From Bacteroidota bacterium (GTDB lineage: Bacteria > Bacteroidota > Bacteroidia > Bacteroidales > VadinHA17), in NCBI GenBank assembly GCA_029564935.1, contig JAKQPD010000197.1, positions 1-56,838 of the forward strand: a stretch of 56,838 bases of DNA, read 5' to 3'. The position numbers and the translations under genes are program-made. The notes beneath the pieces were generated by a model. That model was not told the origin of the DNA. It worked only from the letters and a program-made list of their open reading frames with translations, and made no database searches. Position 1 is the stretch's first letter. Every line of letters begins with the position of its first letter. Of the stretch, positions 1 through 56,838 are shown in pieces.

Positions 1-152
1 CAAATCCTCAGCTTCTTAAAAACGGAACATCTGGTGAGCTTACCTGGATGAATAACATCAAGAGGAAATGGGAAGATAAAATGTACTATTATCCAATTCC
101 CGCAACAGACCTGATAACAAATCCAAACCTCGGACAGAATCCGGGATGGTGA
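1..152 (+). CDS. SusD-family outer-membrane lipoprotein, C-terminal fragment
   Basis: Only the last 49 residues lie in the window; the gene enters from the left edge in the frame starting at base 3 and stops with TGA at 150-152. The C-terminus (LTWMNN, YYYPIP, NPNLGQNPGW) closely matches the end of the complete SusD at 4363-6138 (LTWMNN, YYYPIP, NPNLSQNPGWQ), so this is a paralogue of it. SusD proteins are surface lipoproteins that bind glycans over a SusC channel. A SusC gene is expected just outside the window to the left. Confidence 0.85.
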   Translation, partial: NPQLLKNGTSGELTWMNNIKRKWEDKMYYYPIPATDLITNPNLGQNPGW

Positions 153-181
153 CAGATAACTTACTGAACGTTGTTTAATTA

Positions 182-288
182 TTTAACCGCAAAGGTCGCA
201 AGGGTTATCGCAAAGATCGCAAAGGTAAGAGTTGCAATGATTTTAACTTAGCGAACTTTGCGCATACTTTGTGCACTTTGCGGTTAAA
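182..288. repeat. TTTAACCGCAAAG-ended inverted-repeat element, copy 1
   Basis: The element begins TTTAACCGCAAAG (182-194) and ends with its exact reverse complement CTTTGCGGTTAAA (276-288). The interior has several CGCAAAG-type heptamers on the left and CTTTGCG-type heptamers on the right, so the whole unit can fold into a long hairpin. It sits after the stop codon of the SusD fragment. Related copies are at 7226-7332 and 54953-55090, with a hairpin-only version at 6161-6192. A role in termination or mRNA 3'-end protection is inference. Confidence 0.8.
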
Positions 289-306
289 TACTTCTATTTA
301 CTACAT

Positions 307-1095
307 ATGAAGAATATAGTATTTTCGCTTCTTATTGTATTTGTTGTCTTTTTTTCATTGGCAACGGGTTGTGAAAAGAACAAGCCGGAGAATGAGCCGG
401 TATCGGCGCTGACTGTTAAAATATTAAGCTATAATGTCAAAAACTGTCAGGGTATGGATGGGGTGGTGAGCTACCAGAGAGTGGCAGATGTAATAAAGCG
501 TATAGATGCTGAGGTTGTTGCACTTCAGGAACTCGACAGCGCCACCCAGAGAAGCAAGGGTGTGGTTGTTCTGGACGAGCTTGCCAGACTTACAGGGATG
601 TACAGGACATACGGCGCCTCAATCGACTACCAGGGCGGTAAGTATGGAATTGGTATTCTTACAAAAGAGAAGCCGCTGAGCTGGAAACGTGTCCCGCTTC
701 CCGGCAGGGAAGAACCCAGAAGCCTGCTTATAGTTGAGCTGAAGGATATAGTTTTCGGTTGTACGCATTTCTCCCTCACAGAGGAAGACAGACTCTCCTC
801 AGCTTATATAGTAAGTAATTCCTTAAAAGATTATACTAAACCGGTCTTTCTTGCAGGCGATCTGAATGCAATACCTGAATCATCAGTAATCCAAAGTATT
901 GAGAATTATTTCACAATACTTAACAAGACCACTTCGCCTACAAGTCCTTCAAATAATCCGTCAAAATGTATTGATTATATTCTCGGATTAAAGAAGCAGG
1001 GAACAGTTTTTACGACAAAACAGACTGTTGTGGAACAGGAACCTGTGGCATCCGATCATTTACCTGTATGGGCCGAAATCGGAATAAATAAATAA
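307..1095 (+). CDS. Endonuclease/exonuclease/phosphatase (EEP) family lipoprotein
   Basis: The 262-residue product has a lipoprotein signal peptide ending in the lipobox LATGC, so it is probably anchored in the outer membrane or periplasm. EEP motifs are in order: the metal-binding Glu region (VVALQELDS), the catalytic Asp/Asn (LAGDLNAIP) and the terminal SDHLPVW with its catalytic His. The family contains Mg2+-dependent nucleases, sphingomyelinases and phosphoinositide phosphatases; the substrate cannot be read from sequence. ATG 307 is chosen over an in-frame ATG at 271, because the longer form would start inside the repeat element and place 12 residues before the signal peptide. SusC starts 43 bp downstream on the same strand, which suggests co-expression. 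Confidence 0.85.
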   Translation: MKNIVFSLLIVFVVFFSLATGCEKNKPENEPVSALTVKILSYNVKNCQGMDGVVSYQRVADVIKRIDAEVVALQELDSATQRSKGVVVLDELARLTGMYRTYGASIDYQGGKYGIGILTKEKPLSWKRVPLPGREEPRSLLIVELKDIVFGCTHFSLTEEDRLSSAYIVSNSLKDYTKPVFLAGDLNAIPESSVIQSIENYFTILNKTTSPTSPSNNPSKCIDYILGLKKQGTVFTTKQTVVEQEPVASDHLPVWAEIGINK

Positions 1096-1138
1096 TTGTT
1101 TTAATTTAGCAATCAGTACTAATTAATCACTTACACTT

Positions 1139-4100
1139 ATGAAAAAACTTCTGTTAATGTTGTTGTTTCTGGCATCGACTGTTATTTATGCCCAGCGGAC
1201 AACAATTACCGGGACGGTCTCGGACGAGAAGGGATCTCCGCTAACCGGGGCCACTGTCCAGGTGAAAGGCACTAACATGGGAACCATTACCGATGTAAAT
1301 GGAAAATATTCCATCGAGGTTCCCGGTTCGAATTCAATTCTTGTATTTTCTTTTGTCGGATATGTGCAGAGGGAGGTTCAGGTGTTGAACCAGACTGTTA
1401 TCAATGCAACTCTGAGAGAAGAATTGCTTGGGCTCGAGGAGGTGGTTGTAGTCGGATACAGTACCCAGAAAAAGCTTAACCTGACGGCTGCGGTTGATCA
1501 GGTCACAAGCGAAGCTCTGGACAACCGGTCCGTCCCAAACCTTACGCAGGGATTACAGGGAGTCTTACCAAACCTTAATATTCAACTTCTTGACGGAAGG
1601 CCAAACCAGGCGCCAAGCTATAATATCAGAGGTACAACCTCAATTGGTCAGGGTGGTAGCGCCCTGATCCTGATCGATGGAGTGGAGGGTGATCCGAGCA
1701 TGCTTAATCCCAACGATATTGCAAGCGTATCGGTACTGAAAGATGCTGCTTCTGCATCAATCTATGGCGCCAGAGGAGCTTTCGGAGTTGTAATGATAAC
1801 CACAAAAAATCCCGAGAAGGGCAGGACAAGTGTTACATATACAACTAATGTGTCAAGCAAAAGACCCATAGCTATGCCGGATTTCGTTACAGACGGGTAT
1901 ACATGGGTATCAATGTTCGTGGCAGCATTCCTTAACGGTGACGGCTCTTTTCCGCAGAACATTAACAAAACCCAGAAAGTATCCCAGGCATACCTGGATG
2001 CATTCAAGGCAAAAGTGGAATCAGGTCAGCCTTATGATGAAGTGGAGATTAATCCGGTCAACGGTGAATATGTATATTATGGCAGCACCGACTGGTATGA
2101 TCTTTTATATAAGAAGAATACACTTGCCACCGAGAATAATCTTGCCATAACAGGAAGCGGCGAAAGGACATCATATCTTGTGTCCGGAAGATATATGGCT
2201 CAGAACGGCCTATTCCGCTACAATACCGACGATTATGACATGAAAAACATCAGGGCAAAAGGTTCAATTCTGGTATTTCCCTGGATGGAGATAACCAATA
2301 ATGCCGATTATTCCGAGATGGCATATCATGTTCCGATGAATGTGGGCGAAGGCAGCGGAATTTGGAGAAATATTGCTGATGAAGGACACCCCAGCTCTGT
2401 AATGTTCAACCCTGACGGTACATTATCAATGTCATCGGTTTATACAGTCGGTGATTACTGGTATGGCAAAAACGGGATCGATACCAAAAGACGTGTATTT
2501 AAAAATACAGCAGGAATAGTTACCACTTTCTTTGATGATAAATTCAGGATCAAGGGGGATTTTACATTCCAGAATACTGACAATAATCAATTCAGGAAGA
2601 GAGTACAGGTCCCATACAGTAATAAACCCGGATCAATAGCATATGTGGGAACAACCACAAATGATCTGACTTATGATAACCGGTCGACCCAGTATCTGGC
2701 TACCAACATTTTTGCCGAATATGAAAATACATTAAAGGAAGCCCATTATCTTAAATTCCTGATAGGTTACAACTATGAACAGTCGACATATAACAGACTA
2801 TCAGTTCAGAGGAATGGTATTATCTATGACGATGCAAACGATATTAACCTTACTCTCGGTCAGTCAATTACAACAGGCGGTGGGTATGAGAAATGGGTCA
2901 TCCTGGGCGGATTCTCCCGTCTGAATTATGCATTCAGGGACAGGTACCTTGTTGAGGTTAATGCCCGTTATGACGGTTCTTCAAAATTCCCTGAAGATCA
3001 GCGTTTTGCACTCTTCCCGTCAATCTCGGCAGGATGGAGGATCTCGAAGGAACCGTTTTTTAACGTAAATCCGAAGCTCCTGAACGATCTTAAGCTACGT
3101 GCATCATACGGATCTCTCGGTAACGGGAACATCGGTTCATATATTTATCTTGAACCCTTCTCAATTTCCCAGTCAAGCATGATACTTAATGGTGTCAGGC
3201 CACAGTATACAAGCCGCCCGAGTGTTATTCCGGACGGTCTTACCTGGGAGACATCAACCACACTTGACTTCGGGCTTGATTTTGCAATGCTGTCCGACCG
3301 CCTGAGATTTGTGGGTGATTATTATATCCGAAATACGACCGATATGTTTACAATCGGTCTGACCCTTCCTGCCGTATTTGGTGCAACTTCGCCAAAGGGT
3401 AACTATGCTGACCTCGAAACAAAAGGATGGGAGTTCTCATTGTCGTGGAAAGATATGATCAAAGCAGGAGCAAAACCTGTTAATTACGGAATCCGGTTCA
3501 CTCTTGCCGACAGCAAGGCTGTGATCACAAAATATAACAATCCCGACAAGCTTCTTTCAGATTACTATGAAGGACAGGTAATTGGAGAAATATGGGGTTA
3601 TATAACTGAAGGTTTCTTTATAGATGAAACTGATATTGCAAATCATGCAAAACAGAATCCTGAGATGAGGGCTTCTCCAACAAATCTCTGGTATCCCGGG
3701 GATATTAAGCTTAAGAACCTCAACGATGACGGGTTCATAAACAGGGGACTGAACAGGGTATCGGATCCCGGTGACAGGAGGATCATTGGCAACGACAGAC
3801 CCCGTTATACTTACGGGATAAACCTCGATGCCGACTGGAATAATATTTTCTTCTCAACTTTCTTCCAGGGTGTCGGGAAGCAGGACTGGTATCCCAGCAC
3901 GGAAGCTGAATTCTTCTGGGGGCAATACAACAGACCGTATAATAACATCCCTACATTCCACATCGGAAATATGTGGACACCCGACAACACCGATGCTTAT
4001 TTCCCGAGGACAATGTCGCGTGCAGCTTCAAATGCCACTACAAGAACTCTCGGTGTGGCACAGACAAAATATCTGCAGAACATCGCCTATATAAGGATGA

Positions 4101-4345
4101 AGAACATTCAGCTGGGTTACAGTCTTCCGACCAGTCTGATCTCAAAGATCAGGGCAAGCGGACTTAAGGTATATATTTCGGGTGAGAACCTCTGGTCATG
4201 GTCGCCGCTCTATAAGCTTGTAAGGCATCTGGATCCTGAAAACACCGAAGGATCCGACCGTATATTATCTGGAGGTACCTCAGGTGACGGTTATAACTAT
4301 CCCATGATGAAGAGCCTGACCTTTGGACTTTCAGTTGTATTCTAA
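1139..4345 (+). CDS. SusC-family TonB-dependent outer-membrane transporter
   Basis: The 1068-residue product has a Sec signal peptide (cleavage after IYAQ), an N-terminal carboxypeptidase-regulatory-like domain (about residues 23-95, ITGTVSDEKGSPLTGATVQVKGT), the TonB-box-like stretch EEVVVVGYST (about 100), a plug domain with the NIRGT and LILIDGVEGD motifs, and a long beta-barrel ending in SVVF. A DxNxDG-type calcium-loop sequence (LNDDGFIN) is present near the C-terminus, as in many SusC proteins. It imports substrate captured by the SusD encoded 17 bp downstream. No other degradative enzyme than the two flanking EEP proteins is nearby, so the substrate is unknown. Confidence 0.95.
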   Translation: MKKLLLMLLFLASTVIYAQRTTITGTVSDEKGSPLTGATVQVKGTNMGTITDVNGKYSIEVPGSNSILVFSFVGYVQREVQVLNQTVINATLREELLGLEEVVVVGYSTQKKLNLTAAVDQVTSEALDNRSVPNLTQGLQGVLPNLNIQLLDGRPNQAPSYNIRGTTSIGQGGSALILIDGVEGDPSMLNPNDIASVSVLKDAASASIYGARGAFGVVMITTKNPEKGRTSVTYTTNVSSKRPIAMPDFVTDGYTWVSMFVAAFLNGDGSFPQNINKTQKVSQAYLDAFKAKVESGQPYDEVEINPVNGEYVYYGSTDWYDLLYKKNTLATENNLAITGSGERTSYLVSGRYMAQNGLFRYNTDDYDMKNIRAKGSILVFPWMEITNNADYSEMAYHVPMNVGEGSGIWRNIADEGHPSSVMFNPDGTLSMSSVYTVGDYWYGKNGIDTKRRVFKNTAGIVTTFFDDKFRIKGDFTFQNTDNNQFRKRVQVPYSNKPGSIAYVGTTTNDLTYDNRSTQYLATNIFAEYENTLKEAHYLKFLIGYNYEQSTYNRLSVQRNGIIYDDANDINLTLGQSITTGGGYEKWVILGGFSRLNYAFRDRYLVEVNARYDGSSKFPEDQRFALFPSISAGWRISKEPFFNVNPKLLNDLKLRASYGSLGNGNIGSYIYLEPFSISQSSMILNGVRPQYTSRPSVIPDGLTWETSTTLDFGLDFAMLSDRLRFVGDYYIRNTTDMFTIGLTLPAVFGATSPKGNYADLETKGWEFSLSWKDMIKAGAKPVNYGIRFTLADSKAVITKYNNPDKLLSDYYEGQVIGEIWGYITEGFFIDETDIANHAKQNPEMRASPTNLWYPGDIKLKNLNDDGFINRGLNRVSDPGDRRIIGNDRPRYTYGINLDADWNNIFFSTFFQGVGKQDWYPSTEAEFFWGQYNRPYNNIPTFHIGNMWTPDNTDAYFPRTMSRAASNATTRTLGVAQTKYLQNIAYIRMKNIQLGYSLPTSLISKIRASGLKVYISGENLWSWSPLYKLVRHLDPENTEGSDRILSGGTSGDGYNYPMMKSLTFGLSVVF

Positions 4346-4362
4346 TTTTAAAAACTACGATC

Positions 4363-6138
4363 ATGAAAAAACAATATTTGTGGTTTATAATTATAAGTCT
4401 CTTTGTTGCCGGATGTGAACTTGAGCAATATCCGGAATCTACCACATCAAGAGCTGCGGTATTCAGCAGTGCACAGGGACTTGATCTTTATGCCAATTCA
4501 TTCTATACCATGCTGCCTAACGGTAATGGTTCCACAACACTTGATGCCATGTCAGACTATCTGGCGGTAAAGGAGATACCCAGCTTCCTGCAGCCGGCAT
4601 TCTCTGCAACAAACAGCTCAGGATGGAACTGGGGCGACCTTCGGAATATAAATTATTTCCTGAAATACAATGTCGACCCTAAAGTTCCCCTGGATGTCCG
4701 GAAGAATTATAACGGAATAGCTAAATTCTTCAGGGCATTATTCTATTTCGAGAAGGTTAAAAGATTCGGGGATGTACCCTGGATAAACAAACCGCTCGAC
4801 GTAGCCGATAGTGCTATCCTGTATGGTCCCCGCAATGCCAGGACACTGATAATGGATTCCGTTCTGGCAGATATAAATTATGCCTGTGCAAACATCAGCG
4901 CAACGGTGAATAACACCAGGAGCATGGTTACCAAATACGTTGCTTACGGCCTGAAATCCAGGATATGTCTTTTCGAGGGTACCTTCAGAAAATATCACAC
5001 AGAGCTCAGCCTTACGGGAACCGCCGATTTCTGGCTTAACGAAGCTGCAACATCTGCCAAAGCCGTGATGGATGCCGGTATCTATTCAATATATACATCA
5101 GGAGGAACGACCAAAGCCTACCGGACTTTGTTTACAAGTGCAGCGCCTGTTGCTGCGGAAGTGATGCTTTCTGCAGTGATGGATCTGACCCTTAATGAAC
5201 TTCACGATGCGAACTGGTGGTGGACAAGCGGTACCTACGGAAGCAAGGGAAGCTTCATCAGAAGTTTCATCAATACTTACCTGATGACTGACGGTACACC
5301 TTTCACTGATACCCCCGGATGGGAGACAATGCTGTTCAAAGATGAAGTCAAAGGAAGGGATCACAGGTTGCAGCAGACTATAAGACTGGGCGATTACAAG
5401 AGAATAAGCGCCGGCGTTCAGATTCCCGGACCACCAGTATTCTCATATACTTTCACAGGATATCAGCCTATCAAATGGACCCTCGATGATATGTACTACG
5501 ACACCAGGGACCTTAATATCAATTCTGTGTCTCTCATGAGATATGCCGAGATCCTGCTTAACTATGCTGAAGCAAAAGCCGAACTTGGAACTCTTACAGA
5601 TGCCGAATGGGCAGCAACAATCGGGGTACTAAGGGCAAGAGCCGGTATTACAGGAGGCCTTTCTGCCAAACCGACAGTTGTAGATACGTATCTGCAGACA
5701 ACTTATTTCCCTGCTATCACCGATCCGGTGATCCTTGAAGTAAGAAGGGAAAGAGGTATAGAACTGTCCCTCGAAGGTGTGAGATTTGCTGATATACTGA
5801 GATGGAAAAGAGGTGACCTGATGAAAATGGAATGGAACGGATTCTATGTTCCTGAACTCGTAACCCCCATGGATCTGAATGAAGACGGGATCCTTGATGT
5901 TGCATTTTATCAGGGAACAAAGCCTTCTCCTGCAGTGTCAGGTGTTGAGTATGTAAATGTTTCCCCAAAGATCGGAACCAACGATAATTCACAGAGGCTT
6001 AAAAACGATACCTACGGGGAGCTGACATGGATGAATAATCTCACCAGAGCATGGGAAGACAAACACTACTACTATCCCATTCCCAAAAATGACATGCTTC
6101 AGAATCCCAATCTGAGCCAAAACCCGGGATGGCAATAG
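4363..6138 (+). CDS. SusD/RagB-family substrate-binding lipoprotein
   Basis: The 591-residue product has a lipoprotein signal peptide with lipobox VAGC followed by acidic residues (ELEQYPES), fitting surface export. The body has typical SusD features: TPR-like helices in the N-terminal half (IAKFFRALFYFEKVKRFGDVPW), the RYAEILLNYAEAKAEL segment, the VRRERGIELSLEGVRFADILRWKRG block and the C-terminal YYYPIP motif. A DLNEDG segment late in the protein could bind Ca2+. It pairs with the SusC ending 17 bp upstream and is followed by a terminator at 6161-6192, which closes the transcription unit. Confidence 0.95.
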   Translation: MKKQYLWFIIISLFVAGCELEQYPESTTSRAAVFSSAQGLDLYANSFYTMLPNGNGSTTLDAMSDYLAVKEIPSFLQPAFSATNSSGWNWGDLRNINYFLKYNVDPKVPLDVRKNYNGIAKFFRALFYFEKVKRFGDVPWINKPLDVADSAILYGPRNARTLIMDSVLADINYACANISATVNNTRSMVTKYVAYGLKSRICLFEGTFRKYHTELSLTGTADFWLNEAATSAKAVMDAGIYSIYTSGGTTKAYRTLFTSAAPVAAEVMLSAVMDLTLNELHDANWWWTSGTYGSKGSFIRSFINTYLMTDGTPFTDTPGWETMLFKDEVKGRDHRLQQTIRLGDYKRISAGVQIPGPPVFSYTFTGYQPIKWTLDDMYYDTRDLNINSVSLMRYAEILLNYAEAKAELGTLTDAEWAATIGVLRARAGITGGLSAKPTVVDTYLQTTYFPAITDPVILEVRRERGIELSLEGVRFADILRWKRGDLMKMEWNGFYVPELVTPMDLNEDGILDVAFYQGTKPSPAVSGVEYVNVSPKIGTNDNSQRLKNDTYGELTWMNNLTRAWEDKHYYYPIPKNDMLQNPNLSQNPGWQ

Positions 6139-6160
6139 AATTTTAAACTAATTAATTATA

Positions 6161-6200
6161 TTAACCGCAGAGTGTCAGATCTCTGCGGTTAATTTTTCAA
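6161..6200 (+). terminator. Rho-independent terminator after the first SusC/SusD pair
   Basis: A perfect 12-bp stem (TTAACCGCAGAG at 6161-6172 with CTCTGCGGTTAA at 6181-6192) encloses an 8-nt loop, and TTTTT follows directly. It lies 22 bp after the SusD stop. The stem resembles the tips of the larger repeat elements at 182-288 and 7226-7332. Confidence 0.85.
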
Positions 6201-6245
6201 TTAATTCAGGGATATAAATCTTAAAGTATACAAAAACAACAGGTC

Positions 6246-7199
6246 ATGAAAATAGTTAAAGATTTTTTTCACCACATGAATATTAACCCCCTTTCACGTT
6301 TCCCCCAGGGGGGAAAAGCCGCTAAAGCATCTTCCCATGTGATAAAACTATTTTCACCGGTCATCGTTTTCATCCTTCTGGCGGTTCTGACCGCCAGTAC
6401 TTCCAACGGGCAGTCGGAAAAAGAAACACCTTTTAATATAATTACATATAATATAAGATATAACAACACAGGTGACGGGGTCAATGCATGGCCAAACCGA
6501 AAGGATAAGGTTGCGGGACTTCTGAAATTCCATAAGGCAGATATTTTCAATGTCCAGGAAGCACTAATTGAACAGATCAACGATCTTAAAAGCAGTTTCC
6601 CGGAATTCGGATATTATGGATTAGGCAGGGATGATGGTAAGGAAGCCGGTGAACATATGTCTGTCTTCTACAGAAAATCGCGGTTCGAGAAACTTGCCGA
6701 GGGAACTTTCTGGTTAAGTGAAACACCCGAAAAACCCGGAATGGGATGGGATGCTGCCTGTAACCGTACATGCACATGGCTTAAACTGAAAGATAAGATA
6801 ACAAAAAAGACATTTTTTGTATTCAATACCCATCTGGATCACAGGGGCATGAAAGCCCGTGAGGAAGGAGTGAAGCTTATCCTGAACAGGATAGCAGAAA
6901 TAAATAAGGAGAACCTGCCATTGATACTTACCGGCGATTTCAATCTGGTAAAGGAATCTCCTCCTGTCCAGTCTGTACTGAAAGTTTTAAATGACAGCCG
7001 GGATAAATCAGTTACGCCACCCTATGGACCTGATGGTACAAGCGGGGGATTTGCAGTAAATGACAGAAGCAGGACGATTGATTTTATCTTCATAAATCAG
7101 AAGGTAAAAGTTCTAAGACACGGAGTCCTGTCTGATTCATTCGGAATGTTTTATCCATCTGATCACAAACCGGTACTTGCAGAGGTTCAGTTACAATAG
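6246..7199 (+). CDS. Secreted endonuclease/exonuclease/phosphatase (EEP) family protein
   Basis: The 317-residue product carries EEP motifs: FNIITYNIRYNN at the domain start, NVQEAL (metal-binding Glu), NTHLDHRG, LTGDFNL and the terminal SDHKPVLAEV. This subgroup (N-terminal YNIRYNN, HLDHRG) is common in Bacteroidota and is usually annotated as an endonuclease or sphingomyelinase-like hydrolase; the substrate is unknown. A hydrophobic segment (SPVIVFILLAVLTA) ending near SNGQ is a Sec signal peptide, but about 35 residues precede it. Those residues include PLSRFPQGGKAAKA, encoded by a C-run/G-run hairpin that looks like an intergenic repeat. The true start may be ATG 6276 or GTG 6339; 6246 is kept as the longest form. 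Confidence 0.8.
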   Translation: MKIVKDFFHHMNINPLSRFPQGGKAAKASSHVIKLFSPVIVFILLAVLTASTSNGQSEKETPFNIITYNIRYNNTGDGVNAWPNRKDKVAGLLKFHKADIFNVQEALIEQINDLKSSFPEFGYYGLGRDDGKEAGEHMSVFYRKSRFEKLAEGTFWLSETPEKPGMGWDAACNRTCTWLKLKDKITKKTFFVFNTHLDHRGMKAREEGVKLILNRIAEINKENLPLILTGDFNLVKESPPVQSVLKVLNDSRDKSVTPPYGPDGTSGGFAVNDRSRTIDFIFINQKVKVLRHGVLSDSFGMFYPSDHKPVLAEVQLQ

Positions 7200-7225
7200 G
7201 GGGATTTGAGCTGAAGAAGTAGTCC

Positions 7226-7332
7226 TTTAACCGCAAAGTTCGCTAAGGATTACGCAAAGTTCGCAAAGGAATACTATCTAAGACTTTTCCTTTGTGCCCT
7301 TTGCGATAACCTTTGTGCCCTTTGCGGTTAAA
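7226..7332. repeat. TTTAACCGCAAAG-ended inverted-repeat element, copy 2
   Basis: Begins TTTAACCGCAAAG at 7226 and ends CTTTGCGGTTAAA at 7320-7332. The left half holds CGCAAAG units, the right half CTTTGTG/CTTTGCG units, so the element is self-complementary. It lies between the convergent EEP gene (+) and the nucleotidase gene (-). Confidence 0.8.
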
Positions 7333-7372
7333 AAGAAATTTAATTTTGTTACTGTAAAATCAGGGCTTTAGA

Positions 7373-7897
7373 TTAAGAATTCTTTATTAATAAACTTTCT
7401 ATTTCCTGCCACGATGAAACCCTTTTGTGTTTCAAATCCTTCATGAAAACATTGTGGGGCTGGGTAAATATTAGTGTTTCTCCGGTGAAATTATCAAGAT
7501 TCTTGGGATGATCATCTATCATGATATCAGCTCTGATAAGGCTTTTATTTCCACAGAAGACGAGTTGCTTCCATGAGATGAAGGGAAAATGATCATGCAT
7601 CCATAATTGTTTATCGGTCAGGCTCAAAGGAAATTCTGTCGCCATTGAGTTCACGACCACATCATAGAGGGCATTAAGTTTCTTCAGTCCTTCAACACTT
7701 CCTTCCATGACAGGGACCGTTCTGAAAAATCCGGGTGTTGTCACCCAATTGATCTGGTTCTTAAAAGCTTCAGCTTCAAGCATTCCTGAAACATCTGAAA
7801 GCTTCAGTCTTGTGCCGGTTTCCTGTTCATGAAGATCGAAGAAACGTGAGTACACATCGGCGAGGACACCGTCCATGTCGACCAGGATTCGCTTCAT
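7373..7897 (-). CDS. 5'(3')-deoxyribonucleotidase-like HAD hydrolase (NT5C family)
   Basis: The 174-residue product is a small HAD-superfamily hydrolase. Motif I is near the N-terminus (ILVDMDGVLADVY, Asp7 nucleophile and Asp9), and motif IV near the C-terminus reads MIDDHPKNL. Length and motifs fit the NT5C-type cytosolic 5'-nucleotidases, which dephosphorylate (deoxy)nucleoside monophosphates; the family also contains proteins of unknown substrate. There is no signal peptide. The gene stands alone, convergent with the EEP gene and divergent from the oxidoreductase at 8032. Confidence 0.75.
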   Translation of the reverse strand: MKRILVDMDGVLADVYSRFFDLHEQETGTRLKLSDVSGMLEAEAFKNQINWVTTPGFFRTVPVMEGSVEGLKKLNALYDVVVNSMATEFPLSLTDKQLWMHDHFPFISWKQLVFCGNKSLIRADIMIDDHPKNLDNFTGETLIFTQPHNVFMKDLKHKRVSSWQEIESLLIKNS

Positions 7898-8031
7898 GGC
7901 TGATAATGTATTGATGAGTTAAAAATCATTAAAATTAAAAAAAGCTGTTTTATAATTACTTATTAATTGCGAATTAAAGTATTTTTACTATTTCAATTCT
8001 AATATTCTACAAAACAATAAACAATAAGATT

Positions 8032-9363
8032 ATGACTACAAGAAGAGAATTTGTTCAGAAAGCTGCTCTCGGGACAGCAGGAATTGCCCTCGGTGCAAAG
8101 AGCTACTCGCGAGTACTTGGTGCCAACGACAAGATACGTGTGGGCATTGTTGGTTATTCGGACCGTTTCAGGGGATCCCTTCATCCTTCATTCATGAGCC
8201 TTGCAAAGGAAATGAATTTTGAGTTCACAGCCGTTTCCGATATATGGAGGCTGAGGAGAGAAGATGCAGCCAGATATTATAAGAAACTCGGGCTGAATCT
8301 CAGGCTTGCAAGAAATAATGAAGAGCTTTACAGCGGTAAGGACACTGACGCAGTGATAATAAGTACCGCAGATTTCCAGCATGCCCTTCATTGCAAGGAA
8401 GCTGTTGAAGCCGGCCGTGATGCTTATGTTGAAAAACCATTTGCCGAATCAATGGCTGATGCACGCGCTGCAAGAAAAGCTGTGGAGGCTACCGGTAAAA
8501 TTATCCAGATAGGATCACAGCGCCGCAGTACTCCAAATTATATTGCTGCCAATGAATATATCAAATCCGGTAAATTCGGGAAAATTGTTATCGTTGAAAT
8601 GACCTGGAACGTTAATCAGCCCGGAAGATGGAGAAGACCCAATGTTGTTCCGCTTTTAAAAGCAGCTGATACCGACTGGACAAGGTACCAGATGAACAGG
8701 CCAAAGGCTGATTTTGATCCAAGAAAATATCTGGAATTCAGACTTTTCTGGCCATATTCATCAGGGATCCCGGGACAGTGGATGGCACACCAGATCGATA
8801 CCGTTCACTGGTTCACAGATATCCCTCATCCGCGCACAGTCGCAGCTAACGGAGGAATTTATCAGTGGAAGGACGGCCGCTCCAATTTCGATACAATGAC
8901 AGCCGTTATGGAATATGTCGATCCAAAAAATCCCGACATTGCATTCCAGGTTGTTTATTCGTCAAGGTTTACAAACTCGGCAGGTGGAACAAAAGAACTT
9001 TACTATTCAAACGGCGGTATGCTGAATCTTGATACAAATAAAGTTACATCAGAAGGCGGACTCCAGGCCAGGGAAGCAAAAGCAATGAATATGCAGCCCA
9101 ACCTTCTTGAGCCCTTCGAACTCCCGGGAATGAAGATAGAAACAGCTGCTGATACAGGCGGTGATCCCATGACGACTGCTCACATGAGGAACTGGATGCA
9201 GTGTGTCCGCGACCGTAAGAAACCTAATGCTGATGTGGTGGCAGGTTACAATCACTCAATTGCATGTATAATGTGTACAGCAGCCCTCAGGACAGGTGAA
9301 AAAGCTTCATTTGATGAAGCTACCCAGGAAGTTCTTGCCGGCGGGAAAGTATTTCAGTATTGA
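8032..9363 (+). CDS. Tat-exported Gfo/Idh/MocA-family oxidoreductase
   Basis: The 443-residue product starts with a twin-arginine signal (TTRREFVQKAALGTAGIALG), implying folded export with bound cofactor. An N-terminal NAD(P)-binding Rossmann fold follows (KIRVGIVGYSDRFRGS), then the family motif EKPFAES and the C-terminal alpha/beta substrate domain. Secreted members of this family in Bacteroidota act on sugars or sugar-like compounds; the substrate here is not evident. It is the first gene of a (+) cluster with the PmoA-like protein (30 bp downstream) and the NIPSNAP lipoprotein. The upstream gap of 134 bp is AT-rich, with no promoter that could be assigned firmly. Confidence 0.88.
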   Translation: MTTRREFVQKAALGTAGIALGAKSYSRVLGANDKIRVGIVGYSDRFRGSLHPSFMSLAKEMNFEFTAVSDIWRLRREDAARYYKKLGLNLRLARNNEELYSGKDTDAVIISTADFQHALHCKEAVEAGRDAYVEKPFAESMADARAARKAVEATGKIIQIGSQRRSTPNYIAANEYIKSGKFGKIVIVEMTWNVNQPGRWRRPNVVPLLKAADTDWTRYQMNRPKADFDPRKYLEFRLFWPYSSGIPGQWMAHQIDTVHWFTDIPHPRTVAANGGIYQWKDGRSNFDTMTAVMEYVDPKNPDIAFQVVYSSRFTNSAGGTKELYYSNGGMLNLDTNKVTSEGGLQAREAKAMNMQPNLLEPFELPGMKIETAADTGGDPMTTAHMRNWMQCVRDRKKPNADVVAGYNHSIACIMCTAALRTGEKASFDEATQEVLAGGKVFQY

Positions 9364-9393
9364 TAAATATTAATTAAAAACTTTTTATCGATC

Positions 9394-10449
9394 ATGAACA
9401 ATAAAATATTAATGAAATTATCAGCTGTTCTACTTGGTGTTGTCCTTTTGTCGGGCTCTTTAATAAATGTGAATGCACAGAATTCCAAAGTGAAATTTAT
9501 TAAGGGTGATCAGAAAGTTGACGTAATGATAGGTGGCAAATTCTTTACCTCTTATCAGTATCCCTCAAATATGGAAAAACCTTATCTCTGGCCGGTCAAT
9601 GCTCCGAACGGATCAGTAGTTACAAGGGGATTCCCGCTGGCGCCCAGACCAAAAGAGAGAATCGACCATCCGCATCATATCGGAATATGGTTCAATCACG
9701 GCGATGTTAACGGACTCGATTTCTGGAATAATTCCTCCGCAATACCCGCGGCAAAGAAGGGAACCTACGGTCATATCGTTGTAAAACAGATCGTTAAGGC
9801 CAAGAATGGCAAGAAAGGTACTCTCGATGTGATCTCTGAATGGAAAGACAGCAAGGAGAATACTCTTCTTGTTGAAAACACGAAGTATATCTTTTCAGGC
9901 GATAAGACATCATATACCATAGATCATATCTCTACCCTGACAGCTGCAAACGGAACTGTCACCTTCACCGATAACAAGGAAGGAATGTTTGCCATCAGGG
10001 TTGACCGTGCATTTGAAATGCCTACAAATCAGCCTGCAGTATTTACCGATTCACAGGGAAATCCGACAACAGTCAGAGCAACCGACAACGAAGGAGTGAC
10101 CGGAATGTATACTTCCAGCTCGGGGAAACGTGGTGATGATGTCTGGAGTTCAAGGAATGACTGGGTCCTTCTTTCTGGGACCAAAGATAATGTGCTCACA
10201 ACTTTTGGCTTTTGGGATCATCCTAAGAATACCGGCTATCCCGGACATTCACATGCACGCGGCTATGGACTTTTCTCAACAAACAACCTTGGGGCACAGT
10301 CTTATGTGAAAGACCATGACAAGATCGTAGTGACCCTTCAGAAAGGAGAATCGTTAACCCTCCGTCACAGGTTCTTTATTCAGTCAGGAAAGGAGATCAC
10401 TACCGACCAGGCTAATAAGATATTCAAGGAATTTTCGGCATTATATTAA
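9394..10449 (+). CDS. Secreted PmoA-like (DUF6807-type) protein
   Basis: The 351-residue product has a Sec signal peptide (cleavage near VNAQ) and the family signature PHHIGIWFNHGDVNGLDFW followed later by RVDRAFEM and GHSHARGYG. Such proteins are annotated PmoA or DUF6807 for a weak similarity to a methane monooxygenase subunit, but they lack the membrane helices of that enzyme. In Bacteroidota and Planctomycetota they often sit beside Gfo/Idh/MocA oxidoreductases, as here, which suggests a role in sugar or polyol catabolism. The catalytic function is not known to me. The conserved His residues (PHH, HGD) suggest a metal or sugar site. Confidence 0.75.
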   Translation: MNNKILMKLSAVLLGVVLLSGSLINVNAQNSKVKFIKGDQKVDVMIGGKFFTSYQYPSNMEKPYLWPVNAPNGSVVTRGFPLAPRPKERIDHPHHIGIWFNHGDVNGLDFWNNSSAIPAAKKGTYGHIVVKQIVKAKNGKKGTLDVISEWKDSKENTLLVENTKYIFSGDKTSYTIDHISTLTAANGTVTFTDNKEGMFAIRVDRAFEMPTNQPAVFTDSQGNPTTVRATDNEGVTGMYTSSSGKRGDDVWSSRNDWVLLSGTKDNVLTTFGFWDHPKNTGYPGHSHARGYGLFSTNNLGAQSYVKDHDKIVVTLQKGESLTLRHRFFIQSGKEITTDQANKIFKEFSALY

Positions 10450-10507
10450 AATCGCAAACGAACTCACCCCCCTGCTCCATGAAGTTTAACATAAATAAAC
10501 CTGACCT

Positions 10508-11302
10508 ATGAAAAAATCAATTTCCGGATTATTTACAGTTCTTACTGCAATAATTCTTTTTTTCCAGCTGATCAGCTGTAATGAAAGTACTGATCAGCAG
10601 ATGTACTATGAGATAAAGATCTATAGTGTTCCGCAGCCGGGACAGGCGGAGAGTATGGACAAATATCTTGCAGACGCACTGATACCGGCACTTCACAGAG
10701 CCGGGATTAATAATGTAGGCGCATTCAAACCCATAGCAGCCGATACTGCGCGTTTCGGAAAATTTGTTTATCTCTTCATTCCCTATGAAACAGCCGATAA
10801 GTATATAAATCTTGTCACTCTTTTAGAGAATGATACTCAATATCAGCAGGCAGGAAAAGATTTTCTGGATGCTCCGGTTGATAATCCGCCATTTGCCAGG
10901 TATGAAAGCATATTCATGAAAGCATTCAAAGGCATGCCCGCATTAAGTGTTCCGTCATTCAACACACCCAGAGGTGATAGAATATATGAACTGAGGGATT
11001 ATGAAAGTGCAACGGAAACCAAGGCGGCAAAAAAGCGCGATATGTTCAATAGCGGGGAAATGGATATTTTTAAAAAGCTGGGATGCAATGCCGTTTTTTA
11101 CGGACAGGTTCTTGCGGGGAGTAATATGCCTGACCTTATGTATATGACTACATACCAGGATATGAAAACCCATGATGAAAAATGGGCAGCATTCAGGATA
11201 GATCCCGACTGGGTCAGGATGCGTGGAATGGAGGAGTATAAAAACACAACCTCAAAGACCACCCCATTCCTTCTTTTCCCAACCGACTACTCCGACTTCT
11301 AG
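10508..11302 (+). CDS. NIPSNAP-domain lipoprotein
   Basis: The 264-residue product has a lipoprotein signal with lipobox LISC. Two NIPSNAP-like ferredoxin-fold repeats are visible: the first at YYEIKIYSVPQPGQAESMDKY and the second at IYELRDYESATETKAAKKRD, each followed by an amphipathic helix and a beta-strand. The biochemical role of bacterial NIPSNAP proteins is unsettled; dimeric alpha-beta barrels of this type bind small molecules. It is the third gene of the (+) cluster after the oxidoreductase and PmoA-like genes. A 9-bp hairpin (11306-11326) and a 52-bp palindrome follow it. Confidence 0.8.
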   Translation: MKKSISGLFTVLTAIILFFQLISCNESTDQQMYYEIKIYSVPQPGQAESMDKYLADALIPALHRAGINNVGAFKPIAADTARFGKFVYLFIPYETADKYINLVTLLENDTQYQQAGKDFLDAPVDNPPFARYESIFMKAFKGMPALSVPSFNTPRGDRIYELRDYESATETKAAKKRDMFNSGEMDIFKKLGCNAVFYGQVLAGSNMPDLMYMTTYQDMKTHDEKWAAFRIDPDWVRMRGMEEYKNTTSKTTPFLLFPTDYSDF

Positions 11303-11305
11303 AAA

Positions 11306-11326
11306 CTCTGTCGCGCAGCGACAGAG
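11306..11326. repeat. 9-bp hairpin after the NIPSNAP gene
   Basis: CTCTGTCGC and GCGACAGAG form a perfect 9-bp stem around a 3-nt loop, 3 bp past the stop codon. There is no adjacent T-run, so termination is more likely at the palindrome just downstream. Confidence 0.7.
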
Positions 11327-11337
11327 GCAGCAGTAAC

Positions 11338-11390
11338 AAAACTACGTATTATAATACGTTTTTAAAAACGTATTATAATACGTAGTTTTT
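11338..11390. terminator. 52-bp perfect palindrome between convergent genes, probable bidirectional terminator
   Basis: Positions 11338-11363 and 11364-11389 are exact reverse complements with no spacer. Each 26-nt arm itself contains the palindrome TACGTATTATAATACGTA. T-runs occur at both outer ends (TTTTT on + and TTTTGTTA on -), fitting bidirectional termination between the NIPSNAP gene (+) and trpB2 (-). A 33-nt part of it (11353-11385) recurs at 43182-43214 with two mismatches, which suggests a mobile or repeat origin. Confidence 0.75.
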
Positions 11391-11399
11391 GCATAGCCG

Positions 11400-12755
11400 T
11401 CAAATCTCTATTGCGGCTACACATTTATCGACTTCTTCCTGTGTCATTTCATGATCGGGAAGGTTATTGTCGAAGTATTTCTCATAAGCTGATATATCCA
11501 TGTGTCCATGTCCGCTCAGGTTAAACAGTATCGTTCGTGAAACACCTTCAATATCGGCTTTTCTGGCTTCATCGAGAGCAGCAGCTATTGCGTAGTTTGA
11601 TTCGGGAGCGGGTAGTATTCCTTCATTTTTTGCAAAGAATACTCCGGCTTCAAAACATTCCCTCTGCATTTTTGCCTTGGCTTCCACGAACCCGTCTTTA
11701 AGGAGCTGACTTACAAGAACACCTGCGCCATGATACCGCAATCCTCCGGCATGTATCTTTTCCGGTACGAAATTATGTCCAAGTGTGTACATTGGAAGAA
11801 GAGGTGTCATGCCTGCGGAATCTCCGAAATCGTACATGAATTTTCCCTTTGTAAGCTTGGGACAGGATGATGGTTCCACGGTTACGCACCTGGTTTTCCT
11901 TCCATTTACAATGTTTTCGCGGATGAAGGGGAATGAGATACCGGAGAAATTGGAACCGCCCCCGAAGCACCCTATTACAACATCGGGATAATCACCGGCT
12001 TTCTCCATCTGAAGTAAAGCTTCCTGTCCGATAATAGTCTGGTGGAGAGATACATGGTTTAGTACACTTCCAAGGGAATATTTTGTATACGGATCCTGAG
12101 CGGCTATTTCCATGGCTTCTGAAATTGCTATCCCAAGACTTCCCGGAGATTCAGGGTCCGATTCAAGAACTTTCCTTCCTGAGGCTGTCATGGTTGAAGG
12201 AGATGGTACAACTTTGGCGCCATAAGAGTTCATTAATATCCGGCGGCCGGGTTTCTGATGATAGCTGACTTTTACCATGAATACGAGCAGTTCCAGTCCG
12301 AAATGATGGCAGGCGAAGCTCATAGCGCTTCCCCATTGCCCGGCACCTGTCTCGGTAGTCATCCTTTTTATCCCTTCCTGCTTGTTGTAATATGCCTGGG
12401 CAATTGCTGTATTGGCTTTATGTGAACCGGAATAATTTCCTCCTTCATATTTATAATAGATCTTGCTTTTTGTACCGAGGGCTTTTTCAAGGTTTATTGC
12501 CCTGTACATTGGAGAAGGCCTGTAGATCTTATAAAGGTTTAAAACCTCTTCGGGAATATCTATATACCTTTCAGTCGCAACTTCCTGCCTGATAAGTTCC
12601 ATCGGAAATACTGCAGCCAGAGCTTCGGGGCCTATGGGTTCGCGGGTTACAGGATTCAGCGGGGGAAGAGGCTTATTGGGCATATCGGCAAAAATATTAT
12701 ACCATTGACGCGGCATCTCTTTTTCGCTTAACAGAATCTTTGTACTTTTTTTCAT
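11400..12755 (-). CDS. trpB: Tryptophan synthase beta-like protein, TrpB2 type
   Basis: The 451-residue product is longer than the roughly 400-residue TrpB1 and has the TrpB2 hallmarks: an N-terminal extension (WYNIFADMPNKPLPPLNP) and the RPSPMYRA segment. The PLP-binding Lys is in YSGSHKANTA, the TETGAGQWG motif follows, and the phosphate-binding loop is GGGSNFSG. The reaction is serine plus indole to tryptophan. No trpA or other trp gene is adjacent; TrpB2 often stands alone and is thought to use free indole or to act with a separate TrpA. A Trp-rich leader with attenuator (12797-12918) lies directly upstream, so expression is probably linked to tryptophan supply. The gene ends the 26.7 kb biosynthetic array. 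Confidence 0.92.
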   Translation of the reverse strand: MKKSTKILLSEKEMPRQWYNIFADMPNKPLPPLNPVTREPIGPEALAAVFPMELIRQEVATERYIDIPEEVLNLYKIYRPSPMYRAINLEKALGTKSKIYYKYEGGNYSGSHKANTAIAQAYYNKQEGIKRMTTETGAGQWGSAMSFACHHFGLELLVFMVKVSYHQKPGRRILMNSYGAKVVPSPSTMTASGRKVLESDPESPGSLGIAISEAMEIAAQDPYTKYSLGSVLNHVSLHQTIIGQEALLQMEKAGDYPDVVIGCFGGGSNFSGISFPFIRENIVNGRKTRCVTVEPSSCPKLTKGKFMYDFGDSAGMTPLLPMYTLGHNFVPEKIHAGGLRYHGAGVLVSQLLKDGFVEAKAKMQRECFEAGVFFAKNEGILPAPESNYAIAAALDEARKADIEGVSRTILFNLSGHGHMDISAYEKYFDNNLPDHEMTQEEVDKCVAAIEI

Positions 12756-12796
12756 AGTCGTAAATTTTATTTATGTTAATAATGGTTCCAAAACAA

Positions 12797-12824
12797 AAAG
12801 GCACGCTGTGATCAGCGTGCCTTT
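12797..12824 (-). terminator. Attenuator terminator upstream of trpB2
   Basis: On the minus strand AAAGGCACGCTG pairs with CAGCGTGCCTTT around a 4-nt loop, followed by TTTTTGTTTT. It lies 41 bp before the trpB2 start and 49 nt after the leader stop. An alternative pairing of GCTGTGAATCA (12867-12857) with TGATCACAGC (12814-12805), 10 bp with one bulge, would cross the loop and 3' arm and exclude the terminator. Confidence 0.85.
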
Positions 12825-12873
12825 GTCTATATATCTTATGAAATTATACAACAGCGTGATTCACAGCTTCATT

Positions 12874-12918
12874 TTATGAGCTGCGCCACCACCAGTTATA
12901 TAAGTTTCCTATTTTCAT
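12874..12918 (-). CDS. trp leader peptide (three consecutive Trp codons)
   Basis: ATG at 12918-12916 opens a 14-codon ORF, MKIGNLYNWWWRSS, ending in TAA at 12876-12874. TGG TGG TGG is at residues 9-11. It is followed by a putative antiterminator segment (12867-12857) and the terminator at 12797-12824. Within the leader, CAGCTCAT can also pair with ATGAAGCTG to give a 1:2 hairpin. This is the layout of ribosome-mediated attenuation: stalling at the Trp codons would leave segment 2 free to form the antiterminator, while a ribosome at the stop codon would cover part of it. The regulation is inferred; the ORF and pairings are seen. Confidence 0.88.
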   Translation of the reverse strand: MKIGNLYNWWWRSS

Positions 12919-12923
12919 CAATG

Positions 12924-12931
12924 CAAATCTA
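12924..12931 (-). promoter_or_regulatory. Candidate promoter -7 box for the trp leader
   Basis: TAGATTTG on the minus strand matches the Bacteroidota -7 consensus TAnnTTTG exactly. No clear -33 TTG is found at 17-19 bp spacing. The box ends only 5 bp before the leader ATG, so the transcript would begin at or next to the start codon; a different upstream promoter (TACTTTTT-like, about 12950-12975) is possible. Confidence 0.5.
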
Positions 12932-13044
12932 TATAAAATTTTGAATTGAAAGTAAAAAAAGTATAAGATTTTTATGGTTTATCTTGAAATCATATAAAAT
13001 ATCAGTCAGTTTGAAAAACAAATCGATATTATACTGCTCTCAGA

Positions 13045-14301
13045 TCATTCATAGACCATTGCTCCCAGATCGCGGAGATCTTTAAAGAATTCAGGATATG
13101 ATTTTGCAACGCAACCGGAATCCCTGATTATTACCCTGGAGGAAGAGGCAAGTGCGGCAACAGCTGCAGCCATTGCAATGCGGTGATCGCCATGGGAACA
13201 GACCTCTGCACCGGTTATTTTTCCGCCGGTGATAATCATATCGTCATCCTGGGTTTCGATCTTTACATTCATTTTGAGAAATTCATTTACCAGGGTTGCA
13301 GAGCGGTTGCTTTCCTTATGGATGAGCCGTGACACTCCTTTTATTGTCGATATTCCCCTGCAGTATGCAGCAAGTGCGACGAGAGGAGGGAAGAGGTCAG
13401 GCGATTCTGTCGCATCAAAATAGAAAGGTTTGAGCTCTGATTTTTTCACACTTACAGAATTTTCCATGATTGTTGTCCGTGCACCGGCCCTGTCGAGCAC
13501 GTCAAGAATTGCCTTATCGCTCTGGCGGCTGTCGGGACGCAAGCCTTTAACGGTTATTTCGCCATTGATGGCGCCTGCGACAAGCAGGAAGGCGCCGCCG
13601 CTCCAGTCGCCTTCGACTTCAAATTTCTGCGGTTGATAGATCTGGCTGCCGGGAATGCTGAAACGGCTGTAGTCAGTCTTGTTTATCCTTATTCCGAACC
13701 GTTCCAGTACCTGGAGGGTCATATCGATATAAGGTCTGCTTTTAAGATTTTCGACAATGACCTCGGAATCATTTACAGCAACAGGAAGCGCCATCAGCAA
13801 TCCGGTCAGGAGTTGCGAACTGAGAGAGCCGTCAATTCTGCATGATCCTCCTTTCAGAGGGCCCTTTATCCACAGAGGAAGGAGGCCATCACTGCTTTTA
13901 CATCCAACTCCAAGCTGCTTCAGGGCATCTTCTACCATCGACATAGGCCTTTTTGTAAGCGATCCGGTGCCTGTTATTACTATTTCAGAGTCATACAATG
14001 CCGCTACCGGGGAAAACATCCTTATTGCCAGTCCCGATTCACCGCAGTTGAGCTGATTTTCTTTTATTCCGCCCGATCCGGTTATCCTGAGCTGACCTGG
14101 TTCGGAAACAACTGTGGCCCCAAGTGCTGAGGCAATGCTTATGGCCGCAAGGGAATCATCGCATGCCGACGGGTTCAGGATTATGCTTTCACCTCCCGAG
14201 AGAAGTGAAGCGGCTATTGCCCTCTGGGTCATGCTTTTTGAGGGAGGCGCCTGTATTTCGCCCTTCAGATCCGACGGCATAATAATTCTATCCATCAGCA
14301 A
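13045..14301 (-). CDS. aroA: 3-phosphoshikimate 1-carboxyvinyltransferase (EPSP synthase)
   Basis: The 418-residue product matches the usual AroA length. The phosphate-binding start APPSKSMTQRAIAASLLSGG, the mid-region GSLSSQLLTGLLMALP and the C-terminal GDHRIAMAAAVAAL motif are all present. It joins shikimate-3-phosphate and phosphoenolpyruvate to EPSP, the penultimate step to chorismate. The start abuts the stop of the DAHP synthase gene upstream (14302), so the two are translationally coupled. It is the last gene of the pheA-led operon; the next downstream gene, trpB2, has its own leader. Confidence 0.95.
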   Translation of the reverse strand: MLMDRIIMPSDLKGEIQAPPSKSMTQRAIAASLLSGGESIILNPSACDDSLAAISIASALGATVVSEPGQLRITGSGGIKENQLNCGESGLAIRMFSPVAALYDSEIVITGTGSLTKRPMSMVEDALKQLGVGCKSSDGLLPLWIKGPLKGGSCRIDGSLSSQLLTGLLMALPVAVNDSEVIVENLKSRPYIDMTLQVLERFGIRINKTDYSRFSIPGSQIYQPQKFEVEGDWSGGAFLLVAGAINGEITVKGLRPDSRQSDKAILDVLDRAGARTTIMENSVSVKKSELKPFYFDATESPDLFPPLVALAAYCRGISTIKGVSRLIHKESNRSATLVNEFLKMNVKIETQDDDMIITGGKITGAEVCSHGDHRIAMAAAVAALASSSRVIIRDSGCVAKSYPEFFKDLRDLGAMVYE

Positions 14302-15417
14302 TTATATATTTTCAGGTTTTACATCAACTCCGTTGTTCATGATCCTCATCTGGTGGTTTATGGATTCCTGGTGAATAGCCTTGAAAATAGTATCGATTAT
14401 TTCTTCGCTCAATCCCTTCGACCTTCCTTTTATCATAACCCTTCTGACTATTTCATCCCATCTGGCACTCTGGAGGATAGTTATACTGTTAGCTTTCTTG
14501 TATTCCCCGATCTTTTCGGCAACCTGCATCCTTCTCTCTATCAGGTCGAGAAGATGATCGTCAAAGACGTCGATCTGCTGTCTGAGTTCACCCAGAACAT
14601 CAAGGAGTCTGGGATCGTCAGTTGAAGGATTACGAAGTATAAGCCGGCAGAGTAATTCATTCAGCTCGTCAGGGGTTACCTGTTGTGCCGCATCACTCAG
14701 GGCTTTGTCGGGATTAATATGTGACTCAAGCATTAATCCGTCGAAGTTCAGGTCGAGAGCTTTCTGGGAAATCTCATGGAGATATTCCCGGGCTCCGGCA
14801 ATATGGCTGGGATCGCAGAAGATCGGGAGGTTGGGGATCCTTCTTCGCAATTCGATAGGCAGCTGCCAGTTGGGCTGATTCCTGTAACTTGTTTTTTCAT
14901 AGGATGAAAAGCCCCTGTGAATTGCTCCGATCCTTTTAATGCCTGCCCGGGCCACTCTTTCAATTGCCCCTATCCAAAGTTCGATATCAGGATTGATAGG
15001 GTTTTTGACCAGCACCATCACATCCACACCGTTCAGTGCATCGGCTATCTCCTGCACTGTGAAAGGATTTACTGATGTACGCGCGCCGATCCAGAGCATA
15101 TCTATCCCGTATTTCAATGCTTCATAGACATGTTTCTCGTTTGCGACCTCAGTCCCTACAAGCAATCCTGTTTCCTGCTTTACGTTCCTGAGCCATTTAA
15201 GCGCCGGGATCCCGATCCCTTCAAATGAATTGGGCCGTGTACGGGGTTTCCAGATACCTGCCCTGAACAGGCTCACCTGGTTTATTTTTGCCAGCTGGCG
15301 GGCAGTCTCCATGACCTGCTCTTCCGTTTCTGCGCTGCAGGGTCCCGAAATAAGGAACGGCCTTCCCTTGTAGCCTTTCCAGTCTTTGATCTGTGTGGTT
15401 TCCAGTTTTAGTACCAT
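14302..15417 (-). CDS. Bifunctional 3-deoxy-7-phosphoheptulonate synthase / chorismate mutase
   Basis: The 371-residue product is a fusion. Residues about 15-260 are a KDO8P-synthase-like type I DAHP synthase (FLISGPCSAETEEQV, LFRAGIWKPRTRPNSFEG, LPIFCDPSHIAG). Residues about 275-355 are an AroQ-type chorismate mutase (LRQQIDVFDDHLLDLIERRMQVAEKIGEYKK). The first domain condenses erythrose-4-phosphate and PEP; the second turns chorismate into prephenate, used by PheA and TyrA of the same operon. In this fusion the mutase domain often mediates feedback control. A 191-bp repeat gap separates it from tyrA upstream. Confidence 0.93.
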   Translation of the reverse strand: MVLKLETTQIKDWKGYKGRPFLISGPCSAETEEQVMETARQLAKINQVSLFRAGIWKPRTRPNSFEGIGIPALKWLRNVKQETGLLVGTEVANEKHVYEALKYGIDMLWIGARTSVNPFTVQEIADALNGVDVMVLVKNPINPDIELWIGAIERVARAGIKRIGAIHRGFSSYEKTSYRNQPNWQLPIELRRRIPNLPIFCDPSHIAGAREYLHEISQKALDLNFDGLMLESHINPDKALSDAAQQVTPDELNELLCRLILRNPSTDDPRLLDVLGELRQQIDVFDDHLLDLIERRMQVAEKIGEYKKANSITILQSARWDEIVRRVMIKGRSKGLSEEIIDTIFKAIHQESINHQMRIMNNGVDVKPENI

Positions 15418-15429
15418 GGTTCTATTTTT

Positions 15430-15603
15430 AAGTGCCTAAAGTGCCTAAAGTGCCTAAAGTGCCTAAAGTGCCTAAAGTGCCTAAAGTGCCTAAAGTGCCT
15501 AAAGTGCCTAAAGTGCCTAAAGTATTTGGAGTAATTAGAGTATTTAGAGTTGGTTCTTTAAACTTTAAGTACTTTAAGTACTTTAAATACTTTAAATACT
15601 CAC
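15430..15603. repeat. 9-bp minisatellite with inverted second half, inside the aromatic operon
   Basis: Ten exact tandem copies of GTGCCTAAA occupy 15432-15521. Three diverged units follow (GTATTTGGA, GTAATTAGA, GTATTTAGA; 15522-15548). The right part is in opposite orientation: ACTTTAAGT twice and ACTTTAAAT twice (15562-15597). The two halves can pair into a long imperfect hairpin in the tyrA-DAHPS intergenic mRNA. The in-frame VPK-repeat reading is taken as an artefact of the 9-bp period. Confidence 0.9.
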
Positions 15604-15608
15604 AACCT

Positions 15609-16454
15609 CTACTGTAATATCTTCTGTATCGCGTTTGCTTCTTCCATTAGTGTTTTGAGGCCTTCTTTATCTTTATCCGCTATCATTTTTCTGAAGCGGT
15701 TCATTTTTTCAATATAAACATCTATGACTTCAAGGATGTATTCTGCATTTTCTGTAAATATCGGCGCCCATGTCTCACTGTTGCTTTTTGCCAGGCGGAC
15801 AGTACTTTCGAAACCGCCTCCGGCAAGGTTAAGGATATTTTCTTCTTCATGTTCCTTTTCAAGGACGCTCAGGGCAAGTGAAAATGAAGTGATATGAGAA
15901 ATATGTGACACATATGCGACGTGAACATCATGCACGCTCGAATTCATGTATGTAAGTCGCATATTCAGAACTTTCAGCATATTTTCAACCGATCCCAGGG
16001 CATCGGGATCGCTTAGTTCGGCATCGCAGATGATAGCGATCTTGTAATCGAACAGTTTACTTATGGCAGCAAGGGGACCTGAATACTCTGTACCGGACAT
16101 TGGATGAGCTGCGACATATCTTCCTCGTGCCGGATGATCTTTCGAGATATCTGCTATCCCTGCTTTGGTCGATCCCATATCGGTAACAATCTTCTGTGTT
16201 CCTGTGATCCGGTCGAGTATTCCCGGAAGCATTCTACAGTTAGCGTCAACAGGAGCACAAAGGATTATTATATCGCTTTTGTCCACCGCATTTTCAAGTG
16301 TGTCGGCTTCATCTATCAAGCCGCACAGGAGGGCAATGTTCCTGTGCTGGGGATTATTATCGACCCCGATGATCCTGTCGGCAAATTTCCGCTTCCGCAG
16401 ATCCAGAACGAGCGATCCGCCGATAAGGCCTATTCCTACTACTGCTATTGTCAT
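15609..16454 (-). CDS. tyrA: Prephenate dehydrogenase
   Basis: The 281-residue product begins with a dinucleotide-binding motif (IAVVGIGLIGGSLVLDL), followed by GVDNN for NAD(P) selection. The prephenate dehydrogenase His/Ser segment is visible as AAHPMSGTEYSG, with HVAYVSHISHITSF later. It oxidises and decarboxylates prephenate to 4-hydroxyphenylpyruvate on the way to tyrosine. There is no fused chorismate mutase, consistent with the mutase being fused to DAHP synthase downstream. It is the third gene of the pheA-led operon. Confidence 0.93.
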   Translation of the reverse strand: MTIAVVGIGLIGGSLVLDLRKRKFADRIIGVDNNPQHRNIALLCGLIDEADTLENAVDKSDIIILCAPVDANCRMLPGILDRITGTQKIVTDMGSTKAGIADISKDHPARGRYVAAHPMSGTEYSGPLAAISKLFDYKIAIICDAELSDPDALGSVENMLKVLNMRLTYMNSSVHDVHVAYVSHISHITSFSLALSVLEKEHEEENILNLAGGGFESTVRLAKSNSETWAPIFTENAEYILEVIDVYIEKMNRFRKMIADKDKEGLKTLMEEANAIQKILQ

Positions 16455-16509
16455 GGTTTATGTTTCCTTGAGGGGCCGTCTCAGTATTTTTTCTTAGCAG
16501 CCTCTGTTA

Positions 16510-17700
16510 TTAAATTATGTTTTCTTTATCAAGATATTTTACAATCCTTCTCCTGGTTTCACTGAGCGTTTTTTCATCGGCGCAGAGTGAGATCCGGATG
16601 TAACGGTCGCCATTACTGCCGAAGATAAATCCCGGTGTTATGAATACATGAGCATTATTAAGTATATCATCAACAAACAGTTCGCAGCTGGCTATGGAGT
16701 CAGGGATCCTTCCCCAGACAAACAATCCGCTCTGGTCCTTGTCGAAACTGCAGTTCAGGATATTCATTATCTCTTCAACGATGATTCTTCTTTTTGTATA
16801 TACACTGTTAACAGTATCATACCACGACGGAGGATTCCCCAGGGCCTCAACAGCAGCAGTCTGGAGTGCACGGAACATCCCGGAGTCCATGTTACTTTTT
16901 ACCTTGAGGATATTGCTTATGTATTCGCTGTGACCCGCGACCATTCCTATCCTCCAGCCTGCCATATTATGAGATTTGCTCAGAGAGTTGAGCTCGAGTG
17001 CCGTCTCTTTTGCCCCGTCGACAGAAAGCAGGCTGAGATAATCCCTGTTAAGTATGAAGCTGTAAGGGTTATCATTGCAAAGAAGGAATCCATGGCCGGA
17101 AGCAAATGCTACGAGCTTTTCAAAGAGGCTGACAGATCCTTTTGCCCCCGTGGGCATATGCGGGTAATTTATCCACATGATCTTTACCCTGCTCAGATCT
17201 TCCCGGTCAAGCTGCTCCAGGTCGGGCTGCCAGCCATTTTTCTCAGTAAGGTCATAATATCTGATTTTTCCTCCTGTCAGACTGGTTACTGAAGAGTATG
17301 TCGGGTAACCAGGATTTGGGACCAGCACTTCATCGCCCGGATTCACGTAAGCCATGCTGATATGCATTATTCCTTCCTTGCTTCCCATCAGAGGCAGTAT
17401 CTCCGATCCGGGATCAAGTGTCACATTGAAATACTTCTTATACCATTCTGCAAAAGCCTTTCTGAGGGCCGGGATACCAGTATAACTCTGGTATCCGTGT
17501 GATGAAGGTTTCATCGCTTCTTCCTTCAGACGGGAAATTGTGTTTTCCGACGGAGGCTGGTCAGGACTTCCGATTCCAAGATTAATAATATCGGTCCCGG
17601 CGCTCCGCATCTGATCTATCTGCCTGAGCTTCTGAGAAAAATAATATTCCTTAACGCTTTCGGTGCGTTCAGCAGGTTTAACTTTCATAGAGTTTGTCAT
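16510..17700 (-). CDS. Class I/II PLP-dependent aminotransferase, likely aromatic/aspartate type
   Basis: The product is 396 residues from ATG 17700. Fold-type I motifs are present: INLGIGSPDQPP, NPGYPTY, the MWINYPHMPTG region (usually NYPNNPTG) and the PLP Lys in SLSKSHNMAGWRIG. Between pheA and tyrA it most likely transaminates phenylpyruvate/4-hydroxyphenylpyruvate or prephenate. DAP aminotransferases look similar, so the substrate is inferred from context. A longer reading frame reaches 17748 but would overlap pheA by over 70 bp; ATG 17700 or 17688 is preferred. Either way the start overlaps or abuts the end of pheA (17678), giving translational coupling. Confidence 0.85.
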   Translation of the reverse strand: MTNSMKVKPAERTESVKEYYFSQKLRQIDQMRSAGTDIINLGIGSPDQPPSENTISRLKEEAMKPSSHGYQSYTGIPALRKAFAEWYKKYFNVTLDPGSEILPLMGSKEGIMHISMAYVNPGDEVLVPNPGYPTYSSVTSLTGGKIRYYDLTEKNGWQPDLEQLDREDLSRVKIMWINYPHMPTGAKGSVSLFEKLVAFASGHGFLLCNDNPYSFILNRDYLSLLSVDGAKETALELNSLSKSHNMAGWRIGMVAGHSEYISNILKVKSNMDSGMFRALQTAAVEALGNPPSWYDTVNSVYTKRRIIVEEIMNILNCSFDKDQSGLFVWGRIPDSIASCELFVDDILNNAHVFITPGFIFGSNGDRYIRISLCADEKTLSETRRRIVKYLDKENII

Positions 17701-18508
17701 CTTTAGCGTAAATACCAAGTACCTCAAGCTCGAGTGCATAATTCTCAAGGATATCCCTTACCAGTTCGAAGTCGTGATCCGGATTGAGTTCAAGGTCGGC
17801 GTAGAACATATACTCCCAGTCGCCGTTAAGTCGAGGAACAGACTGGATCTTGGACAGGTTGACATCCATTTCTGCAAGTCTTACAAGAACTGTGGCAAGT
17901 GATCCGGGTTTATGGCCGGTACAGAAACTTACCGAGGTTTTATTCCCGTCATTTGAAGCGTGTTTTTCCTCTCCGATCATGAGGAAGCGGGTGTAGTTCT
18001 TTTTATATGTTTCGATTCCCGGAGCGATTATTTCGAGTCCGTACATTTCGGCAGATATTGCGGATGATATTGCAGCCACACCTTTCAGCCGGTTTTCACT
18101 GATGTATCTTGCGCTTCCTGCTGTGTCCTCGGTTTCAATAAGGGTTATTCCCCTGAGGCGGTTGAGGTAGGTCATACACTGATTAATAGCAATCGGATGT
18201 GATCTTATCTCCCTTATTGCTTCTACCGGCTGACCCGGAAGCGCCATCAGGTTCTGTTTAATCCTGAGGTTATGTTCGCCCAGTATCTTCATTCCAGATT
18301 CCCGTATAAGGGTATAATTTGAAAGGATGCTGCCTGATCTTGCATTTTCTATCGCCATCATTGCAAAATCCGCCCGGTTATCCTTAACGGCCATAAGTGT
18401 CAGATCAAATGTGGAACAGGGAACTATATCTATTGAATCATCCTTGAAATACTGCCTTGCGGCTACCTCGTGAAAAGATCCTTGTTCTCCCTGTATTGAA
18501 ATCTTCAT
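17678..18508 (-). CDS. pheA: Prephenate dehydratase
   Basis: The 276-residue product has a periplasmic-binding-like catalytic domain (residues 1 to about 180, starting ISIQGEQGSFHEVAA, with the TRF motif in NYTRFLMIGEE) and a C-terminal ACT domain (GSLATVLVRLAEMDVNLSKIQSVP) that binds phenylalanine for feedback inhibition. It decarboxylates and dehydrates prephenate to phenylpyruvate. The N-terminal chorismate mutase domain of enterobacterial PheA is absent; that activity is on the DAHP synthase fusion downstream. It is the first gene of the aromatic operon and follows a Phe/Tyr-rich leader peptide and attenuator. Confidence 0.95.
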   Translation of the reverse strand: MKISIQGEQGSFHEVAARQYFKDDSIDIVPCSTFDLTLMAVKDNRADFAMMAIENARSGSILSNYTLIRESGMKILGEHNLRIKQNLMALPGQPVEAIREIRSHPIAINQCMTYLNRLRGITLIETEDTAGSARYISENRLKGVAAISSAISAEMYGLEIIAPGIETYKKNYTRFLMIGEEKHASNDGNKTSVSFCTGHKPGSLATVLVRLAEMDVNLSKIQSVPRLNGDWEYMFYADLELNPDHDFELVRDILENYALELEVLGIYAKDDKLYES

Positions 18509-18522
18509 AATTATAATGTATT

Positions 18523-18553
18523 AAAAAAAAGAGTCCCCGCTTCCGGGGACTCT
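18523..18553 (-). terminator. Attenuator terminator upstream of pheA
   Basis: On the minus strand AGAGTCCCCG pairs with CGGGGACTCT around a GAAG loop (18553-18530), followed by eight Us. It ends 14 bp before the pheA start codon. Segment GGGGAUUUU (18586-18578), directly after the leader stop codon, can pair with AGAGUCCCC (18553-18545) over 9 positions including two G-U pairs. That pairing occupies the 5' arm of the terminator. Confidence 0.9.
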
Positions 18554-18586
18554 GCAATATCTTCATATGTATACACAAAAATCCCC

Positions 18587-18652
18587 TTATTCTTTCTTAA
18601 AATAAAAAAAGAAATAAAAATAAGAGGTGCTATAACTTTGTGTAAGGTTCAT
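18587..18652 (-). CDS. Phe/Tyr leader peptide of the pheA operon
   Basis: ATG at 18652-18650 opens a 21-codon ORF ending TAA at 18589-18587. Its second half reads SYFYFFFYFKKE, with five Phe and three Tyr in eight consecutive codons (YFYFFFYF) and another Tyr earlier. The operon downstream makes phenylalanine and tyrosine. The stop codon touches the segment able to form an antiterminator. An exact promoter match (TTG-N18-TACATTTG, 18701-18673) lies 20 bp upstream. A longer in-frame ATG at 18832 exists but would start upstream of that promoter. Role in attenuation is inferred. Confidence 0.9.
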   Translation of the reverse strand: MNLTQSYSTSYFYFFFYFKKE

Positions 18653-18672
18653 TTTATCGCTCTGTAGAGGTA

Positions 18673-18701
18673 CAAATGTAATGCAATTTTTAAAAAAACA
18701 A
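18673..18701 (-). promoter_or_regulatory. Promoter of the pheA leader/operon
   Basis: On the minus strand TTG (18701-18699), 18 bp, then TACATTTG (18680-18673) matches the Bacteroidota sigma-ABfr consensus TTG/TAnnTTTG. Transcription would start about 18668, giving a leader-peptide 5'-UTR of roughly 16 nt. Confidence 0.75.
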
Positions 18702-18784
18702 GAAAAAAGGTAAGAAAAGTTTAAAATATTAACAGAAATGCCCGACAGCTGAGAAAAGTTAAGGGTTAAGGGTTCCAGGTTCCA

Positions 18785-18873
18785 CACCTTCGCTGAAGCT
18801 TCGGTGGGCGAAGCAGGTTTCAGGTTCCCCACCTTCGCTGAAGCTTCGGTGGGCCGAAGCAGGTTTCAGGTTC
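18785..18873. repeat. Tandem 43/44-bp repeat with internal hairpin after hisIE
   Basis: Two nearly identical copies (18785-18827 and 18830-18873, differing by one inserted C) begin CACCTTCGCTGAAGCTTCGG and end AGGTTTCAGGTTC. Each contains CACC/GGTG and GAAGCTTC self-complementary parts. They lie 8 bp beyond the 3' end of hisIE. No T-run follows, so a terminator is not claimed. Confidence 0.8.
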
Positions 18874-18880
18874 AAGGTAG

Positions 18881-19474
18881 TTATTTGTTATTGCGTTTGA
18901 GAAGGCAATCCTCGACATCTTCAATTGTAACACCTTTTGCTTTAAGCAGTATCAGAAGATGATAGAGCAGGTCGGCGGCCTCGTTGATGAAGAGGTCGCC
19001 ATTATCATCCTTGGCTTCGATTATAAGTTCAACAGCTTCTTCCCCCACTTTCTGGGCAGCTTTATTAATTCCTTTCCTGAAGATCTTATTTGTGTATGAA
19101 TCCTTCACATCGTCATCAATTCTCTGGTTAACGATCTGTTCGAGTTTGTAGAGGAAACCTTTCGGGGAGTCGTTATTAAAACAGGAGTTGGTTCCCTTAT
19201 GGCAAACCGGTCCGACCGGATCGACTTTAATAAGGAGTGTATCGTTATCGCAATCTGCTTTTATTTCCTTTACATACAGGAAGTTGCCTGAGGTTTCTCC
19301 TTTTGTCCAGAGGCGGTTTTTGCTACGGCTGAAGAAGGTTACCTTACCTTCCTTAGTTGTCTGAGCGAGTGCTTCTTCATTCATAAATCCGACCATCAGT
19401 ACCTGCAGAGTGGTATTATCCTGGATCACTACAGGAATGAGACCGTTACCTTTTATAAAATCGATCTGGTTCAT
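18881..19474 (-). CDS. hisIE: Bifunctional phosphoribosyl-AMP cyclohydrolase / phosphoribosyl-ATP diphosphatase
   Basis: The 197-residue product (from ATG 19474) is a HisI-HisE fusion. HisI covers about residues 1-105 with the metal-binding Cys/Asp motifs KADCDNDT and PVCHKGTNSCF. HisE follows with GEEAVELIIEAKDD and the EAADLLYHLLILL segment. Together they carry out the second and third steps of histidine synthesis. The open frame extends to 19549, but the extra 25 residues do not look like HisI and the protein naturally starts MNQIDFIKGNGLIPVVIQD. It is the last his gene, separated from hisF by a 145-bp gap containing short ACACAGAGG direct repeats. Confidence 0.93.
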   Translation of the reverse strand: MNQIDFIKGNGLIPVVIQDNTTLQVLMVGFMNEEALAQTTKEGKVTFFSRSKNRLWTKGETSGNFLYVKEIKADCDNDTLLIKVDPVGPVCHKGTNSCFNNDSPKGFLYKLEQIVNQRIDDDVKDSYTNKIFRKGINKAAQKVGEEAVELIIEAKDDNGDLFINEAADLLYHLLILLKAKGVTIEDVEDCLLKRNNK

Positions 19475-19619
19475 TATCACATATAAATTTAAACTTCTTA
19501 ATCTCTGTGTAACTCTACTGTAACTAAAAGAAATTAAGAACTTACACAACTTGTCCCGATTTTATCGGGAGATTTACACAGAGGATACACAGAGGTCCAC
19601 AGAGAATGCAAAGAGAAAA

Positions 19620-20372
19620 TTATCTTACCGGAATATTTTCTTTAATAAGATACTCTTTCAGTTCCCTGATATTGATCTCGCCATAGTGGAAGATACTTGC
19701 TGCAAGCGCTGCGCTGCAGTCGGTATTGAGGAACACGCTTTTAAAGTGTTCCATTTTGCCTGCTCCACCGGAAGCGATGACGGGAATATCGACATTTCTG
19801 CTTACTTCTGCCGTAATGTCGATTGAGAAACCCGACTTTGTGCCGTCGTTGGCCATCGAAGTGAGAAGTATTTCCCCGGCGCCGAGTTCCGCAGCCTCTA
19901 AAGCCCATTGTGCGGTTTTAAGCTTAACTGGAGTACGGCCTCCGTCAACATAGACTATCCAGTCGTTGTCAATTTTATTTGTATCAATGGCAACCACAAC
20001 ACACTGACTTCCGAATTCGCCAGCGAGTTCTTTTATAAGACGGGGATTCCTTACTGCTGCGGAATTCACTGAGATCTTATCGGCTCCGGCTTTCAGGAGG
20101 ACTGCCACATCCCCGATCGTGTTTATTCCTCCGCCGACAGTGAAGGGGATATTGAGTTCCGCCGCTATTCTTTCGACAAGTCCGGCCAGGGTCTTCCGGT
20201 TCTCGATAGTTGCGGTTATATCGAGGAATACGAGCTCATCGGCTCCCTGTGATGCATAGATCTTTGCAAGCTCAACCGGGTCACCGGCATCTTTAATATC
20301 AATGAACCGTATTCCCTTTACGGTCCTCCCGTCCTTTATATCGAGACAGGGTATTATTCTTTTTTTCAACAT
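19620..20372 (-). CDS. hisF: Imidazole glycerol phosphate synthase, cyclase subunit
   Basis: The 250-residue TIM barrel starts KKRIIPCLDIKDGRTVKG with the catalytic Asp in CLDIKDG. It has the FTVGGGINTI and the VIASGGAGKMEHF phosphate-binding loops. It makes IGP and AICAR from PRFAR using ammonia delivered by HisH. The start overlaps the end of hisA by 7 bp, in a tightly packed his operon. Confidence 0.96.
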   Translation of the reverse strand: MLKKRIIPCLDIKDGRTVKGIRFIDIKDAGDPVELAKIYASQGADELVFLDITATIENRKTLAGLVERIAAELNIPFTVGGGINTIGDVAVLLKAGADKISVNSAAVRNPRLIKELAGEFGSQCVVVAIDTNKIDNDWIVYVDGGRTPVKLKTAQWALEAAELGAGEILLTSMANDGTKSGFSIDITAEVSRNVDIPVIASGGAGKMEHFKSVFLNTDCSAALAASIFHYGEINIRELKEYLIKENIPVR

Positions 20373-21079
20373 ATGTCTCTGAGTTCCTTTAGTTTGATCT
20401 TTCCTTCATAAACAGCCTTGCCGATTATTGCCCCTTCGCAGCCGATAGCTTTAATATCTTCGACATCTTTAAGTGATGAGATGCCACCGCTGGCAATAAG
20501 ATTGATCCTGGTATCTTCCAGTATCTCTTTGTACAGGTCAGCTGATGGTCCCTTCAGCATACCGTCCTTTTCAACCTCAGTGCAGACAGTATACTTAACT
20601 CCCATTTCACTGTGCCGTGATATAAAATCTTTTACATCCTCCCCGGCCGATTCTGTCCATCCGCTTATCGATATTTTCCTGTTCCTGCAATCAGCTCCCA
20701 GGATGATCCTGTCATTGCCGTAAGCTGAAAGCCATCTTTTGAATAATTCCGGATCATTTACCGCTATGCTGCCGGCGGTAACCTGTGCAGCGCCGGAGTT
20801 GAATGCCGCTCTGATATCGTCATCCGATCTTATGCCTCCTCCGAAATCGATTGTAAGGGCTGTTTTTGATGAGATTTTTTCGAGTATTCTGTAATTTACT
20901 ATCTTCTTTTCCCTTGTCCCATCAAGATCGACAAGGTGAAGATATCTTAATCCGTTGTCTTCAATTTCCATGGCTACTTCGAGAGGATCTTCATTATATA
21001 TTTTTTTTGTGCTGAAGTCTCCCCTGGTCAGCCGGACGCATTTCCCGCCGATTATATCGATAGCAACTATAATTCTCAT
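20366..21079 (-). CDS. hisA: ProFAR isomerase (1-(5-phosphoribosyl)-5-[(5-phosphoribosylamino)methylideneamino]imidazole-4-carboxamide isomerase)
   Basis: The 237-residue TIM barrel starts IIVAIDIIGGKCVRLTRGDF (catalytic Asp in VAIDIIGG; most HisA have PAIDL). It has YLHLVDLDGTREK, IDFGGGIRS and LIASGGISSLKDV. It performs the Amadori rearrangement before the HisFH step. It overlaps hisH by 4 bp (21076-21079) and hisF by 7 bp. Confidence 0.95.
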   Translation of the reverse strand: MRIIVAIDIIGGKCVRLTRGDFSTKKIYNEDPLEVAMEIEDNGLRYLHLVDLDGTREKKIVNYRILEKISSKTALTIDFGGGIRSDDDIRAAFNSGAAQVTAGSIAVNDPELFKRWLSAYGNDRIILGADCRNRKISISGWTESAGEDVKDFISRHSEMGVKYTVCTEVEKDGMLKGPSADLYKEILEDTRINLIASGGISSLKDVEDIKAIGCEGAIIGKAVYEGKIKLKELRDIC

Positions 21080-21654
21080 AATTCAAGGAAATTCTTAAGG
21101 ATCTTTTCCCCGACAAGTGCTGATTTTTCGGGGTGGAACTGGACCGCATAGAAATTGTCTTTCTTCATGGCGGCGCTGAATGGGAGTATATAATCGCATA
21201 TTGCTGTTGTACAGGATGAAATTCCTGCATAGTAGCTGTGAACGTAATACAGGTCATCCATCCGGGATACTCCTTTAAAAATGTCGCCCCATACTGAAAT
21301 GAAATTATTCCATCCCATATGCGGGACCTTATCTGAAGGGGGAAACAATTTCACATCGGCATTAAAGATATTGAGGCATTCCGTATCGGCTTCAGCTGAA
21401 TATCTGCACATAAGTTGTAAACCCAGGCATATTCCCAGCACCGGCCGTGTGAGGGAGGTAATGATCTTATCAAGCTCCTTTTCCCTGAGATACTTCATGG
21501 CCGATCCGGCTTCACCAACACCAGGGAAGATCACTTTATCCGAATTGATTATCTCATCCCTGTCATTGGTTATAACACTCTCATATCCCAGCCTTGACAG
21601 GGCATTCTGCACTGACCGGATATTACCCGCATTATATTTTATTATAGCGATCAT
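21076..21654 (-). CDS. hisH: Imidazole glycerol phosphate synthase, glutamine amidotransferase subunit
   Basis: The 192-residue class I amidotransferase has the nucleophile Cys in PVLGICLGLQLM and the His/Glu of the triad in VQFHPEKS. It hydrolyses glutamine and passes ammonia to HisF. Start and stop both overlap neighbours by 4 bp (hisB upstream, hisA downstream). Confidence 0.96.
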   Translation of the reverse strand: MIAIIKYNAGNIRSVQNALSRLGYESVITNDRDEIINSDKVIFPGVGEAGSAMKYLREKELDKIITSLTRPVLGICLGLQLMCRYSAEADTECLNIFNADVKLFPPSDKVPHMGWNNFISVWGDIFKGVSRMDDLYYVHSYYAGISSCTTAICDYILPFSAAMKKDNFYAVQFHPEKSALVGEKILKNFLEL

Positions 21655-22739
21655 AATTTTCCTTTAGTGCTGGGAAGCTCGAAGGTGCCGGTTTTTTTTG
21701 CAGCAGATCCCAGAGTCCGTGCAAATCCCTTGAATATTGCCTCTGCCTTATGATGGTCATTTGTACCTTCAGCATCGATATTAAGATTGCACAGGGCATT
21801 ATCGCAGAATGATTTAAAAAAATGAAAGAACATTTCCGAAGGAATATCGCCGATCATGGCGTTTTTAAACTCAACGTTCCATACAAGCCATGGTCTTCCC
21901 CCGAGGTCAATCGCTATCCTTGCCAGGCAATCGTCCATAGGAAGTATAAAGCTGTAACGTTGTATGCCTTTCTTGCTTCCGAGCGCTTTGTTAAATGCTC
22001 CGCCAAGACATATAGCAAGGTCTTCGACAAGATGATGTGCATCAACTTTTAAATCTCCCTTAGCATTTATGGTGAGATCGAAACCGCCATGCCTGGCGAT
22101 CTGGTCAAGCATATGATCAAGGAAACCTATACCTGTAGTGATATTGCTTTTTCCCGATCCGTCAATATTAAGGTAAACCATAATGTCGGTTTCACTGGTT
22201 TCCCTTTTTATTGTTGCTGTCCGTGGTAAAGATATGAGGTATTTGTAAATTTCATTCCAGCCTGTGACAGAGAGATCAGCTTCAGGAGAACGGTCGGGTC
22301 CGATAAATATGGCTTTACATCCAAGATTTCTGGCGAGTCCTATATCCGTCGGTCTGTCACCGATAACCCATGAATTTTCCAGATCGATACCCTGTGAAAG
22401 ATATCTGACAAGCATTGCAGTTCCGGGTTTTCTTGTCGGAGCATTTTCTTCCGGGAAGGTTCTGTCGATAAAGATTTCAGCAAAGCGAACGCCTTCATCC
22501 TCAAGGATCTGCATCATCTTATTATGTGCAGGCCAGAACGATTCTTCAGGGAATGCAGGTGTTCCCAGCCCATCCTGATTGCTCACCATCACCATCTCGA
22601 AATCAGTCTCCCCTGCAATTTTTGCGAGACCGGTCACTGCACCCGGAAGGAACCGGAACTTTTCTATACTATCGACCTGCTCATCCTCAGGTTCTTTTAT
22701 TATAGTTCCGTCGCGGTCGATGAAAAGTACCTTCTTCAT
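21651..22739 (-). CDS. hisB: Bifunctional histidinol-phosphatase / imidazoleglycerol-phosphate dehydratase
   Basis: The 362-residue product has an N-terminal HAD phosphatase (residues about 1-160; VLFIDRDGTI, MVSNQDGLG, WVIGDRPTDIGLA) and a C-terminal IGP dehydratase (about 175-362; TGIGFLDHMLDQIARHGGFDL, DAHHLVEDLAICLGGAF, GTNDHHKAEAIFKGFARTL). The metal-binding DHML, DAHH and DHHKAE motifs are intact. It catalyses two non-consecutive steps of histidine synthesis. The fusion is known from enterobacteria and Bacteroidota. It overlaps hisC by 4 bp. Confidence 0.96.
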   Translation of the reverse strand: MKKVLFIDRDGTIIKEPEDEQVDSIEKFRFLPGAVTGLAKIAGETDFEMVMVSNQDGLGTPAFPEESFWPAHNKMMQILEDEGVRFAEIFIDRTFPEENAPTRKPGTAMLVRYLSQGIDLENSWVIGDRPTDIGLARNLGCKAIFIGPDRSPEADLSVTGWNEIYKYLISLPRTATIKRETSETDIMVYLNIDGSGKSNITTGIGFLDHMLDQIARHGGFDLTINAKGDLKVDAHHLVEDLAICLGGAFNKALGSKKGIQRYSFILPMDDCLARIAIDLGGRPWLVWNVEFKNAMIGDIPSEMFFHFFKSFCDNALCNLNIDAEGTNDHHKAEAIFKGFARTLGSAAKKTGTFELPSTKGKL

Positions 22740-23767
22740 GCTTCGAACTCCCTTAAAGCTTTTAAAATCCTGTTGTTCTCAGTCTTTGTTCCCACGGTTA
22801 TCCTCAGACAGTTATTTATCACGCTGCTCCGGTTCCTTACTATGATCCCTCTTTTTACAAGGTAATCATATACACGACCGGCATCCTTCATCCTGACCAG
22901 AATAAAATTTGCCTCCGAAGGATAGACTTCCACAACGCCTGTCAATTTAGCAAATTCCTTTGAAAGTCTGTCCCTGTCAGCTTTTATTTTGGCTACCTGA
23001 CTATAATATGCTTCTGTTTTCTTCAACTTCCGGAGAACAGCCTCCTGGTTTATTTTGCTGATATTGTAAGGAGGCTTCACTTTATTGAAATATCTGATTA
23101 TCTCCTTTCCGGCAAAGGCCATACCGACTCTGACTGATGCGAGTCCGAAAGCCTTGCTGAATGTCTGCATCACTATCAGATTGGGAAATTTCCCGATCTG
23201 ATCTTTCATTGAAGGCTGACCGGCAAAATCTATATAGGCCTCATCGAGAAGAAGTATGCCGTTGAATTCTGAAAGGATCTTTTCGATCACGGTGATGTTC
23301 ATACAATTACCTGTAGGATTATTTGGGGAACAGATAATTATCAGTTTCAGTTTTTCATCAGAGAGCCGGTTTTTTACATTATCATAGTCAATACCGAACT
23401 TATCATTCAGTGGGATTTTAATTATCGTTACATCATTCACTGAAGCTGAAACTTCATACATTCCGTATGATGGTGAAAAGGTGAGGGCTTTATCCTTCCC
23501 GGGGTTACAGAACACCCTGAAGCAAAGATCTATAATTTCGTCGCTGCCATTTCCAAGGAATATATTCTCTGCCGGAACACCTTTCAGTCTGCTTATTTCG
23601 GTTTTCAGCTCACGCTGGTAAGGATCGGGGTACCTGTTAAGGTTTCCGAAAGGATTCTCGTTGGCATCGAGAAAGGTATCGGCTTTACCCTGAAATTCAT
23701 CCCTGGCGCAGGAGTAGGGGGTAAGCTGTTTTACATTGGGTCTTATAATTTTTTCAAGATCAAACAT
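22736..23767 (-). CDS. hisC: Histidinol-phosphate aminotransferase
   Basis: The 343-residue PLP enzyme contains DANENPFGNLNRYPDPYQ, SPNNPTGN, LLDEAYIDF and the PLP Lys in QTFSKAFGLASVRVGMA. The C-terminal GIIVRNR...NCLRITVGT is typical of HisC. It transaminates imidazole acetol phosphate with glutamate. Overlaps hisD by 8 bp and hisB by 4 bp. Confidence 0.95.
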   Translation of the reverse strand: MFDLEKIIRPNVKQLTPYSCARDEFQGKADTFLDANENPFGNLNRYPDPYQRELKTEISRLKGVPAENIFLGNGSDEIIDLCFRVFCNPGKDKALTFSPSYGMYEVSASVNDVTIIKIPLNDKFGIDYDNVKNRLSDEKLKLIIICSPNNPTGNCMNITVIEKILSEFNGILLLDEAYIDFAGQPSMKDQIGKFPNLIVMQTFSKAFGLASVRVGMAFAGKEIIRYFNKVKPPYNISKINQEAVLRKLKKTEAYYSQVAKIKADRDRLSKEFAKLTGVVEVYPSEANFILVRMKDAGRVYDYLVKRGIIVRNRSSVINNCLRITVGTKTENNRILKALREFEA

Positions 23768-25052
23768 TGCCCGGCTCTTTTAATCTCACACTCACTGCAT
23801 TCTTATGTCCCGCCAGACCTTCAGCCTCAGCCATTAATTCTATGACCGGACCCAGTCTTGTGATCCCTTCACGTGATATTTCCTGGAAGCTTATCTTTTT
23901 CAGGAAGCTGTCTGTCGATACGCCGCTGTAGCTTCTTGCAAAGCCGTTGGTCGGGAGGGTATGATTTGTTCCCGAGGCGTAGTCCCCGGCGCTTTCACAT
24001 GAATACTTCCCGATGAATACTGAACCTGCATTTATCACATTTTCAGCCAGTTTTTCTGCGTTCCCGGTATTTATTATCAGATGTTCGGGGGCATATTTAT
24101 TACTGAACTCCATGCACTCATCCAGGCCCGGAAGCACAATTGCAACACTTTCCTCAAGGGATTGTGATGCGATATCACGTCTGGGCAGGGTTTTAAGCTG
24201 TATTTTAAGTTCCTCCATGACTGATGTCATCAGGTCACTGCTGTCTGTCAGCAAAACAACCTGGCTGTCTGTGCCATGTTCAGCCTGTGACAGGAGATCA
24301 GCTGCAACAAACACAGGATCAGCCTTTGAATCTGCGATTACAAGGACCTCGCTGGGGCCTGCCGGCATGTCGATCGCGACTCCGTCGGAGCTAACGATCT
24401 CTTTTGCCTTGGTTACATACTGGTTACCGGGACCGAATATTTTATCGACTTTCGGAATACTTTCGGTACCGTATGCCATTGCGGCTATAGCCTGTGCCCC
24501 GCCGGTCTTATAAATATCGGTAATACCAGTAAGTTTTGCAGTGAACAATATCAGGGGATCAATCTTTCCGTCTCTTCCCGGAGGGGTGCATAGTATTACC
24601 TGCCGGCAGCCGGCAATAGCAGCCGGAACTCCCAGCATAAGAACTGTCGAGAACAGCGGTGCTGTACCTCCGGGAATATACAGGCCTGCCCTTTCAACAG
24701 GGATCCTTTTTCTCCAGCATTTAACACCGGGAGTAGTCTCCAGAACTTCATCATCATTCATCTGGGATTCATGGAATTTCCTGATGTTTCCCATTGCTGT
24801 TATGATGGCATTTCTCAGATCCGGAGTGATGGCTTTTTCTGATTCAGCCAGTTCCCTTTCCGTTACTTTCAGATCAGTGATCTTTACGTGATCAAACTTT
24901 TCGGCATAGTCGAGCAGCGCCTGATCTCCTTTCGATCTTACCTTCAGTAAAATGTTCTTCACGGCGGTATCAAATCCCGATGTATCAGTTACCGGCCGTC
25001 TGCAAAGGGTTTCCCAGGTTTCTTTCAAAGGATAAAAAAATGTTCTCATCAT
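23760..25052 (-). CDS. hisD: Histidinol dehydrogenase
   Basis: The 430-residue product has the family signatures: GRAGLYIPGGTAPLFSTVLM-type segment (here RAGLYIPGG), the GPGNQYVTKAKE motif, IDMPAGPSEVLVIAD, and zinc and catalytic residues in AEHGTDSQ and YAPEHL. It carries out the last two oxidations to histidine with NAD+. It overlaps hisG by 4 bp. Confidence 0.96.
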   Translation of the reverse strand: MMRTFFYPLKETWETLCRRPVTDTSGFDTAVKNILLKVRSKGDQALLDYAEKFDHVKITDLKVTERELAESEKAITPDLRNAIITAMGNIRKFHESQMNDDEVLETTPGVKCWRKRIPVERAGLYIPGGTAPLFSTVLMLGVPAAIAGCRQVILCTPPGRDGKIDPLILFTAKLTGITDIYKTGGAQAIAAMAYGTESIPKVDKIFGPGNQYVTKAKEIVSSDGVAIDMPAGPSEVLVIADSKADPVFVAADLLSQAEHGTDSQVVLLTDSSDLMTSVMEELKIQLKTLPRRDIASQSLEESVAIVLPGLDECMEFSNKYAPEHLIINTGNAEKLAENVINAGSVFIGKYSCESAGDYASGTNHTLPTNGFARSYSGVSTDSFLKKISFQEISREGITRLGPVIELMAEAEGLAGHKNAVSVRLKEPGNV

Positions 25053-25906
25053 ATTATCATTTTTTCAATAGGTATAACCAGTATCCCTTCCGCTCCGGCA
25101 GCTTTAAGCTGATCGATCCTTTCCCAGAAATCATCCTCTCTTACCACAGAATGTAACGAGCACCATCCCTTTTCAACCAGAGGCAATATTGTCGGGCTTT
25201 TCATTCCGGGAAGTATTTTGCATATTTCACCGATGGCTTTTTCCGGAGCATTTAGCAGTATATATTTGTTTTCCCTGGATTTTTTTACTGATCTTATCCT
25301 GAATAGAAACTTTTCGAGGATGGATCTTTTTTCATCGTCGAGGTTTTTATTACCGATAATCACTGCCTGACTTTTCAGTATGGTAATGACTTCACGCAGA
25401 CCGTTAGTAAGCAGGGTACTGCCTGAGCTGACGATATCACATACTGCATCGGCAAGACCAATACCCGGAGCTATTTCCACGCTTCCGCTTATCTCCTCGA
25501 TCTGTGCTGTAATATTGTTTTCTGAAAGGTATTGCGAAAGAAGTCTGGGGTAGCTTGTGGCAATCTTCCTGTTGTTGAAATATTCCGGTCCTGCGAAAAC
25601 ATCTTCCCTGGGAATGGCAAGGCTGAGCCTGCAGGCTGCAAAACCAAGTTGTTCAAGAACTTCCACATCCTTGTTTTTCTCAAAGACCATATTCTCGCCA
25701 AGTATACCTATATCGGCAACCTGCTGTTCAACATACTGTGGTATATCATCATCCCGGAGAAATAAAATATCAACCGGGAAATTCCTTGCCGATGTCTTAA
25801 GAACACTGGTTCCGTTGGAGAATTTTATACCACATTCTTCAAGTAATCTGTGTGAGTTTTCACTCAGCCTTCCGCTTTTCTGAATTGCGATTTTCAGTCT
25901 GTTCAT
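25049..25906 (-). CDS. hisG: ATP phosphoribosyltransferase, long form
   Basis: The 285-residue product is the long HisG type: catalytic lobes (LKIAIQKSGRLSENS, DIGILGENMV, GSVEIAPGIGLADAVCDIVSSG) and a C-terminal ACT-like regulatory domain (LPGMKSPTILPL to EGILVIPIEKMII) that senses histidine. It commits ATP and PRPP to histidine. It is the first his gene. Upstream are only 73 bp to leuB, filled by a terminator hairpin; no His-codon leader was found there, so control may rest on allostery or on read-through from the leu genes. Confidence 0.95.
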   Translation of the reverse strand: MNRLKIAIQKSGRLSENSHRLLEECGIKFSNGTSVLKTSARNFPVDILFLRDDDIPQYVEQQVADIGILGENMVFEKNKDVEVLEQLGFAACRLSLAIPREDVFAGPEYFNNRKIATSYPRLLSQYLSENNITAQIEEISGSVEIAPGIGLADAVCDIVSSGSTLLTNGLREVITILKSQAVIIGNKNLDDEKRSILEKFLFRIRSVKKSRENKYILLNAPEKAIGEICKILPGMKSPTILPLVEKGWCSLHSVVREDDFWERIDQLKAAGAEGILVIPIEKMII

Positions 25907-25940
25907 TTATTTTTTCGTTTTGTCCGGGCAACAGGCGTTG

Positions 25941-25975
25941 AAATTAAAAACCCGCCTGGTATGCTCAGACGGGTT
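25941..25975 (-). terminator. Terminator hairpin between leuB and hisG
   Basis: On the minus strand AACCCGTCTG (25975-25966) pairs with CAGGCGGGTT (25958-25949) with one G-U pair and a 7-nt loop, followed by TTTTTAATTT. It starts 5 nt after the leuB stop. Some read-through into hisG is possible, since no clear separate promoter is seen in the gap. Confidence 0.8.
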
Positions 25976-25979
25976 AATA

Positions 25980-27041
25980 TCATATTTGTCCCGCCACCAG
26001 ATCGCCGACTTCGGTTGTTGAGTAACCCATTCTTCCGGCGCCCATATCCTTAAGCTTATTTGCAGTAACATACATTATCGCATTTTCTATTGCTTTTGCG
26101 GCTTTATCTTCGCCCAGATGCTCAAGCATCATTCCCCCGCAGGCAATAGCTGCAAGCGGATTGATGATATTCTGCCCCGTGTATTTGGGAGCCGAACCGC
26201 CGATAGGTTCGAACATCGAAACGCCGCCGGGATTAATATTTCCTCCGGCAGCGATCCCCATACCGCCCTGGGTAATGGCTCCAAGATCTGTAATTATATC
26301 TCCGAACATATTACTTGTTACTATAACATCGAACCATTCCGGATTTTTTATCATCCACATACATGTAGCATCCACATGATAATATTCGCGTTTTATTTCA
26401 GGATAGCTTTCTTTCCCTATCTCATGAAATGCTCTTTCCCACAGGTCAAAAACATAAGTGAGGACATTTGTTTTCCCGCAGAGGGCAAGAGTATTTTTTT
26501 TATTCCTCTTCCGGGTATATTCAAAAGCATAACGCAGACATCTTTCAACCTGCATTCGTGAATAGACCATGTTCTGTACTGCTACCTCGTGAGGAGTTCC
26601 CTTCATAGTAACACCACCCATTCCTGTATAAACATCTCCTGTATTTTCCCTTACAACAACATAATCGATGTGTTCCGGTCCCTTGTCCTTAAGGGGAGTC
26701 GGAACACCGGGGTAGAGCTTCACGGGCCGGAGATTAATATATTGATCGAGCTCAAACCGCAATGTAAGAAGTATTCCCTTTTCGAGGATACCGGGTTTTA
26801 CATCGGGATGGCCGATTGCACCAAGAAAAATTGAGTCGAACTTCTTAAGCTGTCCGGGAGCTGATGCGGGAAGTACCTCTCCTGTACGAAGATATCGTTC
26901 ACCTCCAAAATCGAACTCTTCAAAATTGATTTTGAATCCGAATTTCGAGGCTGCTGTAACGAGTACTTTTCTTCCTTCCCTGACCACCTCCGGTCCTGTC
27001 CCGTCACCGGGAATGACTGCGATGTTGTATGATTTTCCCAT
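25980..27041 (-). CDS. leuB: 3-isopropylmalate dehydrogenase
   Basis: The 353-residue isocitrate/isopropylmalate dehydrogenase-family protein has the N-terminal IAVIPGDGTGPEV, substrate Arg motifs (LTLRFELDQYINLRP, VVRENTGDVY), the metal-binding DVIVTSNMFGDIITDLGA and the NAD-binding GSAPKYTGQNIINP. The GPEVVREG opening and length resemble the subgroup annotated 3-isopropylmalate/tartrate dehydrogenase. Operon context (leuA, leuC, leuD) supports leucine synthesis. A repeat array of 170 bp separates it from the preceding LeuA-like gene. Confidence 0.88.
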   Translation of the reverse strand: MGKSYNIAVIPGDGTGPEVVREGRKVLVTAASKFGFKINFEEFDFGGERYLRTGEVLPASAPGQLKKFDSIFLGAIGHPDVKPGILEKGILLTLRFELDQYINLRPVKLYPGVPTPLKDKGPEHIDYVVVRENTGDVYTGMGGVTMKGTPHEVAVQNMVYSRMQVERCLRYAFEYTRKRNKKNTLALCGKTNVLTYVFDLWERAFHEIGKESYPEIKREYYHVDATCMWMIKNPEWFDVIVTSNMFGDIITDLGAITQGGMGIAAGGNINPGGVSMFEPIGGSAPKYTGQNIINPLAAIACGGMMLEHLGEDKAAKAIENAIMYVTANKLKDMGAGRMGYSTTEVGDLVAGQI

Positions 27042-27074
27042 TAAAGTTTATATAAATAGTTTTTTAAAATTCTA

Positions 27075-27246
27075 TTTAACCGCAAAGAGCGCAAAGGTTT
27101 ACGCAAAGAGCGCAAAGCTTATACAAAGAGCACAAAGGTTTACAAAAAGAGCACAAAGGTTTACACAAAGAACACAAAGGTTATACAAAGGGCACAAAGG
27201 TTTACACAAAGAACGCAAAGGTTATACAAAGAGCGCAAAGGTTATT
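27075..27246. repeat. Array of about eight 20-21 nt CAAAG-rich units between leuB and the CimA-like gene
   Basis: Starts with TTTAACCGCAAAG, like the inverted-repeat family elsewhere, then runs as tandem units of the form TTTACACAAAGAGCGCAAAGG with base changes. All are in one orientation, with no closing CTTTGCGGTTAAA arm. Units abut with no spacers, so it is not a CRISPR array. It reaches the stop codon of the CimA-like gene. Confidence 0.85.
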
Positions 27247-28795
27247 ATGTTTCAGGGGTTAACGTTTTATGTTCTGCACTGTTAAGACCTTCAATGAGGT
27301 TCAGCATTTTCTCGGTGGCTTTAATTGCCGATTCGGTCTGGTCGGCATCAAGGCCCTTTGTATTGAACTCCTTGTTATGATATTTCCATGAAATAATAGT
27401 TTCAACAAGAGCATCTGTCTTTCCTCCCGGAGGGATTGATACCTGGTAGTCAGTAAGAGTGGGCAACTCTTTTCCGATACTTTCATAAATAATTCTCACA
27501 GCCTTCATGAAAGCATCATACTGGCCGTCGCCGGAGCTGGTTCCTTCATGTATCTGACCGTCAATCTCTATCTTTACACTTGCAAAGGGTCTCAGTCCAT
27601 AACTCAGTGACAACGCATAATTATTTATGAATATCTTATAGGTGATCTGTTCATTTCCAAGGACATCGGCAATAATGAACGGAAGATCTTCAGTAGTAAC
27701 AGTCTCTTTTTTATCTCCCAGTTCAATAACCCTCATTGTTACTTTTTCAAGGGACTCGGGGCTCAGCGATAATCCATATTCTTCGAGGTTCTTTTTAATT
27801 GTTGCTTTTCCGGATTGTTTACCGAGGGCATATTTACGTTTTCTCCCGAAACGTTCGGGTAAGAGGTTGTTGTAGTAAAGATTATCCTTGCTGTCGCCAT
27901 CGGCATGAACACCCGAGGTCTGGGTAAAAACGTTTTCACCTACAACCGGTTTATTGACCGGGATCCTTATACCGCTGAACGTCTCTACAAGACGGCTTGC
28001 TTTGGTGATCTCAAATTCGTTTATTGCAGTTTCTGCTTTAAGCTGATCATGCAATACACCTATCACACTTGAAAGAGGTGCATTTCCTGCCCTCTCACCC
28101 AGTCCGTTAACTGTTGTATGGACACCCCTTATACCTGCTTTTACGGCCGAAAAAATGTTCGCAACAGCGAGATCATAATCATTATGCGGATGGAAATCGA
28201 AGTGGATCGACGGATACCTGTCAACAACTTTTTTGCAGAATAAAAAGGTCTGCTCAGGATTCAATATTCCCAGGGTATCGGGAAGCATGATCCTTTTAAC
28301 GGGCTCGTCCTTAAATGAATCGATCATGAAGAAAACATAGTCTTCCGAGTGGATCATCCCGTTGGACCAATCCTCGAGATAAATATTCACATCCATACCG
28401 GAATCCCCCGCTTTATTGATTATTTCTTTAATGTCCCTGGCATGGGTTTCAGGGTCTTTTCTTAATTGTTTTTCGAGATGACGGAGCGATCCCTTGCAAA
28501 GCAGATTGATTACTTTTCCCCCTGCATCCCTAATCCAGTTCAGGGAAATATCCCCGTCGATAAATCCGAGAACCTCCACTTTATTGTGGAAGTCATTTTC
28601 AATTGCCCAGCCGGTTATTTTTTTCAGTGCCTCAAATTCGCCTTTTGAAACCCGTGCCGAAGCAACCTCTATACGGTCGACTTTCAGCTCCTTTAGCAAG
28701 AGCCGTGCGATATGCAGTTTTTCGACCGGTGAATATGACACACCCTGGGTTTGTTCACCATCCCTCAGGGTTGTATCCATTATTTCAATTCTCAT
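27245..28795 (-). CDS. Second 2-isopropylmalate synthase-family protein, possible (R)-citramalate synthase
   Basis: The 516-residue product has the HMGL-like TIM barrel with [24 protein letters not shown] and [13 protein letters not shown], and a C-terminal LeuA-type regulatory domain (about 395-500). It is clearly diverged from the LeuA at 31005 ([20 protein letters not shown] versus [20 protein letters not shown]). Citramalate synthases use pyruvate instead of ketoisovalerate and feed isoleucine synthesis; LeuC, LeuD and LeuB then process the product. Substrate choice cannot be decided here. It overlaps leuD by 4 bp. Confidence 0.8.
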
Positions 28796-29391
28796 TTCCC
28801 GAGAGTTTTTCTGAATTCATATGCTTTGATCATATCTGTTATATTTAACAGATAATCAATATCGTCAAGTCCCTTCATCAGACACTCTTTTTTATATTGA
28901 TTTATCTCAAAGCCGGTCGATTCACCCGACGATACTGTTAACAGTTGTTGTTTAAGATCAATTATCACTTTTGTTTCCGGATCCTTTTGTATCTGATCAA
29001 GAAGGTTTTTCAGGAATTCATCGCTGACCACCACGGGGAGCAGTCCGTTATTCAGGCTGTTGTTTTTAAAGATATCGGCAAAGAAGCTTGAAACAACAGC
29101 TTTGAAGCCGTAGTCGGTAATAGCCCATACAGCGTGTTCGCGGCTTGATCCGCAACCGAAATTCTTACCGGCAACAAGGATCCTGCCTTTATATTTTTCG
29201 TCGTTCAGAACAAAACCACCTGATTTGTTCCCCGATTTGTCAAATCTCCAGTCGCGGAAAAGATATTCCCCGAATCCTTCCCTCGTCGTAAGGCTGAGGA
29301 ATCGTGCAGGGATTATCTGATCTGTATCAACATTTTCGAGCGGCAGAGGTATGCAGGTCGATTCGAGTATATCAAATTTTTCTTTAGCCAT
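28792..29391 (-). CDS. leuD: 3-isopropylmalate dehydratase, small subunit
   Basis: The 199-residue product has the swivel-domain motifs [26 protein letters not shown] and NNGLLPV. It completes the LeuCD isomerase. Start is 22 bp after leuC; its stop overlaps the start of the LeuA-like gene. Confidence 0.95.
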
Positions 29392-29412
29392 TTTAATCCT
29401 TTTTCGGAATTA

Positions 29413-30819
29413 TTAATCTTGTAACATATCGCGTGGATCGGTGATCCTGCCTGTTATTGCCGCAGCAGCTGCTGTAAGCGGACTTGCCAGCAGGGTTCTT
29501 GAGCCAGGCCCCTGTCTTCCTTCAAAATTTCTGTTAGATGTCGATACGGCGTATTTACCTGCAGGTATTTTATCTTCATTCATGGCAAGACAGGAGGAGC
29601 ACCCCGGCTGTCTCAGTTCAAATCCTGCCTCTTTCAGTATTTTATCAAGTCCTTCATTGATAGCCTGTTGTTCAACTTTCTTCGAACCAGGAACTATCAA
29701 TGCAGTGATTTCCCGTGCCTTTTTCCTCCCTTTTACAAAATGTGTGAAAGCTCTTATGTCTTCAATCCTTCCGTTTGTGCAGCTTCCCAGGAACACATAA
29801 TCGACAGGATGGCCGGCAAGTTTCATCCCGGGCGTAAATCCCATATAATCAAGTGATTTTAGGAATGATGCTGATGCTTCGCTGGCGATGCTGTCAATTG
29901 AAGGGATCGTATCATCGATCGCCATCCCCATTCCCGGATTAGTACCATAGGTGATCATAGGCTTTATCCTGGCTGCATCAAAGTCAAGCTCACGGTCAAA
30001 ATGAGCACCCGGATCTGTCCTGAAACCGTGCCATTTCTTTAACAGCGAATAGAAATCCGGACGGTTGCTGATTGAAGGTATTTTCGTCAGATATTCATAA
30101 GTGGTATCGTCGGGAGCTATAAGTCCTCCTCTTGCACCCATTTCTATACTCATGTTGCATATGGTCATCCTTCCCTCCATGCTGAGGCTTTCAATGGCTG
30201 AACCGGCATATTCCACAAAGTAACCTGTAGCTCCTCCGCCTGATATCTTCGAGATAATATAGAGAATAATATCTTTGGCAGTAACTCCTTTCTGAAGAGT
30301 ACCGTTAACACTGATCCTCATTTTCTTTGGTTTGGGTTGAAGGATGCACTGGGTTGCAAGTACCATTTCGACCTCGCTTGTCCCAATTCCGAATGCCACA
30401 GCCCCGAAGGCTCCATGGGTTGAGGTATGACTGTCGCCACATACTATGGTCATTCCGGGCTGGGTATAGCCAAGTTCGGGACCTATTACATGCACTATCC
30501 CGTTTTTGGGATGGTTCAGTCCGAATACCTCTATCCCGAATTCCCTGCAGTTTTCGGCCAGCTTTTCCACCTGGGTACGTGATAACTCTTCCTTTATCGG
30601 AAGATTCTGGTCCTTCGTCGGGATATTATGATCGGCTGTTGCCAGTGTCATAGCCGGACGGAACACCGGGATGCCCCTGGCTCTCAGTCCGTCAAATGCC
30701 TGGGGGCTCGTCACTTCATGGATGAAATGCTGATCGATATAAAGGACATCCGGTCCCCCTTCGATCGACTTAACTACGTGGCTGTCCCAGATCTTGTCAA
30801 AAAGTGTTTGCGGAATCAT
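29413..30819 (-). CDS. leuC: 3-isopropylmalate dehydratase, large subunit
   Basis: The 468-residue aconitase-family protein has the 4Fe-4S ligand motifs GSCTNGR and CSSCLAMN and the [14 protein letters not shown] active-site segment. It isomerises 2- to 3-isopropylmalate, and probably citramalate-derived intermediates as well, with LeuD. It is preceded by a 185-bp gap filled with a C-rich repeat element. Confidence 0.96.
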
Positions 30820-30869
30820 TAATAAATGATTTATATTTATGTAACTAATTTAGCCTTATCCTTTTATCC

Positions 30870-31004
30870 ACCAACCCCCCTGATCAGCTATTTTACCCCC
30901 CCCAACCCCACTGAAGGTTTTTTTATCCTTTTTACCCCCCAACCCCCCTAAAGGGGGGCAGAGATCGGGATGGGATTTTACCCCCCCCTCAGGGGGCAGG
31001 GGGG
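30870..31004. repeat. C-run/G-run hairpin element, copy 1 (leuA-leuC gap)
   Basis: Alternating runs of 5-8 C and 5-6 G (such as CCCCCCTAAAGGGGGG) form stacked hairpins. About 75 bp (30933-31004) matches 33652-33725 closely, sharing ACCCCCCTAAAGGGGGGCA, AGATCGG, GGGATTTT and CCCCTCAGGGGG. CCCCCTGATCA is also shared on the left side. It sits directly next to the leuA stop codon. Confidence 0.85.
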
Positions 31005-32498
31005 TTATTTTATTTTTGAAATTGCATCGATAAATGCTTCCACTGAGGCAGTTACGATATCGGTACTGGTCCCGAATCCATAGTATATTTTCCCTTCATG
31101 ATCCAGTTGAACATGCACCTTGCCCATGTCGTCGCTTCCTCTTGTAATTGCCTGGATAAGGAATTCTTCAAGGTGAACTGTTTTGCTGATCAGCTGTTTC
31201 ACAGCAGAAAAGGCAGCGTCAACAGGACCGTTACCGGTAGAGGTTGCTACATGGACCTCCCCGTTTATATTAAGGCCTATTGTTGCAACCGGGATTGCCG
31301 ACTTTCCACATGTGACCTGCAGCTTTTCGAGCCTGATAGATTTTTCTCCCTGGAAGACCTCACCTGTAAGTATTCTGATATCTTCATCATTTATCTCCTT
31401 CTTCTTATCAGCAAGGATCAGGAAACGATGATAGATTTCATCAAGTTCTTCTTTCCCGTAGTTGAAACCGAGCAATTCAAGCCGGTGATTAAGAGCTGCT
31501 CTGCCACTTCTTGCTGTTAGTATAATTGAAGATTCCCGTACGCCTACAGAGACCGGATCGATGATCTCGTAATTCTCCCGTTTCTTAAGTACACCGTCCT
31601 GGTGGATGCCCGATGAATGTGCAAAGGCATTTCTTCCCACAATAGCTTTGTTTGCCTGGACAGGCATGCTCATCAGATTCGATACAAGGCGGCTTGTGCT
31701 GAAGATCAGAGGAGTATTGATGCCGGTCGTAAGGTCGAGGTCGTGATGGCTCTTAATGATCATTGCCACTTCCTCAAGGGAGGTATTTCCGGCTCTTTCG
31801 CCTATGCCGTTCATTGTAACCTCTACCTGTCTGGCCCCGTTCATCACACCCATTATTGTGTTGGCGGTTGCCATTCCCAGATCATTATGGCAATGTGTTG
31901 AGATTATTGCTTTATCAATATTCCTGACATTTTCCTTAAGATACCTGATCTTGCTTCCATATTCGGGTGGCAGGCAATAACCTGTTGTATCGGGGATATT
32001 CACAACTGTAGCTCCGGCTTCGATTACGGCTTCTATTACCTTTGCCAGGAATTCATTCTCACTCCGTCCTGCATCTTCGGCATAGAATTCGACATCCTCA
32101 ACGAATTTCTTTGCATATTTCACCGCATCAACGGCTCTTCTGAGGATCTCATCAGGAGTTGTTTTTATTTTATACTGAATATGGTAATCGGATACTCCTA
32201 TACCTGTATGGATCCTTTTCTTTTTTGCAAACTGAAGGGCATCAGCAGCCACCTCGATATCCTTTTTCACAGCGCGTGTAAGGGCGCAGATGACCGGATT
32301 TGTTATTGCCCTCGATATCTCAACCACTGAGTTGAAGTCACCCGGGCTGGAGATAGGGAAGCCGGCTTCGATGACATCAACGCCGAGTTCTTCGAGTGCT
32401 TTGGCCACCTGGATCTTTTCAATTGTATTCAGCTGGCATCCCGGCACCTGTTCACCATCCCTGAGGGTGGTATCGAAAATAATCACTTTTTCGCTCAT
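31005..32498 (-). CDS. leuA: 2-isopropylmalate synthase
   Basis: The 497-residue product has [18 protein letters not shown], the metal-binding HCHNDLGMA motif, [14 protein letters not shown] and a C-terminal allosteric domain (about 370-497; [19 protein letters not shown]) that binds leucine. It condenses acetyl-CoA with 2-ketoisovalerate at the start of the leucine branch. It follows ilvC by 20 bp. Confidence 0.95.
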
Positions 32499-32518
32499 AT
32501 TTCAAGTGGTTTTATTGT

Positions 32519-33568
32519 TTATTTTTTCCCTGGTCTGAGCTTTCTTACAGCTGCACCGGCTCTCCATAATTCGGAGTTTCCGAGTTCACTGAGTTCAGCA
32601 TTGAGGACCTCTTTATAATTCGGTGCTCCTGTCGACTTAAGGACTCTTGCACACTCTTCGCCCGATCTGACCTTCTCATAAAGTTCAGTGAAAACCGGAA
32701 GGGTGGCATCCCTGAATCTGGGTCTCCAGTCAAGCGCTCCCCTTTGTGCTGTTGCACTACAATTTGAATACATCCAGTCCATACCATTCTCATCAACAAG
32801 GCGGATAAGGCTCTGGGTAAGCTCCTCCACAGTTTCGTTGAAAGCTTCGGAAGGTGTATGTCCGTTCTCGCGGAGAACCTGGTACTGGGCGTCCATTATT
32901 CCGGCCAGGGCCCCCATAAGCACACCACGTTCACCGGTAAGATCACTGAAAACCTCTTTTTCAAAAGTTGTCGGGAAGAGATACCCTGAACCTATGGCAA
33001 TGCCCAGTGCGAGGGTCCTCTCTTCAGCCCTGCCGGTGAAATCCTGGAATACAGAATAGCTCGAATTTATACCGGTACCGGCAAGGAAATTCCGGCGGAC
33101 ACTTGTTCCGGATCCTTTCGGGGCAACCAGGATCACATCAACATCAGCGGGAGGTATCACTCCAGTCTGTTCCTTATATGTAATTGAAAATCCATGAGAG
33201 AAATATAGTGCGTCTCCCTTTTTCAGGCATTGCCTGACCTTTGGCCATAAGATTCGCTGTGCTGCATCCGATACAAGGTACTGGATAATAGTTCCTTTTG
33301 ACGCAGCTTCTTCAACGGAAAAAAGTGTTTTCCCTGGTACAAATCCATCCCTGACCGCTTTGTCCCAGTCAGCTTTGAACTCGGGTGCCTGACCAATGAT
33401 GACATTGATCCCATTGTCTTTCATATTAAGCGCCTGTGCAGGTCCCTGAACACCATAACCTATAACTGCAATGGTTTCATTTTTCAGAACTTCACGGGCT
33501 TTTGCAAGTGTAAACTCTTCTCTTGTAACAACATTTTCAAGTACTCCTCCAAAATCGATTTTTGCCAT
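32519..33568 (-). CDS. ilvC: Ketol-acid reductoisomerase
   Basis: The 349-residue product has the NAD(P)-binding AVIGYGVQGPAQALNMKDNG, FSHGFSI, VILVAPKGSGTSVR and the C-terminal knotted domain with SDLTGERGVLMGALAG and NCSATAQRGALDW. It converts acetolactate and acetohydroxybutyrate to the dihydroxy acids. It is separated from ilvN by a C-rich repeat gap of 176 bp. Confidence 0.95.
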   Translation of the reverse strand: MAKIDFGGVLENVVTREEFTLAKAREVLKNETIAVIGYGVQGPAQALNMKDNGINVIIGQAPEFKADWDKAVRDGFVPGKTLFSVEEAASKGTIIQYLVSDAAQRILWPKVRQCLKKGDALYFSHGFSITYKEQTGVIPPADVDVILVAPKGSGTSVRRNFLAGTGINSSYSVFQDFTGRAEERTLALGIAIGSGYLFPTTFEKEVFSDLTGERGVLMGALAGIMDAQYQVLRENGHTPSEAFNETVEELTQSLIRLVDENGMDWMYSNCSATAQRGALDWRPRFRDATLPVFTELYEKVRSGEECARVLKSTGAPNYKEVLNAELSELGNSELWRAGAAVRKLRPGKK

Positions 33569-33626
33569 GGTTTTAATATTAGTTAATTATTTTATTCAGT
33601 TAAAATCTTTTCTTTTCCTATTTTAC

Positions 33627-33725
33627 TCCCCACCCCCCTGATCAATCCTTTTACCCCCCCACCCCCCTAAAGGGGGGCATAGATCGGAGGGGGATTTTTA
33701 CCCCCCCTCAGGGGGGAAGGGGGGT
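33627..33725. repeat. C-run/G-run hairpin element, copy 2 (ilvN-ilvC gap)
   Basis: A homologue of 30870-31004, with the same order of C-runs and G-runs and the same short connectors (CCCCCTGATCA, TAAA, CATAGATCGG, GATTTTTA, CTCAGGGGGG). It lies just after the 3' end of ilvN on the minus strand. Two copies inside one operon suggest spread of a small repeat element. Confidence 0.85.
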
Positions 33726-33744
33726 ATATTATCCCTGGAGAAAT

Positions 33745-34290
33745 CTATATTTCAGATATATCCCTGTTCGCTTCATCCAGCTCTTTCAGGTAGGCGTTGA
33801 GTTCCTTGACCTGTTTTGTAATAGCCACTCTTCCCGACCTGGCAAACTGAAGCACTCCATAGGGTTCAAGATGAACAAGGAGCTCGTTGATCTCCGGTTT
33901 ATGCCCGGTCTTCTCAATGACCATATATTCCGGTGATACAACAAGGATCCTTGCATTGTAGTTCTTTACGATCGTTTCAAGGATATTACCCGACAATATA
34001 CTGTTTGTCGATACTTTAAACAGTGCGATCTCCTGGTAAATTATCTGGTCGGATGAATGTGCGAACACTTTAAGAACATCAACCAGCTTTTCGATCTGAC
34101 GGGCTATCTTCCTGACCATGTCGGGAGTGGCTTTTACCACAAGGGTAAGGAGGTGAACGCCTTTTACTGCAGATTCGGAGGCAGTAATGCTTTCAATATT
34201 TATCTGCCTCCTGGTCAGAATTATAGTTATCTGATTGAGAATACCAATGTGGTTCTCGCTGAAGATTGATAATGTAAATTCCTGTTTCAT
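33745..34290 (-). CDS. ilvN: Acetolactate synthase, regulatory (small) subunit
   Basis: The 181-residue product has an N-terminal ACT domain (FTLSIFSENHIGILNQITIILTRRQINIESI) that binds branched-chain amino acids, and a C-terminal regulatory domain (ARILVVSPEYMVIEKTG). It sits 8 bp after ilvB and partners with it. Confidence 0.94.
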   Translation of the reverse strand: MKQEFTLSIFSENHIGILNQITIILTRRQINIESITASESAVKGVHLLTLVVKATPDMVRKIARQIEKLVDVLKVFAHSSDQIIYQEIALFKVSTNSILSGNILETIVKNYNARILVVSPEYMVIEKTGHKPEINELLVHLEPYGVLQFARSGRVAITKQVKELNAYLKELDEANRDISEI

Positions 34291-34298
34291 AATAAATT

Positions 34299-36044
34299 TT
34301 AACCTTTGTAGTTAAGTGTCACTTCCGAAACTGAGGCTCCCGGTTCTATCATCGGCAGCACATTTCCTTCCTTTTCGATTTCTATATCAAGAAGATATGG
34401 TCCTTCTGCAGCCAGCATTTCAGATAAAGCATCTTTGAGATCATTTCTTTCGGAAACTTTCTTTCCGGGGATGCCGTATCCTCCGGCGATGGTAATAAAA
34501 TCGGGATTTACCAGTTCAGTCGAAGCATATCTTCTTTTAAAGAACATTTCCTGCCATTGTCTTACCATTCCGAGATAACCATTGTTCAGTAAGATTATCT
34601 TAAGGGGTACCTTATAATGAAGTATTGTGCCCAGTTCCTGGATGGTCATCTGGAAACCTCCATCTCCAATAAACGCGATCACCTGTTTTCCGGGTTGTCC
34701 TATTTTGGCACCAACTCCTGCCGGAAGGCCGAAACCCATTGTACCCATGCCACCTGATGTGACAAGGGTGTTGGGCTGTGTGAATTTGTAGTATCTGGCT
34801 ACAGTCATCTGGTTCTGACCAACATCAGTAACTATTATTGCATCATCACCGGTCATTTCGGAAACAAGCTTTACAACTTCACCCATTCTTATTTTTCCTG
34901 ATTCAGGTTTCGTTTCCTCTTTAATAACACGATCATATTCAATCTTATCGCATATCCTGAATTCTCTTATCCAGCTTTCGTAACTGTTCTGTTTTACGAG
35001 AGGTATGAGATTCTGTAATGCTTCTTTTGCATCGCTGTGGATCTCGAGGTCGACCTGGACATTCTTGTTAATTTCGGCCTGATCAATTTCCAGATGGATA
35101 ATCCGTGCCTTTTTAGCATATTTTTTAAGATTACTTGTAACGCGGTCGTCGAAGCGCATTCCGATTGCAATCAGGAGGTCAGCTTCGTTCGTCAGAAGGT
35201 TTGGGGCATAATTACCATGCATCCCGAGATAACCTGCATAAAGACGGTGGCCACAGGGGAATGCTGATAGTCCGAGCAGTGTCAGTGCCACCGGTATACC
35301 GGTTTTTTCAGCAAACTGAAGAAGTTCATTTTCTGCTTTGGCCAGAAGTACTCCGTGTCCGGCAAGGATCATCGGTTTTTCAGCATGGTTTATCATTATT
35401 GCAGCCGACTCGATCGCTTTTATGTTCAGGGGAACATGCGGATTGTAACTCCTTAAGTAATTGCATTTTTTGTATTTGAACTGAAGCTTTTCCTGTTGTG
35501 CATCCTTGGTAATGTCAATTAGGACAGGTCCCGGCCGGCCAGTTGTGGCGATATAAAATGCTTTTGCCAACACTTCAGGTATATCCTGAGGTTTCTTGAT
35601 CTGCCAGTTCCATTTTGTGACAGGCATAGATACTCCCAGAATATCGGTCTCCTGGAAAGCATCAGTTCCGATAAGCCCTGATACCACCTGTGCGGTGATG
35701 AATATCATGGGAATTGAATCGAGGTATGCATTTGCTATACCCGTGATGAGATTTGTAGCTCCCGGTCCCGAAGTTGCAAAGCAGATCCCCGGTTTGCCTG
35801 TCACCATGGCGTAAGCCTGTGCAGCATGTGCTGCTCCCTGTTCATGCCTTGTAAGGATATGTCTTAGCTTGTCATTATAATCAAGGAGCCTGTCATAAAC
35901 AGGCATAATAGCTCCCCCCGGGTAGCCGAAGATCGTATCAACTCCTTCCTCCATAAGGCATCTGAGAATAGCTTCCGCTCCTGTTATCTGTTCAAAACCG
36001 TTAACCTTTGAAGTGGTTTCCTGTGCTTCCTTGTCAGTCATCAT
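34299..36044 (-). CDS. ilvB: Acetolactate synthase, catalytic (large) subunit
   Basis: The 581-residue thiamine-diphosphate enzyme has FGYPGGAIMPVYDRL, the catalytic Glu in HEQGAAHAAQAYA, SGPGATNLITG and the ThDP/Mg motif GDGGFQMTIQELGTILHYK followed by ILLNN. It forms acetolactate or acetohydroxybutyrate. Gap to ilvD (74 bp) has short CACTACTCA-type direct repeats only. Confidence 0.96.
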   Translation of the reverse strand: MMTDKEAQETTSKVNGFEQITGAEAILRCLMEEGVDTIFGYPGGAIMPVYDRLLDYNDKLRHILTRHEQGAAHAAQAYAMVTGKPGICFATSGPGATNLITGIANAYLDSIPMIFITAQVVSGLIGTDAFQETDILGVSMPVTKWNWQIKKPQDIPEVLAKAFYIATTGRPGPVLIDITKDAQQEKLQFKYKKCNYLRSYNPHVPLNIKAIESAAIMINHAEKPMILAGHGVLLAKAENELLQFAEKTGIPVALTLLGLSAFPCGHRLYAGYLGMHGNYAPNLLTNEADLLIAIGMRFDDRVTSNLKKYAKKARIIHLEIDQAEINKNVQVDLEIHSDAKEALQNLIPLVKQNSYESWIREFRICDKIEYDRVIKEETKPESGKIRMGEVVKLVSEMTGDDAIIVTDVGQNQMTVARYYKFTQPNTLVTSGGMGTMGFGLPAGVGAKIGQPGKQVIAFIGDGGFQMTIQELGTILHYKVPLKIILLNNGYLGMVRQWQEMFFKRRYASTELVNPDFITIAGGYGIPGKKVSERNDLKDALSEMLAAEGPYLLDIEIEKEGNVLPMIEPGASVSEVTLNYKG

Positions 36045-36118
36045 CGTTTTAACCTTTTATCTAATGCTTCTAATTTTAATCTCTCACTACTCACAACTCA
36101 CAACTCACTACTCACTAC

Positions 36119-37945
36119 TCATACAATCCTTACTGCCCCTTTATCCGCCGAGCTTACGGTTGCAGCATAAGCACGAAGGGAAGCGGGTATCTTACGATCC
36201 CTTCCCCGGGGAGTGAACGCTTGTTCCCCTTTCGTTTCAGCTTCCGCAAACCTTTTTCCCAGTTCTTTTTCTGTAAGTTTAACGTTAATGCTTCTCTCCG
36301 GGATATTTATTATAATGGTATCTCCTGTTTTTATAACAGCAATAGCTCCGCCTGCTGCAGCCTCGGGCGAAACATGTCCGACCGAGAGACCCGATGTTCC
36401 TCCTGAGAACCTTCCGTCGGTAAGCAATGCACATTTCTTTCCGAGTCCTTTCGACTTAAGGAATGATGTGGGGTAGAGCATTTCCTGCATACCCGGACCA
36501 CCTTTCGGACCTTCATATCTGATCACAACGACGTTACCTTCCTTCACCTTTCCTCCGAGTATACCGTCGACGGCTTCTTCCTGGGATTCAAATACAATTG
36601 CAGGACCCTCAAAAGTAAGGAGGTCCTTATCAACCCCGGCAGTTTTTACAATACATCCGTCTTCTGCAATATTCCCGTAAAGAACGGCAAGTCCGCCGTC
36701 GCTGCTGTATGCATGCCTGACATCCCTGATGCAGCCTTTCTCACGATCAGTGTCGGACGAGTTGTACATTGTGCTGTGTGATCCCATTTCCAGGCTCTTA
36801 GTCATTGAAGGTGCGCTTCTGAAAAATGAGAAGGCCTCAGGTAAGGCCTTAGCCCCCATGATATCCCAGTCAGCCAGGGCATCCCTGAGTGAAGGATAAT
36901 CGATACGATTTACAGTCGTGTCAATTAAATTATTCCTGTCAAGTTCCCCCAGGATGGCCATAATCCCTCCCGCACGATTAACATCCTGAACGTGAAAATG
37001 GGAGCTTGGAGCTACTTTACAGATATTCGGGATCCTTCGTGAAAGGGAATCAATATCTTTCATTGTGAAATCGACTCCGGCTTCCCGTGCAAGTGCCAGC
37101 AGATGTAAAACAGTATTTGTTGAACCGCCCATTGCTATATCGAGTGCCATTGAATTCATGAAAGCTGCTTTTGATGCAATTGAGCGGGGGAGAACTGTAT
37201 TGTCGCCATCCTTATAATATCTGTTCGCGAGTGTAACGATCAGATCGGCAGCTTTTTTCAAAAGATTAAGCCTGTTTGTATGAGTTGCGAGGATGGTCCC
37301 ATTACCAGGAAGAGCCAGTCCAAGAGCTTCATTGAGACAATTCATTGAATTTGCGGTGAACATTCCCGAACATGATCCGCAGGTCGGACATGCGGATCTT
37401 TCTATCTCCATCAGTTCATCGTCGCTGATCTTATCATCGGCGCTGTCGATCATTACATCAATCAGGTCGATATATCTCTTACCATGCAGACCGGCTTCCA
37501 TTGGTCCGCCCGAGACAAATACCGCCGGAATATTCAGTCTGAGTGCAGCCATCATCATTCCCGGTGTTATCTTGTCGCAATTGCTTATACAGATCATTGC
37601 ATCGACACAGTGTGCGTTGCAAACATATTCGACACTGTCGGCAATAAGTTCGCGGGAGGGAAGGGAGTAGAGCATTCCGGTGTGACCCATTGCAATACCG
37701 TCATCGATTGCAATTGTATTGAATTCGGCAGCAAAACATCCGTGTTTTTCTATTTCTTTCTTTATTATCTGTCCTGTTTCATGAAGATGAACATGACCCG
37801 GAACGAATTGTGAAAAAGAATTTACAACAGCAATTACAGGTTTGCCGAAATGTTCTTCTTTCATACCGTTGGCGCGCCACAGGCTTCTGGCTCCGGCCAT
37901 TGTTCTGCCGGTGAATGTTACCGAACTTCTGAGTTTGTTTTTCAT
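36119..37945 (-). CDS. ilvD: Dihydroxy-acid dehydratase
   Basis: The 608-residue product has the Fe-S ligands and active-site motifs [35 protein letters not shown] and [20 protein letters not shown]. It makes the 2-keto acids of isoleucine and valine. It is the first gene of the ilv-leu operon and follows a BCAA-rich leader peptide and a terminator that ends about 20 bp before its start. Confidence 0.96.
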
Positions 37946-37956
37946 TATAAAAAGTT

Positions 37957-37991
37957 ATAAAAAAAGCTTTCCGGTCTGATCCGGAAAGCTT
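37957..37991 (-). terminator. Attenuator terminator upstream of ilvD
   Basis: On the minus strand AAGCTTTCCGG (37991-37981) pairs with CCGGAAAGCTT (37974-37964) around a 6-nt loop, followed by a run of Us. The segment TGATCCGGGAA (38028-38018), which begins with the leader stop codon itself, pairs with TTTCCGGATCA (loop plus 5' arm) over 11 consecutive positions with one G-U. It therefore forms a strong competing antiterminator. Confidence 0.92.
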
Positions 37992-38025
37992 CTGTATATT
38001 TATATAAATACATATTATTCCCGGA

Positions 38026-38082
38026 TCACGTGCTGGGCACGAGAATAAGGACGAGGATAATATGGATTAAAGAAATTCTCAC
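38026..38082 (-). CDS. Ile/Leu/Val leader peptide of the ilv-leu operon (GTG start)
   Basis: GTG at 38082-38080 opens an 18-codon ORF, MRISLIHIILVLILVPST, ending TGA at 38028-38026. It has five Ile, four Leu and two Val codons, concentrated in IIHIILVLILV-like runs. An in-frame TAA lies 12 bp upstream and no ATG is available, so GTG is the likely start. The stop codon is the first base of the antiterminator segment. This matches ilv-type leaders in enterobacteria in composition and position, though not in sequence. Attenuation is inferred. Confidence 0.88.
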   Translation of the reverse strand: MRISLIHIILVLILVPST

Positions 38083-38104
38083 GGTTTTGTTTTAATAAGC
38101 CTGA

Positions 38105-38133
38105 CAAAAGTACTATTTATTTTAAAAAATCAA
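38105..38133 (-). promoter_or_regulatory. Promoter of the ilv leader/operon
   Basis: On the minus strand TTG (38133-38131), 18 bp, then TACTTTTG (38112-38105) matches TTG/TAnnTTTG exactly. The spacing is identical to the pheA-leader promoter. Transcription would start near 38099, about 17 nt before the leader GTG. Confidence 0.75.
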
Positions 38134-38210
38134 AATAAAAAGTGAAAATTCTTAATTTTTCGACAAAATATTAATGTCCCAGGGGCAAACGGCACCATAT
38201 CCGGACCCTA

Positions 38211-40121
38211 TCATCTCTCCGTTAACCTCATCATAAATCCCCCGCCGGCAACAAGTTCCAGATCAATATTATCATTTTGGTGCGCCGTTCCTGTTGTGAT
38301 GACTGCATCAGTTGAATTTAAGGGATTATCCTTCATAACCAGGGTGCTATATGTTCCGGTGCCCAGAAATGTCATAGGGATTTTGACGGTTCCTGGCTGT
38401 AATCCGTTAATGACCGATAAAAACCATCTGGTACCTTTTCTCTGGGCATAAACAGCAATTTTACCTATTTCCGACGGGGGAAGAACAATTGTTTCATCCC
38501 ACACAGGCGGAATGCTTTTTATCATTTCAACACAGGGATTTGAAAGCAGGTTTGAGGGATTAGCCGCATAAGTTATGACCGGACCACAATAAATAGCAGC
38601 TGTTGCCACCTGATGTACCCAGGTTGTATTCCGGCGACGCTCTCCGAAATGACATACTGAATAGTCAGCCGGACCGGCAAGCATCCTGGTAAACGGAATT
38701 GTCGATTCATGAGAAGCCCTGTCCATCAGTTTACCGGATTCCATTCCACGAACACCCTCATAGATCAGAACATTTGGCCAGGTCCTTTCAAGACCTGTAG
38801 GTTTGTTCGCTCCGTGAAGGATTAATGAAAGTTGCAATGCGGCGGTTTCATTAAAGATCGATTTATAAAGATCCATGACCTCTTTCGCTTCATGGTCGAA
38901 GAAATCAATTTTTATCCCCTTAATACCCAAAGAACAAAGCCGCTGGAAGAAGGTTTTTCTTGCCCCAGGATCACGGAGATCCTTTGAATGTTTCCATACA
39001 ATTATTCCGACGCCGAGTTCCTTTGAATAATCAACAAGGCTCTTTATTGAATCGTCGGGCCATTTACTCCAGAAATTTTCAAGGATATTATATTCAAATC
39101 CCAGCTCTGAAGCCATCCTGGAAAACTCTTTCATATTCCTCAGCGACTGGTCGCCTCCGCCATCAAGATATCTCCAGACGGCTCTCCCGGGTCTTATCCA
39201 TTGGGTTGCCGCACCCTCCGCAAAAAGTGCTTTATCGGGTTCCGGACACAGATTATGAACAGCATCACAGTTGACAAGGGTATTAAGATCTTTACCTGCC
39301 ATCACCACTCTCCAGGGTGTTGTAATTGTCCCTTTTATTTTTGCAGGTACCGATAATCTTGCTATATCTTCCTTTGTATATCTCAGAACATAAGGGTAGG
39401 AGGCAGGGTGACTATGGCCAAGCCTGATGACAAATCCATTATTGCCATCAGTCTGAAGTGCCAAACCGGAGTAATTAACAAGATTTGCTTCTGTGATTGA
39501 TGCATAACCGGCTTCATCAGGCAATTTAACAGTGAGCGGAGGAGCTGCCCATTGTCCTGACGGTATTGTATCGATCATTTTCTTTTCATGAATCCCTTCA
39601 TAATGCATATAGAGATCGTGATACCAGACAAGGCTTTTATCAGGAAGGCGGAAGATTGTTGATTCATCGGGAGTCCTCAGGGAATTTTCGTTTCCTGGAA
39701 TTATGAATCTGAATCCGGCAGCATCATTGAAAACCCTGATTTCCAGAGTATAATTTATTTTTTGCTCCTTGTTCTTAAATGAAATACTATATCCGTTGAA
39801 GTGATTTTTTGCAGTTGAATGATAGCCGAACCAGGGATATTTTTCATTAACGGTGCTTCTGTTGATCTTTCCTGTTTTAACGCCGGATGTTATCGAGGAA
39901 CCGTCAACTGACATATTCAAAGGTGATTTTTCCAAAACAGTATTACCATCCAGGGTTAGTGCCATGAACAGCTGCCGGTTTTCAACTGATAGAATACAGA
40001 CCAGTTTGCCATCAGGACCAGGAAATTGTTGATTATTACCTGACGCCGGTTGAATTCCGGCATGAAGAAGAAGTTGCGAGAAAATGAGGAGTCTGATAAT
40101 TAAAAAGCTGGACTTAGACAT
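38211..40121 (-). CDS. Glycoside hydrolase family 97 protein, probably retaining (alpha-galactosidase-like)
   Basis: From ATG 40121 the product is 636 residues, with a Sec signal peptide (SFLIIRLLIFSQLLLHAG). The N-terminal beta-sandwich of GH97 (WFGYHSTAKNHFNG, YTLEIRVFNDAAGFRF) precedes the TIM barrel with EYNILENFWSKW, GIKIDFFDHE and LIYEGVRGMES. The Asp in KIDFFD sits where retaining GH97 enzymes (alpha-galactosidase type) have their nucleophile; inverting SusB-type enzymes use Glu residues. The Glu in IYEGVRG is the likely acid/base. An upstream in-frame ATG (40148) would add nine residues before the signal peptide. It likely removes alpha-linked galactose in the periplasm. Confidence 0.88.
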   Translation of the reverse strand: MSKSSFLIIRLLIFSQLLLHAGIQPASGNNQQFPGPDGKLVCILSVENRQLFMALTLDGNTVLEKSPLNMSVDGSSITSGVKTGKINRSTVNEKYPWFGYHSTAKNHFNGYSISFKNKEQKINYTLEIRVFNDAAGFRFIIPGNENSLRTPDESTIFRLPDKSLVWYHDLYMHYEGIHEKKMIDTIPSGQWAAPPLTVKLPDEAGYASITEANLVNYSGLALQTDGNNGFVIRLGHSHPASYPYVLRYTKEDIARLSVPAKIKGTITTPWRVVMAGKDLNTLVNCDAVHNLCPEPDKALFAEGAATQWIRPGRAVWRYLDGGGDQSLRNMKEFSRMASELGFEYNILENFWSKWPDDSIKSLVDYSKELGVGIIVWKHSKDLRDPGARKTFFQRLCSLGIKGIKIDFFDHEAKEVMDLYKSIFNETAALQLSLILHGANKPTGLERTWPNVLIYEGVRGMESGKLMDRASHESTIPFTRMLAGPADYSVCHFGERRRNTTWVHQVATAAIYCGPVITYAANPSNLLSNPCVEMIKSIPPVWDETIVLPPSEIGKIAVYAQRKGTRWFLSVINGLQPGTVKIPMTFLGTGTYSTLVMKDNPLNSTDAVITTGTAHQNDNIDLELVAGGGFMMRLTER

Positions 40122-40342
40122 GGAGTGAAGGGTTTGAAGTAAGAACAATAGAACAAACGATTTTTTGATTCGCCGCTTTTTGCTTCTCCATAATTTAAAG
40201 ACGGCGAAGTACCTGATCTCAGCAGCTGGCCTCCTAAATGAGTTGCCGATTTTGTATTTGGCAGACTTTCAACAAGCTTAATTATCGAAACTGCAAAATC
40301 AATCAACCGATCCTCCAAATCACGTCTCTTTTCTTCTTTCAT
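40100..40342 (-). pseudogene. Truncated four-helix-bundle protein (23S rRNA IVS-type family)
   Basis: The 80-residue frame starts like a four-helix-bundle protein: DFAVSIIKLVESLPNTKSA, LGGQLLRSGTS, NYGEAKSGESKN. The family is normally about 115-125 residues, and after SKN one expects an FIHKM-type helix. Here the frame instead continues RLFYCSYFKPF and stops, overlapping the GH97 signal-peptide start. It looks like the 5' half of a gene joined to unrelated sequence. Function of the family is unknown; members occur inside 23S rRNA intervening sequences and as free genes. Confidence 0.7.
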
Positions 40343-40390
40343 TTCGCTATTCTTCCTTCTTCTTCGTTCTTCCTTCTTCTTACTTTTTAC

Positions 40391-41785
40391 TTATTGTTTA
40401 ATCTTCTCTGCCACTTTTCCTCTGACATCCACTCTGACTACCGAAGCCATCGGATCGGGAGAGAAAGCCGGAAGTGAAATGATGAGTTCTCCTTCTTTTG
40501 TTCTGACAGTTTTCACTCTGGCTCCGTTAGCAAGAAGCTTAGCTGATATCACGCTGTTTTTCATTCCGGAAATAGTCAGCTTCCGGTCGGCAGGCCATTC
40601 GAAAACCGAAAAATAAAGGCTCGTACCGTTCTTCGTATCTTTTCGGGTGCACCGGCCCCAGGGAAACAGACCCCACGGACTGGCTTTTGTCCCATAGATC
40701 GCCTCACCGTTCACTTTCATCCATTTTCCCATCTCTGAAAGGATCTCTATGCTCTGTTGCGGAAACTCACCTTCGGCGGTCGGACCCACGTTCAGCAGCA
40801 AATTGCCGCCCTTCGAGGCTATATCTATAAGATTACGGATCAGGGTTTGCGGCGATTTGTAATTAAGATCGTAACTCTTGTATCCCCATGTTCCGTTCAT
40901 TGTCATACAGGTCTCCCAGTCGGTACCGTCAAGGTCGGCCAGATTCGGTATCCTCTGTTCGGGTGTTTTATGATCTCCGGGAAAGTCAGGACGTTTAAGC
41001 CGGTCATTAGTAATTATCTGAGGTTGTATAGCCAGCAGCGATTGAAATTTTGTTGCTGCCTCAACAGTCATTCCATTCGGGGTATCCCACCAGAGAACGG
41101 CCACTTCTCCGTAGTTGGTCAGCAGTTCCCTTACCTGAGGAACAGAAACTTCATTTATATACTGTTCAAATGTCTTTGTTTCCTGCCGCCAGTCCCAGTG
41201 CCCATTATGCTCTTTTGTATAGGCATCAATGATAACCGAGTCGGGATTCGGCCACCCTTCTTTGGTCAGCCTGCGGATAGCCGTTCCACCGGGATTGACC
41301 CAGTCCTGCGCCTGAGAATAATAAAATCCCAGCTTAATGCCATGTTTTTTACAGGCTTCGGCAAGCGGTTTGAGAAGATCTTTACCATAAACTGTATGAT
41401 CAACGACATTCCATTTACTTGCTTCTGATTTGAAAAGAGCAAATCCATCATGGTGTTTTGATGTTATGACGATGTATTTCATTCCTGCATCCTTTGCCAT
41501 TTTAACCCATGAATCAGGATCATATTTAACCGGGTTGAAATCCTTTGCCATAGCTTTATAATCCTCAACAGGGATCTTTCCGCGGTTCATGATCCATTCC
41601 CCAATGTTACCTATCTGTCTGCCATTCCAGGTTCCTGCTGGTACAGCGTAAACGCCCCAGTGAATGAACATTCCGAAGCGTGCTTCTCTCCACCACTGCA
41701 TGCGCTGATCTTTCGGCAACTGCTGGGCAGTTAAATTCTGACCTGTGATCATTAAAACAGCTAATGCAATAATTGTTTTTTTCAT
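40391..41785 (-). CDS. Alpha-L-fucosidase, glycoside hydrolase family 29
   Basis: The 464-residue product has a Sec signal peptide (cleavage near LTAQ) and GH29 motifs: WWREARFGMFIHWGVYAVPAG, KHHDGFALF, KLGFYYSQAQDW and the nucleophile Asp234 in VAVLWWDTP. The C-terminal beta-sandwich holds a NLLLNVGPTAEGEFP segment at its border. It removes terminal alpha-L-fucose. With GH97 it forms a (-) strand enzyme group that diverges from the SusC/SusD genes at 43650. Confidence 0.93.
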   Translation of the reverse strand: MKKTIIALAVLMITGQNLTAQQLPKDQRMQWWREARFGMFIHWGVYAVPAGTWNGRQIGNIGEWIMNRGKIPVEDYKAMAKDFNPVKYDPDSWVKMAKDAGMKYIVITSKHHDGFALFKSEASKWNVVDHTVYGKDLLKPLAEACKKHGIKLGFYYSQAQDWVNPGGTAIRRLTKEGWPNPDSVIIDAYTKEHNGHWDWRQETKTFEQYINEVSVPQVRELLTNYGEVAVLWWDTPNGMTVEAATKFQSLLAIQPQIITNDRLKRPDFPGDHKTPEQRIPNLADLDGTDWETCMTMNGTWGYKSYDLNYKSPQTLIRNLIDIASKGGNLLLNVGPTAEGEFPQQSIEILSEMGKWMKVNGEAIYGTKASPWGLFPWGRCTRKDTKNGTSLYFSVFEWPADRKLTISGMKNSVISAKLLANGARVKTVRTKEGELIISLPAFSPDPMASVVRVDVRGKVAEKIKQ

Positions 41786-41864
41786 TTACTTCTATATTTT
41801 TTTGTTTGTCATCTCTGTACTATATGAACTCACCCGCTTATTTCCCTCCTCTCTGAATTCTCAT

Positions 41865-42041
41865 GAACTCACCCCCTTCCTTCACTTCGTTCCGGCTTTC
41901 CCCCTCTCTGCTCCGCAAAGAGGGGGAACAACCGGGGAAGATACTTACTCTAATGATGGAGCTGAGAAGGAGAGCAACCGGGGACGTGTCAGGCACCCCC
42001 TTCTTTGCGTTAGCAGAGAAGGGGGCCGGGGGGATGAGTTC
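41865..42041. repeat. Inverted-repeat element with GAACTCAYCCCC ends
   Basis: GAACTCACCCCC at 41865-41876 faces GGGGGGATGAGTTC at 42028-42041. Inside, two C-run/G-run hairpins occur (CCCCCTCTCTGC with GCAAAGAGGGGG, and CCCCCTTCTTTGC with GCAGAGAAGGGGG); they are approximate reverse complements of each other. Further GAACTCACCC copies lie at 41826 and 10460. No coding gene is seen in this gap. Confidence 0.75.
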
Positions 42042-42050
42042 CTGTCGCCC

Positions 42051-43043
42051 CTATTTAAACTGCTTCACATACTCTATAAACGCTTTTGCAGCCTTATCCA
42101 GATTCTCAACCGATCCTCCGCCTTCCAGAACCTCACACATCTCATAAGCAATATATCCCTGGTAGCCTATCTCTTTAAGGGTGTTAATAAAGGTTTTATA
42201 GTCGAGGAATCCTTCACCGATGGGGACGGCTCTCATTTGTGATATCGCCGGAACATAATTACTGTGGGTAAGTTCATATCTGAACCGGGGAAGTTCTTTA
42301 TAATCAGCTGTAGTTGTATGGACTATATAGGGCTTCATTGTATATATGGCCTGTTTGATTTCCTCCGAATTAAGACCTTCGAGAGTAGGTGACCAGCAAT
42401 CGAATGCCGCCCTGACATTCGGGAGGTTGACCTCTTCAATGAGCCATTTCATGGCGTCGTGGTGAAGAGCAATGTCGTGATGATTCTGGATCGCCAGAGT
42501 TACGCCATATTTTGCAGCAATTTTCCCTGCCATCTGTAATCCTTCGACCACCAGGGCATATTGTTTATCATAAGGCTGGTCGGGACGCTCATAACCGGTA
42601 TAAACTCTAACCATATTGGTCCCCAGATCGCGGGCAAGCCTTGCAAGCTCCCCGATAAAAGTTGCCTGAATTTCAACATTGGGAATCCCTGCCTTATCTA
42701 CACCTGCAACAAAATCGTTATATCCTGCAAGGCATACAAGTTCAAGTCCCAGTTCTCTGATCCTGGCTCTTAGTTTCTGACGTGCAGCATCGTCGTAATC
42801 GATCAGAGATACATGCGGACGCTTTGCTGCAAGCATCACCCCGTCATATCCGAACTCTTTTGCTTTCAGGAGAAATTCATCTACAGTAAGGGTGGCCTGA
42901 CCACGCCATACACCCATGTAACTGACAGAGTGCAGACAGGTCTTAAGTTTGAAATCTTTTGGATTTCCGGTCGGCGTTTTCTGACCATAAGATACTACGC
43001 TCAAAAGGAACATCATTAGGAGGGACAGATACAGTTTATTCAT
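42051..43043 (-). CDS. Secreted sugar phosphate isomerase/epimerase-like TIM barrel protein
   Basis: The 330-residue product has a Sec signal peptide (LYLSLLMMFLLSVVSYGQ) and a xylose-isomerase-like/AP-endonuclease-2 TIM barrel. Conserved parts include GYDGVMLAA, MVRVYTGYE, LAIQNHHDIALH (metal-binding region), RAAFDCWSP and GYIAYEMCE. The family includes sugar isomerases, epimerases and inosose dehydratases; the exact reaction is not visible. A candidate promoter lies upstream at 43072-43101. It transcribes towards GH29 and GH97, so the three may form one unit despite the repeat-filled 265-bp gap. Confidence 0.82.
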   Translation of the reverse strand: MNKLYLSLLMMFLLSVVSYGQKTPTGNPKDFKLKTCLHSVSYMGVWRGQATLTVDEFLLKAKEFGYDGVMLAAKRPHVSLIDYDDAARQKLRARIRELGLELVCLAGYNDFVAGVDKAGIPNVEIQATFIGELARLARDLGTNMVRVYTGYERPDQPYDKQYALVVEGLQMAGKIAAKYGVTLAIQNHHDIALHHDAMKWLIEEVNLPNVRAAFDCWSPTLEGLNSEEIKQAIYTMKPYIVHTTTADYKELPRFRYELTHSNYVPAISQMRAVPIGEGFLDYKTFINTLKEIGYQGYIAYEMCEVLEGGGSVENLDKAAKAFIEYVKQFK

Positions 43044-43071
43044 AAGTAGAGGTTTAATTGATTAAAACATA

Positions 43072-43101
43072 TAAATATAACGGTTACAATGATAAAGTCA
43101 A
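43072..43101 (-). promoter_or_regulatory. Candidate promoter for the isomerase/GH29 unit
   Basis: On the minus strand TTG (43101-43099), 19 bp, then TATATTTA (43079-43072); the -7 box differs from TAnnTTTG at the last base. It lies 29 bp before the start of the TIM-barrel gene. Confidence 0.45.
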
Positions 43102-43649
43102 AATTAGTTCACTTAATGCGACCTGTACGTCAATTAGGCATTAATTAACTGAAATATAGCTATTAATTCCCGGATTGAAAAAATACGTTTTTAAATACGT
43201 ATTTTAATACGTAGATATAAAGTAAAGACAGTTAATAAATTAACCGGAAATTGTTTATAACTGTACTGATTTTTAAATGTTAAAAACATATTCAGGTATT
43301 GTTATTTTGTTTAATATTGTTTAAAATTGCTACAATTTATTTGCTGACCTAACCTTAAATACTCAAATAACCTGGTATTCTCGGAATATTTATATTATTT
43401 TTTGATAACCTGACAATCTCCGTTTTTAAGAAGATCAATTTCAGGAGGATACTTTTTTTACTTAATCTTGCTGTATGACATCTGGTTTTATTTAAATTAT
43501 CAAACCTGGAATCATTAATTCAAACCATAACCACTAAACCTTATTAACCTATGAAACAATTACGAAAGAGCAGAAAACCAGGTTAGACAGATTATTGATT
43601 AATCCGTTGGTCTTCAAAATGATTATTAATATTTTAAATTTTATAGTTA
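43102..43649. other. Divergent intergenic region upstream of SusC
   Basis: About 550 bp of AT-rich DNA without a recognisable gene. It holds a 33-nt copy (43182-43214) of the palindrome at 11338-11390, an AACCTGG/CCAGGTT pair of short inverted sequences (around 43369 and 43581), and an 11-codon ATG ORF (MKQLRKSRKPG, about 43551-43586). It must contain the promoter of the SusC/SusD genes, but no exact TAnnTTTG with good spacing was found. No riboswitch or RNA gene is recognised. Confidence 0.6.
43182..43214. repeat. Partial second copy of the 52-bp palindrome element
   Basis: These 33 nt match 11353-11385 with two A-to-T differences and retain TACGT-type palindromic parts. There is no flanking gene end here, unlike the copy at 11338, so a terminator role is less likely at this place. 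Confidence 0.75.
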
Positions 43650-46600
43650 ATGGAAAATAATTACACAAAGCGGTTGTGTTTTGTCAGGTTCAGGTGGATA
43701 AAGCCACTGATCATGACAAAATTGTGCATAATTTTCACATTATGCTCAATTGCTTCCGTTTCAGCATTTTCTGTACCTCCGGATGATGAGGCTGCTTTTC
43801 AGCAGGTTATAACCGGTACGGTAACTGATGCTGCAACAGGTGAAGCGCTGATCGGGGTTTCGGTGGTGGTGAAAGGCACCACGCTCGGGGCCCTCACCGA
43901 TATTAACGGTAAATTTAACATTCCGGTCACCGGCAGGGATCAGGTTACAATATCCCTGTCATTCATCGGATATGCCACACAGGAAATACCCGCAACACCC
44001 GGAGTTCCGGTTACTGTTGCCCTTTCTCTTGAGGTGACAGAAATCCAGGAAGTTGTTGTGGTGGGATATGGAACTCAGAAAAAGGAGAGTGTCGTTGGTG
44101 CCATTACACAGGTGAACTCCCAGACTCTTATGCAGGCAGGAGAAACTTCAATCACCAATGCTATTACAGGGAAGCTCTCGGGCGTTCTGACCATTCAGCT
44201 CGATGCTGAACCAGGAGCAGAAAATGCAGACCTGTATGTACGCGGACTTTCAAGTTGGAACGGAAGTAAACCATTGGTTCTGGTTGACGGTGTTGAACGT
44301 GATTTTGCATCATTAAATCCCACTGAAATCAATACGATTTCAGTTCTTAAGGATGCTTCGGCTACGGCAGTGTTTGGAGCCAAGGGTGCAAACGGTGTTA
44401 TCGTTGTTACAACAAAACGCGGTCAGCTGGGAAAACCCCACATGAGTTTTACGGGTTCATACGGTTTGCAGACAGCTACAAGAAAACCTGATCATGTTGA
44501 CGCATATACCACTATGCAAATGTATAACGTCGCAATGATGAACAAGCAGGAATTCACAGGGTTGAAATCAGACTACCAGCTTTCACAATGGAAAAATCCT
44601 TCAACTCCTCTTAAAGCTCTTGAATATCCCGATGTCAACTGGTTTGATATGTGCACCGAGGATTTTGCCCCGGTCAGCAACGAGAACCTCAATATTTCCG
44701 GAGGGACAGAATTTGCCAAGTACTTTCTTTCATTCGGTCACCAGTATACCGGTGATTTCTTTGTTGGCACAAAGGAGGGTTTTTATGACAAGAGGTATTA
44801 CAATCATAAATTCAATTACAGGATAAACCTCGACTTCAACATAACAAAATCGACTATACTGACAATGAATGTAGGAGGTATCCTGAACCTCAGGAACCTT
44901 GGCGGCGGCTCATGGAGGGACCTTTATTCGACAGGAGGTATCTCTGCTCCGGCATACTATCCTGCCTGGGTTCTTGAAATGGTTAAAGACACTGATTATC
45001 CGGATGCTACTGGTGACAGGTTCGCATATCCGGTCGGTGAATATACAGGTAATCCGTACCGGTCATTGAAATCGGGAACCATGAACAAAGACCTGAGTTC
45101 CACCCTGTTTACTGACCTCATTCTCAAACAGGATCTTAATTTCATTACAGAAGGGTTATCGGTCGGGGGTAAGGTATCTCTGAGCAGCTATTTTGTCAAC
45201 AGGCAGCAGACCGGATCGATCACTTACCCGATGTATATTCTGTACTTTAACAGGGTTGGAGATGATCCTTCCGATGTAACCGGACAGAATCCATGGTTCA
45301 GGCAGGAACCTGCCGAGGGGGCAACAACTTACAAGCTGGCTCCATTCGATCTGAATACCAGTGGATTACAGGGTGGGTATTACAGTGACCTCTATTATGA
45401 ACTTTCACTAAATTATGGAAGGTCGTTCGGAAATCACAATATAAGCGCCCTGGGCTTGTTCAACAGGCAGGAGAAGAACTACCAGACAGATTTCCCTTAC
45501 TATAATGAGGGTCTGGTCGGAAGGCTAACCTATGATTATGACCGCAAATATCTCTTTGAATTTAACATCGGATATACGGGTTCCGAAAGATTTGCCCCGG
45601 CAAACAGGTTTGGTACCTTCCCGTCGGTTGCAGTAGGCTATCTGATTTCAGAAGAAGATTTTTTCAAAAATACAATTCCATGGATCAACAGGCTTAAATT
45701 CAGGTATTCTGACGGATATGTCGGAAGTGATTATGCAAAGAGCCGCTGGCTTTATACAAGTTCGTACTTTACCGATAACGGCGGTTACATCCGCGAAGAT
45801 ATGATGGCAAATACAATGGCACAGTGGGAGAGGGCTCACAAGAGAGACCTCGGATTTGAGATGAGCATGTTCAGTAATCTTATTACTCTTACTGTTGACC
45901 TCTTCGATGAGTACCGTGATAAGATGCTTCTGACACCCAAGAGTACCACAATGCTCATTGGCCAGAGCTTCAAGGAGATAAACCTTGGAGAGGTTAAAAA
46001 ACATGGACTGGAGGCAGAACTCGAATTCAGGAAAAATCCGACACCCAACTTCCAATACTGGGTGAGAGGTGTTTTTGGATGGAATGAGAACAGGGTTGTT
46101 TTCAAGGACGATCCGGATGCTTTTCCCGATCATATGAAACTTGCCGGTAAGCCCCTGACTGAGATGCTTAATGTAGAATACAGTCTGGAAGGTCTTGAAA
46201 TAAACGGTGTTGAACTCACAAATGGAGGATATTACACCAGTGTTGACGATATCCATAATAATGTATCACCAATTGATTACACAAAGACCTATGTGGGCGA
46301 CTACCTTTACCTTGATTATAATGCTGACGGAACTGTCAATACATTGGACAAGCATGCTATTCCCGGACTGACATATCCTCCGATCACATATTCTTTCTCC
46401 GGAGGATTTACATGGAAGAATTTTGATTTTAATTTCCTTTTCTCAGGCAACCAGGGAAAATATGTCCAGTACAACCAGGCATTTGAAGTTGAATTTATCA
46501 AAGGTGACCTGCGTGTTCACAAATCAGCTCTTGACTACTGGACACCGACAAACCGGGATGCAACGCATGCGACAATGCACTATAGCGGATCCTCAAGCCA

Positions 46601-46898
46601 GGATAATCTTGTATGGGGAGGTGGTGAAGCCGACAGGGGATACCAGGCCATCATTAAGGACAGGTACTTCAGGAATGCCTCATATCTAAGGCTTAAGGAT
46701 GTTTATATAGGATACACAATAAGGTCGGCTGCTTTGAACAGGTCACTTGGAATCGGAAACCTTGTTGTGTATGCCACCGGCAACAACCTGCTTACATTTA
46801 CACCTCTTATCGAGGGAGACCCTGAGGCTACGAACTTTTATCAGGGATATTATCCCCAGATGACAACATTCCGGGGTGGAATTAAAGTTGATTTCTAA
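43650..46898 (+). CDS. SusC-family TonB-dependent outer-membrane transporter (first of tandem pair)
   Basis: The 1082-residue product has a long N-region with signal peptide (LIMTKLCIIFTLCSIASVSAFS), a carboxypeptidase-regulatory-like domain (VITGTVTDAATGEALIGVSV, about 50-130), the EVVVVGYGTQKKESVVGA TonB-box region, a plug with DLYVRGLSSWNG and LVLVDGVERDF, and a barrel ending GGIKVDF. A DYNADGTVN loop resembles a Ca2+ site. It is transcribed divergently from the GH enzymes and lies 17 bp before its SusD partner, fitting a polysaccharide utilisation locus. Confidence 0.95.
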   Translation: MENNYTKRLCFVRFRWIKPLIMTKLCIIFTLCSIASVSAFSVPPDDEAAFQQVITGTVTDAATGEALIGVSVVVKGTTLGALTDINGKFNIPVTGRDQVTISLSFIGYATQEIPATPGVPVTVALSLEVTEIQEVVVVGYGTQKKESVVGAITQVNSQTLMQAGETSITNAITGKLSGVLTIQLDAEPGAENADLYVRGLSSWNGSKPLVLVDGVERDFASLNPTEINTISVLKDASATAVFGAKGANGVIVVTTKRGQLGKPHMSFTGSYGLQTATRKPDHVDAYTTMQMYNVAMMNKQEFTGLKSDYQLSQWKNPSTPLKALEYPDVNWFDMCTEDFAPVSNENLNISGGTEFAKYFLSFGHQYTGDFFVGTKEGFYDKRYYNHKFNYRINLDFNITKSTILTMNVGGILNLRNLGGGSWRDLYSTGGISAPAYYPAWVLEMVKDTDYPDATGDRFAYPVGEYTGNPYRSLKSGTMNKDLSSTLFTDLILKQDLNFITEGLSVGGKVSLSSYFVNRQQTGSITYPMYILYFNRVGDDPSDVTGQNPWFRQEPAEGATTYKLAPFDLNTSGLQGGYYSDLYYELSLNYGRSFGNHNISALGLFNRQEKNYQTDFPYYNEGLVGRLTYDYDRKYLFEFNIGYTGSERFAPANRFGTFPSVAVGYLISEEDFFKNTIPWINRLKFRYSDGYVGSDYAKSRWLYTSSYFTDNGGYIREDMMANTMAQWERAHKRDLGFEMSMFSNLITLTVDLFDEYRDKMLLTPKSTTMLIGQSFKEINLGEVKKHGLEAELEFRKNPTPNFQYWVRGVFGWNENRVVFKDDPDAFPDHMKLAGKPLTEMLNVEYSLEGLEINGVELTNGGYYTSVDDIHNNVSPIDYTKTYVGDYLYLDYNADGTVNTLDKHAIPGLTYPPITYSFSGGFTWKNFDFNFLFSGNQGKYVQYNQAFEVEFIKGDLRVHKSALDYWTPTNRDATHATMHYSGSSSQDNLVWGGGEADRGYQAIIKDRYFRNASYLRLKDVYIGYTIRSAALNRSLGIGNLVVYATGNNLLTFTPLIEGDPEATNFYQGYYPQMTTFRGGIKVDF

Positions 46899-46915
46899 TA
46901 ATTAAGACAGTAATC

Positions 46916-48793
46916 ATGAAAAAACATTATATACTGCTGTTAATTGTGGGTATGAGCATGCTTATGGCCACTTCATGCGGTTTTCTTGAAGACTATCTCG
47001 ACAAAGCTCCCGAATCGGGCCTTACCGAAGATATTGTTTTCACCAAATATGCCAACTTCAAGCTCTTTTTCGATGCTGTTTATAATGGCAGAAAATATTA
47101 TAACAACGGTTGGCGCGATACATGGAATTACGCCTGTTGCACTCCGCTTTATATGGACTGCTGGGATCAGAAGTACTGCATTAATTCAACAACTGATGCA
47201 TGCGACCAGGGCCGCTACATGGAAGGGCAGGCCTGGAAGAGCGGAAATATGTCGGAGACTATTATAAGTAAATTATGCTTTGATGGTTCAAGACGTCCGG
47301 TACTTGGAGCCTGCTTTGATGATATAAGGATCTGCAATATGGCAATCCGGAATATTTACAGGGTTCAGGATATCACTGAGGATGTAAAAAATGATTTCCT
47401 CGGCCAGGCTTATTTTATGAGAGGATTCTTCCACTGGACTCTTTTCAGGTTATGGGGACCCTTCCCGTATCTTGATTATGTTATGGGTCCATATGATGAA
47501 ACATGGGATCTGGCCCGGCTTCCGAAGAACGATTATCTTCAGGAGGTAGTTCAGGATTTCGATTCGGCATACTATTATTTTGAATTGTGCGATAAAATAC
47601 GTCGTGATCCCAGAGGTTCTCTTGATTATAATGCCTATGAGATGTACCGTCCCAACGGTATGGCGGCAAAAGCCTATAAAGCAAGGGCATTGCTTTATGC
47701 AGCAAGTCCGCTCAATAATAAGAACGGGGCTGCCGACTGGCAGAAAGCCGCTGCAGCCGCATGGGATGCAATTCAGATTGCTGAATCAAATGGCGTGAGA
47801 ATATTACCCCTCAGTGATCCAAGTGGTAATGACAGGCACCTTAATTATTATGGTACCCCCGTATGCGAAGAGAGTATCTGGACACGCGTTATGAGTTTCA
47901 ACTATACCTGGAACTGGGGAGGAGGTAGCGGCGCGATAGCAACAATGTGGGGAGGACATTTCATGGCACACAACTCTGCCTCCGGGATTAATCCCACACA
48001 GAACTGGGTTGACAAATATGAGACAAAGAACGGCTGGCCGCTTAATACTGAAGCCGACCGGGCAGCTGCAACTGCGGCAGGTGAATATGACGAACATCAG
48101 TTGTTCAAGAACAGGGATCCGCGGTTCTATACCGATATAATATATAATGGCAGTCCTGCTCCCGGTTGGACAGATGGCAAGGCAAATATTTATATGGACG
48201 GAGATAAACCTTCCGAACTTCTTACAACAGCATATAACGGAAGGACTTATACCGGATATGCTCTCAGAAAGCACTGGGCTGGGAACAGCACCAAGCAGCA
48301 GAATATCGGAGGTGTATGGGCCGACGCTCTGTCCCGCCTTTCAGAGCTTTATCTTAATTATGCCGAAGCTGTCAATGAAGCTTATGGTCCTAATGGAACT
48401 GCACCGGGTGCGACATTGACCGCATTGCAGGCTGTCAACAAGATAAGAACTAAATCGGGAATGCCGGATGTGAGAGCTGAATTTACAGGATCTGCTGCAG
48501 CACTAAGACCAAGGATCAAAAATGAACGTTGTATTGAGCTTTCATTTGAAGGTCAGTTCTATTATGACGATGTCCGCAGATGGATGGATCTGCCTCAGGT
48601 GATGTCAAGTACGCTATATGCGATCATTCCGCAGAAGACTTCTGATCCTGAATGGCCCGACGGATTCAAATATCTCCGTACTCCACTTCCTGCAGACCGT
48701 CAGCCTGCATGGGAAGAAGGAATGTACTATCTGTACTTCCTGAATGCAGATGCTCTGAAAATGAAAACTTTCGTAGCTAATCCAGTCTGGTAA
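46916..48793 (+). CDS. SusD/RagB-family substrate-binding lipoprotein (first of tandem pair)
   Basis: The 625-residue product has a lipoprotein signal (lipobox MATSC). SusD features include GQAYFMRGFFHWTLFRLWGPFPYLDYV, MAAKAYKARALLYAASPL, LSELYLNYAEAVNEAYG and IKNERCIELSFEGQFYYDDVRRWMD. It should cap the SusC encoded directly upstream and bind the oligosaccharide at the surface. The stop lies 25 bp before the ATG of the next SusC-like gene, so all genes to 54916 probably form one operon. Confidence 0.94.
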   Translation: MKKHYILLLIVGMSMLMATSCGFLEDYLDKAPESGLTEDIVFTKYANFKLFFDAVYNGRKYYNNGWRDTWNYACCTPLYMDCWDQKYCINSTTDACDQGRYMEGQAWKSGNMSETIISKLCFDGSRRPVLGACFDDIRICNMAIRNIYRVQDITEDVKNDFLGQAYFMRGFFHWTLFRLWGPFPYLDYVMGPYDETWDLARLPKNDYLQEVVQDFDSAYYYFELCDKIRRDPRGSLDYNAYEMYRPNGMAAKAYKARALLYAASPLNNKNGAADWQKAAAAAWDAIQIAESNGVRILPLSDPSGNDRHLNYYGTPVCEESIWTRVMSFNYTWNWGGGSGAIATMWGGHFMAHNSASGINPTQNWVDKYETKNGWPLNTEADRAAATAAGEYDEHQLFKNRDPRFYTDIIYNGSPAPGWTDGKANIYMDGDKPSELLTTAYNGRTYTGYALRKHWAGNSTKQQNIGGVWADALSRLSELYLNYAEAVNEAYGPNGTAPGATLTALQAVNKIRTKSGMPDVRAEFTGSAAALRPRIKNERCIELSFEGQFYYDDVRRWMDLPQVMSSTLYAIIPQKTSDPEWPDGFKYLRTPLPADRQPAWEEGMYYLYFLNADALKMKTFVANPVW

Positions 48794-48818
48794 ATTGAAC
48801 CATATAATACACAAGTAT

Positions 48819-51800
48819 ATGAGATTTATAAATATATCATTCCAAAAAATCAGATTTGCCGGACTGATTATCCTTATCGCAATACTGGCAATACCGGTGA
48901 GCGGTCAGGTTCAGAAAGAGAAAAGAGTCAGGCAGATGTTTAATGTTACCCTTAAAGTGACGGACGAAACCGGAGCCCCGGTACCGGGTGCTTCAGTTGT
49001 CGTTGGCGAAGGAGTTACACATCTTTTTACCGACGCTAATGGTTCCGTTTCCTTAAGTGGTTATCCTGAAGATGTTGTTACAATAACTGCTTTTAAGTTT
49101 GAAAAGAAATCAGGTATTGTACTTGATCTTGCTGCCAATCCGACTGTAATCCTTTTGCAGGGCAAAATTCACATGACTTCAGGAGATATTGTTCCCCTGC
49201 CGTTCACAACTTTGAGGAAACGTAACCTTACAGGTTCGGAAGTTGTCGTCGACGGATCTTATTTTTCACATTACCCTTCAACGGATCTCCGCAATTCGCT
49301 TACAGGGATATCTTCAATGTACGATGTCAGGGAAATTGACGGCTCCCCCGGATTGAGTCCAATGGAAGGACTACAGCAATTCTCGGGACTGTCGAATGAT
49401 TATGATGCAACTGACAAATTCAACGGGATGCCCTATGTGATTATCAATGATATGCCTTCCGAACTTCAGGAAATGGTTATAGGGCCGGCCGAGATTGAAT
49501 CTGCCACTTTGATGAAAGGTATTCTTTCCACAGCAATGTACGGACCGGCCGCAACCGGAGGTGTCCTTTATTTAAAAACCAAGACAGGCGTACCGAATGA
49601 AAGGACTCTGCACTTTGATGTTGAGACCGGAGTAAGCACGGTTGACAGAATGCCGGGATATGTTTCCGGCGCCGAATATGCAAGACTTGTCAACAGGGCA
49701 AGATACTATGAAGGTCTTCCGGCTGTATATACCGGTGATGAAATAAAGGCATTTGAAAAAAATGACGGCTACAGCCTTAAAAATCCAAGTACCGATTTTG
49801 CCGACATGATCCTGGATAATACAATGGAATTCAGAAGGGTGAATATGTCGTCCTCCGGAGGGAATGATGTTGTCCAGTATTATTCGTATCTGGGGTATGC
49901 AGGTGAAGGAGATATAATTGATCTGGGTGCAAAATCCGACTATAACAGGATCACTGCCCGTCAGAATGTCAATGTAAAGATCAATGATTATTTCAGCGCA
50001 CAGTTCGGGTTTTACGGTAACCTTACCTACAGAAGATCACCCAACTACGGATATGATCCTGATTATACAACAGAAGGTACAGGTAATGCCACACTTACAC
50101 TTACCGAATTACCTTCAATACTGGACGATCTTCATACGGTTCCTCCTGTGGCTTATCCGATCTGGGCATATTTTGATGAATCGAGCAATACTCCATGGTA
50201 TGGTGTGAGTGCACTTTATACCAATAACCTGATCGGAAATGTGGTCGACCAGGGTTATTACACCGACAGAGGGAGGACCGGGGCATCAAACCTGAAACTG
50301 ATTTATGATGCAGGCAATTTTGTTAAGGGTCTTAAATCCGAAACCTATTTTGGATTCAACATTCATAATACTGTGCGTGTTGGTAAAACAAACGATTATC
50401 TGGCTTACACAATAAAAAATCCGGACGGAGAAACCCTCGAGGATCGCATTACCAGGTATTCAGGACACTCACTGTTTAAAATGGCCGACAATTACAAGCT
50501 TATGGATTATTATTTCCAGAGGTGGATGTTCTATGAAAGGCTGAGCTATGACAAAACTTTTGCAAACAGTAATTTGCAGGCTGCTGCGATGTATCACCAG
50601 ACGCTTTCATACATAAACGGGATAGAAGAGCCTCAAAGACAAAGGAGCTGGCTGGGAACACTTAATTATAACCTTATGGATAAATACCAGTTCCAGGGTG
50701 TTCTCAATTATGCAGGTAACTCAAGTTTCGCAAAAGATTACCGCAGCATGCTTAACTGGGCAGTCGGAGGAGCATATGTTGTAACAGAGGATCTCATTAC
50801 CGCCAGTAACTTTCTTAATTATCTGAAGCTTCGGGTTCAGGGCGGAGTTGTCGGCAACGAAACATATTTCCCCAACCTTTATGATGTCGACAGATGGTCA
50901 AGTACTTCAACTACAAGTACATCAACCCCTTATGCTTTCGGACCCTATACATCAAACCGCTGGTTCGGAACAACCACCGAAGCTGCCGTAACCAGGGCTT
51001 ACCTTTCAAGAACAGGTAATCCGATTCTTACCTGGGAAAAGAGAGCGGAAATAAACGGTGGATTTGATGCAGTACTGTTCAATGAAAAGGTAACACTTGG
51101 GGTTACATATTATAACTGGCTGGTAGATGGATCATTATCCCAGACAACATCGAATATGCCTTACGTTGCCGGATATAATGGTACCCGGCCTTATCAGAAT
51201 TACAACCAGACAAGATATAATGCCCTGGGTACAGACCTTACATTTACTCATAAGGTGGGTAACGTAATACTTACTATTGGCGCAAATGCCACTACGTCCA
51301 AAGGGAAGAGGGTAAAATACGACGAGCCTCAGTACAGAAATGATTACCAGATAAGGACAGGAAAGGCTTCGGATGCCATCTTCGGTTATCAGTACCTTGG
51401 GAAATTCGCAACTGATGCAGAAGCTCAGGGCGGAAATAATACACCGGTTCAGCTTTTTGATGCTGAACTGCACAAGGATGACCTGAAGTATGCCGACCTC
51501 AACAAAGATGGTTTTGTCGATGAGACTGACCAGGCGGTTATCGGATATTCCTCTCCTCGTCTGTATTATGGAATAAACTTATCATTGAAGTATAAGAACT
51601 TCGATCTGTTCGTTCTGGGTGCCGGCAGAGCCTTTTATGACCTCGCTCTTACCAATGAATACTTCTGGAACGGATGGAGTGATGATGCTCCGAATACTTA
51701 TTCCAACTTTGTTAGAGATAATATCGGAGGTGCCTATCCGAGGCTTACATACTACAAGGTGAACAATAACTTTGTTACTTCTGATTTCTGGCTGACAAAA

Positions 51801-52019
51801 GGAGATTTCTTCAAGATCCAGAATGTGGAGCTTGCCTATACAATTCCGGCCGATGTGCTGAAATTCATGGGAAGCCGCGGAATCAGGGTTTATATCAGGG
51901 GAGCCAACCTTCTTACTGTTTCAGGAGTGAAGGATGTAGATCCTGAATCAATTAATTCGGGAGTAGAATATTATCCTTTATTCAGGACATTCTCCGGAGG
52001 AGTTAAGTTAAATTTCTAA
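48819..52019 (+). CDS. Divergent SusC-family TonB-dependent transporter (second of tandem pair)
   Basis: The 1066-residue product (ATG 48819; an earlier in-frame TTG at 48795 is rejected) has a signal peptide ending IPVSGQ and an N-terminal Ig-like domain (FNVTLKVTDETGAPVPGASVVVG). It lacks the usual VVVGYGTQKK TonB-box stretch; instead SEVVVDGSYFSHYPSTDLRNSLTG enters the plug. The plug later shows VIINDMPSE and GPAATGGVLYLKTK. The barrel ends GGVKLNF and has a DLNKDGFVDETD loop. It pairs with the SusD at 52033 and probably handles the same or a related glycan as the first pair. Confidence 0.9.
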   Translation: MRFINISFQKIRFAGLIILIAILAIPVSGQVQKEKRVRQMFNVTLKVTDETGAPVPGASVVVGEGVTHLFTDANGSVSLSGYPEDVVTITAFKFEKKSGIVLDLAANPTVILLQGKIHMTSGDIVPLPFTTLRKRNLTGSEVVVDGSYFSHYPSTDLRNSLTGISSMYDVREIDGSPGLSPMEGLQQFSGLSNDYDATDKFNGMPYVIINDMPSELQEMVIGPAEIESATLMKGILSTAMYGPAATGGVLYLKTKTGVPNERTLHFDVETGVSTVDRMPGYVSGAEYARLVNRARYYEGLPAVYTGDEIKAFEKNDGYSLKNPSTDFADMILDNTMEFRRVNMSSSGGNDVVQYYSYLGYAGEGDIIDLGAKSDYNRITARQNVNVKINDYFSAQFGFYGNLTYRRSPNYGYDPDYTTEGTGNATLTLTELPSILDDLHTVPPVAYPIWAYFDESSNTPWYGVSALYTNNLIGNVVDQGYYTDRGRTGASNLKLIYDAGNFVKGLKSETYFGFNIHNTVRVGKTNDYLAYTIKNPDGETLEDRITRYSGHSLFKMADNYKLMDYYFQRWMFYERLSYDKTFANSNLQAAAMYHQTLSYINGIEEPQRQRSWLGTLNYNLMDKYQFQGVLNYAGNSSFAKDYRSMLNWAVGGAYVVTEDLITASNFLNYLKLRVQGGVVGNETYFPNLYDVDRWSSTSTTSTSTPYAFGPYTSNRWFGTTTEAAVTRAYLSRTGNPILTWEKRAEINGGFDAVLFNEKVTLGVTYYNWLVDGSLSQTTSNMPYVAGYNGTRPYQNYNQTRYNALGTDLTFTHKVGNVILTIGANATTSKGKRVKYDEPQYRNDYQIRTGKASDAIFGYQYLGKFATDAEAQGGNNTPVQLFDAELHKDDLKYADLNKDGFVDETDQAVIGYSSPRLYYGINLSLKYKNFDLFVLGAGRAFYDLALTNEYFWNGWSDDAPNTYSNFVRDNIGGAYPRLTYYKVNNNFVTSDFWLTKGDFFKIQNVELAYTIPADVLKFMGSRGIRVYIRGANLLTVSGVKDVDPESINSGVEYYPLFRTFSGGVKLNF

Positions 52020-52032
52020 ATCGATTGTTATT

Positions 52033-53907
52033 ATGAAGACGAAGAAAAGAATCATATTATTTGGAGCATTAATACTCCTTATCAGCTCCTGCAAGGATTA
52101 TCTTGAACCATGGCCAAACGGTAATTATGACAATGAGAACATCTGGGAATACCAGGATATGGTACAGGGTATAATCAACAGGTGCTATGACAATATTGCC
52201 GCTCCGGGGATAGCCAATTCACAAAGATGCTATAATGATAATGAGGGTGCATTCCTCGATGGTGTTACTGATGATGCTGTAATTACAAATACAGCCCATG
52301 CTTTACGCAGGTATGCAGTTAACGCCCTTACAACCTCGAACGATCCTTTTGCAACTTACTGGGACCGTAATTACCGGACTATATCACAATGTAATATCTT
52401 CCTTAAAGACAGGAGGGGTTACAATACCAGGTTTATGGTAAAAGCCGTATATAATGACCAGGTAAGAAAAAGGCTACAGGGCGAGGCCTTTGCACTCCGT
52501 GCATATTTTGAATGGGATCTGCTGCAGAGGTTCGGAGGGAAAGGAACAGACGGCAAAATGCTGGGATTCCCCATAATTACCGATGTTATTGATCCCTATT
52601 CAGAAATAAATTATGCCCGTAATACTTATGACGAATGTATTGCCCAGATAATCAAGGATTGCGATTCTGCATTGTTCTACCTGCCTCTTGCATACAGGGA
52701 CTTTCTGTATCCTGCCAATACCGATCTGACCTACCTTGGAGGCAAATTCTGGAACAGGTTCGATGACACCGGCGTGTGGGCAATAAAAGCCAACGTTTAT
52801 CTTACCTGGGCAAGCCCGAGGTTTAATCCCGCAGGAGATATTGCCCGCTGGGACAGTGCTGCCAGATATGCCAAGAAGCTGATTGATTTCAAGCTGAATG
52901 TGGATCAGATATCAAGCGGCTCAAGCTTCAGACCCACCGGGAAGGTAGACTGGTTCAATCCTAACTCACCTGAGATAGTATTTTCCACACGATACATTAC
53001 CGGACAAACCTATATGGAAAGATTGTTCTATCCGGGCGGATTTCAGGGTAATGGGGAGATTGGTGCTACACAGGAGCTTGTAAATTCATTTGGAATGGCA
53101 AATGGTTATCCTATCGATCACGAACTAAGCGGATATGATCCGGATGATCCTTATAAGGATCGCGATCCGAGGTTCTATTCTGTAATTTTCCACAATGCCA
53201 GAAAGGCCAACAGACTGGAAGATGTAAAGAAACCCATGTACACTTTCGAAAACTGGAATGAAGGAATATCCGGTAAAGGAAAAGATGCAGCAGGAAGCCG
53301 ATCAGATAACAGCAGGACAAACTACCATATAAAGAAATATGTATATATGGATGTCAACTGGTCGGATGCAAGTGTTAAAAATGCTCCTCACAGTAAATTC
53401 ATTTACCGCTGGGCACATTTCGTACTTGCGTTTGCCGAAGCTGCAAATCGCGTGACAAAGGATCCGAACACAGCGCTTTATGGCCTTACTCCAAAAGCAG
53501 CCATTAAGTATATGAGGGCCAGGAACACTTATGACAATGCTGTTCCGGGATTCAAGTCTGCTGATCCCTACCTCGATGAGATCGCATCAACAGGTAACTG
53601 GGAAGATTTCGAAAACTTCGTCAGGAACGAGCGCAGAATAGAGACCTGCTTCGAGGGGATGAGGTTCTATGATCTCCGCCGCTGGACAACGGGGGATGCT
53701 CCGGGTCAGGGTAACTGGGAATCTGTTATCAATCAGCCGGTTCACGGAGCCTATATAACCGAAACAGCTGCGGGAGAATATGAGTATGATCTGAACTGGC
53801 AGGTGGAAGAGAGAAAACTGCCATCACCATATAACCCGATCCCGTATTATGAGATACTCAGAATGGACAAACTAGTTCAGAACGTAGGATGGCCGACATG
53901 GAACTAA
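52033..53907 (+). CDS. SusD/RagB-family substrate-binding lipoprotein (second of tandem pair)
   Basis: The 624-residue product has a lipoprotein signal (lipobox LISSC). SusD features include LQGEAFALRAYFEWDLLQRFGG, WAIKANVYLTWASPRFNPAGD, FIYRWAHFVLAFAEAANRV and FVRNERRIETCFEGMRFYDLRRW. It starts 13 bp after the divergent SusC and 16 bp before the DUF1735-like lipoprotein gene. Confidence 0.93.
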   Translation: MKTKKRIILFGALILLISSCKDYLEPWPNGNYDNENIWEYQDMVQGIINRCYDNIAAPGIANSQRCYNDNEGAFLDGVTDDAVITNTAHALRRYAVNALTTSNDPFATYWDRNYRTISQCNIFLKDRRGYNTRFMVKAVYNDQVRKRLQGEAFALRAYFEWDLLQRFGGKGTDGKMLGFPIITDVIDPYSEINYARNTYDECIAQIIKDCDSALFYLPLAYRDFLYPANTDLTYLGGKFWNRFDDTGVWAIKANVYLTWASPRFNPAGDIARWDSAARYAKKLIDFKLNVDQISSGSSFRPTGKVDWFNPNSPEIVFSTRYITGQTYMERLFYPGGFQGNGEIGATQELVNSFGMANGYPIDHELSGYDPDDPYKDRDPRFYSVIFHNARKANRLEDVKKPMYTFENWNEGISGKGKDAAGSRSDNSRTNYHIKKYVYMDVNWSDASVKNAPHSKFIYRWAHFVLAFAEAANRVTKDPNTALYGLTPKAAIKYMRARNTYDNAVPGFKSADPYLDEIASTGNWEDFENFVRNERRIETCFEGMRFYDLRRWTTGDAPGQGNWESVINQPVHGAYITETAAGEYEYDLNWQVEERKLPSPYNPIPYYEILRMDKLVQNVGWPTWN

Positions 53908-53923
53908 AACACTAAAAGGAAAA

Positions 53924-54916
53924 ATGATGAAAAAGATTATAGCTTTTATAGTTCTTTCGATAGTCATGGTTTCATGCTACGAAGAATATCTCAAAGACTA
54001 TCCCTACACCGCAATATATTTTCCGATCCAGCAGGATGTCCGGACCTTTGTTGTCGGTGAGGGCATGAAGTTTAAAGTAGGCGCTACACTCGGGGGAGTA
54101 CGGCAGAATACATTCAATCGTAATGTGAGCTTTACACTTGATCCGGCACTGATCACTCCGGCGCTGCTTGCAAGGATGAAATCAGCTTCCCATGGTCATA
54201 TCAAAAACCCGACAGCCCCTGTGACCGCATTCGAATTGTTACCGACTACGCACTACCAGTTGTCGAACAATACGACCATGGTTATTGAAACGGGATTTCA
54301 TACGGGAACCATTACTGTAAAAGCCGATTCGGCTAATTACCTGAAAGATTCTCTTAAAACTTGCAGGACTGCGACCTATGTGCTTCCTTTTTACATAAAT
54401 AGTGCAGATGCCGATTCACTTATCCAAAGCAAACGATCCAATGTGGTCGGTACAATGTTCGAACATATGCTTTTCGGTAATTACTGGCATGGAGGCTCGG
54501 CAAGGATCGAGAGACCCGGCAAAGCAGACTCAACAGTGAAATATTACACCACAGTACCCATGCAGGAAAACCTGATTTGGAGTCTGACAACCACCGGTCC
54601 CACAACAGTAGTCTGTAATGGATATTACAAGGCAGCAACCACAGCGTCGGCAACCCAGATGAAACTTGTTAAGAAAGGGAACAAAATCATCCTGAGCGCA
54701 GCAGAGGGTTCGGCATTTGCTTTTACTCCCGACGGCGAATGTACATATAACAATGCCAAACTGCTCCAGAAAAGACAGATCTACCTGAAGTATAAGTATA
54801 CCGATCCTGCTTCAGGATGGACATACCATTGCACGGATACTATGACTTTCAGGAACAGGATCCGCGACGGAATAAACGAATGGCAGGATGAAAATCCGGG
54901 CAATTATGATAAGTAA
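53924..54916 (+). CDS. Surface lipoprotein, DUF1735/BT_3987-like
   Basis: The 330-residue product has a lipoprotein signal (lipobox MVSC). Its N-terminal part (IYFPIQQDVRTFVVGEGMKFKVGATLGGVRQN) fits DUF1735-type domains found in surface glycan-binding or glycosidase-accessory lipoproteins of SusC/SusD loci. The C-terminal half (about 185-330; GNYWHGGSARIERPGKADSTVKYY, YLKYKYTDPASGWTYHCTDTM) resembles a lipocalin-like beta domain, but I cannot name it. A role in glycan capture with the second SusCD pair is inferred from position. Confidence 0.75.
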   Translation: MMKKIIAFIVLSIVMVSCYEEYLKDYPYTAIYFPIQQDVRTFVVGEGMKFKVGATLGGVRQNTFNRNVSFTLDPALITPALLARMKSASHGHIKNPTAPVTAFELLPTTHYQLSNNTTMVIETGFHTGTITVKADSANYLKDSLKTCRTATYVLPFYINSADADSLIQSKRSNVVGTMFEHMLFGNYWHGGSARIERPGKADSTVKYYTTVPMQENLIWSLTTTGPTTVVCNGYYKAATTASATQMKLVKKGNKIILSAAEGSAFAFTPDGECTYNNAKLLQKRQIYLKYKYTDPASGWTYHCTDTMTFRNRIRDGINEWQDENPGNYDK

Positions 54917-54952
54917 TTAATCCGCATCCTTCTACCGGGAGCGGGACGTCAT

Positions 54953-55090
54953 TTTAACCGCAGAGTACGCAAAGCCCTCCTTCGCCAAGGCTACGGAGGG
55001 TAAGAGTTACGCAAAGGACGCAAAGGCCAAGATTTTATAATCTTCCTCTTTGCGACCTTTGCGAAAATCTTAGCGACCTTTGCGGTTATT
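54953..55090. repeat. TTTAACCGC-ended inverted-repeat element, copy 3
   Basis: Starts TTTAACCGCAGAG and ends CTTTGCGGTTA, with CGCAAAG units on the left and CTTTGCG units on the right. An extra hairpin (CCCTCC with GGAGGG, 54978-55001) is inserted in the left half. TTTTTTT follows, so it could end the SusC/SusD operon transcript. Confidence 0.78.
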
Positions 55091-55113
55091 TTTTTCTTCG
55101 TTAAACCTCAGTT

Positions 55114-55144
55114 TTTGTCATTACATTAACATTGACTAACTTTA
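55114..55144 (+). promoter_or_regulatory. Candidate promoter for the GH2-like gene
   Basis: TTTG (55114-55117), 19 bp, then TAACTTTA (55137-55144), which differs from TAnnTTTG at the last base. It lies 18 bp before the start codon. Confidence 0.45.
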
Positions 55145-55162
55145 TTGTCGAAATTCTGCAAT

Positions 55163-56838
55163 ATGAAACCTGTCGTTGTCTTGCTAACATCTTTGTTATT
55201 GTGGGTACCATTCAGCTATTCACAGAAAAAGCAATCTCAGCCAGCTTTACCTCCACGTTATGAGAAGGTCATTAATTCAAACTGGACCTTTAATTATTTC
55301 CCTGATGAGAAAGCGGATAAGGGATATGAATCACCGGGATTTGATGACTCCAGGTGGCCTGCGGTTAGTATCCCTCATACCTGGAATACATATGAAACAA
55401 CAGGTGAATTTCATCCATTAATGAGAAGCAATGACGGTACTGACAATACGTACTGGACCAACGGCTGGGGCTGGTACCGGAAACACTTTATTGTTAACAC
55501 AATTGCTTCCGGGAAGAAAGTATTTGTCGAATTTACGGGGGTTCAGAAATATTGCAGGGTATGGATCAATGGTAATTATCTTGGAGAACATGCTGGTGGC
55601 TACGATGCATTTGAATTCAACTTAACCGATTTCATAATACCGGGTAATGACAATCTCCTTGCTGTTGCTGTCAGAAATGTCCGGGAAAATGATTCCGGAA
55701 AAGACCCATCAGATAAAGGTGATCCGAATATTTATGGCGGGATACATAACAATGTAAATCTTCTTCTAAAGAACAGTCTTTATATACAAAAAAAGGGGTC
55801 CTCCTTACAAGAGGGAGGTGTACTTATAACAACTCCGTCAGTATCTGAAAAAGAGGGAGTTGTAAGGGTCATTACATTGGTTCAAAACGATTATAGTGAA
55901 CCGAAGGAATGCATTCTTAATACTTATATAACAGATGCTTCTGACAGAAATGTTCAGGTAATAAAATCAAAAGCAAAGATCAATCCGAAGCAAGTATATA
56001 AGTTCGACCAGATCTTAAAGCCTGTTGCGAAGCCTCATCTGTGGTCACCTGATGATCCTTATTTATATCAAGTTCGTTCTGAAGTTCTGACCGATAACAA
56101 AATTGCTGATATTTTCTCCAGCCCTCTGGCTTTCAGGCGGGATTTTACTGACAATAGCAATAATGTGAGTTCTGAGAGAGTGCAGATCGGCGGGAAAAAC
56201 AGATACCGGGAATACCCATGGCTTGGTATTGCTGTTCCTGAACCGATAACTGAAATTGATTTATGGGATGCTGCTGAAAATCTAATTATAAATACCGCAG
56301 ACAGTACATCAGCAGGCAGGTTAATCCCTGGAAAAGTCAGGTCGGGAGAGCCGGCAAAGATCGTTCTTAAAAGTTCACACAATAAGATAAATGCCGACAG
56401 GGGATCAGTAGCAATAATTACCGCAGATATCGTTGATTCTGAAGGAACCCATGTGTCCGGAGCGACAAATACGATAAAGTGGAGTGTAACAGGACCGGCA
56501 ATCCTTTCAGGACCTTCGGTTTATGAGCCGGAAGTCAGCAGGCAAAACCGGACAAAGGGAGTGTGGTATCGGGATATGCCGGTGCCGAATGTGATAAGAT
56601 CCAATGGTTCGGCTGGCAGGATAACTGTTATGGTATCGACACCCGGACTTGCATCAGGATCAATAGCAATTGAGGCCGTTGAAGTTAAGGCAGATAACTC
56701 AGTTATATCAGAACCTCTTCTGAATGATGAAGGCAGGAGACGGGTATTCAGACCCGAAATGAGCGTCAAATCACTGGATGAGCCGGATGGAGAACTGAAA
56801 CGGACATCCGGCGAAATAAACCTCGGTCCCGGATCAGA
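55163..56838 (+). CDS. GH2-like protein with catalytic barrel apparently missing, 3' end outside window
   Basis: The frame from ATG 55163 stays open to the window end (558 codons). After a Sec signal peptide (VVVLLTSLLLWVPFSYSQ) comes a GH2 N-terminal sugar-binding domain (NWTFNYFPDE, FDDSRWPAVSIPHTWN, WGWYRKHF, VWINGNYLGEHAGGYDAFEF, NIYGGIHNNVNL), then the Ig-like GH2 domain (KPHLWSPDDPYLYQVRSEV). The barrel seems to begin (GGKNRYREYPWLGIAVPEPI, comparable to the NRHQHYPWLGDAVPDW segment of this GH2 group). About 40 residues later the sequence is already in a C-terminal Ig/DUF4982-type region (AKIVLKSSHNKINADRGSVAIITADIVD). The acid/base NE and nucleophile Glu regions are not found. It may be a non-catalytic binding protein or a decayed enzyme. 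Confidence 0.75.
   Translation, partial: MKPVVVLLTSLLLWVPFSYSQKKQSQPALPPRYEKVINSNWTFNYFPDEKADKGYESPGFDDSRWPAVSIPHTWNTYETTGEFHPLMRSNDGTDNTYWTNGWGWYRKHFIVNTIASGKKVFVEFTGVQKYCRVWINGNYLGEHAGGYDAFEFNLTDFIIPGNDNLLAVAVRNVRENDSGKDPSDKGDPNIYGGIHNNVNLLLKNSLYIQKKGSSLQEGGVLITTPSVSEKEGVVRVITLVQNDYSEPKECILNTYITDASDRNVQVIKSKAKINPKQVYKFDQILKPVAKPHLWSPDDPYLYQVRSEVLTDNKIADIFSSPLAFRRDFTDNSNNVSSERVQIGGKNRYREYPWLGIAVPEPITEIDLWDAAENLIINTADSTSAGRLIPGKVRSGEPAKIVLKSSHNKINADRGSVAIITADIVDSEGTHVSGATNTIKWSVTGPAILSGPSVYEPEVSRQNRTKGVWYRDMPVPNVIRSNGSAGRITVMVSTPGLASGSIAIEAVEVKADNSVISEPLLNDEGRRRVFRPEMSVKSLDEPDGELKRTSGEINLGPGS

Follow-up and report, generated by a model that had tools for sequence, protein, structure and literature searches.

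Transcription attenuation is usually described with a single geometry, in which the antiterminator takes up the 5′ arm of the terminator. In the trp operon of Escherichia coli, for example, the antiterminator consists of segment 2 and this 5′ arm. Within the Bacteroidota, Weinberg et al. described the Bacteroid-trp RNA (Rfam RF01692) as early as 2010 (PMC2864571), and transcriptome mapping of Flavobacterium psychrophilum gave “strong clues” of leader-peptide attenuation upstream of amino acid operons (PMC9723704). The latter attenuators resemble those described here in phylum and in the position of their leaders, but the passage that reports them does not set out a pairing logic. The first-pass annotation of our locus had considered that such attenuation might be poorly documented in Bacteroidota; given these reports, this does not hold for attenuation as such, but it does for detail, as we found no detailed description of his, phe, or ilv attenuators of the phylum in the literature searched. 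Within the same scope, no description was found of a leader-peptide attenuator whose antiterminator is mirrored and captures the terminator loop.

The window, the whole stretch of 56,838 nucleotides that was analyzed, contains an array with 3 leader peptides that match the product of the downstream genes: ILV, Phe/Tyr, and Trp. All features given below lie on its minus strand, and leader ORFs are given up to their stop codon. As had been claimed, 3 of the 4 module starts of this genome carry a leader ORF for their own product, the fourth (his) being without one. Each leader has a TAnnTTTG promoter box upstream and a T-tract terminator downstream, and terminators were located where the first-pass annotation had expected them, shortly before ilvD, pheA, and trpB2. 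Its argument that a repeated design speaks against chance was borne out as well: the ORF score of the window was never reached when the same scan was run on 300 dinucleotide shuffles of each of the 3 upstream regions. Among loci with a called terminator, the leader score was significant in the shuffle test (p ≤ 0.05) in 19/21 Trp, 36/40 Phe/Tyr, 22/30 ILV, and 15/15 His cases. The leaders themselves recurred in all 21 Trp loci fetched, in 29 of 30 ilvD loci (window included), and in 37 of 47 Bacteroidota pheA loci. In this survey, genes below 40% identity were dropped, among them trpB2 of L032, and spurious ORFs were not counted as leaders (L019, L021, L022, L024, L034, and L040 at pheA, and L106 at ilvD).

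A comparison of the upstream regions of relatives, one of the checks proposed in the annotation, revealed covarying alternative helices. Leaders, promoter boxes, terminators, both alternative helices, and their covariation are thus established by sequence comparison, contrary to the lack of conserved leader ORFs and hairpins that would have spoken against the proposal. All 3 sites combine the general features of an attenuator: a product-codon leader conserved in relatives, an intrinsic terminator before the first gene, and a competing pairing near the leader stop. At gathering scores, the Rfam search that had also been proposed recognizes 1 of the 3 window attenuators, that of Trp, and gave no match for the ILV or Phe/Tyr sites. 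From the comparison as a whole, it is likely that these module starts are ribosome-mediated transcription attenuators, with ILV, Phe/Tyr, and the His attenuator of relatives being classical, and Trp being mirrored through capture of the terminator loop and 3′ arm.

The ilv-leu module begins with ilvD (36119..37945; NF009103, 1040.8 bits). Upstream of it, a -7 promoter box (TACTTTTG, 38105..38112) lies 22 nt before the start of the ILV leader ORF (VRISLIHIILVLILVPST, 38026..38082; ORF scan and recurrence), whose start codon is GTG in the window and ATG in most relatives. The antiterminator strand (TGATCCGGGAA, 38018..38028) starts at the leader stop codon and is complementary to the 5′ arm of an intrinsic terminator (37963..37992; -18.2 kcal/mol), which is followed by a T-tract. 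This pairing was significant at p ≤ 0.05 in 21/29 loci in the shuffle test, versus 0/29 for the terminator loop and 3′ arm. The predicted fold without any ribosome is the antiterminator until the polymerase is at +5, and silencing of the ILV operon would therefore depend on translation.

At the Phe/Tyr module, which has the order pheA, aminotransferase, tyrA, DAHP synthase/chorismate mutase, and aroA, the first gene (prephenate dehydratase; 17678..18508) reached 193.4 bits for its best family, against a cut-off of 219. It is preceded by a -7 promoter box (TACATTTG, 18673..18680), a leader ORF found by ORF scan and recurrence (MNLTQSYSTSYFYFFFYFKKE, 18587..18652), an antiterminator strand at the leader stop (AGGGGATTTTTGTG, 18574..18587), and an intrinsic terminator with T-tract (18530..18553; -19.6 kcal/mol). 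Here too, the strand is complementary to the 5′ arm of the terminator, with significant pairing (p ≤ 0.05, shuffle test) in 31/37 loci, versus 6/38 for the loop and 3′ arm. The element resembles Phe_leader (RF01859) in having a Phe-rich leader ahead of pheA, a terminator, and classical logic. However, the window scores 36.4 bits for this family, below the cut-off of 55, its leader mixes Phe and Tyr codons, and its operon also contains tyrA and shared shikimate genes.

The his module of the window has retained only part of such a system: no leader was found before hisG, while a bare terminator (AACCCGTCTGAGCATACCAGGCGGGTT, 25949..25975) is kept between leuB and hisG, 4 nt past the leuB stop. 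A His-rich leader is present at hisG in 15/15 near relatives, and in 25/29 of the best-scoring other Bacteroidia hisG loci. In the relatives, the His strand paired significantly (p ≤ 0.05, shuffle test) with the terminator 5′ arm in 14/14 loci, versus 0/15 for the loop and 3′ arm. All tests of 5′-arm pairing left out L014, L034, L040, and L106, so that L014 is absent from the Trp, Phe/Tyr, and His rows; it was included in the loop/3′-arm test, in the partner swap, and in the near-relative 2:4 covariation described below.

The Trp attenuator precedes trpB2 (11400..12755; NF009057, 706.7 bits), which encodes a TrpB-like PLP enzyme. Its -7 promoter box (TAGATTTG, 12924..12931) lies 5 nt before the ATG of the leader ORF (MKIGNLYNWWWRSS, 12874..12918; ORF scan and recurrence). 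Because the leader starts only 4 to 5 nt past the promoter box, its transcript is probably leaderless, with a near-zero 5′ UTR; the -7 box has been placed at positions -12 to -5 (PMC9723704). Similarly, the trpL transcript of Sinorhizobium meliloti, whose Trp leader has 14 residues, begins at the leader ATG (PMC7298713), although that bacterium belongs to another phylum, and its 5′ end was reported there, whereas ours is deduced from promoter spacing. Segment 2 (GCTGTGAATCA, 12857..12867) can be held in a stem with the leader codons, and is otherwise complementary to the loop (with TGAT) and the start of the 3′ arm (TGATCACAGC) of the intrinsic terminator (12797..12824). The leader-codon stem and the terminator covary, with two-sided changes at 8 of 28 pairs, a result reached by 0/500 shuffles. 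The stem of leader Trp codons with the post-leader segment, a feature of RF01692, is present as well (columns 7-19 with 53-64; 3/11 pairs changed on both sides). The site matches Trp_leader (RF00513; 12793..12897) with 43.3 bits, over the cut-off of 41; an overlapping match to RF01692 reached 38.4 bits, below its cut-off of 49.

The first-pass annotation had stated that each antiterminator segment begins within 7 nt of the leader stop. As to position this is correct, at the stop for ILV and Phe/Tyr and 6 nt past it for Trp, but the pairing of the Trp strand with the 5′ arm was no better than in shuffled sequences (p = 0.87 in the window; p ≤ 0.05 in 0/20 near-relative loci). A classical 5′-arm antiterminator, which we tried first for Trp, was thus not supported in near relatives, and all that RNAalifold on truncated Trp alignments gave of a conserved 2:3 helix was 3 weak pairs. 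A better partner was the loop with the 3′ arm, with significant pairing in 19/21 loci. When partners were swapped among 59 Trp attenuators, Bacteroid-trp RNAs among them (leaving out 7 distant trpB2 leaders, L136, and L149), the own loop and 3′ arm paired better than foreign ones in 55/59, which none of 2,000 permutations equaled; for the 5′ arm this was 24/59 (permutation p 0.23). The near-relative trpB2 set alone gave 16/20 for the loop and 3′ arm (p 0.002). When a 9-nt target was slid along the terminator, the Trp signal fell between 0 and +4 relative to the loop centre (54/61 at 0; L136 and L149 included, distant trpB2 left out), whereas Phe/Tyr, ILV, and His gave theirs between -2 and -8; at the 5′-arm offsets of -4 to -12, Trp showed no covariation. 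In a separate test, rows with no terminator (L253, L262) or a weak one (L257) were left out. Of 20 rows, a single 2:4 pair reads A-U in 8 and U-A in another 8. In the near relatives alone, one 2:4 pair changed on both sides and the covariation score was reached by 14/500 shuffles; counts of changed pairs and pair types were reached by 500/500.

The catalogued Bacteroid-trp family bears on this geometry. It shares the phylum, a Trp-codon leader, the leader-codon stem, and a terminator with our locus, and the segment 2 of its members (typically GTCGTGA, overlapping the stop TGA) can pair with TCACGAC in the loop and 3′ arm of the terminator. The score of the window, however, remains under the family cut-off. 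The Rfam model stops within the terminator 5′ arm, which leaves the loop/3′-arm pairing outside it; our comparisons suggest that the family has this interaction. RF01692 was over cut-off in 11/148 genomes of the phylum sample, all of one family, as well as in the control genome Bacteroides ihuae; 2 of the 11 (L164, L165) were confirmed to lie upstream of trpE by a TrpE search. Within these members alone, the own loop was better in 6/11 (p 0.049). Class-wide, 19 trpE leaders were mixed, 5 being significant for the 5′ arm and 6 for the loop and 3′ arm (partner swap, p 0.008 and 0.0035, respectively); duplicates (L205, L215, L216, L117) and the spurious L188 were left out of the class-wide trpB2 and trpE sets. 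A WW leader was absent in 8/30 trpE loci. Taken together, the comparisons lead us to favor, with some reservation, the view that many Bacteroidota Trp attenuators, the Bacteroid-trp RNA included, have the mirrored order A-B-B′-A′, and that A-B-A′-B′ is the order both of Phe/Tyr and ILV in the array and of His in relatives, the family of the window adding an essentially leaderless transcript.

Minimum-energy folds suggest how such an element might switch. With a stalled ribosome, the Trp leader of the window is predicted to keep the antiterminator up to a polymerase position 5 nt beyond the stem; if no ribosome is present, the terminator is predicted from +3. For the RF01692 loci without a ribosome, the terminator is predicted in 4/11 at +3 and in 10/11 at +5. 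With a stalled ribosome and the polymerase at +9, the predicted folds contain the terminator in 17/21 near-relative and 11/11 RF01692 loci. The mirrored helix is thus weaker than the finished Trp terminator, and the switch would therefore have to be kinetic.

We propose that transcription begins at the TAnnTTTG promoter, with a ribosome following to translate the leader. With the product plentiful, the ribosome would reach the stop and either mask segment 2 or release, which would let segment 2 return to the leader-codon stem; with segment 2 unavailable, the terminator would form and the operon would be off. With the product short, the ribosome would stall on the corresponding codons, leaving segment 2 free to form the antiterminator, and the operon would be read. 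Segment 2 would capture the terminator 5′ arm in ILV, Phe/Tyr, and the His attenuators of relatives; for Trp, the conserved, covarying part of the antiterminator would capture the loop and 3′ arm, blocking the hairpin where folding nucleates, with weaker 5′-arm pairs placed inside this helix by predicted folds. That the alternative helices control read-through, and in which direction, we infer. The claim of amino-acid-specific leader attenuation is supported by the conserved leaders, by the terminators, and by the covariation that the alternative pairings show among relatives.

Among other explanations, the conserved complementarity of segment 2 to the terminator loop may be real and serve another role, such as a pause-timing pseudoknot with an intact terminator, or a part in stabilizing the terminated leader RNA or in its action in trans. 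By its geometry, the loop could pair without opening the lower terminator stem, and Sinorhizobium is known to have a terminated trpL RNA that acts in trans (PMC7298713). We regard this as unlikely, however, as the pairing continues into the 3′ arm, in competition with the upper stem, and as the leader-codon stem also hides segment 2, which is the layout of an antiterminator.

Still less probable is that the Trp attenuator works as E. coli trpL does, by sequestering the 5′ arm, with the loop/3′-arm match a by-product. The RF00513 score over cut-off (43.3 versus 41) is in its favor, as is the 14-residue stall-codon leader with its W-W-R-x-S ending, shared with E. coli TrpL; a leader-codon hairpin and a terminator are common to both elements. 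At +1 and likewise at +3, the stalled-state folds of 20/21 loci contain 4 or more upstream pairs to the 5′ arm, and the 7 distant trpB2 leaders favor the 5′ arm (4 versus 0 significant; swap p 0.0025 versus 0.55). Yet these upstream pairs neither beat shuffles nor covary, and the pairing of segment 2 with the 5′ arm expected of RF00513 does not exceed shuffles in the near relatives (0/20) and shows no covariation across the 59 attenuators. In E. coli trpL, the one control, the 5′ arm was favored (p 0.09 at -10.9 kcal/mol, against p 1.0 for the loop and 3′ arm), the reverse of the window. Furthermore, RF00513 was over cut-off only in the window, both in the family sample (1/59) and in the phylum sample (1/247), where it had been tried as a sign of a Proteobacteria-type element, and where many sub-threshold matches lacked Trp codons.

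Regulation by a riboswitch, T-box, or RNA-binding protein, with incidental leader ORFs, is very improbable: nothing was found in its favor, at gathering scores Rfam matches nothing but Trp_leader in the window, and the leader amino acid matches the downstream pathway. Chance, with U-rich DNA giving F/L/I codons and terminators that merely end the upstream operon, can practically be dismissed, for although upstream regions are AT-rich and shuffled maxima average about 3 (FY) and 5 (ILV) in 10 residues, it is already contradicted by the recurrence of leaders with the matching amino acid across the family and beyond, the regular promoter spacing, and the covarying alternative helices.

The mirrored Trp antiterminator, as proposed here, would be unusual. 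With 2 opposite geometries in one array, the locus would offer a natural set in which to compare a block of loop nucleation with hiding of the 5′ arm. A WW leader was absent in 19/29 trpB2 upstream regions of other genomes of the phylum (best 30 of 71 places, window left out), and Trp attenuation of trpB2 is therefore not universal. For the trpB2 enzyme, an additional function has been supposed (PMC1854888). The genome of the window has a second Trp attenuator elsewhere, at trpE, and also encodes TrpB1; that a Trp-specific attenuator fronts the stand-alone trpB2 in such a genome is evidence that trpB2 serves Trp supply in these bacteria.

The four biosynthetic modules of the window all lie on its minus strand. 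The genome comprises 4.18 Mb and 441 contigs; judged by PheA, its nearest relatives with a name are uncultured Bacteroidota, and most of these carry the label Bacteroidales. Protein family matches identified the ilv-leu module (ilvD-ilvB-ilvN-ilvC-leuA-leuC-leuD-cimA-like-leuB, ilvN excepted), the aromatic module (pheA-aminotransferase-tyrA-DAHP synthase/chorismate mutase-aroA), and trpB2, the last gene of the array. In the his module, hisG, hisD, hisB, hisF, and hisIE were identified, and three further genes were assigned by position only. For a protein encoded in the ilv-leu operon (27245-28795), the best family was citramalate synthase (693 bits against a cut-off of 950), which suggests that isoleucine is made through citramalate. 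Four intergenic stretches within the operons (15418-15608, 27042-27244, 30820-31004, and 33569-33744), read by eye, have the look of short tandem repeats (TTTAGGCAC, CTTTGTGTAAAC-like, and G-run repeats).

The ILV (38082-37963), Phe/Tyr (18652-18530), and Trp (12918-12797) leader regions, also on the minus strand, each contain a short ORF with codons for the respective amino acids, a -7 promoter box, and a T-tract terminator. The first-pass annotation had argued that such a repeated design is unlikely to arise by chance, and this was borne out: in an identical ORF scan of dinucleotide-preserving shuffles, the window's score was reached by 0/300 for each of the W, FY, and ILV regions. The leaders also recurred in related genomes, a check the annotation had proposed. 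With the window included, a Trp leader was found 5' of trpB2 at 21/21 loci and an ILV leader 5' of ilvD at 29/30 (the best 30 of 52 places; L106 is not counted as having one), while Phe/Tyr leaders were present at 37 of the 47 Bacteroidota pheA loci (L002-L048) covered by the scan; 33 non-Bacteroidota loci (L049-L081) fall outside this count. The ten pheA loci without a leader were L019-L022, L024, L034, L030, L038, L040, and L048. In L019-L022 and L024 the cluster is rearranged, with pheA following a leuB-like gene that is 36-37% identical to leuB of the window; downstream of pheA lies either a his operon with its leader and then trpB2 with a Trp leader (L022 and L024), or trpB2 directly (L019-L021). 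L034 resembles this arrangement, and L030 is truncated. All four leaders occurred on one contig in three cases (L008/L083, L004/L084, and L010/L090, each pair taken as the same contig on the basis of equal length).

In a classical attenuator, the segment near the leader stop codon captures the 5' arm of the terminator. At the majority of close Phe/Tyr and ILV loci the antiterminator strand begins at the stop codon, whereas in His leaders it mostly lies within the last codons. Duplexes between this segment and the 5' arm were significant (p ≤ 0.05 against 200 shuffles) in 31/37 Phe/Tyr, 21/29 ILV, and 14/14 His loci. The covariation that the annotation had proposed to test for was likewise found, as the own 5' arm was preferred over the mean foreign arm in 35/37 Phe/Tyr and 25/29 ILV loci; the figure for His, whose sequences hardly vary, was 8/14. 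The ILV terminators fall into two families of unrelated sequence, one AAGCTTTCCGG-like and one CCGTTCTCAC-like, and each family has an antiterminator that fits it. In 22 distant His attenuators, too, covariation was strongest 5' of the loop centre, with 18/22 at position -4, and some signal was also present at the loop centre itself (15/22). When the window RNA was folded with the footprint of a stalled ribosome omitted, the antiterminator persisted until polymerase was 3 nt (Phe/Tyr) or 7 nt (ILV) past the terminator stem, and a ribosome at the stop codon gave the terminator in both. The ILV RNA folded without a ribosome kept the antiterminator until +5, so that a terminating ribosome seems, in these models, to be needed for silencing.

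A His-rich leader (e.g., MYLNSSHHHHYHTCSQARR) precedes hisG in 15/15 relatives past the 40% identity filter for hisG, followed by a AACCCGTCTGAG...CAGGCGGGTT-type terminator. The window has kept this terminator (25975-25949) between leuB and hisG, 4 nt past the leuB stop, and the leuB-hisG region contains no promoter box, His leader, or antiterminator. Either the attenuator here has lost its upstream part, or the assembly contains an erroneous deletion. In the former case, the his genes of the window sit behind a bare terminator. In a class-wide sample, 68/149 genomes had a hisG match; among the best 30 of 70 hisG places, 25 of the 29 other than the window had a leader that counts as His-rich (3 or more His in 6 residues). 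A terminator was called for 23 of these 25, in one case a very weak one (-4.0 kcal/mol).

The annotation had placed an antiterminator near the stop of all three leaders; this holds for Phe/Tyr and ILV through pairing with the 5' arm, which for Trp was significant at 0/20 loci. The conserved Trp segment GCTGTGA complements TCACAGC, which runs from the terminator loop into the beginning of the 3' arm, and duplexes with this target were significant in 19/21 Trp loci, as opposed to 6/38 Phe/Tyr, 0/29 ILV, and 0/15 His controls. We extended the comparison to 59 Trp attenuators, comprising the near relatives, members L159-L169 of the Bacteroid-trp family (RF01692, all past the cut-off), other leaders from the family to which the window belongs, and trpE leaders sampled across the class. 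The own loop and 3' arm outperformed foreign ones in 55/59, which 0/2000 permutations equalled, and the own 5' arm in 24/59 (p 0.23). With a sliding 9-nt target, covariation ran from the loop centre to +4 in 61 Trp attenuators (54/61, 49/61, and 50/61), and lay at -2 to -8 for Phe/Tyr, ILV, and His. The helices vary from clade to clade: GCTGTGA/TCACAGC in the window's family, GTCGTGA/TCACGAC in Bacteroid-trp, GCTGTAAA with TTTACAGC in L112 and L173, and GCTGTGTA with TACACAGC in L116. Judged from these pairings, the Trp switch appears reversed relative to Phe/Tyr, ILV, and His in the part of the terminator captured, a mirrored arrangement.

Folding assumed that polymerase hides 10 nt and that a stalled ribosome has a footprint of 15 nt beginning at the first Trp codon. 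In near relatives at +3, stalled folds contained the loop/3'-arm pairs in 17/21 and the terminator in 4/21, and ribosome-free folds the terminator in 16/21; at +9, the terminator nevertheless formed in 17/21 stalled folds. All 11 RF01692 members, when stalled, had the loop/3'-arm pairs at +3 and the terminator at +9; without a ribosome, 4 of the 11 formed the terminator at +3 and 10 of the 11 at +5. Once complete, the terminator exceeds the mirrored helix in stability, and the mirrored model would therefore require kinetic trapping. At least four 5'-arm pairs were also present in stalled folds at +3 (20/21 near relatives, 11/11 RF01692 members); the predicted antiterminator is therefore a long hairpin, of which the loop/3'-arm helix is the conserved part.

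By the same comparisons, the mirrored pairing is not universal among Trp leaders. Among 19 class-wide trpE leaders, pairing reached significance with the 5' arm in 5 and with the loop and 3' arm in 6, and both targets passed the swap test of own against foreign partners (p 0.008 and 0.0035, respectively). Eight trpB2 leaders scored in a phylum sample, 7 distant ones plus the window's own locus (p 0.053), gave 4 and 0, and in the swap test the 7 distant leaders passed for the 5' arm only (p 0.0025 versus 0.55). Two Trp designs thus appear to coexist in the phylum, with the distant trpB2 leaders favouring the classical one. Three of the distant trpB2 loci with Trp leaders (L191, L196, and L199) share the terminator motif GCCGTG...CACGGC and favour a classical 5'-arm antiterminator. 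A biased set of 22 leaders from family models gave 2 for the 5' arm versus 15 for the loop and 3' arm, and the RF01692 members alone, which vary little, preferred their own loop in 6/11 (p 0.049). E. coli trpL, the one control, behaved classically (5' arm p 0.09, loop and 3' arm p 1.0). Within the near relatives, a single pair of the mirrored helix shows double changes (A-U 8, U-A 8, broken 4); its covariation score was reached by 14/500 shuffles, and the counts of changed pairs and pair types by 500/500, because most positions are invariant.

Leader-peptide attenuation in Bacteroidota is itself not new, which answers in part the annotation's proviso that it might be poorly documented. Published studies describe the Bacteroid-trp RNA (PMC2864571), mention it upstream of the trp genes of F. 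psychrophilum (PMC6414381), and report leader-peptide clues for amino acid operons of that species (PMC9723704) as well as sORFs of B. thetaiotaomicron that resemble leaders (PMC7366714). A 2010 survey names leader-peptide systems in Proteobacteria and Actinobacteria, with Firmicutes added, and its text does not contain "Bacteroid-" (PMC2965389). As far as the literature was searched, what is new is the array with four attenuators in relatives, together with its conservation, and the proposed mirrored antiterminator for Trp.

The distance from the end of the TAnnTTTG box to the leader start was 17-22 nt in 25/30 ILV rows, 21/38 Phe/Tyr leaders (the remainder mostly distant ones), and 13/15 His leaders. 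At the 21 Trp loci it was 5 nt in 19 (13 from the scan and 6 read off the sequences, where the scan chose another start codon) and 4 nt in 2. With the F. psychrophilum box at -12 to -5, as given in PMC9723704, these gaps would place the A of the ATG at +2 and +1, respectively, and from this spacing we infer that the Trp leader transcript is probably leaderless. Only a small fraction of mRNAs in the phylum are of this kind: 5.5% are leaderless in F. psychrophilum according to the same paper, and about 3.7% of B. thetaiotaomicron mRNAs have a 5' UTR below 10 nt (PMC7366714). Three Bacteroid-trp members (L161, L162, and L168) also look leaderless, with a start codon 4-5 nt past the box.

The Trp codons of the leader pair with sequence 3' of the conserved segment (GCTGTGA in the window's family). 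Across the Trp terminator and leader stems, double changes occur in 8/28 pairs, a number that 0/500 shuffles reach. In the codon flanked by the two outer Trp codons, the middle base covaries with the base opposite it (G-C 8, C-G 6, unpaired 5, gap 1), so RNA structure may determine which residue (W, S, C, or R) is encoded at this position. A second Trp attenuator lies upstream of trpE on another contig of the genome (C365, 2771-2908; locus L170), with leader MKKIYTNWCWWLSRFHLMM, a terminator, and a Bacteroid-trp score of 43.8 bits against a cut-off of 49. As a TrpB past the TIGR00263 cut-off is encoded 4.5 kb beyond the TrpE gene on that contig, the window's trpB2 is a second TrpB, under its own predicted Trp attenuator. 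An inverted repeat 3' of trpB2 (11340-11388) also draws chance matches to several microRNA families.
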